Shown piece by piece: positions 1-48,591 of a stretch of DNA of 48,591 nucleotides. The notes beneath the pieces are model-generated. The model ran no database searches, was not told the DNA's origin, and saw only the letters and a program-made list of their open reading frames with translations. This DNA comes from Terriglobales bacterium. Lineage in GTDB: Bacteria > Acidobacteriota > Terriglobia > Terriglobales > Acidobacteriaceae. Within the stretch, counting starts at the first letter, position 1, and each line of letters begins with the position of its first letter. The DNA lies in NCBI GenBank assembly GCA_035764005.1, contig DASTZZ010000041.1, positions 1 through 48,591 on the forward strand, in the 5' to 3' direction. The translations under genes and the position numbers were made by a program.

Positions 1-1
1 T

Positions 2-1438
2 ACATTAGCCGCGGGCGGTACGACATCATTAAAGGTGAGCTTCTCGCCCACTTCCGCAGGAAGCTATAGCGGAACAGCTTCGATTGTCAGCAGCGCAGTC
101 AATTCTCCAACCACCATCGCGCTCTCCGGCACAGGAGCGACAGCCACCTCTGGATCAGCTCTCCTATGCGGACAAAGCAACGACAAAGCAGTTCACCTTC
201 CACCGAACTACGACACGTTTACCCCACCGCCTGCCGGACAATCCTATGTTGATCCTGTTTTTGGTTGCACGGTAGTAAGAGTCACGGATGGCAGTCGCGA
301 ACAGTTGTCCGATGGTTCTCATCCCGGTTTGATGAACAGCTATTCGACAGTTTCACCGCTGAACGCAAGCGACACGTTGCTCTTTGTGCTCGCGAGTGAT
401 GGTACCTGGAGCGTTAGAGGCACGAACGGAAGTGTCGTTGTTCCCAACAGCAATATGCCCAACTTTAGCGGCCACCCCGTCTGGGATGCCTCAAATGGGA
501 ATGTTTTCTATTACGCCGTCAACAACAATCTCTTCAGCGGAACGATCAACGGCAGTTCTGTAGGTGGATCTGTGCAGCATACCTTCAGCGAGTACAGCGC
601 TATTACATCGATGGACATGGCGGACTTATCGGAAGACGGCGATCACATTGCATTGGTAGGCCAAAATTCAAACGGCACCATGGACGTGTTCGTGTGGTCC
701 ATCAGCCAGAAGGCTAAAACATCAGTCTATCGAACAGTCTGCACTGGAAGTGTGGCCGGCTCTGGGCAACCAGGCTGTCTACACAAATTGCAGCTCACAG
801 CAAACAATTTACTCAGCATTCAGTTCAACAACGATGGCACCGGGAACGAACAGGGTGTACGTCTTTGGAATGGCAGTACGTTAGTGCATTTACAAAACAA
901 CACCGGTCATTACGATACAGGAAACGATCTGAACGGAAATCCCGTTTTCGTGTCCCTCAATAACTCTTACACGCTGTCTGGCGTCAGTAATCCTTGTCCG
1001 AGTGGTTGGGGCCTCGATGTCGCGCAACTCACCAATCTCAGCTCTGCCGTCTGTCTGCTCGACAATGTCCCATATTGGCACATCAGCTATCGTGGTGGCG
1101 CCTCTCAACCCTGGATAGCGCTCTCGTTCTTCGACTCCCGCACTCCAGGGCCGGAGTTCTTCACGAACGATTCAAACTACAGAACGATATCGACCAGCAA
1201 TTGGCAGCTCTATGAAGATGAAATCGTGGCTGCGAAAGTCGATGGCTCCGGCGTCTATCGTTTGGCTCATGCTCGCTCGCGCAGCATGGAGAGCTATTGG
1301 GCGCAGCCGCACGCCGCCATCAGCCGAGACGGAAAATACATCATCTTCAGCAGCGACATGGCTCACCCAAACGGGTGTCCTGCGAATATGCATGTAGCTA
1401 ACGATTGTTCGGATATTTACATGATCAAAATTCGGTAG
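2..1438 (+). CDS. Secreted TolB-like beta-propeller protein, 5' end outside window (copy 1 of 3)
   Basis: The reading frame is open from base 2, so the true start lies before the window and the GTG at 35 is only an internal codon. The first ~45 residues (GGTTSLKVSFSPTSAG onward) look like the end of a choice-of-anchor D/Ig-like domain of the kind repeated in acidobacterial secreted proteins. The rest matches the propeller proteins at 3463-5703 and 9639-11084 throughout: a start block with CGQ, VHLPPNYDTFTPP and DPVFGCTVVRVTD, a centre with LSEDGDHIALVGQN, and an end block with QPHAAISRDGKYIIFSSDMA. Such WD40/TolB-like folds bind proteins or glycans, and some, such as oligogalacturonate lyase, cut uronic acid polymers. 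The function here is unknown. It ends 24 bases before the convergent methyltransferase gene. The fold and secretion are likely; any enzyme activity is open. Confidence 0.85.
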   Translation, partial: TLAAGGTTSLKVSFSPTSAGSYSGTASIVSSAVNSPTTIALSGTGATATSGSALLCGQSNDKAVHLPPNYDTFTPPPAGQSYVDPVFGCTVVRVTDGSREQLSDGSHPGLMNSYSTVSPLNASDTLLFVLASDGTWSVRGTNGSVVVPNSNMPNFSGHPVWDASNGNVFYYAVNNNLFSGTINGSSVGGSVQHTFSEYSAITSMDMADLSEDGDHIALVGQNSNGTMDVFVWSISQKAKTSVYRTVCTGSVAGSGQPGCLHKLQLTANNLLSIQFNNDGTGNEQGVRLWNGSTLVHLQNNTGHYDTGNDLNGNPVFVSLNNSYTLSGVSNPCPSGWGLDVAQLTNLSSAVCLLDNVPYWHISYRGGASQPWIALSFFDSRTPGPEFFTNDSNYRTISTSNWQLYEDEIVAAKVDGSGVYRLAHARSRSMESYWAQPHAAISRDGKYIIFSSDMAHPNGCPANMHVANDCSDIYMIKIR

Positions 1439-1462
1439 ACCCGAAAGCAGCTCGATCGCGGA

Positions 1463-2206
1463 TCACCTGAATGCCTCCGGAAGGAAGAAGTAATTTGTAG
1501 CGCGTTCGCCTTCAGCCCTCGGCAGCAGTCGCCCATTCACCGCAAGGTAGGGAAGATAGCCGAGGGTTTGAAGGAGCGTGAAGGCTTTTCCGGCGCTTGT
1601 AGCAGGATCATCCGGATCTCCGCCAATTTCGATCAAAAGAATAGGGTGAAATTTGGTGATTGCGGCCACGGCTCCAGTAAGCACATTTAATTCATGTCCT
1701 TCGACATCGCACTTGATGAAGTTTAGCCGTGGTAGATCCAGACGCAGGCAGACATCGTCGATCCGAATGCTTGGAATGCTTCCAGTTCCAACCGCTACGA
1801 TGTGCGCCTCATAGAAGTTTTTCCCGCTGCCGGAATCCGGAATATCCATACGTACGAAACCAGTGAAATCGGATGCTGCTTGGTTAATGCAGCGGACGTT
1901 TGTAAGCGCAAACTTGGAGACATTTGCTTTCAGGATTTGGAATGTGCTGGAAATGGGCTCCATGCTGATCACTCGACCGTTTGCACCAGCGAGCTTTGAA
2001 AAGTGATATGTATAGCGGCCGAAGTTCGCACCAATGTCGAGGATGTAGTCGCCAGCCGAGATGAGCCCGGAAAGTGCAGCAAGCTCCGGCTCTTCAGTCC
2101 CTGTGCTGCTTCTCAACACTCTTGCATAGTGAATTTTCTTGAGCGGCAGAAGCGCGACTTCGGGCAGAGTCCGTTTCGCTACTCTTCTTAGCATCCCTAA
2201 TCTCAT
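1463..2206 (-). CDS. FkbM-family SAM-dependent methyltransferase
   Basis: The protein is about 247 residues from the chosen start. It has the Rossmann SAM-binding motif YILDIGANFGRYTYHF, an acidic strand-2 end (ISMEPISSTF) and the FkbM-type block NFIKCDVEGHELNVLTGA, followed by ILLIEIGGD. Members of this family O-methylate sugars or hydroxyl groups on secondary metabolites, so a glycan or its precursor is a likely substrate given the glycosyltransferase gene next door. The ATG at 2206 shares an ATGA overlap with the stop of the upstream glycosyltransferase gene (2203-3417). I prefer it over upstream in-frame starts, which would extend far into that gene and add a low-complexity leader. The overlap points to translational coupling. 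The exact substrate cannot be told from sequence. Confidence 0.85.
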   Translation of the reverse strand: MRLGMLRRVAKRTLPEVALLPLKKIHYARVLRSSTGTEEPELAALSGLISAGDYILDIGANFGRYTYHFSKLAGANGRVISMEPISSTFQILKANVSKFALTNVRCINQAASDFTGFVRMDIPDSGSGKNFYEAHIVAVGTGSIPSIRIDDVCLRLDLPRLNFIKCDVEGHELNVLTGAVAAITKFHPILLIEIGGDPDDPATSAGKAFTLLQTLGYLPYLAVNGRLLPRAEGERATNYFFLPEAFR

Positions 2207-3417
2207 TGTGCCACCACAGGAGTTTGCACCTTGGACCGCTCCAGACGCCCAGTGACGGACAAATAGCAGTCTCTCGTTCGCGCGGCAATCTCGCGCCATG
2301 TTTGTTCGCCGCAACTCAGCGCAGCGGCTTCATCCGCCAATCGATGCCTGAGCTCCGGATTCTCAATGAGACACCGGAGCGCAGAAGCAAGTCCTTGTAT
2401 GTCTCCGTAATCGCAGAGAAGAGCATTCTTGCCGTGCTCAAGAAGTTCCCGAAATGGAGCCAGTGACGTTGCAACGATCGCTTTACGCTGGGCAATTCCA
2501 GTCATGAGTGCGCCACTCGTGGTGATAGCTTTATAAGGATAGACCACGATGTCCGCGGCCTTGTAGTAAGACATCATGACTTCAGTCGGCAGGAACTCCA
2601 AGCAGAGCTGTACGCTGTCCGCTAATTCGAGTACGCGGACCTTGCGTCGGATATCTTCCAGGATCTGCTGGTCCCCATTCCCAGCGATGATCAGCTTGGC
2701 TTGCGTTCCTGATCGTCTTAACTCACTCCAAGCGTCAAGGAGAAACTCTATTCCCTTGTAGGGCCGAATCATACCCTGGCAGAGAACGATGCATTCACCG
2801 GCGTTCTGTTTATGGTATTCACCGTTGGCTGTTCCCGGAGCTTGCTCAGAGTCGAAGAACAGTGGACCGTGAGGAATCACCCACACACGCTCAGGAGCAA
2901 TCGAGAACTGCGACAGCACCTGTTGCCGCGCGGATGCAGAATGGCAAATCAAAGCATCCATCATTTCAAAAGCCCGTCCAAACCGCGCTGTGCTAATGTC
3001 GCCGCCGTCATGTGGAGCAATGTCGTGCACCGTTGCAACCAACGAACTGCCAAGGAGCCGACAGTATTTGAGTAGCCACAATTCCAGCGGGATTCTCCTC
3101 TCCAAAAGAGGGAGGTACTGCACGTGCACAACATCCGGACGTTTCCATGTAAAGCTGACGGCGAGTGCGATCATATTCAGGCAGGTCTCAAATACTTTGA
3201 GCACGCGCCGAATCAGGTTAGGCAGTTGGAATCTGCCCACAAAATCGAACGCACCGGGCTGATTGCGAACGCCTAGTCGTCTGTAACAATCGCGATCGAA
3301 GTGATACGTAATCGCACCGAGCCTGGCGGAGATGCCTTCGGATGTGAGCGCACGGCAGAGGTGTGCATCGTAGTAAGCAACGACGCTCAACAGATCCATC
3401 ATGAACACGCGAAGCAT
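2203..3417 (-). CDS. Glycosyltransferase, GT4 type (GT-B fold)
   Basis: This 404-residue protein has the two-domain GT-B layout. The N-terminal half carries VATVHDIAPHDGGD, the usual acceptor-side His loop. The C-terminal half has the strand VLCQGMIRPYKGIEFLLDAW, a nucleotide-sugar loop with LIIAGNGDQ, and ADIVVYPYKAITTSGALMTG in place of the usual E-x7-E segment. It would transfer a sugar from an activated donor to a growing glycan in the cytoplasm. The gene lies between a secreted propeller gene (45 bases upstream) and the FkbM gene, with which it overlaps by four bases. The ATG at 3417 has no clear Shine-Dalgarno, and a second Met five codons on is possible. Donor and acceptor are unknown. 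Confidence 0.87.
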   Translation of the reverse strand: MLRVFMMDLLSVVAYYDAHLCRALTSEGISARLGAITYHFDRDCYRRLGVRNQPGAFDFVGRFQLPNLIRRVLKVFETCLNMIALAVSFTWKRPDVVHVQYLPLLERRIPLELWLLKYCRLLGSSLVATVHDIAPHDGGDISTARFGRAFEMMDALICHSASARQQVLSQFSIAPERVWVIPHGPLFFDSEQAPGTANGEYHKQNAGECIVLCQGMIRPYKGIEFLLDAWSELRRSGTQAKLIIAGNGDQQILEDIRRKVRVLELADSVQLCLEFLPTEVMMSYYKAADIVVYPYKAITTSGALMTGIAQRKAIVATSLAPFRELLEHGKNALLCDYGDIQGLASALRCLIENPELRHRLADEAAALSCGEQTWREIAARTRDCYLSVTGRLERSKVQTPVVAQ

Positions 3418-3462
3418 GGTCGTTCGCTAAGAATGAATCAAAGCCTGCAAAGGCTCCGCTTC

Positions 3463-5703
3463 TTATTTCGATTTGAAAGCAGCTGCCGTTGCTGCCCAAC
3501 TCTGCGTTGAAGACGGCAGAGTCGCATTAGGATTGATCGTTCCTGGACCGATTCCGGGGGCATTATCCTGTACCATCGAAATAAACCCATTGTCCGTGCC
3601 CCGGCTGGTGAAACTGGCTCCGGCGCTGATCTGTCCGGATGCAAATGAAGTGTCATTGAATAAGGCGACTACGACATCCTGACACCCGGAGGTGCTCATG
3701 TTGCCCGTGCTCATTGTGCTGGTGTTCGAAGGAGCGACCTGACCAACTGAGGTGTCAAGAGCGCCACTCGTCCGAATTCCTGAATACTCGACGAGATAAA
3801 AGCCAACGGCGTGAGCTCCTGTCGATTGCGTCACCGTGACGGTGTTGGATCCACCGGCAACGTTTTGTGCATAGAATATTTGCACCTGCGTTCCCCAGCC
3901 TGCACCAGGAAGGTTCTGCTCAGGAACACTGAGATATGTGTTTCCTTTCGTGTCGGAAACACTGATTGTCGCAGAGTCCGCGTTCCAATAAACTGGGACG
4001 ACAATCAAATCACCTGCCGTTTCATTGATTGTGGCGGACTGGCTCGATGCGGTTACAAAGCCTGGAGAAATTGTTTGAACAAAGCCGATATTCGACGCGG
4101 TATTAACGGTTATAGACGCATCGCTCGTATTACCTAAATTATCGGTAACTCGGACCGTGTCAACCATTCCCCCCGAACAGCCAGCCGTGTAAACTCCTGT
4201 TGTGCTGTTGATACTCCCGCCTGAATTGTTCGTGAGGATGGTAAACGTGTACGGGCCAGTACCGCCGCTGGCTGAAAAAGTCTGTGAGTCCCCTCTGCTT
4301 AACGTTGTGCTGCTCGGTGAGATTGCGAGACCCGAGTTCGTTTGAAGCCGAATTACGTATACATCTGAGCAATCGCTTGCAACGTGCATATTTGCTGGAC
4401 AACCGTTCGCGAATGCCATGTTGCTGGTAAATGTTATGTATTTTCCATCGCGACTGATGGCTGCATGGGGTTGCGCCCAGTATCCTGGGTATGGCTCCTC
4501 GCTTCGGGAACGAGCATGCGCCAAACGATAGACAACGCTGGCGTCGGCCTTCACCACCACAACCTCGTCTTCATAAAGGCCCCAATTACTTGATGTTGGA
4601 GCCTCATAACGAGTAGTGTCGCTGGTGAAGAACTCTGGTCCTAAAGGACGATCGTCAAACAAAGATAGCGTAATCCATGGTTGGGTCACGCTACCGCGGT
4701 AACTGACATGCCAGCTCGGCTGGTTATCAAGAAGGCAAATACTCGACTGAAAGTTATTGAGCTGTCTTTCGTCGATTCCAGACCCACTGGGACAAGGATT
4801 CGTGACGCCGGACAAAGTAGCGGAGCTGTTCATTGCCACAAAGACAGGATTGCCATTAAGATCATAGCCTGTATCGTAATGGTTGGTGGCATCCTCTAAG
4901 TGCACGAGGGTATTATTTCTCCACAAGCGCGCCCCTTGCTCGGAACCTGTGCCTTCTTCTTCAAATTCGATGATTAATAGATTGTCAGGAGTCAGTTGTA
5001 GCTTATGGATGCACCCGATTGAAGCTCCTGTACTAATCGTACCCGTGACTGTGCACGTTGTCGTATACACAGAGCTTTTGCTTTGACCGCCCAAAGACCA
5101 CATAAACACGTCCATCGTGTTCGTGGGATTTTGGCCCACCAGAGCGATGTGATCGCCATCCTGCGACAGATCTGCGGAGTCTGGCGAAATAACGCCTTGC
5201 GTGTACTCCGCAAACGTATGCAACGCCGTCATTACCACAGACTTTGTATTTGGATCTATCGTTCCGCTATACAGTGTATTGTCCGCAGTGTAATAAAATA
5301 TGTTACCGTTCGAAGCATCCCAGACCGGGTGACCGTTAAATGATGGCATATTGATAACTGGAACTAAGATTGCCCCGTTCATGTCCTTGATCCGCCAATT
5401 GCCATCATCAGACGCAATGAATACCATCGTGTCAGTAGCGTTGATGGTAGTGAATGTGGAATAGTAATTTCTGAAACTTAAGTGTTTGCCGTCCCACGTT
5501 GTTTCATCGGTTGAAGCGTTAGTCAGCCGAGTAACCGTGCATCCAAAAGCGGGATCCACATAGCTCTGTCCCTCAGCCGGTGGCGTGAAGCTGTCCCAAT
5601 TCGGAGGAAGGTGCACATTGCCATCATTAACTTGTCCGCATATGCTGCACGCGGCGGGAAGCCAAAAAGAGCACATCATTAGCAGGGCGAAAAATAGCCT
5701 CAT
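3463..5703 (-). CDS. Secreted TolB-like beta-propeller protein with C-terminal Ig-like and beta-rich region (copy 2 of 3)
   Basis: The product is 746 residues from ATG 5703, which follows an AGGTG motif; the GTG two codons earlier is less likely. A hydrophobic signal peptide (FFALLMMCSFWLPAA) is followed directly by the propeller start block CGQVNDGNVHLPP. Residues ~20-455 are collinear with the other two copies, ending with QPHAAISRDGKYITFTSNMA. After this comes an Ig-like segment (~460-540, SPSSTTLSRGDSQTF and TVRVTDNLGN) and a Ser/Thr/Gly-rich beta region (~545-746) resembling jelly-roll or adhesin-like tails in acidobacterial secreted proteins. The extra domains sit at the C-terminus, whereas copy 1 carries its Ig-like domain at the N-terminus. 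The protein is likely exported and may contact surface glycan. No catalytic residues can be assigned. Confidence 0.85.
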   Translation of the reverse strand: MRLFFALLMMCSFWLPAACSICGQVNDGNVHLPPNWDSFTPPAEGQSYVDPAFGCTVTRLTNASTDETTWDGKHLSFRNYYSTFTTINATDTMVFIASDDGNWRIKDMNGAILVPVINMPSFNGHPVWDASNGNIFYYTADNTLYSGTIDPNTKSVVMTALHTFAEYTQGVISPDSADLSQDGDHIALVGQNPTNTMDVFMWSLGGQSKSSVYTTTCTVTGTISTGASIGCIHKLQLTPDNLLIIEFEEEGTGSEQGARLWRNNTLVHLEDATNHYDTGYDLNGNPVFVAMNSSATLSGVTNPCPSGSGIDERQLNNFQSSICLLDNQPSWHVSYRGSVTQPWITLSLFDDRPLGPEFFTSDTTRYEAPTSSNWGLYEDEVVVVKADASVVYRLAHARSRSEEPYPGYWAQPHAAISRDGKYITFTSNMAFANGCPANMHVASDCSDVYVIRLQTNSGLAISPSSTTLSRGDSQTFSASGGTGPYTFTILTNNSGGSINSTTGVYTAGCSGGMVDTVRVTDNLGNTSDASITVNTASNIGFVQTISPGFVTASSQSATINETAGDLIVVPVYWNADSATISVSDTKGNTYLSVPEQNLPGAGWGTQVQIFYAQNVAGGSNTVTVTQSTGAHAVGFYLVEYSGIRTSGALDTSVGQVAPSNTSTMSTGNMSTSGCQDVVVALFNDTSFASGQISAGASFTSRGTDNGFISMVQDNAPGIGPGTINPNATLPSSTQSWAATAAAFKSK

Positions 5704-5787
5704 GGTCACACCTAAGAATGATTAAGGCGATTTGCTGGACGGTTGCTGACGAGCAGTAGTCCTCCGGAGTTCGAGCTCAGCTCGCGA

Positions 5788-7152
5788 TTACGGCAGCGAA
5801 GGAAGGCTGGGTAGTGCCGGTGGAACCTGCACAAGATCTCGGGTAAAGAAAACATCGGCGTTCCCGGACGAATAGTCTATCCAGGTAATATACGCGTTAC
5901 CCAGGGAATCGAGGACAATCTGGGGGTCTGGGCTTGAATTGCCGGTGTTGTTGGAGAGCTTTTGGGCGGGGGAGAACGTCGTGCTGTTATCGGTTGAACG
6001 GCTAAAGAATATGTCGTAACTGCTCGTTAGACCTATCCAGACCAGGTTTATGTTGCCGCTCGAATCCAAGGCGATCCTTGGAGCAAAGTTATGCACCGTG
6101 CCATTCGCGATAGCCTTAGAGGTAAAGGTAGTGCCCTGATCAGTTGAGCGGGTGAAGAATATATTGCCAATGCTGTCATCCCAAACCACATCAATATTAT
6201 CGTTGCAATCGAGAACCATTCGCGCATTTCCAGGGGTAATGTAGTGCGGAATATTGTTGTTGTTCGAGACGTTGGTGAGAGCAAAGCTAACGCCCCCATC
6301 GGTTGACCTGTCGAGGAAGACGTTTCCGAATGGCACCGTACTGAATACCACATCGATGTTGCCGCTGGAATCGAGAGCTATCCCGAGTGACCGCGAGTCC
6401 CCGCCTAGCAGCACAACGGGCGCAGTGAAACTGTTACCGCCATCGCTCGAACGCGTAAACGCGATGTGAGTGTCGCCCCCGAGGGTACTCTGCCATACGA
6501 CATTGATATTGCCGGAATAGTCCGCCGCAATCAGCGGATGGTAATCAAAGGGAAGGGTTGCCGAAAGTAATATTGGAGAAGAGAAGCTTCCACCGCCATC
6601 CTCAGACCGACTAAAAAACACGTTGTGGTATAGCGTTTCATCCACCCAACCCACGTAGATATTCCCATTTGGGCCGAGCGCGATGCTCGGAGCCGCAGCA
6701 TAGTTGATAATCTGCACTGGAGCAGAAAAGTTACTGCCATCGGAAGAGCGCGAAAAGAATGCTCCAGTCCCAGTTCCCCAAGCGAGATAAATAGTGCCGG
6801 CAGAATCCACCGCCATGTTCGCTGGGCCTGTACCTCCCGGGTCATTTGAGAGGCTTTGCGGGCTGGAAAAAGTTAATCCCCCATCGATGGACCGCTTGAA
6901 GAAGAACGCTCCATAACCCGGACTGTCGTCCCACCAAGTTAGATCGAGATTGCCTTGGTGATCGACGACCATCTGGTGAGCCCAAGAGTTGCCTGGATCG
7001 TTCGAGAGATTCTGCGGCGGTGTGAAGATCGTACCGCCGGAGCCGCCAGGTAAAATCTGCGCTGTAGACGTTAACGGCAGTGTTGTGAGGCTGAAGGCTA
7101 CCAACAACGCGAAGCGAACGAAGCATAGGTCCAATACTTGCGAGGAGACCAT
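5788..7152 (-). CDS. Secreted Asp-box (BNR, sialidase-like) beta-propeller protein
   Basis: The protein is 454 residues and begins with a signal peptide (VRFALLVAFSLTTLPLTSTAQ). I count seven Asp-box motifs of the form S-x-D-x-G-x-x-F, such as SIDGGLTF, SEDGGGSF, SSDGGNSF, STDGGVSF and STDQGTTF, each after an aromatic-rich FF(S/T)R strand and roughly 55 residues apart. This matches a propeller with about seven blades, as in sialidase-like or BNR repeat proteins. The catalytic Arg triad and Tyr of true sialidases are not obvious, so a binding or structural role is at least as likely. The C-terminus ends in a short Pro/Leu/Ser repeat. ATG 7152 has AAAGG (7160-7164) at good spacing, so I chose it over the TTG at 7170. 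Confidence 0.82.
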   Translation of the reverse strand: MVSSQVLDLCFVRFALLVAFSLTTLPLTSTAQILPGGSGGTIFTPPQNLSNDPGNSWAHQMVVDHQGNLDLTWWDDSPGYGAFFFKRSIDGGLTFSSPQSLSNDPGGTGPANMAVDSAGTIYLAWGTGTGAFFSRSSDGSNFSAPVQIINYAAAPSIALGPNGNIYVGWVDETLYHNVFFSRSEDGGGSFSSPILLSATLPFDYHPLIAADYSGNINVVWQSTLGGDTHIAFTRSSDGGNSFTAPVVLLGGDSRSLGIALDSSGNIDVVFSTVPFGNVFLDRSTDGGVSFALTNVSNNNNIPHYITPGNARMVLDCNDNIDVVWDDSIGNIFFTRSTDQGTTFTSKAIANGTVHNFAPRIALDSSGNINLVWIGLTSSYDIFFSRSTDNSTTFSPAQKLSNNTGNSSPDPQIVLDSLGNAYITWIDYSSGNADVFFTRDLVQVPPALPSLPSLP

Positions 7153-7314
7153 GGTCTGACCTTTACTCAAGGGAACTTTGGGTGATGGCTTGGGATGCAG
7201 AGCGGCGAGGATTCAAACGAGAATGGGCAGCAGCAGCTTTTGAGGAGCGCTTACCCAAATCGGTGGATAGTCCGAGAGAGAATGATGCAAGTAGGCGTGG
7301 CCTGCGAGAATCCC

Positions 7315-8325
7315 TCAACTCCTGGCCGCGCTCGCTAATGAGTCATGATGCTCTACATGCATGTCTGTGAAGCAATCAACTGAGTGCAATATCGAGCGCC
7401 GAAGCTCGTCGTCTCCTCCGAGTGCGATGGCGTAATGGTATCCAGCATGCGCATATTGCTGACGCAACCGGACATCCTGCCAGAGTTGTTGGATTGCATC
7501 TCTGAGTGCCGGTGGATCTCCAGCCGGAACAATATGTGCTTGACCATCAAGCAGTACATCGCTCACTCCTGGAGCTTCCGAGATAATCACGCACTTGTGC
7601 AGCGCCATTGCCACAAGATAGACAGCGATTCCAGCCTGAATGCCGGCTCCCCTTAATAAAGGAAGAACGACCAGGCGCGCTCCTGACATCAGTTTCAAAA
7701 AGAAATCTACGTCGCTATCGTTGTAAAGGATTTCAACATTCGGTGGGCATGCGATTCCTGCCAGAGATGATCCATGAGGGTTGATGTCCTGTTCGCGTGC
7801 GGTTAGAACCTTCACTGGATACGGCAATTCTTGAACCGCTGCGAAGAGCGTCCGAAAATCTCGGCGGGAGCGACCGGCAACGACGATGTATTCGCCATCG
7901 AACACTTCCGTGTTTAGTACCTTTTCGAACTTGTTTACCTTAAACGGAACATAGTGAAACTTGCCTTTTGGCAGCCCGTACAGCTCCTCGAACGCCGAGC
8001 TATCGCGGAAATAGACGAGCATCTTATCGATCCGCGACAGGGACCAGCGCACAATGGGCCGCAGCCAAGCGGGCGGTGCAATTACAAAAAAGTCCAGTGT
8101 CACCAGCCGGCAGCGGTGGAATGGAACGATGAATAGCAGCGTGGCGAAAAACAGCACTTCAATCAGGGAAAAGTGAATGATCAGGTAGTCTGCTGCGAAT
8201 GCAGCCTTGAGCAGATGCAGGTTGCGTTTCCAGCGTGCAGCGAATTTCTCAGCGGGGAATGCAGTGATGGAAATGTCGCGAGGTGCTACGCGCTCTAGCC
8301 CATCTATATCAGTTGCGATTCGCAT
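7315..8325 (-). CDS. Glycosyltransferase, GT4-like
   Basis: This 336-residue protein looks like a GT-B glycosyltransferase of the short GT1/GT4-like type. Visible parts are a hydrophobic N-terminal half with LIIHFSLIEVLFFATLLFIV, a hinge with EYIVVAGRSRRDFRTLFAAV, and a C-terminal donor-site region with GARLVVLPLLRGAGIQAGI, then CVIISEAPGVSDVLLDG and PAGDPPALRDAI. The long hydrophobic stretch suggests contact with the inner membrane. It would act in the cytoplasm on a lipid- or protein-linked glycan. It follows the GT4 gene at 8371-9564 by 45 bases and is probably in the same transcript. No good Shine-Dalgarno precedes the ATG. The classification is weaker than for the other GT4 genes because the E-x7-E motif is missing. 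Confidence 0.75.
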   Translation of the reverse strand: MRIATDIDGLERVAPRDISITAFPAEKFAARWKRNLHLLKAAFAADYLIIHFSLIEVLFFATLLFIVPFHRCRLVTLDFFVIAPPAWLRPIVRWSLSRIDKMLVYFRDSSAFEELYGLPKGKFHYVPFKVNKFEKVLNTEVFDGEYIVVAGRSRRDFRTLFAAVQELPYPVKVLTAREQDINPHGSSLAGIACPPNVEILYNDSDVDFFLKLMSGARLVVLPLLRGAGIQAGIAVYLVAMALHKCVIISEAPGVSDVLLDGQAHIVPAGDPPALRDAIQQLWQDVRLRQQYAHAGYHYAIALGGDDELRRSILHSVDCFTDMHVEHHDSLASAARS

Positions 8326-8370
8326 GACGGTTTCGAAGTGATTGAGCGTGAGAGAAATGGACCCGAGTAC

Positions 8371-9564
8371 CTAAGCTACTTTTGAACCAGCAAGCTCAGG
8401 GGAGTTGGGTACGGCAACTTTTTCTGAAGTGTCGAGTACCGTCGCGTACAGTTCGTTCAACCGTCTTGTCTGCAGCTCAGGTGAATACTCGAAGAGGCGT
8501 GTTTTAGCGTTTTGTGCCAGACGCTCTCGCTCAGCACGGCTCGCAAAGCTGGCGTGGATTGCGGCAGCTAACGAATGGGAGTCACCCGCTGCGACCAGAA
8601 CTCCCGACTCCAGATGCTCAATCAGATCCGGCACTCCGCCCACCGCAGTGGCAACTACAGGAGTGCCAAGCGCCATAGCCTCCAACACAACATTAGGAGT
8701 GCCTTCGGTCAGGGAAGGATTCACCAGCAGGTCGGAAGCTTGAATCCACGGTTGAATGTCCTTCTTGAATCCGGCGAAAAGCACGTGTTTTGTAATACCC
8801 AGTTCTATTGCTTGTCTCTCCAGTTCGGCGCGTCCGCGTCCCTCACCAAGAAGCACAATCAACAAGTTAGGAATTCGGCCAATCAGATTCGGCACCGCTT
8901 GGAGAAGATATCGGTGTCCCTTTTCAGGACTCAACCTGCCTGCAGCGCACACGCAAAAGCTATCGGATGGGAGGCCGAGTGCGTGTTTCGAGGGCGAGCG
9001 GTCCACGGGTAACACGCGATTCTGAAAACGAAGGAGTGCACAATTGGGAATAACTCGAGGAGGCGTTCGGCCCATCCGTTTTCTTCCTATTTCATCGGCC
9101 AAAGGGCGCGAAACGCATACTACCCAGTCAACCCAGCGCAGAATCATACGATCGATTCGCTCGTAGAGCCTGATGCGCCAATTTTCTCCAGTCCAGCCAC
9201 GCGCGAACGCGATCTGAGGACAACTTGCTAGACGGCTAGCCGCCCACCCCAAGAGATCGGCTTTATAACCGTGAGTGCAGAGCAGGGAAATGTTGTTCTC
9301 CTTTAAAGAGCGACCTAGCTCCATCGCTGTGCGCGAGTTAAATCGACCCGAGCTGAACTCAAGTGTTGGCAGTCCCACTCTCTCGGCTCGTTCAAGGAAC
9401 TCCGGACGGCGAGGACCATCGCGAAATGAGCTTAGCCAAATTTCCTGCTCGGGCGATGAGGCCAGGATCGCGTGATGCAGAATCTGCTTTTCCGGCCCAC
9501 CATGAAATTGGCTGGCGCGCAAATGAAGAATCCGAATTGTTCGGTTTTCGGTTCTCACAAACAC
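8371..9564 (-). CDS. Glycosyltransferase, GT4 family
   Basis: This is a 397-residue GT-B enzyme with standard GT4 features: an N-terminal LHLRASQFHGGPEKQI loop, the middle segment VCAAGRLSPEKGHRYLLQA, and the E-x7-E donor motif in SLTEGTPNVVLEAMALG, followed by PVVATAVGGVPDLI. It should add a sugar from a nucleotide donor to a glycan intermediate with retention of configuration, as known for the family. The start is a GTG at 9564; the next in-frame ATG lies far inside the conserved domain, so a GTG start is needed. It is divergently arranged with the propeller gene at 9639, leaving a 74-base shared promoter region. The sugar transferred is unknown. Confidence 0.88.
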   Translation of the reverse strand: MFVRTENRTIRILHLRASQFHGGPEKQILHHAILASSPEQEIWLSSFRDGPRRPEFLERAERVGLPTLEFSSGRFNSRTAMELGRSLKENNISLLCTHGYKADLLGWAASRLASCPQIAFARGWTGENWRIRLYERIDRMILRWVDWVVCVSRPLADEIGRKRMGRTPPRVIPNCALLRFQNRVLPVDRSPSKHALGLPSDSFCVCAAGRLSPEKGHRYLLQAVPNLIGRIPNLLIVLLGEGRGRAELERQAIELGITKHVLFAGFKKDIQPWIQASDLLVNPSLTEGTPNVVLEAMALGTPVVATAVGGVPDLIEHLESGVLVAAGDSHSLAAAIHASFASRAERERLAQNAKTRLFEYSPELQTRRLNELYATVLDTSEKVAVPNSPELAGSKVA

Positions 9565-9638
9565 CGCCGCTTTTCAAAGCTGCATCTGAGGTTCAAGATT
9601 GAATACATTTCGCCGCGATCCTCGATGAGAGTGAAGAG
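9565..9638. promoter_or_regulatory. Divergent intergenic region, probable bidirectional promoter
   Basis: These 74 bases separate the start of the minus-strand GT4 gene from the start of the plus-strand propeller gene, so both promoters must lie here or inside the neighbouring coding ends. The segment around TTGAATACATTT is the most AT-rich part, but I cannot fit a convincing -35/-10 pair on either strand. The purine-rich GAGAGTGAAGAG directly before ATG 9639 may serve as a ribosome binding site. Confidence 0.4.
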
Positions 9639-11084
9639 ATGAAATTGCTTCGAACTACCCTGCTATTTCTGGTCGCGCTCCTGTTTGTGACGTTTGAGTT
9701 TCGGACGATCCAAAGCCAGACTTCAAACCGAGTACCTGTAGATTCCTCAGTAGTCGTCGGGAGCGAAGCTCAAAGCAAGAGCGCATCGGCACAGAATCCG
9801 ACTTGCGGTAAGCCAGACGACAAGCAGGTCCACATTCCACCGGCCTGGGACACGTTTACACCGCCATCATTGGCCAAAAGCTATATCGATCCTGCATTTG
9901 GCTGCTCGGTGAAGAGGCTCACCGACAGCAGCCGCGACGAGACCGCATGGGACGGCAAGCATGTGGCGTTCATGAACTACTACTCGACGCTGACATCCAT
10001 AAATGCCGGCGACTCGATGCTCTTTGTTGTCTCGGACGACGGGAACTGGCGCCTGCGAGATGTGAATGGAGGCGTGGTAGTTCCTGTCGCAAAGATGCCA
10101 GGCTTCAGCGGCCATCCTGTGTGGGACGCGTCTGATGGCAACGTCTTCTACTACGCGGCAAAGAACGCTCTGTATAAGGGCGTTATCTCCGGCAATACAG
10201 TAAAGCCGAGCGCTCTGCATATATTTAAGGAGTACAAAAATATCGTCTCACCGGACGCGGCAGACTTATCGCAGGACGGCGATCATATTGCTCTCGTTGG
10301 CCAGAACGCGAACAACACGATGGATGCCTTCGTATGGTCGCTTCGGAACCAAACCAAGAGCACTGCTTATACCACTACTTGCACGATCAATGGCGACATC
10401 AACGGAGCCGCGCAGCCCGGGTGCATTCATAAATTGCAGCTCACTGCTGATAACCTGCTTACCATCCAGTTTCTTGGCGATGGCAGCGGCGCCGAGCAAG
10501 GTGTGCGGCTTTGGAATGGCAGCACCTTGGTCCACCTGCAGGATAAAACCGACCACTACGACACCGGCTACGATCTAAACGGGAAATCCGTTTTCATCGC
10601 TTCCAACAGCTCCTACACTCTGCCGGGTCTGAGCAATCCGTGCGCAAGCGGAGCGGGCATCGACGTGAGGCAACTCAGCGATCTGCGCTCCGCGACCTGC
10701 CTGCTCGATCATCAGCCTTACTGGCACGTGAGCTATCGTGGCGATTCTTCACAACCGTGGATTGCGCTGTCGTTCTTTGACGATCGCAAGTCAGGACCGG
10801 AGCTGCTTTCCAACAATTCCAAGTACGAGAAGCCAGACGCCGAAAATTGGAAGCTCTACGAAGATGAAATCATGCTGGCGAAAGTCGATGGAAGCGCCGT
10901 CTATCGTTTGGCTCATGCGCGCTCGCGCAGTAGCGAGAACTATTGGGGACAACCTCATGCAGCCATCAGTCGCGATGGCAAGTATCTCGTTTTCACCAGC
11001 AACATGGCCTTCCATGCCGGTTGCCCAGCCGACATGCACGTTCCCGGCGAGTGCTCCGACGTCTACTTACTCAAGGTTCGATAG
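9639..11084 (+). CDS. Secreted TolB-like beta-propeller protein (copy 3 of 3)
   Basis: The 481-residue product has an N-terminal hydrophobic signal sequence (LLRTTLLFLVALLFVTF), then a ~30-residue polar linker and the shared propeller domain. The domain starts with CGKPDDKQVHIPPAWDTFTPP and DPAFGCSVKRLTD, has LSQDGDHIALVGQNANNTMD in the centre, and ends QPHAAISRDGKYLVFTSNMA then GECSDVYLLKVR. This copy has only the propeller, with no added Ig-like domain, so it defines the core of the family. Cysteines are conserved between copies (for example GCIHKLQLT, ATCLLDHQPYWHVSYRG), which fits an exported, disulfide-bonded protein. It is probably periplasmic or extracellular, with a glycan-related role inferred only from context. 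The 3' end overlaps the convergent acyltransferase gene by 14 bases. Confidence 0.87.
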   Translation: MKLLRTTLLFLVALLFVTFEFRTIQSQTSNRVPVDSSVVVGSEAQSKSASAQNPTCGKPDDKQVHIPPAWDTFTPPSLAKSYIDPAFGCSVKRLTDSSRDETAWDGKHVAFMNYYSTLTSINAGDSMLFVVSDDGNWRLRDVNGGVVVPVAKMPGFSGHPVWDASDGNVFYYAAKNALYKGVISGNTVKPSALHIFKEYKNIVSPDAADLSQDGDHIALVGQNANNTMDAFVWSLRNQTKSTAYTTTCTINGDINGAAQPGCIHKLQLTADNLLTIQFLGDGSGAEQGVRLWNGSTLVHLQDKTDHYDTGYDLNGKSVFIASNSSYTLPGLSNPCASGAGIDVRQLSDLRSATCLLDHQPYWHVSYRGDSSQPWIALSFFDDRKSGPELLSNNSKYEKPDAENWKLYEDEIMLAKVDGSAVYRLAHARSRSSENYWGQPHAAISRDGKYLVFTSNMAFHAGCPADMHVPGECSDVYLLKVR

Positions 11085-12423
11085 GAGCGGATTCGAGACT
11101 TCCCGAAATAGGAGCAGGGCAGATCTCGGGCGATGCTTCGTTTGTATCGGCTTTGCCTAGAACGGGCACTTCGGTGTGGCGGGGTTCTTCCACGTTCTCG
11201 TCAATCACAGGTCCCGAAGGAACGTACGTAAACTTCCGTTGCTTCAAACGCAGGAATGGACTCTCCAGCCAACGGAACGAGGCCGCAGCCATCGCCAACG
11301 TTAGCGACAGCGCCGCTGCCGAGGATAAAGTCATGTGAAAGGGACCACGATAATGTGTAAAAAGATAATAGGCACACCGAAGAGCCAGGATGTGGAACGC
11401 ATAGAGTCCGTAGGAGATCTTTCCCAGATACACCAGCGTTGGGCGCGTGAAAAACGAAAGGCCATCCTGTCCGCCTCCGAGGATTGCGATAAAAATCAAT
11501 ACTCCGCTCAGCGACATGAGCGGAAAGCCAATTAAGCCTCCAGTTACTGGCGGCACCTGGTCATGCAAACCGCAGTATCGGCCGACGACGAACCATATGA
11601 ATAGAGCGAAGGCAAGCAGCGCAATTCGGCCAAGACGTCCAATTCGCGGCAGAGGCTGTCGGTGTAAGGCAAATGCCAGAACGATTCCGCAGGCGATCGA
11701 ATCCAGCCGGACAAACGTGTTGTACCAAAGACTGCCGAACGGTACGTGCCTGAGCAACAGCGTGAGTCGGACAAAAGTTCCCGTCGCGAGCAGCGCGCCG
11801 ACAATTGCGTAAACAACTGCTTTTCGCGCCTTGCACAGCACCAACGGCCACAATAGATAGAATTGCTCTTCGAACGAAACGCTCCAAAGAGGTCCGATCA
11901 TGCTGGCTGCGGGATAGCCATTGAGGACGACGATCCAGTTTCCCGCAAAAAAGAAAAATGCGATTGCGTAGAGCGAACTCAGCGGCTGACTTCGATCAAA
12001 AATAGAAATCAGGCCGGCAAGGCCGATCACAAAAAAGTAAAGCGGCCAGATCCGCAAAAGCCGCCGGATGTAAAACCTCTTTAAGTCAGCTTGTCCGCGC
12101 AACTCCTTTTCACGTAACAACAGCTCTGTAATCAGAAAGGCGCTGAGGATGAAAAATACGTCGAGGCTGCACATGCCGGCGCGGATGACGCCGCTGATGA
12201 GAGACGCGAGTGCCACCGGCACATGGCGCGCAATGTAGTAGCTCTCCTCGCGCGGTAGCGCGTGGTAACTCCAGACGCCAACGAACAGAAATATCCTGAT
12301 TGCATCCAGCTCTGGGTGATAAAAACGCTGCCTTGTCTGAGACTTGTCGAGCGCAGACGGTGCGCGATTCACGCCTTGCGCAGATTGGATTGCAGGACCT
12401 TGAAGATACTGGCCTGAGCCCAT
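11071..12423 (-). CDS. Acyltransferase 3 family membrane protein (OafA/NodX-like)
   Basis: The protein has about ten hydrophobic segments and the family's opening block HPELDAIRIFLFVGVWSYHA, where the last His matches the catalytic His of acyltransferase 3 proteins. Further family marks are LDVFFILSAFLITELLL, FYIRRLLRIWPLYFFVI, and GPLWSVSFEEQFYLLWPLVL. Such enzymes move acetyl or similar groups from the cytoplasmic side to sugars of O-antigen or exopolysaccharide. A hydrophilic tail of about 60 residues follows the last membrane segment. I chose ATG 12423; a GTG at 12471 would add 16 residues, and neither start has a clear ribosome binding site. The gene lies just beyond the hairpin that ends the main operon, so it may have its own promoter in 12424-12553. 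Confidence 0.88.
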   Translation of the reverse strand: MGSGQYLQGPAIQSAQGVNRAPSALDKSQTRQRFYHPELDAIRIFLFVGVWSYHALPREESYYIARHVPVALASLISGVIRAGMCSLDVFFILSAFLITELLLREKELRGQADLKRFYIRRLLRIWPLYFFVIGLAGLISIFDRSQPLSSLYAIAFFFFAGNWIVVLNGYPAASMIGPLWSVSFEEQFYLLWPLVLCKARKAVVYAIVGALLATGTFVRLTLLLRHVPFGSLWYNTFVRLDSIACGIVLAFALHRQPLPRIGRLGRIALLAFALFIWFVVGRYCGLHDQVPPVTGGLIGFPLMSLSGVLIFIAILGGGQDGLSFFTRPTLVYLGKISYGLYAFHILALRCAYYLFTHYRGPFHMTLSSAAALSLTLAMAAASFRWLESPFLRLKQRKFTYVPSGPVIDENVEEPRHTEVPVLGKADTNEASPEICPAPISGSLESAPIEP

Positions 12424-12553
12424 GATCGCTTCGGAATCATCATTGCTGATGAAAGAGTCAAGAAGGCACACGTAGAGGTTTCGCTCGTCAGAGGTCCAGC
12501 ATTGCTATCCATGGTCTGAGCGCGAAACGTACGAAGCCTCTGTGCTTCTAAAA

Positions 12554-12603
12554 TGACGGACGGGCCCGGCGGTTTTCACATCACCGTTCAGGCCCGTCCA
12601 TCA
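12554..12603 (-). terminator. Hairpin terminator at the end of the main operon
   Basis: A perfect 9-base inverted repeat, GGACGGGCC (12558-12566) and GGCCCGTCC (12591-12599), encloses a further partial stem (CGGT/ACCG) and a short AT-rich loop. TGA/TCA extends the outer stem after one mismatch. Read on the minus strand, the stem is followed by GTCATTTTAG, a weak T run. It lies 29 bases after the stop of the nucleoside-hydrolase-like gene and before the acyltransferase gene, the expected place for an operon terminator. Confidence 0.7.
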
Positions 12604-12631
12604 GCCCTTGTGGTTCGGTAGGAGTTATCCG

Positions 12632-14815
12632 TCAAGCTGCGAGTGAGACCATCGATTCAGGCCTGGCGTCCAGCGGTGTAAGTGAGAGGTCCGGCGGGGG
12701 AGGCATTAGCTGCCCGAGTATCGAGATCACAGTCAGATTGACTGAGTTGGAAGTGCCGCCGCCTGGAGTTGGGTTGAACACTGTAACCGAGTGCACTCCG
12801 ATCGAGAGGAGTCCGCCGCTAATCTTAGCTTGAACTTGAGTCGCACTAATGAAAGTAGTCGGTTGCGCTCCGCCGTCAATCTGGATGACTGAACCTTTCA
12901 CAAATCCACTTCCCGTAACCGTGAGCGTATAGCTGCTGGCCAGAGCTAAAGCCGGATTCGGCGAAACGCTCGAGATTGAAGGCACTGGGTTACTGACAGC
13001 TAACGTAACCGCAGATGATGTACCGCCGCCAGGAGCAGCATTGAAAACCGTAATCGATAGATTGCCCGCCGCAGCAATGTCAGATGCGGGAATCGATGCG
13101 GTCAACTGAGTAGTGCTGATAAAGGTAGTGGAACGGTTGGCTCCATTCACCCTCACGACAGATCCACCAACGAAGTTAGACCCATTCACCGTCAAGGTGA
13201 AGCCGGAGCCGCCGGCGGTCACGGTAGTCGGCGATATGGTTGAGAGCGAAGGCGCTGGATTATTAATTGTGAAAGTAAGGGCCGAGCTCGTTCCGCCGCC
13301 CGGAGTTGACGCCGTAATTGCTAACGATCCCGCAGTAGCAAGATCGCTGCTGGTAAGAGTAGTGGAGAGTTGTGTGCCGCTAATGAAGGTTGTGCTACGG
13401 GCGGCCCCATTAACTTGCAGAACTGAATTGCTCATGAAGCTGCTGCCGGTAGCAGTGAGCGTTATAGGTCCGCTGCCCGCAGTTGCAGCCGATGGTGAAA
13501 TGCTGCTGAGAGTCGGCGCTGCCGCAGCAACACTCAGATTCAGTGTGTTCGATGTCCAGTTCCCCTCGGAGGAGTTCGAAACTGTAATCGCTAAATTTCC
13601 TACTTGGCTGAAATCCGCTGCACTAAGCTGCACACTCAGCTGCGTGCCACTAACAAATGTTGTCGAACGACCGCTTCCATTTACCATAACCTGCGAGTCC
13701 TGGAAGAAGTTATTCCCGTTGATAGTGACAGTTTGGCCAGAGCTGCCAACAAACACGCTTGTCGGTGACAGGCTGCGCAAAATAGGCATGTTCGAGGAAC
13801 TCTGAATCAGCGGATTGAGGATGGCGGCCATATCACTGGCTGCAATTTGCTTCTTCAGATATGAGTGTCCCATTTGAGGAGAGGGCGACCAGAAGTTTTG
13901 GCCCCGGAACTGATCGTTTGTATCATCGATTGTAGTCTGGCCGTTGTAGCCTCCGATAGTGAAGTTCGTTCCCACACCGCCGCGAACGGCATAGAGGAGC
14001 GCTAACTGACCCCATGCCGTTGTAGTTGCTGAGGTCAGACCTTGAGCGCTGGCATATAGGTTATAGGCGTCCTTCACCGGATCTACAGTAGGATCGGACG
14101 TTGGCGAAGGACCGGTGGTTACATCAAAAGCAGTATCGGCGCCAATATTGACAATCTCGCCCGGCCAGTTTGCGTACACATAAGTGGCGGCATCTGTATC
14201 GGCTTCAAAGTTCCCCTCTCCTCCAGAAGGAAACCAGCCAGCGCTAGATACTAAGCGTCGAACCTTTTGAGCAACCAACTGCACTCCCGTGAGTGGACTT
14301 ATCGAATCTGGCTGGCTTTGAAGCAGGCCTTGCAATGGTTCATAGTATCCATTAGCCACGATGTACACGCTTCCATCAGGAGCATTGGCAAGAGCCTGTC
14401 TATATACAGTTACGGCATCGGGATAGTTGGCGCGCGTGTCGCCAGGCGTTCCAAACTGATTGACGATTTGCCGCGTATACGCACTCGTAGCTGAATTGTT
14501 TATGTTTGGCGTGCTCGCCTTGTTCGCACCAATCGGCACATTCGGATGTCCGTAGTAGGTGGCAATCGCTCGCATGGCAGGAGCGCTATAGTCATTGGCG
14601 GATGAACAGATGACTGCGAGGACGTTGACCTCGCCTCGATCGGCAAGAGCCCACATCATGGCATGATCACCGACGTCGTCGGCATCGATCGCCATATCAG
14701 AGTCAATGATCAGATTGACTGGCGGAGTCGGCTCCTGGAGCTGAGCATGTAGAGAAATGGAAAGGACTGTTAATACCGAAATGAATAATGTTGCGAGTGA
14801 GCGTGTCCGCCTCAT
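12632..14815 (-). CDS. Secreted nucleoside-hydrolase-like protein with four IPT/TIG repeats
   Basis: The 727-residue protein starts with a signal peptide (LATLFISVLTVLSISLHAQ). Residues ~33-335 resemble inosine-uridine nucleoside hydrolases: VNLIIDSDMAIDADDVGDHA carries the Asp cluster that binds calcium in that family, and VNVLAVICSSANDYSAPAMR follows as expected. Residues ~344-692 are four similar IPT/TIG Ig-like repeats, each with an ISP or LSP start and a STTFISGTQL-type core. A short tail follows with no recognised anchor. True enzymes of this family split N-ribosides in the cytoplasm or periplasm; here the domain is exported and the substrate is unknown. The start has an excellent ribosome binding site, GGGAGG at 14825-14830. 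It is the last gene of the operon, 66 bases after the deacetylase fusion. Confidence 0.82.
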   Translation of the reverse strand: MRRTRSLATLFISVLTVLSISLHAQLQEPTPPVNLIIDSDMAIDADDVGDHAMMWALADRGEVNVLAVICSSANDYSAPAMRAIATYYGHPNVPIGANKASTPNINNSATSAYTRQIVNQFGTPGDTRANYPDAVTVYRQALANAPDGSVYIVANGYYEPLQGLLQSQPDSISPLTGVQLVAQKVRRLVSSAGWFPSGGEGNFEADTDAATYVYANWPGEIVNIGADTAFDVTTGPSPTSDPTVDPVKDAYNLYASAQGLTSATTTAWGQLALLYAVRGGVGTNFTIGGYNGQTTIDDTNDQFRGQNFWSPSPQMGHSYLKKQIAASDMAAILNPLIQSSSNMPILRSLSPTSVFVGSSGQTVTINGNNFFQDSQVMVNGSGRSTTFVSGTQLSVQLSAADFSQVGNLAITVSNSSEGNWTSNTLNLSVAAAAPTLSSISPSAATAGSGPITLTATGSSFMSNSVLQVNGAARSTTFISGTQLSTTLTSSDLATAGSLAITASTPGGGTSSALTFTINNPAPSLSTISPTTVTAGGSGFTLTVNGSNFVGGSVVRVNGANRSTTFISTTQLTASIPASDIAAAGNLSITVFNAAPGGGTSSAVTLAVSNPVPSISSVSPNPALALASSYTLTVTGSGFVKGSVIQIDGGAQPTTFISATQVQAKISGGLLSIGVHSVTVFNPTPGGGTSNSVNLTVISILGQLMPPPPDLSLTPLDARPESMVSLAA

Positions 14816-14881
14816 CGGAATGTACCTCCCGGAAAGTGTTGATGTGAACTTGATATTGCAGAGAGTGATAGAGAATCGTGC

Positions 14882-16621
14882 CTACAACGGAGTGGAATCG
14901 AGACCTGATGTGTCGAAGTCAGGTGTGTGAAGTGCTGGCCGTGAGCCTTTCTGAGAAGAAGAGAGGGGAACGTGCTCAAAAACTCTGTCAGGTTTGCTCT
15001 TGCGACGTGAGAGCGATCTTTTCAGCGTATCGACTATGTCAAATATCCCTTGCAGCTCAAGCTCCAGCTCCCACGAGTTTGCATACAGGTTCTTCCGCCG
15101 CAGATGCTGGCCGTCGCCTCCTCCGCAATGGTTTTCGCCGCCAAAGCCAGAGACAAAGAACGGGTAGTTCGCTCGAACGATCTGCACTGCTTCCGCGGAC
15201 ATGTTTTCGGGTTGTCCAAACGGAAATGCGAAGAAGTTCACGGCTGTTCCTAAACGCTGTTCAAGATCGAACTTGGATCCGGCAATCTCAAAGTCCAGCC
15301 TGGCATTGTCTTTCGAGCCGCAATCAAAATGCGTGCGCGTGTGTGCCCCGAACTCGACCTGTCTGGAACTCCAGTAACGAAGCTGCTCCCAAGTTAGCGG
15401 CAGGGCTCCGCGAATTCCGTTCTCGATATCATGCTGAAACTCCTGTTGGTGAGTTACTGGTTCCGTTGAAATGAACATCGTGATCGGAACGCCCGTCTCT
15501 TCCGCAACTGCGCGAAGCGCTAAAAAGTTATCGGCGTATCCGTCATCGAAGGTCAAGACGACCGTTGGAGCGTCTACTTTGCCGGCTTTAAGCAACTCAA
15601 CTGCTTGGGCCAGGCTGACGATTCGATAGTGGCGTTGCAGAAATCTGACTTGTCGCCAAAACGCCTGTGTAGAAATACCCATGCGATGCGGGCGATCCGA
15701 TACCAAGTGGTGAGTGAGAATTGTGATCGGGTATTTGCGTCGGAGTCTCCTATACCAATTGCGAGTAATGATGAGCGGGGAGCAAAGTAGCAATGTATCC
15801 AGGCACAGCTTCCATCTTGGCCGGTGGCGGAACTGAGGACTAACATCACTGGTCGGAGTTGAAGAGAGTTGGAGTTGTTCGAGGTAAGGTGAAAATACCT
15901 GCTGTATCCAGTCGGCTAACTCGGCTGAGGTTTCGTCAGCAGTTCCATGGACAAGATGTTTGATACTTTCGATTGCGAGATCATCGCAGAGTAAATCTGC
16001 TTTGAGCGATACGCTTATCGGATCATCGTAAGGTTGGTGCGGCAGAGTGAGTTGCGCCAAGGTAAACGCACTCGAGTTTGCCGCGTTCCATTCGGCTGCA
16101 ATCGTCGTTCCTGCTGGCTCATGCCCTCGCTGCTCAGCAACATTTCGCGCTGCAATCCAACCTCGGCGCGGGATCGTGAGCAGGTTGTCAGGAATCCGTT
16201 GCGAGCTAAGGATGATCCCGAAATCGGGACGCCGTTCCACAACAAAGCTGGTCGTCTTCGAGTAGTCCCCATTCCATGGAATCAAAATGGGAATTCCTTT
16301 CGCATCGCACTTCTGAGCGAGATGCGCGGGAGTAAATGAGTGTATGTCGGCACGAACGCCATGAATACTAGACAGTGCTCTCTCTATGATGTGTTCGCAA
16401 AGGGAATGCAGGAACGAGAGTGGTCTCCGGAAGCGCGCGGTGCCCGAGTCGCTGCTGCGACCGTCCATAATCAGTTGCTGCTCCATCGGAAGCTCGCGTC
16501 TGGGTGCCTGCACGATTCCACAGATCTCGACATCCGGTATTTCCCGAGCAACGCGCTCGGCAAGAGTCCATGCTCGTGATGGCCGAGCGTTCGAAAAGAT
16601 AAGAATGCGGCAACTGCTCAT
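14882..16621 (-). CDS. Fusion of a formyltransferase-like domain and a NodB-type polysaccharide deacetylase
   Basis: The 579-residue protein has two parts. Residues ~1-200 look like the N-terminal Rossmann domain of formyltransferases (ILIFSNARPSRAWTLAERVA at the start, then RPDFGIILSSQRIPDNLLTI), but the usual catalytic Asn-His segment appears as GWIAARNVAEQRG, without the His. Residues ~295-520 form a carbohydrate esterase 4 domain: THHLVSD, TFDDGYADN with D359 and D360, and HTRTHFD with H427 and H431 as the metal-binding H-x3-H. This domain would remove N- or O-acetyl groups from a sugar. No signal peptide is visible, so it probably acts on the cytoplasmic side. The ATG overlaps the flippase stop by four bases. 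Deacetylase activity looks intact; the first domain may be degenerate or have another function. Confidence 0.83.
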   Translation of the reverse strand: MSSCRILIFSNARPSRAWTLAERVAREIPDVEICGIVQAPRRELPMEQQLIMDGRSSDSGTARFRRPLSFLHSLCEHIIERALSSIHGVRADIHSFTPAHLAQKCDAKGIPILIPWNGDYSKTTSFVVERRPDFGIILSSQRIPDNLLTIPRRGWIAARNVAEQRGHEPAGTTIAAEWNAANSSAFTLAQLTLPHQPYDDPISVSLKADLLCDDLAIESIKHLVHGTADETSAELADWIQQVFSPYLEQLQLSSTPTSDVSPQFRHRPRWKLCLDTLLLCSPLIITRNWYRRLRRKYPITILTHHLVSDRPHRMGISTQAFWRQVRFLQRHYRIVSLAQAVELLKAGKVDAPTVVLTFDDGYADNFLALRAVAEETGVPITMFISTEPVTHQQEFQHDIENGIRGALPLTWEQLRYWSSRQVEFGAHTRTHFDCGSKDNARLDFEIAGSKFDLEQRLGTAVNFFAFPFGQPENMSAEAVQIVRANYPFFVSGFGGENHCGGGDGQHLRRKNLYANSWELELELQGIFDIVDTLKRSLSRRKSKPDRVFEHVPLSSSQKGSRPALHTPDFDTSGLDSTPL

Positions 16622-18195
16622 TGCATTATTTCCTGAGCGGTGGAAGTCCGCTCGAACAGGGGCGACGGTAGTCTCTTAGCGGAAATGTTGAACAATTGTC
16701 GAAATACGGCAAGAAGCAAAGTTCGATCGCGAGAGGTTAGCCAGACGCACCAGCCACATATCGCCGCGGCCGTTAACATGAACATCCCCATGACTGCGCA
16801 GCGCACGAGCATGGGTCCTGGAGCAAAAGTGTGAATCAGCCAGCCGACCGTCAGTACGAGTGTCGATGTGATTGCAAATCCGATCCACAAGCGGATCGCG
16901 AATCTACTGTAGGATTCGTGAATTGTCTTACAAGTGGATTTGATTACGAAGTGGTAACAACATATCGCTTCGCCAAAAATCAGGCCAACCGGGACAGCCC
17001 AAGCTCCTAGTCGGTGTACGAGAACAGCGATGATACCGACTCCGATCAAGGCAGCGAAAAAGTATCCAACTGCCTGGGTGCCATGTCGATTGGTTGCAGT
17101 TCCGATCGCGGAACTCGCCGCCCAGGGTGTTTGGAAGACTAGAAGGACGAGAAAAAGCCGAAGCAAGACGATGTCGGGCTCAATGCGCCCACGCGTCCAC
17201 ACTGTAATGATTTGCCCGCCCTCGTACCAGACGCTCGCCGCAAGAGCGAGCGTGATCGCTGCCGTTGCCGCCACCGTGAGGCGGTGAACTGTTCTCAGCC
17301 GGTCGAACTCTCCGAGAACTTCCATGCGAGCAAAATCAGGGCAAAGGGCGAGGGTAATGCTATAAAGGACCTGACGAATCACGTCGATCATCGCTCTCGA
17401 AATAGACAAAACGGCGACCGCTAGTCCGCCGAGTAGAGCGGAAATAATGAGCGTGCTGCCCTGGAAAGCAATGAGATTGCCGACGAGCAGCAGCGCAAAC
17501 AGCAGGCTCGGATGTGCCAACTCCTTCAATATTGATACTCGCATCCCGGCCATGCCAGGAAACAGCGGTATACAGCGTCGGCGTAAATCGAACAGAACAT
17601 ACATAGCGATAAGAACGATTGTTAGTACCTGAAGCAATGCAATACTCAGCATTCCTCCGCCTAAAATCAGAACCAGCGCTGAGAGGAGCATTACAAGGAT
17701 CTGCTGCGCGTTGCCTATCCACTGAGTACGCGCTAGATTGCCGGTGGTCTGGTAGGTGGCGACAATGAGCCGTACGGGCAGCGACCACATTACGTAGATA
17801 GCGAGCAGAATTATTACTCTGTTGCCAGTGATGGCGTCTGTTACTTTCAGGCCAATCCAATGGGAGAGAGGCAGCAGCCGTGCAAGGACAATGATGATCA
17901 ATGTAACTAGCGTAGCTAAAGCAACGTAGAACCCGATCGTAGTATGCTGGATTCTCCGATACTCGTTTAGATCTCCTTTCGCATATGCCTGTGTCAAGCG
18001 GTTCACCGAAGCTTGTTGCATTCCAATATCAAGGCCTGATAGGTAGCTAACGGCCGCAAAAAGGGCCAGATACTCCCCATACAGGGTCGCCGACCAGTTC
18101 CTCAGGAACAAAGGAACCAGAATTATGGATCCCAGCCGTGGGATCATGTGTCCAACAAAAATGGCGTTTGCTGCAGGAAGAAGGCGACGAAGCAT
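16618..18195 (-). CDS. Polysaccharide flippase (Wzx-like, MOP superfamily)
   Basis: The 525-residue protein consists of about 12-14 hydrophobic segments in the pattern of oligosaccharide flippases. The N-terminus, with IPRLGSIILVPLFLRNWSA and LYGEYLALFAAVSYLSGLDI, matches the first two helices of Wzx/PST family proteins. It should turn the lipid-linked repeat unit across the inner membrane for assembly by the polymerase at 38822-40252. It is the only flippase candidate seen in the operon. It follows the phosphoribosyltransferase fusion by 26 bases and overlaps the deacetylase gene by four bases (ATGA), so these are likely co-translated. Substrate choice cannot be read from the sequence. Confidence 0.88.
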   Translation of the reverse strand: MLRRLLPAANAIFVGHMIPRLGSIILVPLFLRNWSATLYGEYLALFAAVSYLSGLDIGMQQASVNRLTQAYAKGDLNEYRRIQHTTIGFYVALATLVTLIIIVLARLLPLSHWIGLKVTDAITGNRVIILLAIYVMWSLPVRLIVATYQTTGNLARTQWIGNAQQILVMLLSALVLILGGGMLSIALLQVLTIVLIAMYVLFDLRRRCIPLFPGMAGMRVSILKELAHPSLLFALLLVGNLIAFQGSTLIISALLGGLAVAVLSISRAMIDVIRQVLYSITLALCPDFARMEVLGEFDRLRTVHRLTVAATAAITLALAASVWYEGGQIITVWTRGRIEPDIVLLRLFLVLLVFQTPWAASSAIGTATNRHGTQAVGYFFAALIGVGIIAVLVHRLGAWAVPVGLIFGEAICCYHFVIKSTCKTIHESYSRFAIRLWIGFAITSTLVLTVGWLIHTFAPGPMLVRCAVMGMFMLTAAAICGWCVWLTSRDRTLLLAVFRQLFNISAKRLPSPLFERTSTAQEIMQ

Positions 18196-18221
18196 GAAAG
18201 GGCTCGGGTAAACGGAAGTCG

Positions 18222-21200
18222 TTACTTCTTGAATGGAGCCAGGAATGAAAGGGAGTGCAGGTTACGAAGCAGAAGAGGCAGCGGTTTCTGATCGGCAGCT
18301 TCTATCAGGGAGATGAATAAGTTTTTTTCTTTCGGCCAATTCCGCTCGATGTCTCTGCAACGATCGCAGGAGCTGCCGTTCGGATGCGCGATTCGCTTCG
18401 CTATCTCCAACAAGCCTGGTTGGTACGAGGAGCGTGCGATGGAGCAGCCAAGTAGTTCAGCCTCCTTCCGACACGTCACATTTCCGGGAGCAAAGGACCG
18501 GTTCGCAACGCGGAACATCGCGAGATCAGGTTCGGAGTCCCCAATGGCGGCTACATCCGTTTTGGGCAAGCCGACGAGATCCAGCATTGCAAGCAATCCA
18601 ACACCTTTGTCGATGTTCTTCGCAACAATTGCAGTATCCAGGCCCGTGTGATGTATCCGAAGCCGGTCGGCTCCAAGCTCCGAGAGTAAGTCTTGAGCGA
18701 GGAGTGCGGGAACCGGAGCTGTACGGCCGTTCTGGTAAGTGAATACTCGGAGCGAATACAGATAATCGTCGTTGAGGAAACATCCGGGAATTCGTCGGAA
18801 GGCGTCTCGCGTTCTTTCCAACTCCTCTAGAGAATCTTTGTCGACGAGCACCCGTTGTCGATCCGAAAGTGCGTCCCACACAACTGCGCCATACTCAGCC
18901 ACCCCGCCAGCAAAACTGTATTCTCGGCAGTATTGCTTAACCTCACTAAGCGTTCGTGCTGTATTGACGGCGATACAGAAATGATGAGCGTGCAGCAGGG
19001 AGAGTGCTTTGATGCCGGCCGCAGTTGTGCAGGGAACTCCGAATACCATGCGATCGAGGACTCCGTCGATATCAGCGACGACCAATGGCGTATGCCAATA
19101 GATGTCCTTCGGTTTGCTGCAGAGTCTTCCACACTCCTTTATTGATTCTTTCACCAGGAAATTCCACGCAGAGATATATTGGCGATTTGCTTCACCTCGA
19201 ACGGAAAATAAGCGCGGTTGAGTTAAATCGTGATCTGCAAGGCTTTGCGCGCGTATACCTGCGAGAAATTTATTGAAGAAGAGCCGCTCGTCCACATTTG
19301 TGTCGCCGCTCTCCTGGATGTAGCGCTTGACCAGGCATTGAGAATCCGCATCCGACAGGCCAAACTCAAGCATAGCTGTTGCCAGATCAAAAGCAGGATC
19401 GGTAATGCCGAGCTCGTTTTTTCCAAAGCAATGATGTTCAAAGTCGGCTTTTTTCGGAACGTCGCCTGTAAGCCAATCACCGGGCGTCATCCTGCTATCG
19501 GTCATTACGGGCAAGAAGCGATTCTGTTCTGCAAGTCGCCTCCGCAACCATGGTCGTTTTGCAGCCGCGACGATACGAGATCCGTAAGCTCGAATCAGAT
19601 AACCCGATAGAAGTTCCAGACCCTTGTGCCGATCTTCGGTTACCAAGTCCAACGCGGGGTCATCTCTTAGCCAAAGGTGTTTCGCTCGTGCCGCAACATA
19701 GCTGGCGAGGTAATCAACGATGCCTGTGCTGTTCAGACTTGAGACAGCCTGGGTCTTTCCTTGCGGTAGCCACTCGGAAAACAGAATTCCGTCGCGAAGT
19801 CCGACAATAGGCGCAGTCCATTGACCCAATCGGTGACCTGCAATAAATGAGTGATAGCCTAGCCATCCCCAGCCGACGCTCTTCGCAAGAACATAGCGAA
19901 CTTCCTCTGATCCGTTCGAGTGTTTGACATGGACCTCGTAAATTCTTTTGAGGCGGTGATCAACACGCTCGGGAGGTCGATCTCGCCAGGTCGAATTCAG
20001 GTTTTTGAATTCACCGCCGCTGACGACGCGAACATCCGAATAGCCGCGTGCTTTAAAGTACTCGTCGAGCAGTACTTGCATCTTGGAAATAGAATCCAAC
20101 ACGCGGCATTTGTAACGCTCGGCAGGTTCAAGGCTTACTACGCGAATTTTTGGAAGGGATTGAAGGAGGCGCGAACTCTTCCAATCGGGAAGTGCCGGCT
20201 CAACAGGATTTAGGACAACTATATCCGCTTCAGCAAAGCCGGCTCTGCGAAGGATTGTGATTGTCTTCGCCAGCGTTTGTCCCGAGTGGACCGACTCGTC
20301 GGCGATCAACGCGCGGCACCTTTGGCTCGCGGCGCGCTCGAGCTCTCTCTGCTCCGAGCCTGTAATTCCCTTTGACGGTCGAATAGCAATCCAACGCGCA
20401 TCCGTATCTTTAGCTCTGAGGTAAGCGCAAGTCAACGGTGCCAGAAATGAACCAGCCGTACGCAATCCGACCACAATGGCAGGACGGACCGGATCGGCAA
20501 AGTCAAGCATGAATTTGCGCGCTAGTTCGAGACAGTCAGGAGTTGCAAAGTCTCTGGAACGGAAAAATGCTGGGATCTTTGGACGCAGGCATCCAACTGT
20601 TTTTCCAAATCGAGCCGGCAGCAGTTCTTTGAGCTGATCACGTTGCCTTAACGCCGATGATCGATCCGTATTGTTGACAAGCGCATGCTCAATAAAGTCA
20701 GTTACTGTATTCGCCCATACCTGCTTCCATCGAACCAGCCTCGCTAAGAACAACAGCCGAGTGCTGCTCCGCCATGCAAGGCCCTTGTGCGCCGCCCGAA
20801 TTGCCGGGCCAGCCAGAGGCAGAACTTTGGCCAGCTTTGAAAAATCAAAGACAGTTCCTAGTAGGTAGTCATCGATGGTGTCGGTGATTGTGCAGGACAA
20901 AAGAAAAATATTTATCGCTACTTCTGAGTACTGCCAACCGTTGACATGATCGAGTTTATTCAATTCCGATGCGAGCCGCTCGGCGACTTCGTTCAATCTG
21001 GGAAACGCATTTATGCTCCACGAATACCGGCTATAGAACGATTCTTCCTCGGCAAGAAAAGCCACGGGGAGGACTTTCGAGCATCTATCGCTGTCCTCAA
21101 CAGGAGCAGTCGCTTGTGGAAGCTCGATGTGAGGGAGAGTTGAGGTTGTTACGCTGGTTGCTACGCGTGAATCCCAGATGGGAGACATCCGTGAAAAAGC

Positions 21201-21257
21201 GTCGGTTGGAACCGCGGGTGACAATGCTTGTCTACAGTCTGTGGGTTGAGTGCTCAT
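18222..21257 (-). CDS. Three-domain fusion: phosphoribosyltransferase-like, aminoglycoside-kinase-like, HAD (IIB) phosphatase
   Basis: The 1011-residue protein starts with ~200 residues of mostly helical, unrecognised sequence. Residues ~240-370 look like a type I phosphoribosyltransferase: PAIVVGLRTAGSFLAPLTCA and the PRPP-loop-like RALIADESVHSGQTLAKTI (D320-T328). Residues ~410-690 resemble the aminoglycoside phosphotransferase/kinase fold, with PGDWLTGD around D594 and GITDPAFDLATAM about 28 residues later, although the usual HGD is changed to PGD. Residues ~725-985 are a HAD hydrolase of the Cof/phosphoglycolate type: VADIDGVLD (D729, D731) and IGDSEPDLAMF (D907, D911). Similar domain sets occur in Ter-associated biosynthetic systems thought to make a nucleoside-like metabolite. 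The ATG has AGG six bases upstream. The domain calls are moderate to good; the substrate is unknown. Confidence 0.75.
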   Translation of the reverse strand: MSTQPTDCRQALSPAVPTDAFSRMSPIWDSRVATSVTTSTLPHIELPQATAPVEDSDRCSKVLPVAFLAEEESFYSRYSWSINAFPRLNEVAERLASELNKLDHVNGWQYSEVAINIFLLSCTITDTIDDYLLGTVFDFSKLAKVLPLAGPAIRAAHKGLAWRSSTRLLFLARLVRWKQVWANTVTDFIEHALVNNTDRSSALRQRDQLKELLPARFGKTVGCLRPKIPAFFRSRDFATPDCLELARKFMLDFADPVRPAIVVGLRTAGSFLAPLTCAYLRAKDTDARWIAIRPSKGITGSEQRELERAASQRCRALIADESVHSGQTLAKTITILRRAGFAEADIVVLNPVEPALPDWKSSRLLQSLPKIRVVSLEPAERYKCRVLDSISKMQVLLDEYFKARGYSDVRVVSGGEFKNLNSTWRDRPPERVDHRLKRIYEVHVKHSNGSEEVRYVLAKSVGWGWLGYHSFIAGHRLGQWTAPIVGLRDGILFSEWLPQGKTQAVSSLNSTGIVDYLASYVAARAKHLWLRDDPALDLVTEDRHKGLELLSGYLIRAYGSRIVAAAKRPWLRRRLAEQNRFLPVMTDSRMTPGDWLTGDVPKKADFEHHCFGKNELGITDPAFDLATAMLEFGLSDADSQCLVKRYIQESGDTNVDERLFFNKFLAGIRAQSLADHDLTQPRLFSVRGEANRQYISAWNFLVKESIKECGRLCSKPKDIYWHTPLVVADIDGVLDRMVFGVPCTTAAGIKALSLLHAHHFCIAVNTARTLSEVKQYCREYSFAGGVAEYGAVVWDALSDRQRVLVDKDSLEELERTRDAFRRIPGCFLNDDYLYSLRVFTYQNGRTAPVPALLAQDLLSELGADRLRIHHTGLDTAIVAKNIDKGVGLLAMLDLVGLPKTDVAAIGDSEPDLAMFRVANRSFAPGNVTCRKEAELLGCSIARSSYQPGLLEIAKRIAHPNGSSCDRCRDIERNWPKEKNLFISLIEAADQKPLPLLLRNLHSLSFLAPFKK

Positions 21258-21292
21258 GATTACCTGCTTGTCTATAACTTTGTGGGCTTGAA

Positions 21293-22231
21293 TTAAGACT
21301 GAAGCTGATGCGGCAATGCAGACAGAGCGACAGTTGCATGGCGTGTCGCTGATTCAGTTGGTCTTGATATGATCCACTGCGCTCGCATCAAAATGATCTC
21401 GATGAGGCGCTTCTGGTCGGCAAGAGTGCTAAATGTATGATCGCAATCTTTCATGACATCGAGAGTCAATTTGCGCTCGGTGCAGAGCTTCTTTAGCAAT
21501 TTGGCGGCTGCCGATCGAAGCTCATCGAGGCGGTGATCGCCTTCCGAACAAATGAAGCTGACGCGAACGCCTCGATTGGCCACGCCCGTCAAGGCAGAAC
21601 GGAAGTCCTGGTAGAGGGACGACGTTTCGTCTTCCTCATCGATCAAATGCTTGATGCCGAACGATAGAGTTCGCGCGAGTTGTTGGTAATTGGCTCTCCC
21701 TGTGAGCAGTCGCCGCCAACTCCCGAAGTTAAAAAAGGCAAACCGGCGATAGTAGAACAACGCACTCCGATTAGCGGCGCCAGGGTCTTGCCCAGCATCA
21801 TCTTCGTCGATCGAAGGAAAGTTAATTAGAAGCGTTCCAACTACGCGAGAATCGCAACACGCAGTATCAAAAGCGATCCTGGCTCCCGAGCATCCCCCCA
21901 GCAGAATGAATCTGCGAACGCCCTTGTTCTTGCACAAGAATTCCATGGCGTCTTGCGCTTCGGCTACAGCACTCTTTGGAAAAGCAAGACCGTCCTGGCG
22001 CACAGGGCTATCACCGATTCCCGAGAAATCGAAACGCAGCGTCAAAAATCCAGCCCCGGCCAATGCGCGTGCCAGCTTGACGTAAACACGTCCCGCACCA
22101 ACTCGATGCACAATACCCGCGTTGAGTAAGATGACCGCTGTCGAAGCATCCTGCATGGCAATTTCGGGATTGCCGGCAACAATTCCGACGAGCGAGTTAG
22201 ATGGTCCAAATCGGACAGCTTCCTCGTTCAC
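21293..22231 (-). CDS. Alpha/beta hydrolase, possibly like exosortase-A-associated hydrolase 1
   Basis: The 312-residue protein is an alpha/beta hydrolase. It has an oxyanion-type strand AVILLNAGIVHRVG, the segment LTLRFDFSGIGDSPVRQDGL, a nucleophile elbow FILLGGCSGARIAFD with S115, and a late acid/His segment DVMKDCDHTFSTLADQ. The catalytic Ser and His are both present. The layout resembles the paired hydrolases 1 and 2 of exosortase-A polysaccharide clusters and also serine aminopeptidase-like esterases. In this operon it might release or edit acyl groups held on the NRPS carrier domains, as no thioesterase domain is present. The GTG start at 22231 overlaps the stop of the upstream hydrolase gene in a GTGA, which supports this start and coupled translation. 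Confidence 0.8.
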   Translation of the reverse strand: MNEEAVRFGPSNSLVGIVAGNPEIAMQDASTAVILLNAGIVHRVGAGRVYVKLARALAGAGFLTLRFDFSGIGDSPVRQDGLAFPKSAVAEAQDAMEFLCKNKGVRRFILLGGCSGARIAFDTACCDSRVVGTLLINFPSIDEDDAGQDPGAANRSALFYYRRFAFFNFGSWRRLLTGRANYQQLARTLSFGIKHLIDEEDETSSLYQDFRSALTGVANRGVRVSFICSEGDHRLDELRSAAAKLLKKLCTERKLTLDVMKDCDHTFSTLADQKRLIEIILMRAQWIISRPTESATRHATVALSALPHQLQS

Positions 22232-23031
22232 GCGTGAGCTCCCGATGTCCAGGCGACGATTGAACGCAGTGGGTGATTTGGGACGAGCAAGTTCCCATCA
22301 ACGGTAGGCTGCCATATCTTTGGGGCCTTGATTTGTTCGCCTTCAACTCTCGCGCCATGAGCGATAAGATGGTCAGCGAGAACACGATCCCCCGAGTCGC
22401 TGGTATTAAGTGTCAGCATCCTCGCGTGTACATTGGGGGAGACAGAATGAAGGTTCAAGTGCTCGAGTTCTTCTCGCAATGCTTTCGGTAAGCTAAAGCC
22501 AACGATTTCAGCTACCGCCGTATTCCGCTGCTTCTGCCGCCGCTGCCTTAGAGCTTCGCTCTGGAGCTGCGTTAGCTCGGCGAGATACGCCGTTCCGAGT
22601 ACGACCGGATCCCAAAGCACAAGGCCTGCCACATCATCTCTTTGTGCAGCTGAAGCAAAAGCAAGTGCTGCACCAAGTCGAAGACCAATAAGGCAGATCT
22701 GTGCTACTCCTGCTCTGGATTTCACTTCTGCTGCAGCCGTAGAAACATCTTCCAACCATTGAGTAACTGTGCCCTGATCTCCTTCGCCGACTGAGTCGCC
22801 GCACCCATAAAAATCGAAGCGGAGAACCGGAAATCCAGCTTCGCAAAGCTTGGTGGCTAATTGACGAAGAGCACGATGGCAATAGATGTACTCGTGTCCC
22901 ATCGGTTGGCAAATCACCACTGCAGTGTCTCGTACTATCGTGCATTGTGGCTCGTGGTAGCAGCCGAAGAGCTGCTTATCCGACGCCCCGAAGTAAAAGG
23001 GAATTGTTGTACTTTGGCGATTTACTGGCAT
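22228..23031 (-). CDS. Alpha/beta hydrolase-like protein without the nucleophilic serine, possibly like exosortase-A-associated hydrolase 2
   Basis: The protein is about 267 residues from ATG 23031, which overlaps the end of the NRPS gene by ten bases. Upstream in-frame codons to 23220 lie inside that gene and are rejected. The fold is clear: AVVICQPMGHEYIYCHRALR, then FPVLRFDFYGCGDSVGEGD and a nucleophile-elbow region ICLIGLRLGAALAFA. At the elbow the G-x-S-x-G pattern reads G116-L-R118-L-G120, so Arg stands where Ser should be. No His near the C-terminus is an obvious member of a triad. It may be a non-catalytic partner of the next hydrolase or use another mechanism. A related change may be normal for the exosortase-associated hydrolase 2 group, which I cannot check here. 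Confidence 0.78.
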   Translation of the reverse strand: MPVNRQSTTIPFYFGASDKQLFGCYHEPQCTIVRDTAVVICQPMGHEYIYCHRALRQLATKLCEAGFPVLRFDFYGCGDSVGEGDQGTVTQWLEDVSTAAAEVKSRAGVAQICLIGLRLGAALAFASAAQRDDVAGLVLWDPVVLGTAYLAELTQLQSEALRQRRQKQRNTAVAEIVGFSLPKALREELEHLNLHSVSPNVHARMLTLNTSDSGDRVLADHLIAHGARVEGEQIKAPKIWQPTVDGNLLVPNHPLRSIVAWTSGAHA

Positions 23032-26000
23032 TGCAGTCGCTCTGCACAACTCGCGGCAAGCTGACGAAGGCTTTGAAATGCCAACTCGTTCGTCTTTATT
23101 CGGACGCCGAAATGCTTGTGCAACCGGGTAACAAGTTGCACTGCGGAGAGTGAGTCTCCTCCGACATCGAGAAAGTTGTCGAAAGGGCTTACAGTGTCTA
23201 ACCCAAGAACTTCCTTCCACAGCTCGGCCATTTTCTGTTCAATCGGAGCACTCACGATTTCTGCGGGAGCAGGTTGCTCGGCAACTTGTGGCGGAGGGAG
23301 CGCGCGTCGATCGAGCTTTCCATTTGAAGTGACCGGAAGCTCATCCAGTGTTACAAGCATGGGGATCATGTACGAAGGGAGCAATTTGGCTAGGTACTCA
23401 CGAACGTCTGTCATGGAGAATTTTGATCGATCCTCGGGAACGACATAGGCCACGAGTGAACGAATGGCTGGTGAGTCTTCGCGGACTGCGACTCGTGCCT
23501 TACTAACTGACTTATGATTGTGTAAAACGGCCTCAATCTCTCCCAGTTCAACCCGGATGCCGTGAATCTTGACCTGATCGTCGATTCGCCCAAGAAATTC
23601 AATAGTTCCATCTGCCCGATATCGTGCTAAATCCCCGGTTTTATATAGCCGGTCGGACGGAGCAATTCCAAACGGGTCCGGAATGAACTTCTCCGCTGTG
23701 AGTTCAGGCCGATTCAAGTAGCCTCTGGCCAAGCCAACACCGCCAATGTGTAGCTCCCCAGCAACTCCAATAGGTACCGGCTGAAAATTTCGATCGAGAA
23801 TGTGGATCTTCATATTGGCGATCGGCCGACCGATAGGAACAGTTGACCCGTCCCAATCTGTAGTGCATTTCCAGGAAGTGACATCGACAGCAGCTTCTGT
23901 AGGGCCGTAGAGATTGTGTAATTCAGCGTTGGATCGTTCAAAGAAACGTTTCTGTACCTCAATCGGGAGGGCCTCGCCGCTGCAAATTACGCGTTTTAAC
24001 GATGTGCAGTCTTCGACTCCTCTGGCTTCCAAAAAGATCTGGAGCATGGAAGGCACAAAATGCAATGTCGTGATGCTCTCTAGCTGAATCAATTCAATCA
24101 GATACTGAGGATCTCGATGTCCACCCGGTTCCGCGACTACGAGTGTGGCGCCGGTGATGAGAGGCCAGAAGAACTCCCAGACTGAGACATCAAAGGTATA
24201 GGGAGTCTTCTGTAGAACGCGATCATCACTCGTTAGCTGATATGCATCTTGCATCCAGAGCAACCGGTTGACTATGCCGGCATGGACATTGAGTACTCCC
24301 TTCGGCTTTCCGGTTGAGCCCGAAGTATAAATCGCATAGGCAATATTGTCTGGCTTGGCGGTCTTCTTTGGGTTCGACGCTTGTTCTCTTGTGATCTCAT
24401 CTCGAGACGTGTCAATTGCAACAGTTCGCGCAGCACACATCGACAGCCGATCGAGCAGATGCTCCTGTGTGAGGACTAAAGAGACGCCGCTATCTTCAAT
24501 CAGCATTGCCAAGCGGTGCTGCGGAAATTCGATATCGAGGGGAAGGTATGCTCCTCCGGCCTTGAGAATTGCAAGAAGCGCGACCACCATGTCCACCGAA
24601 CGTTCCATGACTACGCCGACTGGTACTTCGGGGCCGGCGCTAAGCTTGCTAAGATAATGAGCGAGCCGATTAGCTCTCTCGTTGAGCTCTCGATAACTGA
24701 TCCGTAGTTCCCGAAAAATTAGCGCGATAGCATCTGGAGTTTGTTGTGCCTGGCGCTCTACTAACTCGTGCAGGCAGACATCAGTGGAAAAATCTTTGTA
24801 TGTACTGTTCCACTCGACCAAAATCTGATGCCGCTCTGCTTCTGTCAGAAGTATCAGCTCAGAAATTCGCTTTTCCGGATGAGTGGAGCCATTGGCAAGG
24901 AGCATTTGCCAGTGGCCGATCATGCGCTGGATTGTGCCCGCGTCGAACAAATCGGGGTTGTATGTTATTGGGCCAAAAACAGAGTCTCCGCGATCGTCGA
25001 CCACGATGACAAGATCAACCTTGGAACAGCCATTCGAAAATTCCTCTGTAGCCATAACCCAATCGTCACTCACATATGCGGGTTTCGGTTGCTGCGAAAG
25101 CACAATCTGGAAAAGAGGATTGCGACTCGGATCAGGGCGCTGTTTTACTGCCTTAACAATTTCCGGAAATGGCATTTCATCGTGTGCCAGAGCTCCCAAA
25201 AGCGTCTCCCGAACTCGCATTTGGAGCTCTTTGAAAGTTGGGTTTCCCGAAATATCAAAACGCAGGGGAAGCGGGTTTACGAAATAGCCCGCCACATCTT
25301 CGAGTTCTGGCCGCCTTCGCCCGGCGGTAAAGCCGCCGAGGACAATATCATTCTGATTGGTGTAGCGATGAAGCAGCGCAACCAGGCCAGTAAGGAGCGT
25401 CATGTAGAAAGAGACTCCTGCTTGCTGGCTGGCATGTCTTATTTCGGGAATCAAGTGCTTAGGAAGCGAGAAACGCTCGATTTCGCCGCGATGGGTTTGC
25501 ACAGCTGGCCGTGGGCGATCGCATGGCCATTGAAGAAGAGGGAGTTCACCCGTCAGCTGCTTGCGCCAATAGTCGGCATGAGTTGATGCAGCGGATGTTT
25601 GCTGTCTCTGCCAGTAGGCGAAATCAGCATATTGAATGTTTGGCTCACGAAGAAGGGAAGAAGCATTTTCTGACGAGAATGCTTCGTAAAGACTTACCAA
25701 CTCTGGAAGGAAGACACGGTAAGCACTCACTGCGTCGAACACGATTTGATGAAACGTAACGAATAGCGAGTAAGCATCCTGCTCGGTCCGAAGGAGGAGT
25801 GCCCGAACAAGGAAACCGGAGCTCAGATCGAATGGCCGGCGGACATCTTCGGTGACCAGGCGCTTTATCTGCGCTTGCTGTTCCGCAGGGGGAAATTTGC
25901 AGATGTCATGGAAAGGAATCGGAAAGTGATCGGCTGCTGGGTGAATAATTTGGACAGGCTTTCCATTTACAAGATCAAAGTTAGTACGCCAGATTTCGTG

Positions 26001-26270
26001 GCGCCGCATGATTTCGACTAGACAACGTTCGAGAATGCCCATGTCCAGTTGCCCCTGGCGGTGTAGCGTAATGCTCTCGTTGTAGAGCGGGATGTTGCCG
26101 GCGATTTGCGAATGCAGCCAGACCTGCTCTTGCGAGAAAGATAGTGGAGCTGCTTCTGGCCTGGGTCGTGGACCGATAGAAGTTGACGATTCGCCGGCTG
26201 TCACCCTGCTGTTCAGAAGCCTGGTAAGTAGGCTGTGTTTTACTTCCGATAGTCCGGACGTGCTTGCCAT
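23022..26270 (-). CDS. Non-ribosomal peptide synthetase, C-A-T module, predicted serine-specific
   Basis: The 1082-residue protein has a condensation domain (~40-470), an adenylation domain (~480-1000) and a carrier domain (~1005-1080). The adenylation motifs are intact: IYTSGSTGKPKG, NLYGPTEAAVDV, YKTGDLARY and NGKLDRRALP. Aligned to GrsA, the ten specificity residues read D-V-W-H-I-S-L-V-D-K, close to known serine codes such as that of EntF. The carrier site is DVGGDSLSAVQL with the phosphopantetheine Ser. The condensation motif HHxxxDG appears as H174-Q-I-V-F-D179-A, so the second His and the Gly are lost. No thioesterase, epimerase or reductase domain follows. AAGG sits a few bases before the ATG. 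It would load serine onto its carrier domain; whether it forms a peptide bond is uncertain. Confidence 0.93.
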   Translation of the reverse strand: MASTSGLSEVKHSLLTRLLNSRVTAGESSTSIGPRPRPEAAPLSFSQEQVWLHSQIAGNIPLYNESITLHRQGQLDMGILERCLVEIMRRHEIWRTNFDLVNGKPVQIIHPAADHFPIPFHDICKFPPAEQQAQIKRLVTEDVRRPFDLSSGFLVRALLLRTEQDAYSLFVTFHQIVFDAVSAYRVFLPELVSLYEAFSSENASSLLREPNIQYADFAYWQRQQTSAASTHADYWRKQLTGELPLLQWPCDRPRPAVQTHRGEIERFSLPKHLIPEIRHASQQAGVSFYMTLLTGLVALLHRYTNQNDIVLGGFTAGRRRPELEDVAGYFVNPLPLRFDISGNPTFKELQMRVRETLLGALAHDEMPFPEIVKAVKQRPDPSRNPLFQIVLSQQPKPAYVSDDWVMATEEFSNGCSKVDLVIVVDDRGDSVFGPITYNPDLFDAGTIQRMIGHWQMLLANGSTHPEKRISELILLTEAERHQILVEWNSTYKDFSTDVCLHELVERQAQQTPDAIALIFRELRISYRELNERANRLAHYLSKLSAGPEVPVGVVMERSVDMVVALLAILKAGGAYLPLDIEFPQHRLAMLIEDSGVSLVLTQEHLLDRLSMCAARTVAIDTSRDEITREQASNPKKTAKPDNIAYAIYTSGSTGKPKGVLNVHAGIVNRLLWMQDAYQLTSDDRVLQKTPYTFDVSVWEFFWPLITGATLVVAEPGGHRDPQYLIELIQLESITTLHFVPSMLQIFLEARGVEDCTSLKRVICSGEALPIEVQKRFFERSNAELHNLYGPTEAAVDVTSWKCTTDWDGSTVPIGRPIANMKIHILDRNFQPVPIGVAGELHIGGVGLARGYLNRPELTAEKFIPDPFGIAPSDRLYKTGDLARYRADGTIEFLGRIDDQVKIHGIRVELGEIEAVLHNHKSVSKARVAVREDSPAIRSLVAYVVPEDRSKFSMTDVREYLAKLLPSYMIPMLVTLDELPVTSNGKLDRRALPPPQVAEQPAPAEIVSAPIEQKMAELWKEVLGLDTVSPFDNFLDVGGDSLSAVQLVTRLHKHFGVRIKTNELAFQSLRQLAASCAERLQCQ

Positions 26271-26357
26271 TGGAGCCTTCGTTTGTGGTTAGAAATGCTG
26301 CTGGTTGGATCAGGAGAACTGGAAGCGCTGGAACTCGCAGAAAAGCATCAGCCCGGG

Positions 26358-27794
26358 CTAGCCCAAACCGATCGCCGAAATTCGAATCTCAGGATTCTCG
26401 GATATAACTTGGATCAGGTTAGTGTAGTGGGCTATAAAACGAGTGACTGTGTCAGCGTTGAACAGATCAGGATTATATTGGACGCGTCCCATCAACCCTT
26501 CCTTCCCATCAATGAGTGCCAAATAAAGATCCCACGGAGAGCCCCCGCTGCTGATATCCATCGAAGTTACAGTCCAATCAAAATCGAGGGCAGGCATCGT
26601 AGGCTGAAGCGACGTCGCTACTGTAAAAAGCGGGTTTCTGCTGTGGTCAACTGGCAAGTTCAAGCGTTGAGCCAAGACTTCGACCGGTAGCTCGTCGTTG
26701 GAGATAGCCTCCAATGTCACACGCTGCGCTTGTCTTAACAATTCACGAAACGTCATGTTCCGGGTAAACCGAAACCGCAGAGCAACAGGAGTGAGGAAAT
26801 AGCCTATAAGATCCTGCACGTCAGACCGTTTTCGTCCAGACGGAGAGGGGGTGCCAATCGTGAAGTCATCTTGGCGTGTGTATAAATGCAGCAGACTCGC
26901 AAGGGCAGATAACGCAACCATGAACAGTGTGACGCCTTCTGTTTTCGCCAAGCTTTTCATAGCATCGGTCACTGGTGCGGCCAACACGAACTTCTCGATC
27001 TTCCCACGGAAACTCTCTCGTTCCGGACGTGGACGGTCCGTCGGCCAATTGAGTCGCGTCAGGTGTGAAAGCTGCGTTTGCCAGTACTCCAGTGTCCTTA
27101 TGAAGCTCGCGCCTTCCAATTGTTTACGCTGCCAGTGTGAGTAATCCGCGAATTGAATTGGTAGAGACGAGAGCTCTGGTGCTCGCCCAAACACATGAGC
27201 GCGATAGTTAATAGCTACTTCTTTCGGGAAGATCTGATAAACAGACACTCCGTCCACAATGCTAAGGTGGGCAACAACGTAGAGCCGATGCTCAAGATCA
27301 CTCAGTTTTATAAAATGCGTCCGAAGCAGGGGACCATTCCTGAGATCAAATGGCTGTTGAGCTAAATGCCCGATGACCATCTCAATGGCGGCTTCCTGGT
27401 CTGCTTCACATAACCCTTCCAAATCGACTACACGGATCTCGATCGGTTCAGCCGCCGAATGGACCACCTGACGTACATCGCCATTCTCAATGTCGTAGCT
27501 CGTCCTCCAAATGTCATGGCGCCGGACAATATCGTTGAAGCTCTTTTGCAGCGCAGAGACATCCAGAGGCCCTCTCATCCGAAGCTGAATGCATTCGTTA
27601 TAGAGAAGCGGAACATTAGGCGTATTAATCTCTCGTCGAACGAGTTGCTCTTGCGATAATGTAAGTGGCGCTGCCAAATCCTCGTTCCGCTTCGGTATGC
27701 CGGGTAACGGAAGGGGATTTTGGCGGATGCGTGCGTGAAGGTAGCTCTCCAGGAGGCTGCGCTTGGCTGTCGACAATGCAGGTGCGACGGTCAT
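26358..27794 (-). CDS. Free-standing NRPS condensation-domain protein
   Basis: The product is about 478 residues from ATG 27794 and consists of a single condensation domain. Conserved parts are LTLSQEQLV, VRRHDIWRTSYDIENGD, GYFLTPVALRFRF, and DLPVDHSRNPLFTVATSLQP near the end. It is visibly related to the condensation domain of the next gene (both have LYNE, RRH-x-IWRT, a Gln-x2-H-x-AAE stretch). The catalytic motif reads H176-L-S-I-V-D181-G, with Leu in place of the second His. It may therefore be inactive, act differently, or serve as a docking platform, as the X domains of glycopeptide synthetases do for P450 enzymes. The start at 27794 is chosen because a longer frame would overlap the P450 gene; no clear ribosome binding site is visible. 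Confidence 0.87.
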   Translation of the reverse strand: MTVAPALSTAKRSLLESYLHARIRQNPLPLPGIPKRNEDLAAPLTLSQEQLVRREINTPNVPLLYNECIQLRMRGPLDVSALQKSFNDIVRRHDIWRTSYDIENGDVRQVVHSAAEPIEIRVVDLEGLCEADQEAAIEMVIGHLAQQPFDLRNGPLLRTHFIKLSDLEHRLYVVAHLSIVDGVSVYQIFPKEVAINYRAHVFGRAPELSSLPIQFADYSHWQRKQLEGASFIRTLEYWQTQLSHLTRLNWPTDRPRPERESFRGKIEKFVLAAPVTDAMKSLAKTEGVTLFMVALSALASLLHLYTRQDDFTIGTPSPSGRKRSDVQDLIGYFLTPVALRFRFTRNMTFRELLRQAQRVTLEAISNDELPVEVLAQRLNLPVDHSRNPLFTVATSLQPTMPALDFDWTVTSMDISSGGSPWDLYLALIDGKEGLMGRVQYNPDLFNADTVTRFIAHYTNLIQVISENPEIRISAIGLG

Positions 27795-27828
27795 AGACGT
27801 GAGAGTGAAGGGTTCTGCGCTTAGAAAC

Positions 27829-29091
27829 CTAGTTGGAATCCCGAGGTGCGCCAAAGGAGATCGGCAGACGGGTAAGACCGCGCAATCCCAAATTGTTTCG
27901 CCAGACCAGCGGTCCAGGATCAAGCGTCCAGTTCGGTAGCCGGCTCAACATCATTTCAAACGCGGTTTGTCCTTCGATTCGCGCCAGTGCGGCGCCAAAA
28001 CAGAAGTGGGCGGCCCACCCGAACGCAAGATGTCGATTGTCGGTGCGCGTAATATCAAATCGATCCGGATCTGGGAAGCGTTCCGGATCGCGATTGCCCG
28101 CGGCCATGACAGCAATAACGGCTTGGCGTTTGGCAATTCGCTTTCCGCCAAGCGTTGTATCTTCTGGAGCGAGTCTCGCGGTATGCTGGCTTGGGCTCTC
28201 ATAGCGCAACATCTCCTCCACGGCAGAGGGGATGAGCACCATGTTATTGCGAAGTTTCTGGAGTTGATCTGGGTTTCTCAGCAAAGTAAGAACGCCGTTG
28301 CCAATCAAGTTAGTCGTGGTTTCCTGTCCGCCAACCATGGTGACGATGCAATTGGCGATTACTTCTTCTTCGCTGAATCTATCCCCATCGACTTCGGCGT
28401 TCATCAGCGAGTTCACCAAGCCTTCTCTAGGATTGCGTCGCTGCTCTCGGATTGCGGCTCGGAAATAATCCGCCATTGCCAGAGTACTCTTCAATACTCG
28501 CGCGGCGCGGTCCGGATTATGCTGAAAGTTGCCGAGCATTTCTGCGAAATCCTGCGACCATGCTTTCAGCTGTTGATAATCTTCCACGGGCACACCGAGC
28601 ATTTCCGCAGTGACAATGCATGGCAGGGGCTCAGCTAAGTCGGCAATGACATCCATATGCCCTTGTTGCTCCACTTTATCCAGCAGCGAATTCGTAATTT
28701 CGCGAATATGGGTGCGCAGCACCTCTACTCTCTGCGGTGTAAACGCGTGCGATGCAAGTTTGCGGATGCGCGTGTGCGCAGGAGCATCCAGAAACAGCAT
28801 CTGCTTCACCATTACTTGAGCAATCGGACCCAGCGAGTCAAGTCCTATTTGAGACAGTTGCTGCGGGGTTGGCGTTCGCTCGGCGGAGTAGTGATACAAC
28901 ACTGTGACAACATCGGCATAGCGGGTGACCACCCAGGCGTGTAGGAAAGGATCCCAGTGCACAGGATCCTCGCTACGAAGTCGATGGAACATTGGATAAG
29001 GATTGGCCAGTACCTGTGGATCGAGCAGATAGTACAGGCTGAGACTTCGATTCTGAGCGGACGTAATAGAAAGATGTGCAGGAGCACTCAT
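27829..29091 (-). CDS. Cytochrome P450 (bacterial class I type)
   Basis: The 420-residue length is typical of soluble bacterial P450 enzymes. The I-helix oxygen-activation motif is VGGQETTTNLI, the K-helix ExxR is in VEEMLRYESPSQHTARLA, and the haem-binding loop is LAFGWAAHFCFGAALAR with the Cys ligand. It would hydroxylate or otherwise oxidise an organic substrate using electrons from a ferredoxin and reductase, which are not encoded in this window. Its gene lies 12 bases after the A-T synthetase gene. In several pathways an A-T protein next to a P450 marks beta-hydroxylation of an amino acid held on the carrier domain, so carrier-bound leucine is a plausible substrate. AAGG lies about nine bases before the ATG. 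The family call is certain; the reaction is inferred. Confidence 0.95.
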   Translation of the reverse strand: MSAPAHLSITSAQNRSLSLYYLLDPQVLANPYPMFHRLRSEDPVHWDPFLHAWVVTRYADVVTVLYHYSAERTPTPQQLSQIGLDSLGPIAQVMVKQMLFLDAPAHTRIRKLASHAFTPQRVEVLRTHIREITNSLLDKVEQQGHMDVIADLAEPLPCIVTAEMLGVPVEDYQQLKAWSQDFAEMLGNFQHNPDRAARVLKSTLAMADYFRAAIREQRRNPREGLVNSLMNAEVDGDRFSEEEVIANCIVTMVGGQETTTNLIGNGVLTLLRNPDQLQKLRNNMVLIPSAVEEMLRYESPSQHTARLAPEDTTLGGKRIAKRQAVIAVMAAGNRDPERFPDPDRFDITRTDNRHLAFGWAAHFCFGAALARIEGQTAFEMMLSRLPNWTLDPGPLVWRNNLGLRGLTRLPISFGAPRDSN

Positions 29092-29103
29092 AGGAGTTCA
29101 ACC

Positions 29104-31038
29104 TTATGCTGCTGCTGATGCTGTTCCGCCGAGGAGGCGCAGAGCTTCCTCATCGGTCATGGCTTCCAATTTGGCCATCAGCAGTGTTTCGACCTCGGCG
29201 GAAAGCTTTGCCGCAGTGGGAGCATCAAACAAGCTTTTCAGAGTAAGCTCTACTCCGAATGCATCGCGTATCCTAGCGATAAGTTGGGTGCCAAGCAGAG
29301 AGTGACCTCCTAAGAGGAAGAAATTGTCTTGTACACTCACCTCCCCAACATCGAGCAGGGAAGCCAACATGGATCCGATTCGTTCTTCAATAGGATTACG
29401 TGGTGCAACAAACGCGCTATCGCGAAGTGTATTCGCAACGTCCGGAGCTGGAAGTGTGGGTTTATCTACTTTGCCGCTGGAATTCAGAGGCAACGTATCG
29501 AGCTTCACAAAAATCGAGGGGATCATATATTCGGGAAGACGGCTGGCCACGAAATTCCGCAGTTCAGTATGACTGACAGTAGCATTGGGCTCGGCGACAA
29601 AGTAAGCAACGAGGCGCTTATCTCCGGGCTCAACCTCACGTGCCACTACAGCGCAAGCTTGAATCGCATAATGCTCATCCAGAACCTTTACAATCTCCGC
29701 TGGCTCGATTCGATAGCCCCGAATTTTCACTTGCTCATCGACTCGACCAAGAAATGCGATCTCTCCATTGGGCAAGACTTTCCCGAGGTCACCCGTTTTG
29801 TATAACCGCGCATGTGGCGCAGTGTTGAATGGGCTGGAGACGAATCTCTCCGCTGTAAGGTCCGGGCGATTGCGGTAGCCACGAGCGAGACTGGAACCTC
29901 CGAGGTAAATTTCTCCTACTTCCCCAATTGGGACTTGCTTCATCTTGTCATCAAGAATGTGAATTTGGACGTTGTCGATCGGCCGGCCAATCGTGGGGAG
30001 TTGATCGGTATGCTCCGGATTCGAAGGCACGGTTCCAGAGGTTGCGACCACCGTACACTCAGTCGGACCGTAATTGTTGACGAGCTGGAATCGCAATTTG
30101 CGTGATGGGTAGTGGTGGAGTGTGTCAGCACCGGTCAGCATGATCCTCAGGGAATGCTTGTTCGGCCATTCGAGCGTCGTTACGCGCTCCGCCAGCGGGG
30201 TTGGCAGGAAGGTAATTGTGATTCCTCGTGACACAAGCCAATCCCGGACTGCCGCCGGCTCATTCATAACCACGCCGTCTCCGAGGTGAACGCTTGCTCC
30301 TGCTGTCAGGTACGGCCATATCTCCCATACTGCCGCGTCAAATCCAAGTGATGCAAGCTGACTTGCACGATCCTTCGCCGTTATATTGAACGCGCGGTGA
30401 TGCCAGGAAATGAGATTCATCAGTCCGCCGTGTGTGAGCTCTACTCCTTTCGGCTGACCTGTAGACCCGGATGTATAAATCACATAGGCCAAGCTGCTGC
30501 TCGCTATTTTGGGTGAAGCGACGGTCCGGTCATCGCTAACATCTGCTTCCGCAATCTGGCCTGAAGGATCAATTACGACAGTCGGCTCCATTCGAGATGA
30601 AAGCGATGAAGATAAACACTGCCCTGTAATCAAAGCTGCAGCGCGAGCGTCATCCAGCAGATAGTTCAGGCGCTCTGGAGGAGAACTCGGATCCAGCGGT
30701 AAATAGGCTCCTCCAGCTTTAAAAACGGCCAGAGCCGCCACCAGCATGGCGATCGATCGATTGAGGTAGATTCCTACAACGACGTCCGGACCCACTCCTT
30801 TTGACTGTAAAAGTCGAGCCAAACGATTTGTTCTTGAATCCAGATCTGCATAGGTAAGCGACAGGTTGCCACATACTGCCGCAAGACTGTCGGGAGCACT
30901 CATCGCGCAGTGGCTTACAAGCTGGTGTACGTACTTGGCTTCGGGCTCTGCCAATTCGGGAGCGGGCTGAGCATTGAAGAATGTCGGATCGATCATAGAA
31001 ATGTGGCTAGCAAATGGACAAACAGAGACTTCTGACAT
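29104..31038 (-). CDS. Non-ribosomal peptide synthetase, A-T didomain, predicted leucine-specific
   Basis: The 644-residue protein has a ~40-residue leader, an adenylation domain (~40-545) and a carrier domain (~555-630). Core motifs are intact: VIYTSGSTGQPKG, NNYGPTECTVV, YKTGDLGK, GRVDEQVKIRGYRIEP and NSSGKVDK. The ten specificity residues aligned to GrsA read D-A-W-F-L-G-N-V-V-K, the classic leucine code. The carrier motif is LLGGHSLLGTQLI with the phosphopantetheine Ser. There is no condensation domain, so this is a loading or stand-alone activation protein. A strong ribosome binding site, CAGGAG (31046-31051), stands seven bases before the ATG. It follows the phosphopantetheinyl transferase gene and precedes the P450 gene. 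Leucine activation is a confident prediction; the fate of the leucine is not known. Confidence 0.94.
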   Translation of the reverse strand: MSEVSVCPFASHISMIDPTFFNAQPAPELAEPEAKYVHQLVSHCAMSAPDSLAAVCGNLSLTYADLDSRTNRLARLLQSKGVGPDVVVGIYLNRSIAMLVAALAVFKAGGAYLPLDPSSPPERLNYLLDDARAAALITGQCLSSSLSSRMEPTVVIDPSGQIAEADVSDDRTVASPKIASSSLAYVIYTSGSTGQPKGVELTHGGLMNLISWHHRAFNITAKDRASQLASLGFDAAVWEIWPYLTAGASVHLGDGVVMNEPAAVRDWLVSRGITITFLPTPLAERVTTLEWPNKHSLRIMLTGADTLHHYPSRKLRFQLVNNYGPTECTVVATSGTVPSNPEHTDQLPTIGRPIDNVQIHILDDKMKQVPIGEVGEIYLGGSSLARGYRNRPDLTAERFVSSPFNTAPHARLYKTGDLGKVLPNGEIAFLGRVDEQVKIRGYRIEPAEIVKVLDEHYAIQACAVVAREVEPGDKRLVAYFVAEPNATVSHTELRNFVASRLPEYMIPSIFVKLDTLPLNSSGKVDKPTLPAPDVANTLRDSAFVAPRNPIEERIGSMLASLLDVGEVSVQDNFFLLGGHSLLGTQLIARIRDAFGVELTLKSLFDAPTAAKLSAEVETLLMAKLEAMTDEEALRLLGGTASAAA

Positions 31039-31077
31039 GAGATTGCTCCTGGTTATAGCAATAATGAATGGATCGTT

Positions 31078-31854
31078 TCAGCTCTGGGGCAGGCTCACTG
31101 ACCGCATCGCATAAGCTGCGCAACTGAAAATCAGGTTCTTAAAGCTGCGCGAAGCGATGAGGGAGACTCGCCCCTGAGGATCGTTAAGCCGCGGAAGCAT
31201 CACAACCTTGAATCCGCGTTTTTGCGGAGACCAGCAAAGTTCGACTTCTCCAAAATCGATGTAGTGTCTAAAGCTGGGAAATAAGCTCTTATATAACGCT
31301 TCTTTAGCTGAAAATATCATGCACAAACGTTGAAGTGAGTTACTGCCTTCATGGATCCATTCGCGTTCAGTTGGACGGCAGACCACGCTCTCAATTCCAA
31401 ATTCCTGGATTCGTCTTGTATCCTCTAAGTCAATTCCAACAAATACTGAGTCAGGTGACTCCGTCACAGCCGCGACACTCCAGGGAGCACAGTGCGTAAT
31501 CGATCCGCTGATTCCATGAGGCCAGATTGGCTCTCCTGCGTTGCCGCGACCAACTGCACCTTGGTCCGTCCCGAGTTTTCCGAGAGCAATGCGGGCCGCC
31601 ACTCGCCCTCGCGTCCAATTCGCGCGTCGCTTTGCCGACGAGAGCGGGCTGATGGCACAGTCCTCTTCTGCAAGTAGCGTAGATCGAAGAGCAGCAGATT
31701 CAGATGCAATGCCCATTGCGATCTTTCCAACGTGATTAACCGACATGCAGGCTACGTTCACGGCTGCATAGAGTTCTGACTCAAGAAAGGCCTCGAGGGT
31801 ATCGGCAACGTCTCCGAAGTGTGCCTGTGCACACGCCTGTGCTGAACTTTCCAT
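31078..31854 (-). CDS. 4'-Phosphopantetheinyl transferase, Sfp type
   Basis: The 258-residue protein shows the two signature segments of Sfp-type enzymes: VFVGIDLEDTRRI (the Mg-binding VGIDLE) and IFSAKEALYKSLFP (the usual W/F-S-x-KEA). The stretch SGSITHCAPWSVAAV matches the SxSHxxG-like region that binds CoA. It moves phosphopantetheine from CoA to the carrier-domain serines, turning the inactive NRPS proteins of the next genes into active ones. Its place just ahead of the A-T gene makes the peptide module self-sufficient. The ATG lies three bases after the stop of the HAD gene, consistent with coupled translation. The family is clear; that it serves the two carrier domains of this operon is an inference from position. 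Confidence 0.9.
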   Translation of the reverse strand: MESSAQACAQAHFGDVADTLEAFLESELYAAVNVACMSVNHVGKIAMGIASESAALRSTLLAEEDCAISPLSSAKRRANWTRGRVAARIALGKLGTDQGAVGRGNAGEPIWPHGISGSITHCAPWSVAAVTESPDSVFVGIDLEDTRRIQEFGIESVVCRPTEREWIHEGSNSLQRLCMIFSAKEALYKSLFPSFRHYIDFGEVELCWSPQKRGFKVVMLPRLNDPQGRVSLIASRSFKNLIFSCAAYAMRSVSLPQS

Positions 31855-31857
31855 TTC

Positions 31858-32559
31858 CTAAAATGAACAGCTTTGCGCCTGAGAGGAAGAATTTGTCTTC
31901 GGTTCTCCTGAGAAGAGACTCTGCAATCGGACCAGAGACATTCCAAGAAAGTTCGGAAACACGTACTCGGCTCCTGCTTGGAGTAAGGCACTTGCTCGAA
32001 CACGATCTGCGATACCGATACATTTCATACCGATTGCTCTCGCTGAGCGTATAGCGATCGCAGAATCTTCGAAAACCAGCGCATGCTCACATTGAACCTG
32101 CATTTGCTCGGCAGTCGCAGCAAAAATTGCCGCCGTCGATTTTCCCGATTTAAATTCATCAGCTGTGCAGACAACTTGAAAGTAGTTTCTGATTTGCAAC
32201 AGATCTAAAGTGTGATGAACCCGACGGAAGCTGCCACTCGACGCCACAGCTAACATAATTCCAGCGGTCTTTAATTGGTGTAGCAAATGTCGGGCGCCGC
32301 TCACCGCATTCACATCGTTAAGGTATTCGGAATAAATTCGATCTTTCTGGGCTGCGTAGCTGGAGAACTCATCCTCAGTGACTTCACCCATGAAATAACG
32401 GAGCAGCTCTTCCTTGGTCCTGCCTTCACGAACGACTTCGAGATCCTCATCGCTGACGGGCGCTCCTACGGAAGTTAGGAATCTTCTCCACGATGCGAGG
32501 TGAATAGGGTGACTATCGGCGAGAACTCCATCCAGGTCAAAAATTGCTCCTGCAAGCAT
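31858..32559 (-). CDS. HAD phosphatase or mutase, beta-phosphoglucomutase-like
   Basis: The protein is about 233 residues and has all four HAD motifs: FDLDGVLADS (nucleophile Asp and acid/base Asp), VASSGS, Lys in KSGKST, and LVFEDSAIAI. A helical cap is inserted after motif I, as in beta-phosphoglucomutase, pseudouridine-phosphatase and 2-deoxyglucose-6-phosphate phosphatase relatives. It probably dephosphorylates or isomerises a sugar phosphate during precursor supply, together with the GHMP kinase (one gene upstream) and the GmhA-like isomerase. It is not of the GmhB type normally found in heptose pathways. I chose ATG 32559, which has GGTG just upstream; a GTG at 32571 directly after the kinase stop would add four residues. 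Confidence 0.87.
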   Translation of the reverse strand: MLAGAIFDLDGVLADSHPIHLASWRRFLTSVGAPVSDEDLEVVREGRTKEELLRYFMGEVTEDEFSSYAAQKDRIYSEYLNDVNAVSGARHLLHQLKTAGIMLAVASSGSFRRVHHTLDLLQIRNYFQVVCTADEFKSGKSTAAIFAATAEQMQVQCEHALVFEDSAIAIRSARAIGMKCIGIADRVRASALLQAGAEYVFPNFLGMSLVRLQSLFSGEPKTNSSSQAQSCSF

Positions 32560-32571
32560 GAGAATCACCAC

Positions 32572-33660
32572 TTAAGCTAAAGAAGCAGCCTGGGAATATC
32601 GCGGCGCGAAGATCCAGCGCATTCCGCATTTTTCATCGCGATCGATGAAGGGATCATTCGCCACGACCTTTGCGCCTTGCGAGTCGAACGCAAAAGCCAT
32701 CTCCCGGAGTTTCATTGCGGAGAGCGCCTCTCGGACTTTCTCCTGATATTGATCCTCACAAAGAAGCAGAAGAAAGCCCCCGCCGCCCGCTCCAGCGATT
32801 TTTCCGCCTAGCGCGCCGTTTCGCCGAGCGAGTTCGTAGGCCTCGTCAATCAAAGAGTTGGAAATATTCGGGGAGATTCTTTTCTTTGCCTGCCAGCTTT
32901 CGTTTAACAAATCGCCAAAGCTCCAGATATCTGCATTCGCCAAGGCGGCACGCATTCGATGCGCCAGCTTTCGAATCTCGTGAAGAGAATCCAGAGTACA
33001 TCCTGTACACTTCTTCGTCGATTGTTCCTGCTCTTGCAAAAGCTTCCACGAGTTATGAGCAACGCCGGTGAAAAACAGCATCAAGCTGCTCTCTAGCTGT
33101 CGTTGGCAGTCACTCCTGAGTGGAATCGGTTCCACATAAGAAGTTCCATCCTCGTGAAAAGTGATGAAGTTTAATCCGCCGAATGCGGCAGCATACTCGT
33201 CCTGCTTTCCCACCGGCTTGCCGAGTATGTCGCGAGCAATGTGGAATGCCCGCTCTGCCAAATCATACTTAGAAGCTGAGATGTCAAGGTATGTGTTCAG
33301 GGCTTTGAGTACCCCAACACACACGCTGGCCGAGGAGCCCAATCCAGTGCCGGCGACGATCTCGGAGGCGAGAAACAAATCGACCGAGAGCCTACGTCCG
33401 AGTTCCTTAATCGCAGCGAGTGGAATCTCAAGGGCACTGCTGGTTACATCCATCTTAGAAATATCGCGCCACGTCTCTACGACTCGCAAATCGGAAGAGA
33501 TAACCTGAATCTTTTCATCGGTCCTTTTTTGCAGGATTGTATAGAAGTACTTGTTAATCGACGTGCTCAGAATGCACCCACCGAATTTCTCGTAGTACGC
33601 CGGAAGGTCCGTTCCGCCACCGCCAAAGCTAATCCGTACCGGACTGCGCACTATCAGCAT
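32572..33660 (-). CDS. GHMP sugar kinase, D-glycero-D-manno-heptose 7-phosphate kinase-like (HddA-like)
   Basis: The 362-residue protein has GHMP motif 1 as PVRISFGGGGTDLPAYYEKF, motif 2 as AGTGLGSSASVCVGVLKAL (the phosphate-binding loop) and motif 3 as KIAGAGGGGFLLLL. The double-Gly block GGGGTD with a following Y-x-x-K/F is typical of HddA, the kinase acting at C1 of heptose 7-phosphate, and of related sugar-1-kinases such as fucokinase domains. Together with the GmhA-like isomerase at 36848 it suggests a GDP-heptose-like route, but no nucleotidyltransferase is encoded in the window. The ATG lies 32 bases inside the 3' end of the upstream sugar transferase gene. The kinase fold is certain; heptose as substrate is likely but not proven. 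Confidence 0.86.
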   Translation of the reverse strand: MLIVRSPVRISFGGGGTDLPAYYEKFGGCILSTSINKYFYTILQKRTDEKIQVISSDLRVVETWRDISKMDVTSSALEIPLAAIKELGRRLSVDLFLASEIVAGTGLGSSASVCVGVLKALNTYLDISASKYDLAERAFHIARDILGKPVGKQDEYAAAFGGLNFITFHEDGTSYVEPIPLRSDCQRQLESSLMLFFTGVAHNSWKLLQEQEQSTKKCTGCTLDSLHEIRKLAHRMRAALANADIWSFGDLLNESWQAKKRISPNISNSLIDEAYELARRNGALGGKIAGAGGGGFLLLLCEDQYQEKVREALSAMKLREMAFAFDSQGAKVVANDPFIDRDEKCGMRWIFAPRYSQAASLA

Positions 33661-35074
33661 CGCAGATCCTCCCGAGCTCGAGTTTTATTCCAGACACTGG
33701 GGGTAACAAAGACGGCAGTACGATTTTGTGCTCCCAAACCATTCTCTGCAGTAGAGTCCAGGCAGTCTGAACAATGAGGCAGACATCCAGAAACAATGAC
33801 CAATGGAAAATATATTGAAGGTCAAAGTGTGCCTTTTCGTCGGACGAATGCTGCTCCCGGAATCCATGAACTTGTGCGAGGCCAGTCAAGCCAGGCCTAA
33901 CGCTGAGACGCTGACGCTGCCACATCGAATAATGCTTCACGCGTTCAATTGCTTCCGGCCTCGGACCTACAAGGCTCATTTCCCCCTTCAATACGTTGAA
34001 AAGTTGCGGAAGCTCGGTGAAACTGAATTGTAGAAGAAGACGCTCGAAACGTTTAAGGGTAGTGCATTCGCGTTGTATATTCAGCCGAAACATCAGAAAT
34101 GGCCTCCCCTCCTGTCCGCAGCGCAATTCTTTACGGAAGACTTGTCCTTTGCTCCAATGGAGGAGCAGAGCAGAGACTAGTAGTAAAGGCATCGTAAGAA
34201 CCAGTAGCAACGTTGCTCCGACAATGTCCAAGAGACTTTTCATATGAATACTCCATGGACAAAGAGCATGTTCCTCGAGGGACAACAGCGGTACGTCCTC
34301 GATTTCCATTAGACGGGCTTTTGAAAGATACAGCTCGTACTGTTGTGGCAGCACGCGGACTTGTAATCCTGCTTCACGACAGCTGGCGAGCAACTGCTCG
34401 GTTTCTGATCCGGGCGGTATGGGCTCGATCAGAATCAACTCGTCAGCATTTGCGTTCTTTAGCTGATCCAGAATGCCCAACGTGCGAAGGGTCACAGTGT
34501 CGCTTCCCAATGAGAAATGCTCTTGTGAGCCGTCAGGATTACAGGGAAACAGGACGCCAACAACTTCCATGCAGAGCTCAGGATGTCGAGCAATTTTTTT
34601 CATGAGCTCAGGAACCATCCGTCCACTCCCGACGATGATCACCCGTCGACTAGCGTGTTTGCGTAAGCGCGAATCTATTATGAAATGGACTGCATAGCGG
34701 ATTCCCACGAATCCTGCGATCAGCAAGAGCGCAAGAGATACAAAGGATCTATATGGATAGTATTGAGATACAGCGAGGCTTGAAAAGCCAAATCCAATCA
34801 GGACATATGCAACAGCTACAACCACGTGAGCTATCACAGTCGGTGCATGCCAGCCCTGTTGAAAGCCAGCCAAGTCCTTCCGTAGATAAAGCATGATCCA
34901 GAGAGCAAACATCACCGCCAGGGCTGGATTGCGCAGCAGCGCCGCAAATGTTTCCTGCTGTACGGAAAAGTTACCAGGTAGCACCCTCGCGAGCGATACG
35001 GACATAACGATCCATGCGAGGTCGCCAGCAAGGATTAGATAGTACAAGGCTCGGTTTACATTCTCGATTTTCAT
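33629..35074 (-). CDS. WcaJ-like polyprenyl phosphoglycosyl transferase with altered catalytic dyad
   Basis: The product is about 481 residues from ATG 35074, eight bases after the galE stop. It has four to five N-terminal membrane helices, a Rossmann-like middle domain (RVIIVGSGRMVPELMKKIA), a re-entrant hydrophobic segment (LLDIVGATLLLVLTMPLLLV) and the sugar transferase domain ending PGLTGLAQVHGF. Such proteins attach the first sugar-1-phosphate to undecaprenyl phosphate. The conserved Asp-Glu dyad, whose Asp is the nucleophile in this family, reads T353-E354 in SFTELPQLFNVL, and the usual FRTM is FRLN. The nearby MSLVGPRPEAIERV is normal. So this copy may be inactive or use another residue, while the smaller transferase at 36075 keeps Asp-Glu. 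Confidence 0.87.
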   Translation of the reverse strand: MKIENVNRALYYLILAGDLAWIVMSVSLARVLPGNFSVQQETFAALLRNPALAVMFALWIMLYLRKDLAGFQQGWHAPTVIAHVVVAVAYVLIGFGFSSLAVSQYYPYRSFVSLALLLIAGFVGIRYAVHFIIDSRLRKHASRRVIIVGSGRMVPELMKKIARHPELCMEVVGVLFPCNPDGSQEHFSLGSDTVTLRTLGILDQLKNANADELILIEPIPPGSETEQLLASCREAGLQVRVLPQQYELYLSKARLMEIEDVPLLSLEEHALCPWSIHMKSLLDIVGATLLLVLTMPLLLVSALLLHWSKGQVFRKELRCGQEGRPFLMFRLNIQRECTTLKRFERLLLQFSFTELPQLFNVLKGEMSLVGPRPEAIERVKHYSMWQRQRLSVRPGLTGLAQVHGFREQHSSDEKAHFDLQYIFHWSLFLDVCLIVQTAWTLLQRMVWEHKIVLPSLLPPVSGIKLELGRICDADSAQSGTD

Positions 35075-35082
35075 CGCCGAGT

Positions 35083-36075
35083 TCACGCTGCCTGGGCCAC
35101 AGATTGTTGGCAGGCAGTTTGCTCCCACTGCCACGCCCCAGCAATAATTTCGTCGAGCGAAGAGTGCTCTGGCCGCCATCCAAATTCGTCCATAAGCTTT
35201 TTGGGATTCGCGCACAGAACAGCTGGATCACCTGGCCGTCGTTCTGCCGCTCGTACTCTGAGTTTTGTGCCTGTAACCTTCTCAACGCTTTCGCAAACTT
35301 GCTTCACTGAGTAGCTTGTTCCGGTGCCAATGTTGTACGCATAGAAGCCGGAAAACCGCACCTTTTGCAGCGCTAGAATGTGCGCGGCCGCAATGTCAGT
35401 CACGTGAACATAGTCGCGCAAACACGTGCCGTCCGGAGTCGGATAGTCAGTGCCGTAAATATCAAAGTGATCGCGGCGTCCTGAAGCTGTTTGCAGGAGA
35501 AGAGGAATGATGTGTGTCTCCGGGTCATGTCGTTCTCCCCAATTCATTGCGCCTCCGCATGCATTGAAATAGCGAAAAGCAACGACGGACCAGCCATATG
35601 CCGAGGCGTACCATTTCAAGATTTGTTCAAACACCAGCTTACTTTCGCCGTATGAGTTCGTGGGATTCTTAGTGTGTTCTTCGGGTATAGGCACAGTCGA
35701 AGGTGAACCGTACACTGCTGCCGAAGACGAGAATATAAACTTGTTGATGTTGTACTTCCGAAGGGTTTCCAGCATTATGATTCCAGACGCAACATTGGAG
35801 TCGAAGAACGCTCCGGGATTTGTTACTGATTCTGGAATCAGCGCTTTGGCAGCAAAATGAAACACCGCATCAAAGTGCTTCGTCTCCAGAAGCCCGGATA
35901 GCGTCTTAGAATCTCCATAATCACATTCGTGCACCGTAGCTTGCTCCGGAGGAGCTTCACAATGCCCGGTCGAGAAATTATCAATGATGTCGACCGAGTA
36001 ACCCTGCTTCAAAAGCTGAGCACAACATGCGGAGCCAACGTAACCAGCACCACCAGTGACCAAAATCCTTTCCAT
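35083..36075 (-). CDS. galE: UDP-glucose 4-epimerase
   Basis: The 330-residue protein is a short-chain dehydrogenase-type epimerase: NAD-binding ILVTGGAGYVGSACCAQLL, SSSAAVYG (catalytic Ser/Thr region), YGESKLVFE with Tyr-x3-Lys, and the GalE-like RYFNACGGAMNWGERHDPET and GTGTSYSVKQVCESVEKVTG. It interconverts UDP-glucose and UDP-galactose, or their N-acetyl forms, supplying sugars to the glycosyltransferases of the operon. The ATG at 36075 shares one base with the stop of the upstream sugar transferase (TGATG), and I prefer it over the TTG one codon earlier. It lies between the two phosphoglycosyl transferase genes. The family is very clear; which hexose it uses is not. Confidence 0.92.
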   Translation of the reverse strand: MERILVTGGAGYVGSACCAQLLKQGYSVDIIDNFSTGHCEAPPEQATVHECDYGDSKTLSGLLETKHFDAVFHFAAKALIPESVTNPGAFFDSNVASGIIMLETLRKYNINKFIFSSSAAVYGSPSTVPIPEEHTKNPTNSYGESKLVFEQILKWYASAYGWSVVAFRYFNACGGAMNWGERHDPETHIIPLLLQTASGRRDHFDIYGTDYPTPDGTCLRDYVHVTDIAAAHILALQKVRFSGFYAYNIGTGTSYSVKQVCESVEKVTGTKLRVRAAERRPGDPAVLCANPKKLMDEFGWRPEHSSLDEIIAGAWQWEQTACQQSVAQAA

Positions 36076-36764
36076 CAATAAGCTCCTTCCATGTTCAAGA
36101 CTTTGAGCGGCGTCCGGAGCAGAAGAATGAAATCCATGCCCAAACTCCAGTTCTGCAAGTAATAGATATCCATCTGCACTCTCTCTTCGTAAGATACCGA
36201 TTGCCTACCGAAGACTTGCCAGTATCCGGTCAGCCCGGGTTTGGAAGAAAGTAAGAGACTCTTATAGGGACCATATTTGTCCAGCTCTGGCGAAGTGATC
36301 ATGCGTGGCCCTACAAGGCTCATTTGTCCAATCAACACGTTGAACAATTGGGGAAGCTCGTCAATACTGAGCTTTCGCAGCAGAGCTCCAACTCGTGTGA
36401 TCCGCGGATCATTTGCGAGCTTGAAGTTTCGCTGGTATTCCGCCAACAACCTAGGATTGGCGGCGAGAAGTAAGTCGGCATTCCTTCGCATGGTGCGGAA
36501 CTTAAATGCATCAAAGTCGCCTGTCGGACCAAGCACACGACGGCGATGGATGAGTGGTGCACCGTCGTCGATGAACACCAGTACCGCTGCAAAAATAAAG
36601 AGTGGCAGAAGCAAAACGATTAAAGTCGCCGCTCCGAAAATGTCTAGCAATCGCTTCAACATTTCAAGATGAATGCCTCGCTTACGGAACCGAGGGCTCG
36701 CTATTGAGTTTCCGATAGCCGGACAACTGTGTTGTATGACGGAAGAACGACTCATGCTGTTCAT
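36075..36764 (-). CDS. Phosphoglycosyl transferase (short-form polyprenyl sugar-phosphate transferase)
   Basis: The 229-residue protein has the minimal monotopic form: a ~35-residue polar leader, one hydrophobic re-entrant helix (KRLLDIFGAATLIVLLLPLF), then DAFKFRTMR, LLRKLSIDELPQLFNVL with the intact catalytic D135-E136, MSLVGPRM, and KPGLTGYWQVFGR. It should start repeat-unit assembly by moving a sugar-1-phosphate from a UDP-sugar to undecaprenyl phosphate at the inner membrane. As the neighbour at 33629 lacks the Asp of this dyad, this is the more likely working initiator. Met 35, just before the helix, is an alternative start at 36662, and neither start has a clear ribosome binding site. 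It is 83 bases after the SIS isomerase gene. Confidence 0.9.
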   Translation of the reverse strand: MNSMSRSSVIQHSCPAIGNSIASPRFRKRGIHLEMLKRLLDIFGAATLIVLLLPLFIFAAVLVFIDDGAPLIHRRRVLGPTGDFDAFKFRTMRRNADLLLAANPRLLAEYQRNFKLANDPRITRVGALLRKLSIDELPQLFNVLIGQMSLVGPRMITSPELDKYGPYKSLLLSSKPGLTGYWQVFGRQSVSYEERVQMDIYYLQNWSLGMDFILLLRTPLKVLNMEGAY

Positions 36765-36847
36765 GTGGAGGGGGATAATGGACGAGAGATTCGAAACGAT
36801 GTGTGAATGACGGCGCTACGGCCGAAGGAGATTCCCCTCGAAGACCT

Positions 36848-37534
36848 CTATGCGGCGAGCGCCGCGGAAGAGGCATGTTGAGGCATCAGGTGCGTGATCC
36901 GATGGCGGAGTACGGTAAAGACAGCGTGCGCAACACCGAGCTGTAGGTCTTCAATAATCTGCATGCTGTCCGATGGGATGACAACACAAAAGTCGCACAA
37001 TTGTGGCATCTTTCCACCTTTGAAGCCTGTGAGCCCGACTGTCACTGCTTGTGCCTCGCGAGCAGTCCTCAGTGCTGAGAGGACATTCGGCGAACAGCCG
37101 CTCCCGCTGATACCAAAAGCAACGTCACCTGGTTCAATGAAGTTTCGCAGTTGCTCCGCAAATACCAGCTCATACGAAGCGTCGTTAGCCCATGCCGTGA
37201 TCAGGGGAATATTGTCGGTCAACGCAAGGACACGAAAGCGTTTACCTGAGGCTTCACTGGTAGCGGTCCCCTTGGCAAGATCGCACGCAAAGTGAGAGGC
37301 CAATGCCGCACTTCCACCATTACCAAACAGAAAGACTCTCCGCCCTCGTTCATACGCCTGAAGCAATAGTTCTACGACCCGCTCAATCTCAGCGTAGGGC
37401 AATTCTGCGACGACCTTGCCATATTGTTCGAAATAACTACTTGTATCAGTGACCGCTGCGGCGAACGGTTGCTGAATAGCGGCGTCGATTGAAACCGGCC
37501 GAACTAGAGTTAACAATGTGCTTTCAGTTTGCAT
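36848..37534 (-). CDS. SIS-domain phosphosugar isomerase, GmhA-like (sedoheptulose 7-phosphate isomerase family)
   Basis: The 228-residue protein has one SIS domain. The phosphate-binding loop FLFGNGGSAALASHFACDLA matches GmhA, keeping the His of the active site though with Asp where GmhA usually has Glu. Further marks are DVAFGISGSGCSPNVLSAL and, near the end, QLGVAHAVFTVL with the second active-site His. GmhA turns sedoheptulose 7-phosphate into D-glycero-D-manno-heptose 7-phosphate, the first step to ADP- or GDP-heptose. With the HddA-like kinase downstream this suggests a heptose or related sugar in the polysaccharide. GGGAG (37543-37547) precedes the ATG at suitable spacing. The family call is firm and the substrate probable. 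Confidence 0.88.
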   Translation of the reverse strand: MQTESTLLTLVRPVSIDAAIQQPFAAAVTDTSSYFEQYGKVVAELPYAEIERVVELLLQAYERGRRVFLFGNGGSAALASHFACDLAKGTATSEASGKRFRVLALTDNIPLITAWANDASYELVFAEQLRNFIEPGDVAFGISGSGCSPNVLSALRTAREAQAVTVGLTGFKGGKMPQLCDFCVVIPSDSMQIIEDLQLGVAHAVFTVLRHRITHLMPQHASSAALAA

Positions 37535-37580
37535 TTGAACATCTCCCGGAGATTCACTGAATCATAATGATAAATCGAAC

Positions 37581-38825
37581 TTACGCTGCTGGTCGCACAC
37601 CGGAATCGGCATCGAGCTGAATGATATGTTCCTTTAACCCGCTCGCGCGTGGAGTGGCGCTCCAAGTTGCGCCTTGACGCCCCGTCACATATGCCCAGAA
37701 GCCCAGCAAGAGAGCCAGATTCATCGAACAGAAATTGAGAGGTAACGAAAACAACGAAATGGGCCGAGCCCGCTTTGAAAGCACGTATCCCATCACTGCC
37801 ATCGAGTAGAAAAGACATTGGATTACAAAGACAATTGCAAACTGTGTTGTTCTTATCATTGCAAAGCTGCACAAGAACGCAACGGTGAGGCAGAGTGGCG
37901 TAACCCACCGAAGAAGTCGATGAGAAATAAATGTGAAGGTCAGCAGCCCGCGACAAGGATTTAAATAATGAGGATTACGAAATAGAGTCTGATAATTGCC
38001 TGCCCCGATACGTACTCTGCGGGCGAACTGCGCTGACAAATTCGGAGTAATTTCCTCAATTGCAATTGCCTCCGGATCGTAAACGACGCGGTGGCCACGA
38101 AAGCGAAGCTCAAGAGGAATTTGGAAATCTTCGACGATTGAGCCTGCTTCCGGCTCAAAGAGGCACCTGCGCATGGCGAGAGCTGCACCATTACCTCCCT
38201 GTGCACAATTGAGGCGGCTTTCGAGAATCTTTATCGCCGATTCATATCGCCAATACATCGACTCCCCACCAGAGTCGCCTTTGTGCACCGGTTTCCGAAT
38301 CTCTTCCCCGCTGACGGCTGCGACCTGGGGATCGCGGAAATGGCGCACGAGATTTCGTACACACTGACGATCAAGCATGGTATTGGCGTCGGTCAAAACG
38401 ATAATTTCCGCTGTGGTCTGCCGGGCCAAGTCCATAAGGACGGCCAACTTGCCGCGTCGATGTGGGAACTCTACGACGCGCATGCGGTCACCCGCAGCTT
38501 CTTTAAGAAGTTCGCCTGTTGAGTCGCTCGGTGCATCCAAGCCAAACCAGACTTCCAGTCGATCATTTGGATAATCGAGTTCCCGGGTGTTCTCGACTTT
38601 TGCTGAGATAACAGTTTCTTCATTGTAGGCAGAAACCAGTATTGCGACTCGCGGAAAATAGTTGGTTGAAGGAGAACATCGCCGGTTAGTTCGGCGAAGC
38701 AAGTACTGACAATCTGTTTTTGCCTGGCACAAGGTGGATAAGCAAAACAGTAGGGCAGGATAACCTGCATAGTTGTAGGCGACGGCGATGGCGCAGCACC
38801 AAAAGATTGTGTGTAGGGCAGTCAT
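37581..38825 (-). CDS. Membrane glycosyltransferase, GT2 family
   Basis: The 414-residue protein has an N-terminal membrane helix, a GT-A catalytic domain and three to four C-terminal helices. Catalytic-domain marks are VAILVSAYNEETVISAKVEN, FGLDAPSDSTGELL, IIVLTDANTMLD and SIVEDFQIPLELRFRGHRV, with the Glu-Asp pair of processive and non-processive GT2 enzymes. The Gln-x2-Arg-Trp motif of cellulose-synthase-like processive enzymes is not clearly present (FARRVRIGAGNYQTLFRN takes its place). It likely adds one sugar to the lipid-linked repeat at the inner face of the membrane. The ATG overlaps the polymerase stop (ATGA). The donor sugar is unknown. Confidence 0.88.
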   Translation of the reverse strand: MTALHTIFWCCAIAVAYNYAGYPALLFCLSTLCQAKTDCQYLLRRTNRRCSPSTNYFPRVAILVSAYNEETVISAKVENTRELDYPNDRLEVWFGLDAPSDSTGELLKEAAGDRMRVVEFPHRRGKLAVLMDLARQTTAEIIVLTDANTMLDRQCVRNLVRHFRDPQVAAVSGEEIRKPVHKGDSGGESMYWRYESAIKILESRLNCAQGGNGAALAMRRCLFEPEAGSIVEDFQIPLELRFRGHRVVYDPEAIAIEEITPNLSAQFARRVRIGAGNYQTLFRNPHYLNPCRGLLTFTFISHRLLRWVTPLCLTVAFLCSFAMIRTTQFAIVFVIQCLFYSMAVMGYVLSKRARPISLFSLPLNFCSMNLALLLGFWAYVTGRQGATWSATPRASGLKEHIIQLDADSGVRPAA

Positions 38826-40252
38826 TGGGCAAGAGTGGGGACTCGCACAGCATTTTCAACTTGTTCTCGACGGCTACTGATTGAGGGATCCGATTTGCGG
38901 GCAATGCACCGGAGGGCCGCGGCGATTGCGACTATATAAAAAAAGTAGTAATCGTAGGCCAAGTGAGCGACACAGGCTCCGAAGGCAAATGAGAGCAAAC
39001 TGACGAGAGTCGCACTCGCCATTAACGCCAGTTCAGGCCGATGGAGGCATTTGCGTGCTGTGCGTCGGATGCGATACATCTTGCGTATTGCTGCGCTCAA
39101 AAGCACTACATAAAGAATGACTGCGGGCAATCCGGCCTCAGAAGAAATCTGCGTGAACGTATTGTGAGTGCCCATCCATGCGTTCGGTTCTCCGCTGTGT
39201 TGTGCACCACTGACGAGATTGAAGTTCCCCAGACCCAGGCCAAAGATCGGATGCTCCAGTGTGTACTGGATGGATCGATGTAACAATTCCATGCGTCCTT
39301 CTGTGGATTCCTCCGCCGCAAGCTCTTCCAGTTCTGAACGAAACTGCCCTGTGTACGCGGGTGTATCGGAGCTGTTCCACAGAGTCCCAAGACGATCCCA
39401 AAACACTGGTGGAGCGAAAACAACACCCATAAGAAGAACTGCCGCGATACACATTCCAACGATTCGGCCTCGGGAACTACCACGCAGCAGAAGCACGGTG
39501 GTCAGCACAACGGAGAAGATCACATTAAGAAAACCTCCTCGCGACGCCGTCAGAATCAGCATCCAGAGCATGCACAAAGAAGTTGCCGCCAACAAGGATG
39601 TGCTTAGAGCTGATCTGCGCGTAATAAAGATCACTGCAATGTATGGAATGGTCATTGCAGCAGCAATCCCGAGGAAGTTCCACCCAAGAAACCCGGTATT
39701 TGCCCCATAAATGCGCTCGCCTACCCAGAGGGCTCTTGACGGCTGAAGTATTGAAAAGCCAGTCGCCAGCAACTCACTCAGAAGAATCGCCCAGAGCAAC
39801 ACATAAATTCTGTTGAGCGTGGTCAATGTCAGCGTGAGTAGTAAATAAACAAGGACGGTTTTAGCCCACACATAGGCAAAAACATCCAGGCTGCCGCTTT
39901 TCCAGAACGCAAAAGGTATTCCGACTAGAAACCAGGCACTGAGCAATGCGACGAGTTTGGTTTCGAGAGTCCATGGGATACGGGTCTTTCTCAGCATCAG
40001 TGCACAGCCGCAGATCACGGTCGCGCATGCAGCGAACACGAACGTCAAGTGAAGAGGCGCCACGATAGGAAATAAGTCTTCAGGTCGCGCGTAAATTACA
40101 AATGTCAGGAGCCATAGGAAAAGAAAGCCGACATCCAGGCGAGGTTTTCGCGATACGGCTCCGCTATATTGCTGCTGTTCTCTAGCAAGACTTTTGGCTA
40201 TACCTGGCCTTGCCTGGAGTTGCAGCTCCGACGACTGGGAAAACGCTTGCAT
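38822..40252 (-). CDS. O-antigen ligase/polymerase family membrane protein (Wzy/WaaL-like)
   Basis: The 476-residue protein has about eleven to twelve hydrophobic helices and a large periplasmic loop before the last group. That loop carries LEHPIFGLGLGNFNLVSGA and MGTHNTFTQISSEAGLPAVI, the H-N-x-F/Y...E-x-G signature of the Wzy_C/O-antigen ligase family. It would either polymerise flipped repeat units or join glycan to an acceptor in the periplasm. In a cluster with Wzz-, Wza- and Wzx-like proteins, polymerase is the more likely role. A polar N-terminus of ~40 residues precedes the first helix. It follows the GT4 gene by 20 bases and overlaps the GT2 gene by four bases. Ligase and polymerase cannot be told apart from the sequence alone. 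Confidence 0.87.
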   Translation of the reverse strand: MQAFSQSSELQLQARPGIAKSLAREQQQYSGAVSRKPRLDVGFLFLWLLTFVIYARPEDLFPIVAPLHLTFVFAACATVICGCALMLRKTRIPWTLETKLVALLSAWFLVGIPFAFWKSGSLDVFAYVWAKTVLVYLLLTLTLTTLNRIYVLLWAILLSELLATGFSILQPSRALWVGERIYGANTGFLGWNFLGIAAAMTIPYIAVIFITRRSALSTSLLAATSLCMLWMLILTASRGGFLNVIFSVVLTTVLLLRGSSRGRIVGMCIAAVLLMGVVFAPPVFWDRLGTLWNSSDTPAYTGQFRSELEELAAEESTEGRMELLHRSIQYTLEHPIFGLGLGNFNLVSGAQHSGEPNAWMGTHNTFTQISSEAGLPAVILYVVLLSAAIRKMYRIRRTARKCLHRPELALMASATLVSLLSFAFGACVAHLAYDYYFFYIVAIAAALRCIARKSDPSISSRREQVENAVRVPTLAQ

Positions 40253-40272
40253 TAGGGAGAGCAGAGAACTAG

Positions 40273-41541
40273 TTATTCACTGGCATGGATCGCAAGTCGA
40301 ACCTTTACAGTAGAGCCATCGAGGTTGGGTTCTAAGTCGCGATTAGCCGAACGCAGTTCCGGCGATTCCGTGTATAAAGCTTCCAAAGAGCTGATGAGAC
40401 GCTCAAAGCTGAAGTGCTCGATGACGTGCTTGTGGCCAGCATCTGCTAACCGGTGACGAAGCCCCTGATCGTTGAGCAAACGCAGGATCGCAGCGGAAAG
40501 AGCCAAAGGATCAGCCGGAGGAACTAGAAGGCCTGTGACTCCACTCTCGATGATCTCCGGTACTCCGCCAACGGAAGTTGCGATTACCGGAAGATGCGCC
40601 GCCATAGCTTCGAGCACCGCATTTGGAAAACCTTCTGAATCGGAGGGCAATACCGCAATATCGCAGCACGCCAACAGTTCAGGAACATCGTTTCTCGATC
40701 CAAGAAAAAGGAAGTTGTTACCAAGGCCGGCATCTCTAACTTCTTTCTCCAGCTTCCCCCTTTCTTTACCGTCGCCAATCAACGCGAAGATAACATTGGG
40801 GAAATCTCGACACACTTCGATTGCAGCTTTTATCAGAGTACTGTGACCCTTGACAGGGCTGTACATATTCGCTAGTACCGCAACAATCTGGGAAGTTGTT
40901 GAGAGTGAGGAAAGCTCAGGGGCCTTATGTCTGGCATGTGTAGCGTTCGAAAATCGCTCGATATCGATGCCATTAGGGAGGACAGCGATCTTTTCGGCCT
41001 TTATCCCGTCTCTATGCACAAGAAGATCGCGTATGGACGCGGAGTTTACGACTACATGATGCGATACCTTATAAATCAATCCCGCAATTCGAGTCCGCTG
41101 CCGGCCAGACCACCACTCCAGATCGAGGTACCGACGACTGGAAATGATCCTTGGTGTACCAGCTAATCGTGCCGCTGGCACCCCGAGCAAGTTAGACATC
41201 AAATGGTGGGAATGAAGAACATCGAAGCGGCGCTGCCGCAGAAAGAATATCAAACGGAACAGCTGGCGAAGACCTCCAAGCGACAGGAGCTTTCGCCTTT
41301 TGCGAAACTCTCTAACTGGAATGCCAGCTTCTTGCAGCACTCCCAGCAGGGGCCCTTCGCTCCGCAAGCAAGCAACAGTAACATCGCAGCCAGCGGCGGC
41401 TTGACGAAGTGCAGTTTGCACTGCTTGTTTTTCCGTTCCGCCAACGTCCAAGCTTTCGACCAGGTGCAGGATCCGCAGAGGACGTCGCGGATATTGCGTG
41501 GTCTTTGTGCGAATACCGATCGGTTTGTGCAGCTGTGTCAT
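40273..41541 (-). CDS. Glycosyltransferase, GT4 family
   Basis: The product is about 422 residues from ATG 41541, 17 bases after the asnB stop; a longer frame to 41640 would overlap that gene. Features are LRILHLVESLDVGGTEKQAV (N-terminal Gly-rich loop), VLHSHHLMSNLLGVPAARL, IVAVLANMYSPVKGHSTLI, FALIGDGKERGKLEKEV and the E-x7-E motif in DSEGFPNAVLEAMAAHLPVI. It is a retaining GT-B enzyme acting in the cytoplasm. The opening LHLVESLDVGGTE is very like that of glycosyltransferases in exosortase-A polysaccharide clusters, where such a gene also neighbours the amidotransferase. The sugar donor is unknown, and no clear ribosome binding site is seen. Confidence 0.9.
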   Translation of the reverse strand: MTQLHKPIGIRTKTTQYPRRPLRILHLVESLDVGGTEKQAVQTALRQAAAGCDVTVACLRSEGPLLGVLQEAGIPVREFRKRRKLLSLGGLRQLFRLIFFLRQRRFDVLHSHHLMSNLLGVPAARLAGTPRIISSRRYLDLEWWSGRQRTRIAGLIYKVSHHVVVNSASIRDLLVHRDGIKAEKIAVLPNGIDIERFSNATHARHKAPELSSLSTTSQIVAVLANMYSPVKGHSTLIKAAIEVCRDFPNVIFALIGDGKERGKLEKEVRDAGLGNNFLFLGSRNDVPELLACCDIAVLPSDSEGFPNAVLEAMAAHLPVIATSVGGVPEIIESGVTGLLVPPADPLALSAAILRLLNDQGLRHRLADAGHKHVIEHFSFERLISSLEALYTESPELRSANRDLEPNLDGSTVKVRLAIHASE

Positions 41542-41558
41542 CGTGAGTACAGGCAGGT

Positions 41559-43544
41559 TCAGGCGACTTCTGCCGCCACGCTCTTGTTGAAGTTCAAGAG
41601 CGAGGCGAGCTCTCTCTCGGAAGAATGCCGGCCATTGCAACGCTCTGGATTGTCTATGTAAGAAGCGGATTCAAGAAAATTTCTATGCCAGAGTTCAAAG
41701 ACCAGCAGATGCCAGAGTTCACAGGAGCGGTCGCGAACTCCATTCCGGTGTTCTTCAAGGCGTTGTCGCACTCCCGCCTCGCTTACATATCCGCGCTGGA
41801 TTGTTTTCGGTTCAAGAAGAACCTCTAACAATGCTGGCATCGGTTGTTGCCGGAACCAGTGAACCAGAGGCATGGAGAATCCCTGCTTTTGCCGGTATAG
41901 AACGTCTCCAGGCACTCCCAGCCGCTCTGCGAGTTTCTTGAGGATGTATTTCGACTGCCCATGGCGCAGCTTCCAGCGAGATGACAACCTGGCCGCCCAC
42001 TCCGCGAATTGGTGGTCAAGCAACGGAGCCCGCATTTCCAACGAGGTTGCCATACTCATGCGGTCCACCTTGGTCAGAATGTCTCCAGGCAAGTAAGTCT
42101 TCGTATCTAAGTAGAGCAGCTCGTTTAGTCGATCAGCGCCAGGCTGTGAGGTATATTTCTCAACCGTGCTGTATGGATTCATGCCATTCGCATGCTCTAG
42201 GAATTCTTCAGTAAAGAGCGATCGTTCACGATCACCGGCAGGTAATACCGAGATACTGTCCAAGTAGCGCATTCGTGACGGTAGTGAAAGATTGAAGACA
42301 AATCGTCTACCAAGCCAACCCATTGGAACGTGGGGATGGATATATTTGCGATACAAGGAGCCAATGCCAAACGGAAAGAGGGGAAGCAAACCAACCCAGC
42401 GGCGGCGCAAGTGCGAAGTGTAGCGCCCATATCCGGCTAGGAGCTCGTCGCCCCCATCTCCGCTAAGCGCGACTGTCACATGTTGCCGTGCCAACCTACA
42501 AACGTGGTAAGTGGGCACGATCGAGGAATCGCCAAACGGCTCTTCTAGAAATCCGGAGAGTGTGTTGACCGTTTGCTCAATCTCAGGTTCGACATAGAGT
42601 TCATGGTGTTCCGTATCAAACTTTCGAGCGACTGCCCGGGCGTGCTCTGCTTCATTGAAGTCTTCATGAGAAAAGCCAATCGAAAATGTTTTGACTTTAC
42701 CCACTCCAAGGCGGGCCATCAGTGCGACTACGGTCGAGGAATCCACTCCGCCGCTTAGGAGCGCTCCTAAGGGAACATCGCTGATCAATCGAATTCGGAC
42801 GGCCTCTGTTAGTTCGTGCTCCATCCGCTCCAGGCATTCTTCTTCTGAACGTGGCTCGTATTCACTGTAGACCGGCAGATCCCAATATTGTCGGACGCTG
42901 ATTTTGCCCTTGCTGAACTCGAGCAGGTGTCCAGGCGGGAGCTTCTCAATTTTCTTAAAGGCTGTGAGCGGATCCGGGATGTACCCGAAGCAGAAGAAGT
43001 TCGATATGCCTTCTGGACTTACATCGGCCAATTCCGGAGCGGCCGCCAGCAGCGTCTTTATCTCAGATCCGAACAGCAGCTGATCTTTAACAAACGCGTA
43101 GTGGAGCGGCTTTTTCCCGAAGCGGTCGCGGGCGAGTAATAACCGTTTGTTGACATCGTCCCATACTGCGAAAGCGAACATCCCTCGAAGGAACTGGACA
43201 CAATCGGCGCCGTACTGCTCATACAAGTGAACGATTACTTCTGTATCGCTGTTGGTGTAGAAGCGGTGGCCCTGTGCCTCAAGCTGCGGACGTAGCTCTG
43301 CGAAGTTATAAATTTCTCCGTTGAAGACGATCCAAACACTGCGATCTTCGTTGTGGATTGGTTGGTGACCACTGCAAAGGTCAATTATGCTTAGGCGGCG
43401 CATTCCCAGCCCAGCGCAATCGTTGACGTAAATGCCCTCGTCGTCCGGTCCGCGATGGACGAGCGTCTGACACATCCGATGAATGTCGGCTGCGTCGGCA
43501 ATATAACTGCCGGGGATGCCGATGATTCCTGCTATGCCACACAT
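41559..43544 (-). CDS. asnB: Glutamine-dependent asparagine synthetase-like amidotransferase
   Basis: The 661-residue protein has an N-terminal class II glutaminase domain beginning MCGIAGIIG, with Cys2 as nucleophile and RRLSIIDLCSGHQPI and FNGEIYNF following, and a C-terminal synthetase domain with the ATP-pyrophosphatase loop LLSGGVDSSTVVALMA and ALSGDGGDELLAGYGRY. Asparagine synthetase uses ATP and glutamine to amidate aspartate. Close relatives in polysaccharide clusters, including the exosortase-A group, are thought to amidate uronic acids or other carboxyls on the glycan, which fits this position better than a housekeeping role. It lies between the tyrosine kinase gene and the GT4 gene, with gaps of 35 and 17 bases. 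The family is certain; the acceptor is inferred. Confidence 0.92.
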   Translation of the reverse strand: MCGIAGIIGIPGSYIADAADIHRMCQTLVHRGPDDEGIYVNDCAGLGMRRLSIIDLCSGHQPIHNEDRSVWIVFNGEIYNFAELRPQLEAQGHRFYTNSDTEVIVHLYEQYGADCVQFLRGMFAFAVWDDVNKRLLLARDRFGKKPLHYAFVKDQLLFGSEIKTLLAAAPELADVSPEGISNFFCFGYIPDPLTAFKKIEKLPPGHLLEFSKGKISVRQYWDLPVYSEYEPRSEEECLERMEHELTEAVRIRLISDVPLGALLSGGVDSSTVVALMARLGVGKVKTFSIGFSHEDFNEAEHARAVARKFDTEHHELYVEPEIEQTVNTLSGFLEEPFGDSSIVPTYHVCRLARQHVTVALSGDGGDELLAGYGRYTSHLRRRWVGLLPLFPFGIGSLYRKYIHPHVPMGWLGRRFVFNLSLPSRMRYLDSISVLPAGDRERSLFTEEFLEHANGMNPYSTVEKYTSQPGADRLNELLYLDTKTYLPGDILTKVDRMSMATSLEMRAPLLDHQFAEWAARLSSRWKLRHGQSKYILKKLAERLGVPGDVLYRQKQGFSMPLVHWFRQQPMPALLEVLLEPKTIQRGYVSEAGVRQRLEEHRNGVRDRSCELWHLLVFELWHRNFLESASYIDNPERCNGRHSSERELASLLNFNKSVAAEVA

Positions 43545-43579
43545 AGTGAAACGCGACTGGGATTGCGAGTGAAGAAACG

Positions 43580-44392
43580 TCAGAATTCAGGGTCCAAGGA
43601 GGTTGATAGTTGCGGGCGATCATTTGAAGCTATTTGACGATGGGAAATATAGCCTCTGTAGTACTGCGAATAATAGCTCTGCTCAACGCCTTGCCAGTCG
43701 TTAGCCACGATACCCAGCAGCTTGAGATTTTCAGTTTTCAATGCTTCTTTCAAGAGCGGTTTCGGTGTATTGGCCTGCCGGACCACCAGCAGTGTGCCGT
43801 CGATATGGACTGCGAGAGCAGCGGAATCTGCAACCGGCACCAACGGAGGGGAATCGAGAACTATCCAATCGAACCATGTTGAGAACTCATTAAGCAGTTC
43901 AGAGAATCGATCGGACTGCAGGATTTCTAGTGGATGCTCGCTTCCTTGCCCTGCCGGTAAATACCAAAGCGGAACATCTTGCATTCTCCGCACGAAGCTG
44001 ATCGCAGAGGTTGACTGTCTCCACCACTCGGCAATGCCAGCTTGACCAGATGTTCCTAGCACATCTCGCAAACCCGATTGATGCAGGTCACAATCTACCA
44101 GCAGCGTACGTTGACCCTGGGCAAGTGTCACAGCCAGATTGGCAGAAACAACACTTTTGCCTTCTCCTTTAATGCTGCTGGTGATCAGGAGTGTTTTCAG
44201 TTGCTGCCGCTTTTGAAAGTTTCTCAGGCGGATCGCCAAGTTGCGGAACTTCTCAGCGGCGACGGAGCATGGTTCTGTAACGGCCACTAACTTTTGAGGG
44301 CGGGTCACAATTTGAATCGGCTCAGCGCAATCTAAGTCCAGACCTCCACTCTCAAGTCGCACAAGTTGAGGAATTCGCTCCGATGCAAACAT
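43580..44392 (-). CDS. CpsD/CapB-type bacterial tyrosine kinase (chain-length regulator)
   Basis: The product is about 270 residues from ATG 44392, 14 bases after the Wzz-like gene. It carries Walker A SSIKGEGKSVVSANLA, Walker A' LLVDCDLHQSG and Walker B DWIVLDSPPLVPVADS, the set that defines bacterial tyrosine kinases. The C-terminus has a tyrosine cluster (YYSQYYRGY), the usual site of autophosphorylation. It works with the Wzz-like membrane protein encoded just upstream; cycles of phosphorylation control polymer length and export. The kinase is a separate protein rather than fused to the Wzz part, as in Gram-positive CpsC/CpsD. Residues ~1-75 form a leader with no recognised motif. The longer frame to 44494 overlaps the upstream gene and is rejected. 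Confidence 0.9.
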   Translation of the reverse strand: MFASERIPQLVRLESGGLDLDCAEPIQIVTRPQKLVAVTEPCSVAAEKFRNLAIRLRNFQKRQQLKTLLITSSIKGEGKSVVSANLAVTLAQGQRTLLVDCDLHQSGLRDVLGTSGQAGIAEWWRQSTSAISFVRRMQDVPLWYLPAGQGSEHPLEILQSDRFSELLNEFSTWFDWIVLDSPPLVPVADSAALAVHIDGTLLVVRQANTPKPLLKEALKTENLKLLGIVANDWQGVEQSYYSQYYRGYISHRQIASNDRPQLSTSLDPEF

Positions 44393-44406
44393 TCGTTTGT
44401 GCACAA

Positions 44407-46020
44407 TTAGCCTCGGTAATAGGCAAGGATGGTAATAGCTGGAATCGCGGTGATGAGGAGAACAACGACCGCCAACTGCAAACGACCATGCCAACTGCGC
44501 CTTTCCTGTTCGGCGGGAGTTTGCAATAGAGGAATCGCAACTAAAATTGGAACCGGCGTGATGCTCAGCAGATCATCTTCGGACTTGAGCCGCTCGTCTG
44601 CGACTTCAATCAGCGCTGTGAGTCCAAGAGAGAGCACGGTGCCTGCGATCAGCCCGAGAAGACTGAACTTGAGCCGATTCGGAAAATAGGGCTTCTCGGG
44701 TAAGTTAGGAGGATCGATGACACGGAATTGCTCGCCTTCCTGACGTTTCTCAAGGTTCGTCGCCATGGCCGACTGCATTTTTTTGTTTAGTAATGACTCA
44801 TAGTTCGTTCGTGACTGCTCATGATCTCGAGTAATCGCCGCAAGTTGCTGCTCTCTGACTGGCGTCAGATTAAGCCGAGCCTGATAAGCCTCGATTTGTC
44901 CTTCTAGACGTCTGATTTCTTGCTTGCGATTCGCAATCTCAAGCTGGTTAGACTTGATTTGTCCATCGATTTGCAGCATAGGAGACATCGCCTGCAGATC
45001 GGAAAAGCTCTCCGGCCTTCCAAGTCCGTTGAGCGCGTCGTCTGGCTTCGCTGAGTCGGCCTGGGTGTCCATCTGCTGCTTCAGGCTTTCTGCGTCAGCG
45101 ATTTGTTTCTTGAGGCGCACAATGTCTGGATGCTTCGGCGTATCTCGCGAGCTAAGGTCGGCAAGCTGTGCTCTGAGCTTCTCCAATTCTTCGTCGATGG
45201 AAACTGGATTGAGGTCCGCATCGCCACGTCGAACGGTAAGTTGGCTTCGCAAGGTTTTGTATTGGCCGAGCAAAGACTGCAGATATAGCTTTTGCTGATT
45301 TGCCTGGTCGAGCGCTTCCGTGGCCGCCTGCAAGCGCGACTGAAGCCCGGAAAGTATTTGGACATTCGTCTGCAACTGTTCCGGCAATTCACCAAGATAA
45401 CGTGTCTTGAAGTCGCGCAACCGCTCTTCTTGTGCGGCAAGATTTTTCCGCGCGTCTTCCAACTGGTTTTCGAGAAATCGTGTAGTGTCTTCGGATAGTT
45501 GTTGGCGACTGCGCAGATTTTCTTCGATGAACAGCGAGCTCAATTTCTGGGTTACCTGCTGTGCGAGTTCCGGAGTTGCCGCAGAGTATGAAATTTTGAA
45601 CGCCGACAGTTCCCAAGGTCGTCCTGGCGCCTGCACAAGATCGATCTTGATGTCTCTACGCATTTGCTCCACAAGAGGATCAGGATCTACGACGTTCTGG
45701 CCGTTCTTATAGAGATGAAAGGCATTAATAATCGCCAGCAGCCGGGTGCGACTCAGAATCTGCTGAGTCATACTCTGAAGGCGTTGCTGCAGGTCAATGG
45801 CTACATTGGGAACGACGTATTGCTCTGGAATCTTCTGCTGCTCGACGATGATGACAGTTTCAGATCGGTACTTTGGCGAGATGAACCATGCTCCGAGCAT
45901 GGCAAGCGCCCAGATGACGAACAGCGGCAGAATGAGCCACCATTGGCGTCGGCGGGCAATCTGCAAATAGTCCTGCAGAGTTCGTGCGGGTGAGTTGTAC
46001 ACTGTATCCAATTCGCTCAT
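44407..46020 (-). CDS. Wzz/GumC-type polysaccharide chain-length determinant (co-polymerase)
   Basis: The 537-residue protein has a membrane helix near residue 30-50 (WLILPLFVIWALAMLGAWFI), a long periplasmic region rich in heptad-like Leu/Gln/Glu (~190-330 and ~370-420, predicted coiled coils), and a second helix (LKFSLLGLIAGTVLSLGLTA) after the family Pro motif PNLPEKPYFPNRL. A third hydrophobic segment closes the C-terminus. The N-terminal Wzz block includes LQDYLQIARRRQWWL. It sets polymer length and links the polymerase to the outer-membrane exporter. The kinase domain found in some relatives is encoded by the next gene instead. The ATG overlaps the barrel gene stop by four bases. The family is clear and it resembles the exosortase-associated Wzz group. 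Confidence 0.9.
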   Translation of the reverse strand: MSELDTVYNSPARTLQDYLQIARRRQWWLILPLFVIWALAMLGAWFISPKYRSETVIIVEQQKIPEQYVVPNVAIDLQQRLQSMTQQILSRTRLLAIINAFHLYKNGQNVVDPDPLVEQMRRDIKIDLVQAPGRPWELSAFKISYSAATPELAQQVTQKLSSLFIEENLRSRQQLSEDTTRFLENQLEDARKNLAAQEERLRDFKTRYLGELPEQLQTNVQILSGLQSRLQAATEALDQANQQKLYLQSLLGQYKTLRSQLTVRRGDADLNPVSIDEELEKLRAQLADLSSRDTPKHPDIVRLKKQIADAESLKQQMDTQADSAKPDDALNGLGRPESFSDLQAMSPMLQIDGQIKSNQLEIANRKQEIRRLEGQIEAYQARLNLTPVREQQLAAITRDHEQSRTNYESLLNKKMQSAMATNLEKRQEGEQFRVIDPPNLPEKPYFPNRLKFSLLGLIAGTVLSLGLTALIEVADERLKSEDDLLSITPVPILVAIPLLQTPAEQERRSWHGRLQLAVVVLLITAIPAITILAYYRG

Positions 46021-47315
46021 CGCTGTATCGGAACTTTCAGGTTGTAAACAAGAGATACAGACAGCCGATTGTGATTTGATAAGGAATTAACAAAAGGTGC
46101 CGAGAAGTTCGTTTCATGCACGTGCCAGTACTGGCACGCGATCGAAACCTTCTGATTCAGCGCGCGAGATATTCCACCGACGAACGATAGATAAGACAGC
46201 GGCGTAATTCCTGGTACAAGCGCAGCATTGCGATCGCCGGACAGTAATAACTGGGCATTCCAGCGCCTTGTGAGCTGACGCCGGACTTGTGCGTCAAAGG
46301 TGGTCAGTTGAACGACCCCCTGCAAGCCTGCCCCATCACTGATGCGGCGGGAAAATCCAAACCTTAAGTTCGTACGAGCGCTCGACCATAGAAAGTCTCC
46401 GCCCGAGGCCCAAGTCCACCTTGTTTTCGTCGAGAGCGGCTCTTCAGTCGAGAAGAAACTCGGGTTTGAATTGTCCCAATTCAGCAGACGCTGTGGGCCG
46501 GCGAAGAAGGATAGTTTCATGCTCGGCCTGAGGTGGAGGGTGTCTGTGTACAGGAAACTTTGCACAAGAGATCGCGAGCGGGGAGTTTTGGAGATGAGAT
46601 CGTCAACGTTGTAATCGAATCCAACCCAATGATGTCTCGTGAATTGATAAGACGCAAGCGCGTGGGTGCCGAACGACGTGGCGCCGCCAATTGGTTCTTG
46701 ATCAAGTGCGGAACTGTAGCTTACACGATAAAAGGAAGCACTTGCTCCGATGATGGTCCGATGAGACATTGCATAGCTCAGATCGGCTCCCGCCTGCTCG
46801 TTGCTCTCCTGGCCGGCAGCGAAGATCGAGTTGTTTGGTCGATCCAACACGCTTGATGCAGGTGCAAGCTCAGTTTCCCGCAACTGATCAAACGCATTTT
46901 TCGCCTTCAGCAGGCTTTCATGTATCCGTACTTGCACGCGTTTACTCGGCGTTAGGTGGAGACTACTGTCGAGCAGCTGTGATCGTGAATTGTAGATAGA
47001 AACGGGATAACCAGTTGAAAATCCCGGTTGATAATCGAAGGTCCATTGTGCGCGCGGAGCGGTCATAGACCAGCCAATAGAAGGTTCAATCACAGTAAGC
47101 AGATTGCCTTTTCTAATGTTGTTGTCATTCAATGCGTTATCGTCAAACTCGCCGGCGAATCTGATTCCCATCGATAGCCAGTCCTGGTTAGCAGCTTGCG
47201 CATTGCCGAAAGTCTCCAACATCTCGCCCGGTAGAAGAGGAGGAACAAACGTTTGTGCTGGCAAGCAGGCGTCGAGCGATAAAAGAATAATTGCCAGTTG
47301 CATTAACCTCGACAT
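46017..47315 (-). CDS. Outer-membrane beta-barrel protein of a polysaccharide export system
   Basis: The 432-residue protein starts with a signal peptide (LMQLAIILLSLDACLPAQ) and continues as alternating short amphipathic strands, many ending in aromatic residues, for example IEPSIGWSM, WTFDYQPGFSTGY, LSYAMSHRTIIGASASFYRV and HHWVGFDYNVDD. The C-terminus RLSVSLVYNLKV is strand-like. This pattern matches outer-membrane barrels of the kind found beside Wza- and Wzz-like genes in exosortase-type clusters. It is likely to form or support the exit path for the polymer. It lies 11 bases after the Wza-like gene. No enzymatic motif is visible. The barrel call comes from sequence pattern and context rather than a specific motif. 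Confidence 0.75.
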   Translation of the reverse strand: MSRLMQLAIILLSLDACLPAQTFVPPLLPGEMLETFGNAQAANQDWLSMGIRFAGEFDDNALNDNNIRKGNLLTVIEPSIGWSMTAPRAQWTFDYQPGFSTGYPVSIYNSRSQLLDSSLHLTPSKRVQVRIHESLLKAKNAFDQLRETELAPASSVLDRPNNSIFAAGQESNEQAGADLSYAMSHRTIIGASASFYRVSYSSALDQEPIGGATSFGTHALASYQFTRHHWVGFDYNVDDLISKTPRSRSLVQSFLYTDTLHLRPSMKLSFFAGPQRLLNWDNSNPSFFSTEEPLSTKTRWTWASGGDFLWSSARTNLRFGFSRRISDGAGLQGVVQLTTFDAQVRRQLTRRWNAQLLLSGDRNAALVPGITPLSYLSFVGGISRALNQKVSIACQYWHVHETNFSAPFVNSLSNHNRLSVSLVYNLKVPIQR

Positions 47316-47326
47316 ACCGGCCGAGT

Positions 47327-47956
47327 TTATGGAACCACAATTGTGTCGTGCGGCTGTAGCTGTACGTCTGCGCGTAAATTGTTGCCCTTGAGCACCTGTT
47401 TGTAGTTGAAGGGCAGGCGAAGGCGCGATCCATCTGCATTCACTCTGAGCACGTAGATCCTAGTTGTCCTGGCGAACTCGCGCAGGCCCCCCGCTGTAGC
47501 GATCGCATCCAGAACCGTCATAGGGCCAGCCATTACATACGAGCCTGGCTTCGTCACTTCTCCAATAATGTTGAACTTGTGGCTCTTGGCTTCCTGCACC
47601 AGAACGGTTACTTCAGGATTCGACAAGTATTCGACCAACTGATCCTGGATTTCTTTTTGAAGCTGAGTCGGAGTTTGTCCACTTGCCTTTACATCACCAA
47701 CCAATGGCAAGGAAATATTCCCATCCGGACGCACCGGCAAAGTTCGAGAGATCTCAGGCTCTTTCCAGACGTTGATGGCAAGGACGTCGTCTGGTCCGAT
47801 GAGGTATTCATTCGCCGAGTTTTGCACTTTGATGCTCGGCGACATTGCAGCAGCATCAGTATCCATCCCCGGTTTAGCTGTCTGGCCCAGAAGTTGAATA
47901 CTGAGTGCCCAACCGAGCAGCATGCAAGTAAGCCACTGAGAGATATTTCGTTTCAT
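47327..47956 (-). CDS. Polysaccharide export protein, Wza-like (Poly_export and SLBB domains)
   Basis: The product is about 209 residues from ATG 47956, which has GGAG (47965-47968) upstream; the longer frame overlaps the NusG-like gene. A signal peptide (WLTCMLLGWALSIQLLGQ) leads to a Poly_export domain with EYLIGPDDVLAINVWKEPEI and VRPDGNISLPLVGDV, then one SLBB domain with KFNIIGEVTKPGSYVM and TVLDAIATAGGL, ending LQPHDTIVVP. Such proteins form the periplasmic and outer-membrane channel for capsule or exopolysaccharide. No lipobox Cys is obvious, and the protein is shorter than E. coli Wza, with only one SLBB domain and no C-terminal helix, so the barrel protein of the next gene may provide the membrane pore. 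Confidence 0.91.
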   Translation of the reverse strand: MKRNISQWLTCMLLGWALSIQLLGQTAKPGMDTDAAAMSPSIKVQNSANEYLIGPDDVLAINVWKEPEISRTLPVRPDGNISLPLVGDVKASGQTPTQLQKEIQDQLVEYLSNPEVTVLVQEAKSHKFNIIGEVTKPGSYVMAGPMTVLDAIATAGGLREFARTTRIYVLRVNADGSRLRLPFNYKQVLKGNNLRADVQLQPHDTIVVP

Positions 47957-47987
47957 TTCATCAGCTCCACGAGTCGCCTGTGGCGTC

Positions 47988-48533
47988 TTAGAGCGGCTCG
48001 ACATCGTACCCCTCAATCGCGATGGATAGGGATCTGTGAATGCTCTCCACGGAAATTACAAGTCGCCGCTGTCCGTTAGTTACGAGAATGCCTTCCACTC
48101 CGTCCAGAGCTCCACCACGCACGCGCACTCGTTGACCTACTTTGAGAAACGGATATGGTGAGAGTGAAATCTTTGTGGCTAACAACGTGCGAATATCTGT
48201 GATCTGGGAGTCAGAAATCGGCAGGGCCTCGCGTTGAGTCCCGACTAAACTCAGAGCTCCCCAAATGCTCAATACTGCAAGACGTGCTCGTCCATTGAGC
48301 TCAGTGCGAATAAAGACATACCCCGGGAATAGAGGAACCTGCACCACCTTGCGGCGATCGCTCCAGTGGTGTATTTGATTCATCAGGGGAAGATACGATT
48401 CGATGCGCTTCTCGTTCAGCTCGGCCGTGACTTTCTTTTCGTGTTTTGGGCGAGTCTGTACTGCATACCACTGAGCCTGAGTTAAAACGGAAAGAGTTGG
48501 TATCTGATTCGGTATTACCTGAACGCTGCCCAT
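47988..48533 (-). CDS. NusG-family transcription antiterminator (RfaH/UpxY-like), first gene of the operon
   Basis: The 181-residue protein has the NGN domain (QWYAVQTRPKHEKKVTAEL, then SYLPLMNQIHHWSDRRK and VPLFPGYVFIRTEL) and a C-terminal KOW domain (LKVGQRVRVRGGALDGVEGI). Specialised NusG paralogues such as RfaH and UpxY bind RNA polymerase and suppress early termination in long polysaccharide operons. Placement as first gene of a same-strand run of 26 genes fits this role exactly. The housekeeping NusG would be expected beside secE and rplK, which are absent. The ATG at 48533 is preceded by GAGGGCGAAGCT. The promoter and any pause or leader element lie in the last 58 bases of the window or beyond it. 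Confidence 0.9.
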   Translation of the reverse strand: MGSVQVIPNQIPTLSVLTQAQWYAVQTRPKHEKKVTAELNEKRIESYLPLMNQIHHWSDRRKVVQVPLFPGYVFIRTELNGRARLAVLSIWGALSLVGTQREALPISDSQITDIRTLLATKISLSPYPFLKVGQRVRVRGGALDGVEGILVTNGQRRLVISVESIHRSLSIAIEGYDVEPL

Positions 48534-48591
48534 AGCTTCGCCCTCTAAGTCCCATTGGCTGGAACCCCTGAAATCTGCTCCTTTCAGTTGA
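48534..48591 (-). promoter_or_regulatory. Leader region upstream of the operon's first gene (partial)
   Basis: Only 58 bases of the upstream region are in the window. On the minus strand they contain the purine-rich GAGGGCGAAGCT right before the ATG and no recognisable ops-like element or -10/-35 pair. The operon promoter is probably outside the window. Confidence 0.3.

Follow-up and report, generated by a model that had tools for sequence, protein, structure and literature searches.

Why should a nonribosomal peptide synthetase (NRPS) cassette lie in the middle of a polysaccharide export operon? The question is raised by a contig of a Terriglobales bacterium, whose entire 48,591 nucleotides form the window analyzed here.

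Organization of the run

Between 48533 and 12632, the window has 26 open reading frames in a row on the minus strand, with many short overlaps; the largest intergenic gap, 87 bp, lies between the free condensation (C) gene and the C-A-T gene. An earlier note on this DNA had described 26 one-strand genes with gaps of at most 87 bases, a NusG paralogue in first place, a terminal GC-rich hairpin, and, inside the run, a phosphopantetheinyl transferase (PPTase), two NRPS proteins, a free condensation protein, and a P450. All of these were borne out, the enclosed genes by Pfam, though the U tail of the hairpin is weak. The NRPS module that the note called complete is so for its C-A-T domains only, as there is no thioesterase by Pfam and the HHxxxDG motif is altered in both C domains. 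The features of the run are as follows.

47988..48533, minus: NusG paralogue, predicted UpxY family antiterminator (NCBIfam NF033644, 125.8 bits, cut-off 100)
47327..48016, minus: Wza-type export protein, XrtA-like (PF02563, SLBB; TIGR03027, 160.9 bits, below cut-off 180)
46017..47315, minus: conserved protein with signal-peptide-like start, between Wza and Wzz (43% identical orthologue in G034; no match in Pfam or NCBIfam searches); at a guess, an outer-membrane barrel
44407..46020, minus: Wzz-type chain-length determinant, XrtA-like (TIGR03007, 272 bits, cut-off 278.9)
43580..44494, minus: tyrosine autokinase (TIGR01007, 112.9 bits, above cut-off 108; TIGR03018 below cut-off)
41559..43544, minus: asparagine-synthase-like amidotransferase, XrtA-like (TIGR03108, 678.7 bits, below cut-off 816.9)
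40273..41640, minus: GT4 glycosyltransferase (PF00534; TIGR03088 below cut-off)
38822..40252, minus: Wzy-like polymerase/ligase (PF04932; TIGR03097 below cut-off)
37581..38825, minus: GT2 glycosyltransferase (PF00535)
36848..37534, minus: SIS isomerase, GmhA-like (PF13580; TIGR00441 below cut-off)
36075..36764, minus: phosphoglycosyltransferase, WbaP-like (PF02397)
35083..36078, minus: GalE epimerase (TIGR01179 above cut-off)
33629..35215, minus: second phosphoglycosyltransferase (PF02397, PF13727)
32572..33660, minus: GHMP sugar kinase, HddA-like (PF00288/PF08544; NF049969, 214.7 bits, below cut-off)
31858..32571, minus: HAD phosphatase/mutase (PF13419)
31078..31854, minus: 4'-phosphopantetheinyl transferase (PF17837, PF01648)
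29104..31038, minus: NRPS A-T didomain, predicted Leu, pocket DAWFLGNVV (PF00501/PF13193/PF00550)
27829..29091, minus: cytochrome P450, subfamily usually adjoining the Leu A-T gene (PF00067)
26358..27923, minus: free-standing C protein, motif HLSIVDG (PF00668)
23022..26270, minus: NRPS C-A-T, predicted Ser, pocket DVWHISLVD, C motif HQIVFDA (PF00668/PF00501/PF00550)
22228..23220, minus: alpha/beta-hydrolase-fold protein, XrtA hydrolase-2-like (TIGR03101, 118.6 bits, below cut-off 202.8)
21293..22231, minus: alpha/beta hydrolase, XrtA hydrolase-1-like, Cys nucleophile, GxCSG (TIGR03100, 102.7 bits, below cut-off 168.5)
18222..21257, minus: 1011-aa protein, C-terminal part HAD-like (PF08282, TIGR01487)
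16618..18195, minus: Wzx-like flippase (NF041503, weak, E 3.7e-7, below cut-off)
14882..16621, minus: polysaccharide deacetylase (PF01522)
12632..14815, minus: secreted repeat protein, choice-of-anchor Z repeats (NF058597, 4 repeats)
12558..12599, minus: GC-rich hairpin, terminator candidate with weak U tail (−29.3 kcal/mol, z −4.6 versus 200 shuffles)

The NusG paralogue was taken to start at 48533, the first ATG of a frame that is open as far as the contig end; because the contig ends 58 bp above this start, the sequence shows neither a promoter nor a leader of the run. The tail of the terminal hairpin has just four U, starting four bases on, without a long U tract, and an acyltransferase gene follows 160 bp past the run on the same strand. 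One terminator-like hairpin (26372-26347) lies between the free C and C-A-T genes. Terminator-like sites number 25 in one half of the run (shuffles, 18.2, sd 4.0) and 20 in the other (shuffles, 17.4, sd 4.8). The run is a candidate single transcript.

Wza, Wzz, Wzy, Wzx (a weak call, below cut-off), and phosphoglycosyltransferase are all in the run, making it a Wzx/Wzy-dependent polysaccharide locus. The best NCBIfam match is an XrtA/exosortase-A model in eight proteins (TIGR03027, TIGR03007, TIGR03018, TIGR03108, TIGR03088, TIGR03097, TIGR03101, and TIGR03100), none of which reaches the cut-off of that model, and four further proteins match TIGR03013 or TIGR03098, likewise below cut-off. Searches for exosortase (PF09721) gave no match in this genome (97.5% complete) or in G034; it is present in 26 of the 36 genomes searched. 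Judged from its sequence, the glycan half is related to the XrtA/PEP-CTERM exopolysaccharide loci, as a divergent cousin that has no exosortase, and the suggestion that the whole system was undescribed does not hold for this recognizable half. The new element at the locus is the cassette of PPTase, A-T protein, P450, free C protein, C-A-T protein, and two alpha/beta hydrolases.

The NRPS/P450 cassette and its recurrence

Pfam places A and T domains and a PPTase in the run. The A-T pocket, DAWFLGNVV, which we take to be a Leu specificity code, is shared unchanged by 30 of 35 homologues, and the C-A-T pocket in this window, DVWHISLVD, is presumably a Ser code. Of 34 loci, 31 have the A-T gene within 1 kb of the P450 gene (divergently in two cases), and the P450 subfamily forms one clade in the tree (support, 100/99). 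This P450 is proposed to 3-hydroxylate carrier-bound Leu; as a precedent, excerpts of PMC3943440 propose that the P450 PlyR acts on Leu held by a carrier.

The second His of HHxxxDG is absent from both C domains of the window. The motif begins with HL or HQ in each of the 10 free C proteins that are at least 40% identical, the window's included; 7 of 8 neighboring C-A-T proteins also lack the second His, and the His-less C domains in long frames (7/7) come from loci that also have a His-less free C protein. The near-identical G144 and G333 carry the same His-less pair of free C and C-A-T, yet their fetched sequence contains no polysaccharide marker; therefore, the pair tracks the A-T/P450 cassette, whereas a tie to the polysaccharide is not clear. 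In the A-T and C-A-T proteins, which are followed by the two alpha/beta hydrolases, Pfam recognized neither a thioesterase nor any other release domain. In the hydrolase-2-like protein, GxRxG replaces the nucleophile elbow, as it does in L024, and Cys114 and His265 of the hydrolase-1-like protein are invariant in all seven aligned sequences.

In a survey of 399 genomes of the class, 34 A-T/P450 cassette loci were found: 13 beside polysaccharide genes, 12 without a polysaccharide marker in the fetched sequence (12 of 25 informative loci), and 9 on contigs too short to tell. Three of the 13 (G028, G258, and G430) were assigned from a single marker, and the G261 markers lie on the opposite strand; in G333 the nearest listed Wza gene is 22.6 kb from the cassette. 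In G003, G004, G034, and G351, the cassette is again joined to these downstream glycan genes; G237 also has both, on separate contigs. Orthologues of the secreted repeat protein end the locus in the first four, and the 1011-aa protein has orthologues 43 to 57% identical in G003, G004, and G034. The upstream sugar genes are orthologous in G004, G034, and G351 and diverged in G003 (27 to 40%). The single 36-kb run described in the earlier note is not the rule in relatives, as the export block is split off by a plus-strand gene in G034 and sits on another contig in G003 and G004. A related cassette is nested in a differently built polysaccharide operon of other genera, represented by G375, where all genes are on one strand in the order NusG-Wza-Wzz-...-phosphoglycosyltransferase-A-T-P450/C/A/T/TE fusion-sulfotransferase-Wzy. 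A Wza gene lies within 20 kb of the cassette at 10 of 34 loci, versus about 3.7% of random points (p 3e-7); with one count per genus, the figure is 7 of 20 (p 5e-6; conservative variant, 0.004). In the P450 tree, branches with support show four or more switches of the polysaccharide label.

Cassette-less sister glycan loci have a stand-alone adenylation protein with a discrete carrier in five of seven cases (the pair was looked for and not found in the G187 and G402 loci); carrier-bound aminoacyl activation is therefore a recurring part of this locus type. Orthologous glycan loci without any NRPS part also exist. The pairing of cassette and glycan genes recurs but is not obligatory, and the two halves are also found apart. 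The view in the earlier note that the cassette is not a chance neighbor is partly supported: the recurrence speaks for it, and the independent occurrence of the two blocks, which the note named as a ground for refutation if it were the rule, is seen in part of the relatives.

The adenylation modules differ in makeup: one lineage has a stand-alone A protein, a carrier, a luciferase-like monooxygenase, and a GNAT protein, and another has A-T, P450, C, and C-A-T.

Proposed function and competing accounts

The best explanation, to which we give about an even chance, is that the operon makes an exported polysaccharide and that the middle block makes its aminoacyl unit on carrier proteins. It draws on gene content and order, motifs, pocket residues, and recurrence beside other polysaccharide genes; the cassette is flanked on one strand by phosphoglycosyltransferase and sugar genes on one side and flippase and deacetylase genes on the other. 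The exported polymer would be a Wzx/Wzy-type polysaccharide of an exosortase-less, XrtA-like kind. In the presumed order of steps, the PPTase would arm the carriers, the A-T protein would load leucine, the neighboring P450 would hydroxylate it on the carrier, most likely at carbon 3, and the C-A-T protein would load serine. One or both His-less C domains, with the Cys alpha/beta hydrolase, may then transfer the aminoacyl or dipeptidyl group to an amino sugar in the repeat unit or polymer, its free amine likely coming from the deacetylase, and the product would stay on the glycan. By analogy, the best reading is that carrier-bound (3-hydroxy)leucine and serine would go to a sugar amine much as in streptothricin. 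Speaking against this explanation are the informative cassette loci that have no polysaccharide marker, the glycan loci that have no NRPS part, the hydrolase pair beside NRPS clusters in G101 and G108, and the single-marker or opposite-strand evidence at four of the 13 positive loci.

According to excerpts of PMC11546977, C domains without the second His are in some cases still active, and X domains (HRxxxDD) recruit P450s. The His-less C domains might form no bonds and act as X- or interface-like domains, bringing the P450 to leucine on its carrier, with a single amino acid per carrier and no dipeptide. The consistent loss of the second His in the free C and C-A-T proteins and its confinement, in long frames, to loci with a His-less free C protein would fit this account, as would the overlap of the free C and P450 frames. 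We consider it unlikely: the first His and the Asp are kept, the motifs are nearer to the HQxxxDM of streptothricin than to HRxxxDD, and at many loci that lack a free C protein, the same P450 is paired with a C domain of the HH type. Among solved structures, compared for the free C protein only, the X domain 4tx2 is a relative (140 bits, E 8e-40), but 2jgp and 8z0q, both C domains, score about 182 bits.

A somewhat improbable account has the cassette make hydroxyleucyl-serine, or a derivative of it, as a small, free metabolite, which the alpha/beta hydrolases would release and which would be merely coregulated with the polysaccharide, perhaps held in the matrix. The informative loci without a polysaccharide marker speak for it, several of them having longer C-A-T proteins, as do the thioesterase fused to the P450-C-A-T protein in G375 and the hydrolase pair of G101 and G108, which comes after large multimodular NRPS clusters in fetched stretches that show no polysaccharide marker. 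Against it, Pfam found neither a thioesterase nor a dedicated small-molecule exporter in the window's run, the cassette is nested repeatedly among glycan genes, and most sister loci without it have a carrier-based adenylation module of their own. That the cassette is a chance or selfish insertion using only the transcription of a glycan operon is very unlikely; the separate occurrence of both blocks and the shifts of context on the P450 tree would agree with it, whereas the enrichment near Wza genes, the nesting in two or more polysaccharide operons of different build, and the retention of the same downstream genes in four genomes argue otherwise.

A wider and more tentative proposal is rather less likely than not: the His-less C domains would move (3-hydroxy)leucyl-seryl units from NRPS carriers to exopolysaccharide amino sugars, with the adenylation module exchanged between loci, so that the class would have peptide-coded surface glycans. 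The surface glycans of bacteria often bear amino-acid substituents; to our knowledge, few of the enzymes responsible have been identified. A locus type with exchangeable amino-acid activation genes in a polysaccharide operon makes the question of such substituents testable, with Leu, hydroxy-Leu, and Ser or Gly as the predicted residues.

Comparison with known systems

Bacteroides-type UpxY proteins are encoded first in long antiterminated polysaccharide operons, and here too a UpxY-family NusG paralogue is the first visible gene of a long polysaccharide run; unlike those capsule operons, this one has an XrtA-like gene set and an NRPS cassette, and antitermination of the run is a prediction. 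The XrtA/PEP-CTERM (EpsH) locus is alike in that Wza, Wzz, the tyrosine kinase, amidotransferase, GT4 protein, Wzy-like protein, and hydrolases 1 and 2 best match XrtA models, with the phosphoglycosyltransferases and both adenylating proteins matching such models further down their match lists; the amidotransferase is 58 to 62% identical to those of two exosortase-bearing loci of the same class. It differs in that no XrtA cut-off is reached here, no exosortase was found in this genome, and a whole NRPS/P450 cassette accompanies the XrtA-like genes.

In DltA/DltC and AlmE/AlmF, an adenylated amino acid held on a carrier modifies a surface polymer, as is proposed here; the present run differs in having two adenylation proteins, a P450, and C domains, and neither a DltB nor an AlmG homologue was recognized in it by Pfam or NCBIfam. 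As in PlyC/PlyQ/PlyR of polyoxypeptin and in NikQ (hydroxyamino-acid supply), a P450 would work with an amino-acid-carrying protein, Leu being proposed for PlyR in the excerpted text of PMC3943440; here, the pair is embedded in a polysaccharide operon with no depsipeptide assembly line. The streptothricin synthetase also combines a carrier-bound aminoacyl or peptide group with a C domain lacking the second His: in excerpts of PMC11546977 and PMC4351081, ORF18 (C-T, motif HQxxxDM) couples a carrier-bound peptide to an amino sugar. The likeness to ORF18 is one of motif, in the loss of the second His, and the present system would differ in placing the putative sugar acceptor in a polysaccharide, in using Leu and Ser rather than beta-Lys, and in its additional P450 and deacetylase.

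The 26-gene run and its glycan genes

The window spans an entire contig of a genome of 5.1 Mb in 131 contigs. Twenty-six genes, all on the minus strand, extend from 48533 to 12632 with a largest intergenic gap of 87 bp; the first encodes a UpxY-type NusG paralogue, and a hairpin (−29.3 kcal/mol, z of −4.6) closes the run. The earlier note's description of this run (26 genes, one strand, NusG first, hairpin last) was accurate. The following features of the run and its surroundings are referred to below.

18222-21257, minus strand: conserved 1011-aa protein with a phosphoribosyltransferase-like motif, DESVHSGQT (by-eye reading), and a HAD-type C-terminal part
12632-14815, minus strand: last gene of the run, with a nucleoside-hydrolase-like start (by-eye reading) followed by four choice-of-anchor-Z repeats
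1463-12471, minus strand, past the hairpin: three GT4-type genes, an FkbM methyltransferase gene and an acyltransferase gene
2-1438: secreted repeat/propeller-like protein (by-eye reading), truncated by the contig start

The two halves of the window were scanned for promoters (9 versus 13.6 in shuffled sequence, and 9 versus 11.6) and terminators (25 versus 18.2, and 20 versus 17.4), with no clear excess of either; a single terminator-like hairpin lies between the gene for the free-standing condensation protein (free C) and the C-A-T gene. Scans of the window with Rfam (gathering threshold) and for tRNAs gave no match. Because the contig ends 58 bp above the NusG start, the promoter and leader are out of view. 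Transcription of the run as one unit is plausible. An acyltransferase gene on the same strand begins 160 bp past the run, and the GT4-type, FkbM and acyltransferase genes beyond the hairpin show that glycan genes extend outside it. Relatives of the truncated protein at 2-1438 were found at contig ends in two other genomes (G003:C138, G004:C34 and G004:C40) and between two glycan blocks in a third (G034). Elsewhere in the same genome, two more NusG paralogues lie a few kilobases from Wza genes (G000:C124:90598-97041 and G000:C3:4692-6675), one of them also near a phosphoglycosyltransferase gene; these are probably additional polysaccharide loci with their own antiterminators.

The earlier note did not recognize the system as described, a statement that does not hold for its glycan half. 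For eight proteins (export protein, chain-length determinant, tyrosine kinase, amidotransferase, GT4 glycosyltransferase, Wzy-like protein, and the alpha/beta-hydrolase-fold proteins hydrolase 2 and hydrolase 1), the best NCBIfam match was an XrtA/exosortase-A-associated model, with none of the eight reaching the model cut-off. No exosortase was found in this genome (97.5% complete), and the reading as a true XrtA locus was rejected on this ground; one was present in 26 of the 36 genomes searched. With all XrtA models below cut-off and no exosortase found, the locus is best described as a relative of XrtA exopolysaccharide loci that lacks the exosortase. Within the same class, two loci that do have an exosortase (G433:C1 and G011:C26) encode amidotransferases 58 to 62% identical to that of the window, their other matched genes being 27 to 48% identical. 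The locus is an XrtA-like exopolysaccharide locus joined to an NRPS/P450 cassette, both of known kinds. The words "ligase" and "hydrolase" do not occur in the accessible part of the PEP-CTERM/EpsH paper (PMC1569441).

Genes resembling gmhA and hddA and a HAD gene, also in the run, suggest heptose chemistry. The last gene, which also closes the locus in G003, G004, G034 and G351, may encode a secreted protein that binds or modifies the coat. Outside its two recognizable parts, the 1011-aa protein was covered by no family match, and its structure prediction was poor (mean pLDDT of 48.6 with a 4-row alignment).

The amino acid cassette

The cassette genes are ordered PPTase, A-T, P450, free C and C-A-T, followed by the GxRxG alpha/beta protein (hydrolase 2) and the GxCSG protein with a Cys nucleophile (hydrolase 1), whose Cys and one His were invariant in 7/7 aligned homologues. 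The window holds no further NRPS module, and the reading of the cassette as the opening part of a large NRPS cluster was rejected for this reason.

The A-T adenylation pocket reads DAWFLGNVV, which we take to be a leucine code. The comparison covered 35 homologues that are A-T proteins and whose pocket could be read, leaving aside C-A-T proteins, other adenylation proteins and fragments in which it could not, such as that of G430. Of the 35, 30 had the same pocket, three differed at one position and two at two. The C-A-T pocket in the window, DVWHISLVD, is presumably a serine code; those of G034 and G351 are of the DILQLGM type, which we assume to be glycine-like. In place of the HHxxxDG motif of condensation domains, the free C protein has HLSIVDG and the C-A-T protein HQIVFDA, both without the second His. 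The motif could be read in 51 C domains, 18 of which were without this His. The 18 include every one of the 10 free C proteins at least 40% identical to that of the window (the latter included) and 7 of 8 adjoining C-A-T proteins (the exception being G433); all seven His-less C domains in long frames were from loci having a His-less free C protein. Among solved structures, PDB 8z0q ("special condensation domain") is the best match to the free C protein, and our literature search found no publication on it.

Recurrence of the cassette across the class

Counting full-length matches of at least 53% identity, the P450 subfamily occupied 36 places in 34 loci of 30 genomes among 399 genomes of the class; partial places (G237:C102, G115, G233, G157 and G386) were excluded. 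The class-sample loci and four loci from a C-A-T search (G003, G034, G050 and G027, outside the class sample and used only in the tree and motif tables) formed a single clade with 100/99 support. The controls were seven P450 rows from six stretches, two of them short (8 and 13 kb); in these stretches, no NRPS domain and, save for one NusG, no polysaccharide marker was found. An A-T gene lay within 1 kb of the P450 gene at 31/34 loci (divergently at two), the exceptions being G028, G345 and G258:C442.

At 13/34 loci, the fetched sequence contained polysaccharide markers (Wza, Wzz, Wzy orthologue or phosphoglycosyltransferase), three of these loci (G028, G258 and G430) being scored on one marker each. 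No marker was found at 12 loci for which at least 20 kb was fetched, and nine contigs were too short to judge. Markers shared the strand of the cassette at 12 of the 13 positive loci (exception, G261). A Wza gene lay within 20 kb of the cassette at at least 10/34 loci, compared with a chance rate of 3.7% based on 175 Wza genes in 187 Mb, the totals of the Wza search only (P = 3e-7). With one count per genus, the figure was at least 7/20 (P = 5e-6), and with three loci per genus allowed, P was 0.004. Distances for G011, G375 and G433 came from fetched stretches and the rest from the Wza matches listed. Nine changes of the polysaccharide label were required on the P450 tree, at least four of them on supported branches, which indicates that polysaccharide loci have gained or lost the cassette several times.

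The unbroken 36-kb run was seen in this genome only, among the loci examined. Between the export block and the Wzy-to-NRPS block of G034 lie a gene on the plus strand and several more; the export block of G003 and of G004 is on another contig, which may or may not be adjacent. The upstream glycan genes of G003 have diverged (27 to 40%), and no phosphoglycosyltransferase gene was found beside its cassette. The G375 operon, on a single strand, is built differently, with the cassette inside: NusG, Wza, Wzz, AAA protein, kinase-like protein, acyl-CoA dehydrogenase, adenylating ligase, phosphoglycosyltransferase, A-T, P450-C-A-T-thioesterase fusion, sulfotransferase and Wzy.

Glycan loci also occur without the cassette. 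Relatives of the window's Wzy (40 to 54% identical) were found in 11 other genomes; counting the window's own genome, 12 of the 399 have such a Wzy, and 9 of the 12 lack the P450 subfamily. Eight cassette-less sister loci were fetched, and G344 (6.5 kb) was left out as too short to judge. Five of the remaining seven (G229, G221, G245, G316 and G098) encode a stand-alone adenylation protein with an adjoining discrete carrier, a pair that was not found at the sister loci of G187 and G402; the first four additionally encode, near the deacetylase, a luciferase-like monooxygenase, a GNAT protein and a carbamoyltransferase. Inside the G229 polysaccharide locus (L142, G229:C247, 4355-12328), deacetylase, monooxygenase, adenylation protein, carrier, GNAT and carbamoyltransferase genes are consecutive. 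Carrier-bound amino acid activation is therefore a frequent but exchangeable, not fixed, part of such loci. A scan of named genomes for hydrolase 2 gave at least four loci, and none of the three mapped with the window's proteins (L027 excluded) had the cassette. In Methylibium, hydrolases 2 and 1 are adjacent and near sugar genes; in Sphingomonas, hydrolase 1 is near Wza, Wzz, kinase and adenylating protein genes.

The earlier note had taken the mixing of export and NRPS genes to suggest a peptide- or aminoacyl-decorated exopolysaccharide system. Its observation was right, and its interpretation survives in part: the cassette recurs beside polysaccharide genes, but loci without markers and glycan loci without the cassette show that the association is not fixed. 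No description of such a locus was found in a search of titles and abstract openings of open-access literature on NRPS parts with exopolysaccharide or surface polysaccharide genes, so one may still have been published.

A proposed aminoacyl transfer to glycan

From the observed gene content, order, motifs and recurrence, we infer every chemical step of the following mechanism. Leucine would be loaded on the A-T protein and hydroxylated on the carrier by the P450, and the hydroxylated Leu would be joined to Ser or used alongside it. The His-less C domains and the Cys hydrolase would then hand the aminoacyl unit to the glycan, for which the operon's polysaccharide deacetylase could provide a sugar amine. 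The predicted residues make this proposal directly testable.

The main contrary evidence comes from two sources. The near-identical G144 and G333 loci carry the same His-less free C/C-A-T pair, and the sequence fetched for them (30 and 27 kb, respectively) showed no polysaccharide marker; in G333, a Wza gene is 22.6 kb from the P450 gene among the matches listed. In addition, the XrtA-type hydrolase pair is found 3' of large NRPS clusters (L139/L140 in G101:C25 and L141 in G108:C22), in fetched stretches without a polysaccharide marker, a placement that suggests a role for the pair in release or transfer. Alternatively, the cassette product may be a released metabolite, or the C domains may only recruit the P450.

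For two of the proposed steps, the literature offers precedents. PlyR has been proposed to act, as a P450, on carrier-bound leucine (PMC3943440), and the second His of C domains is described as dispensable in some cases (review, PMC11546977). In streptothricin biosynthesis, the C domain of ORF18 is reported to couple an amino sugar with a carrier-bound peptide (PMC11546977, PMC4351081); its motif, HQxxxDM, like HLSIVDG and HQIVFDA in the window, is without the second His.
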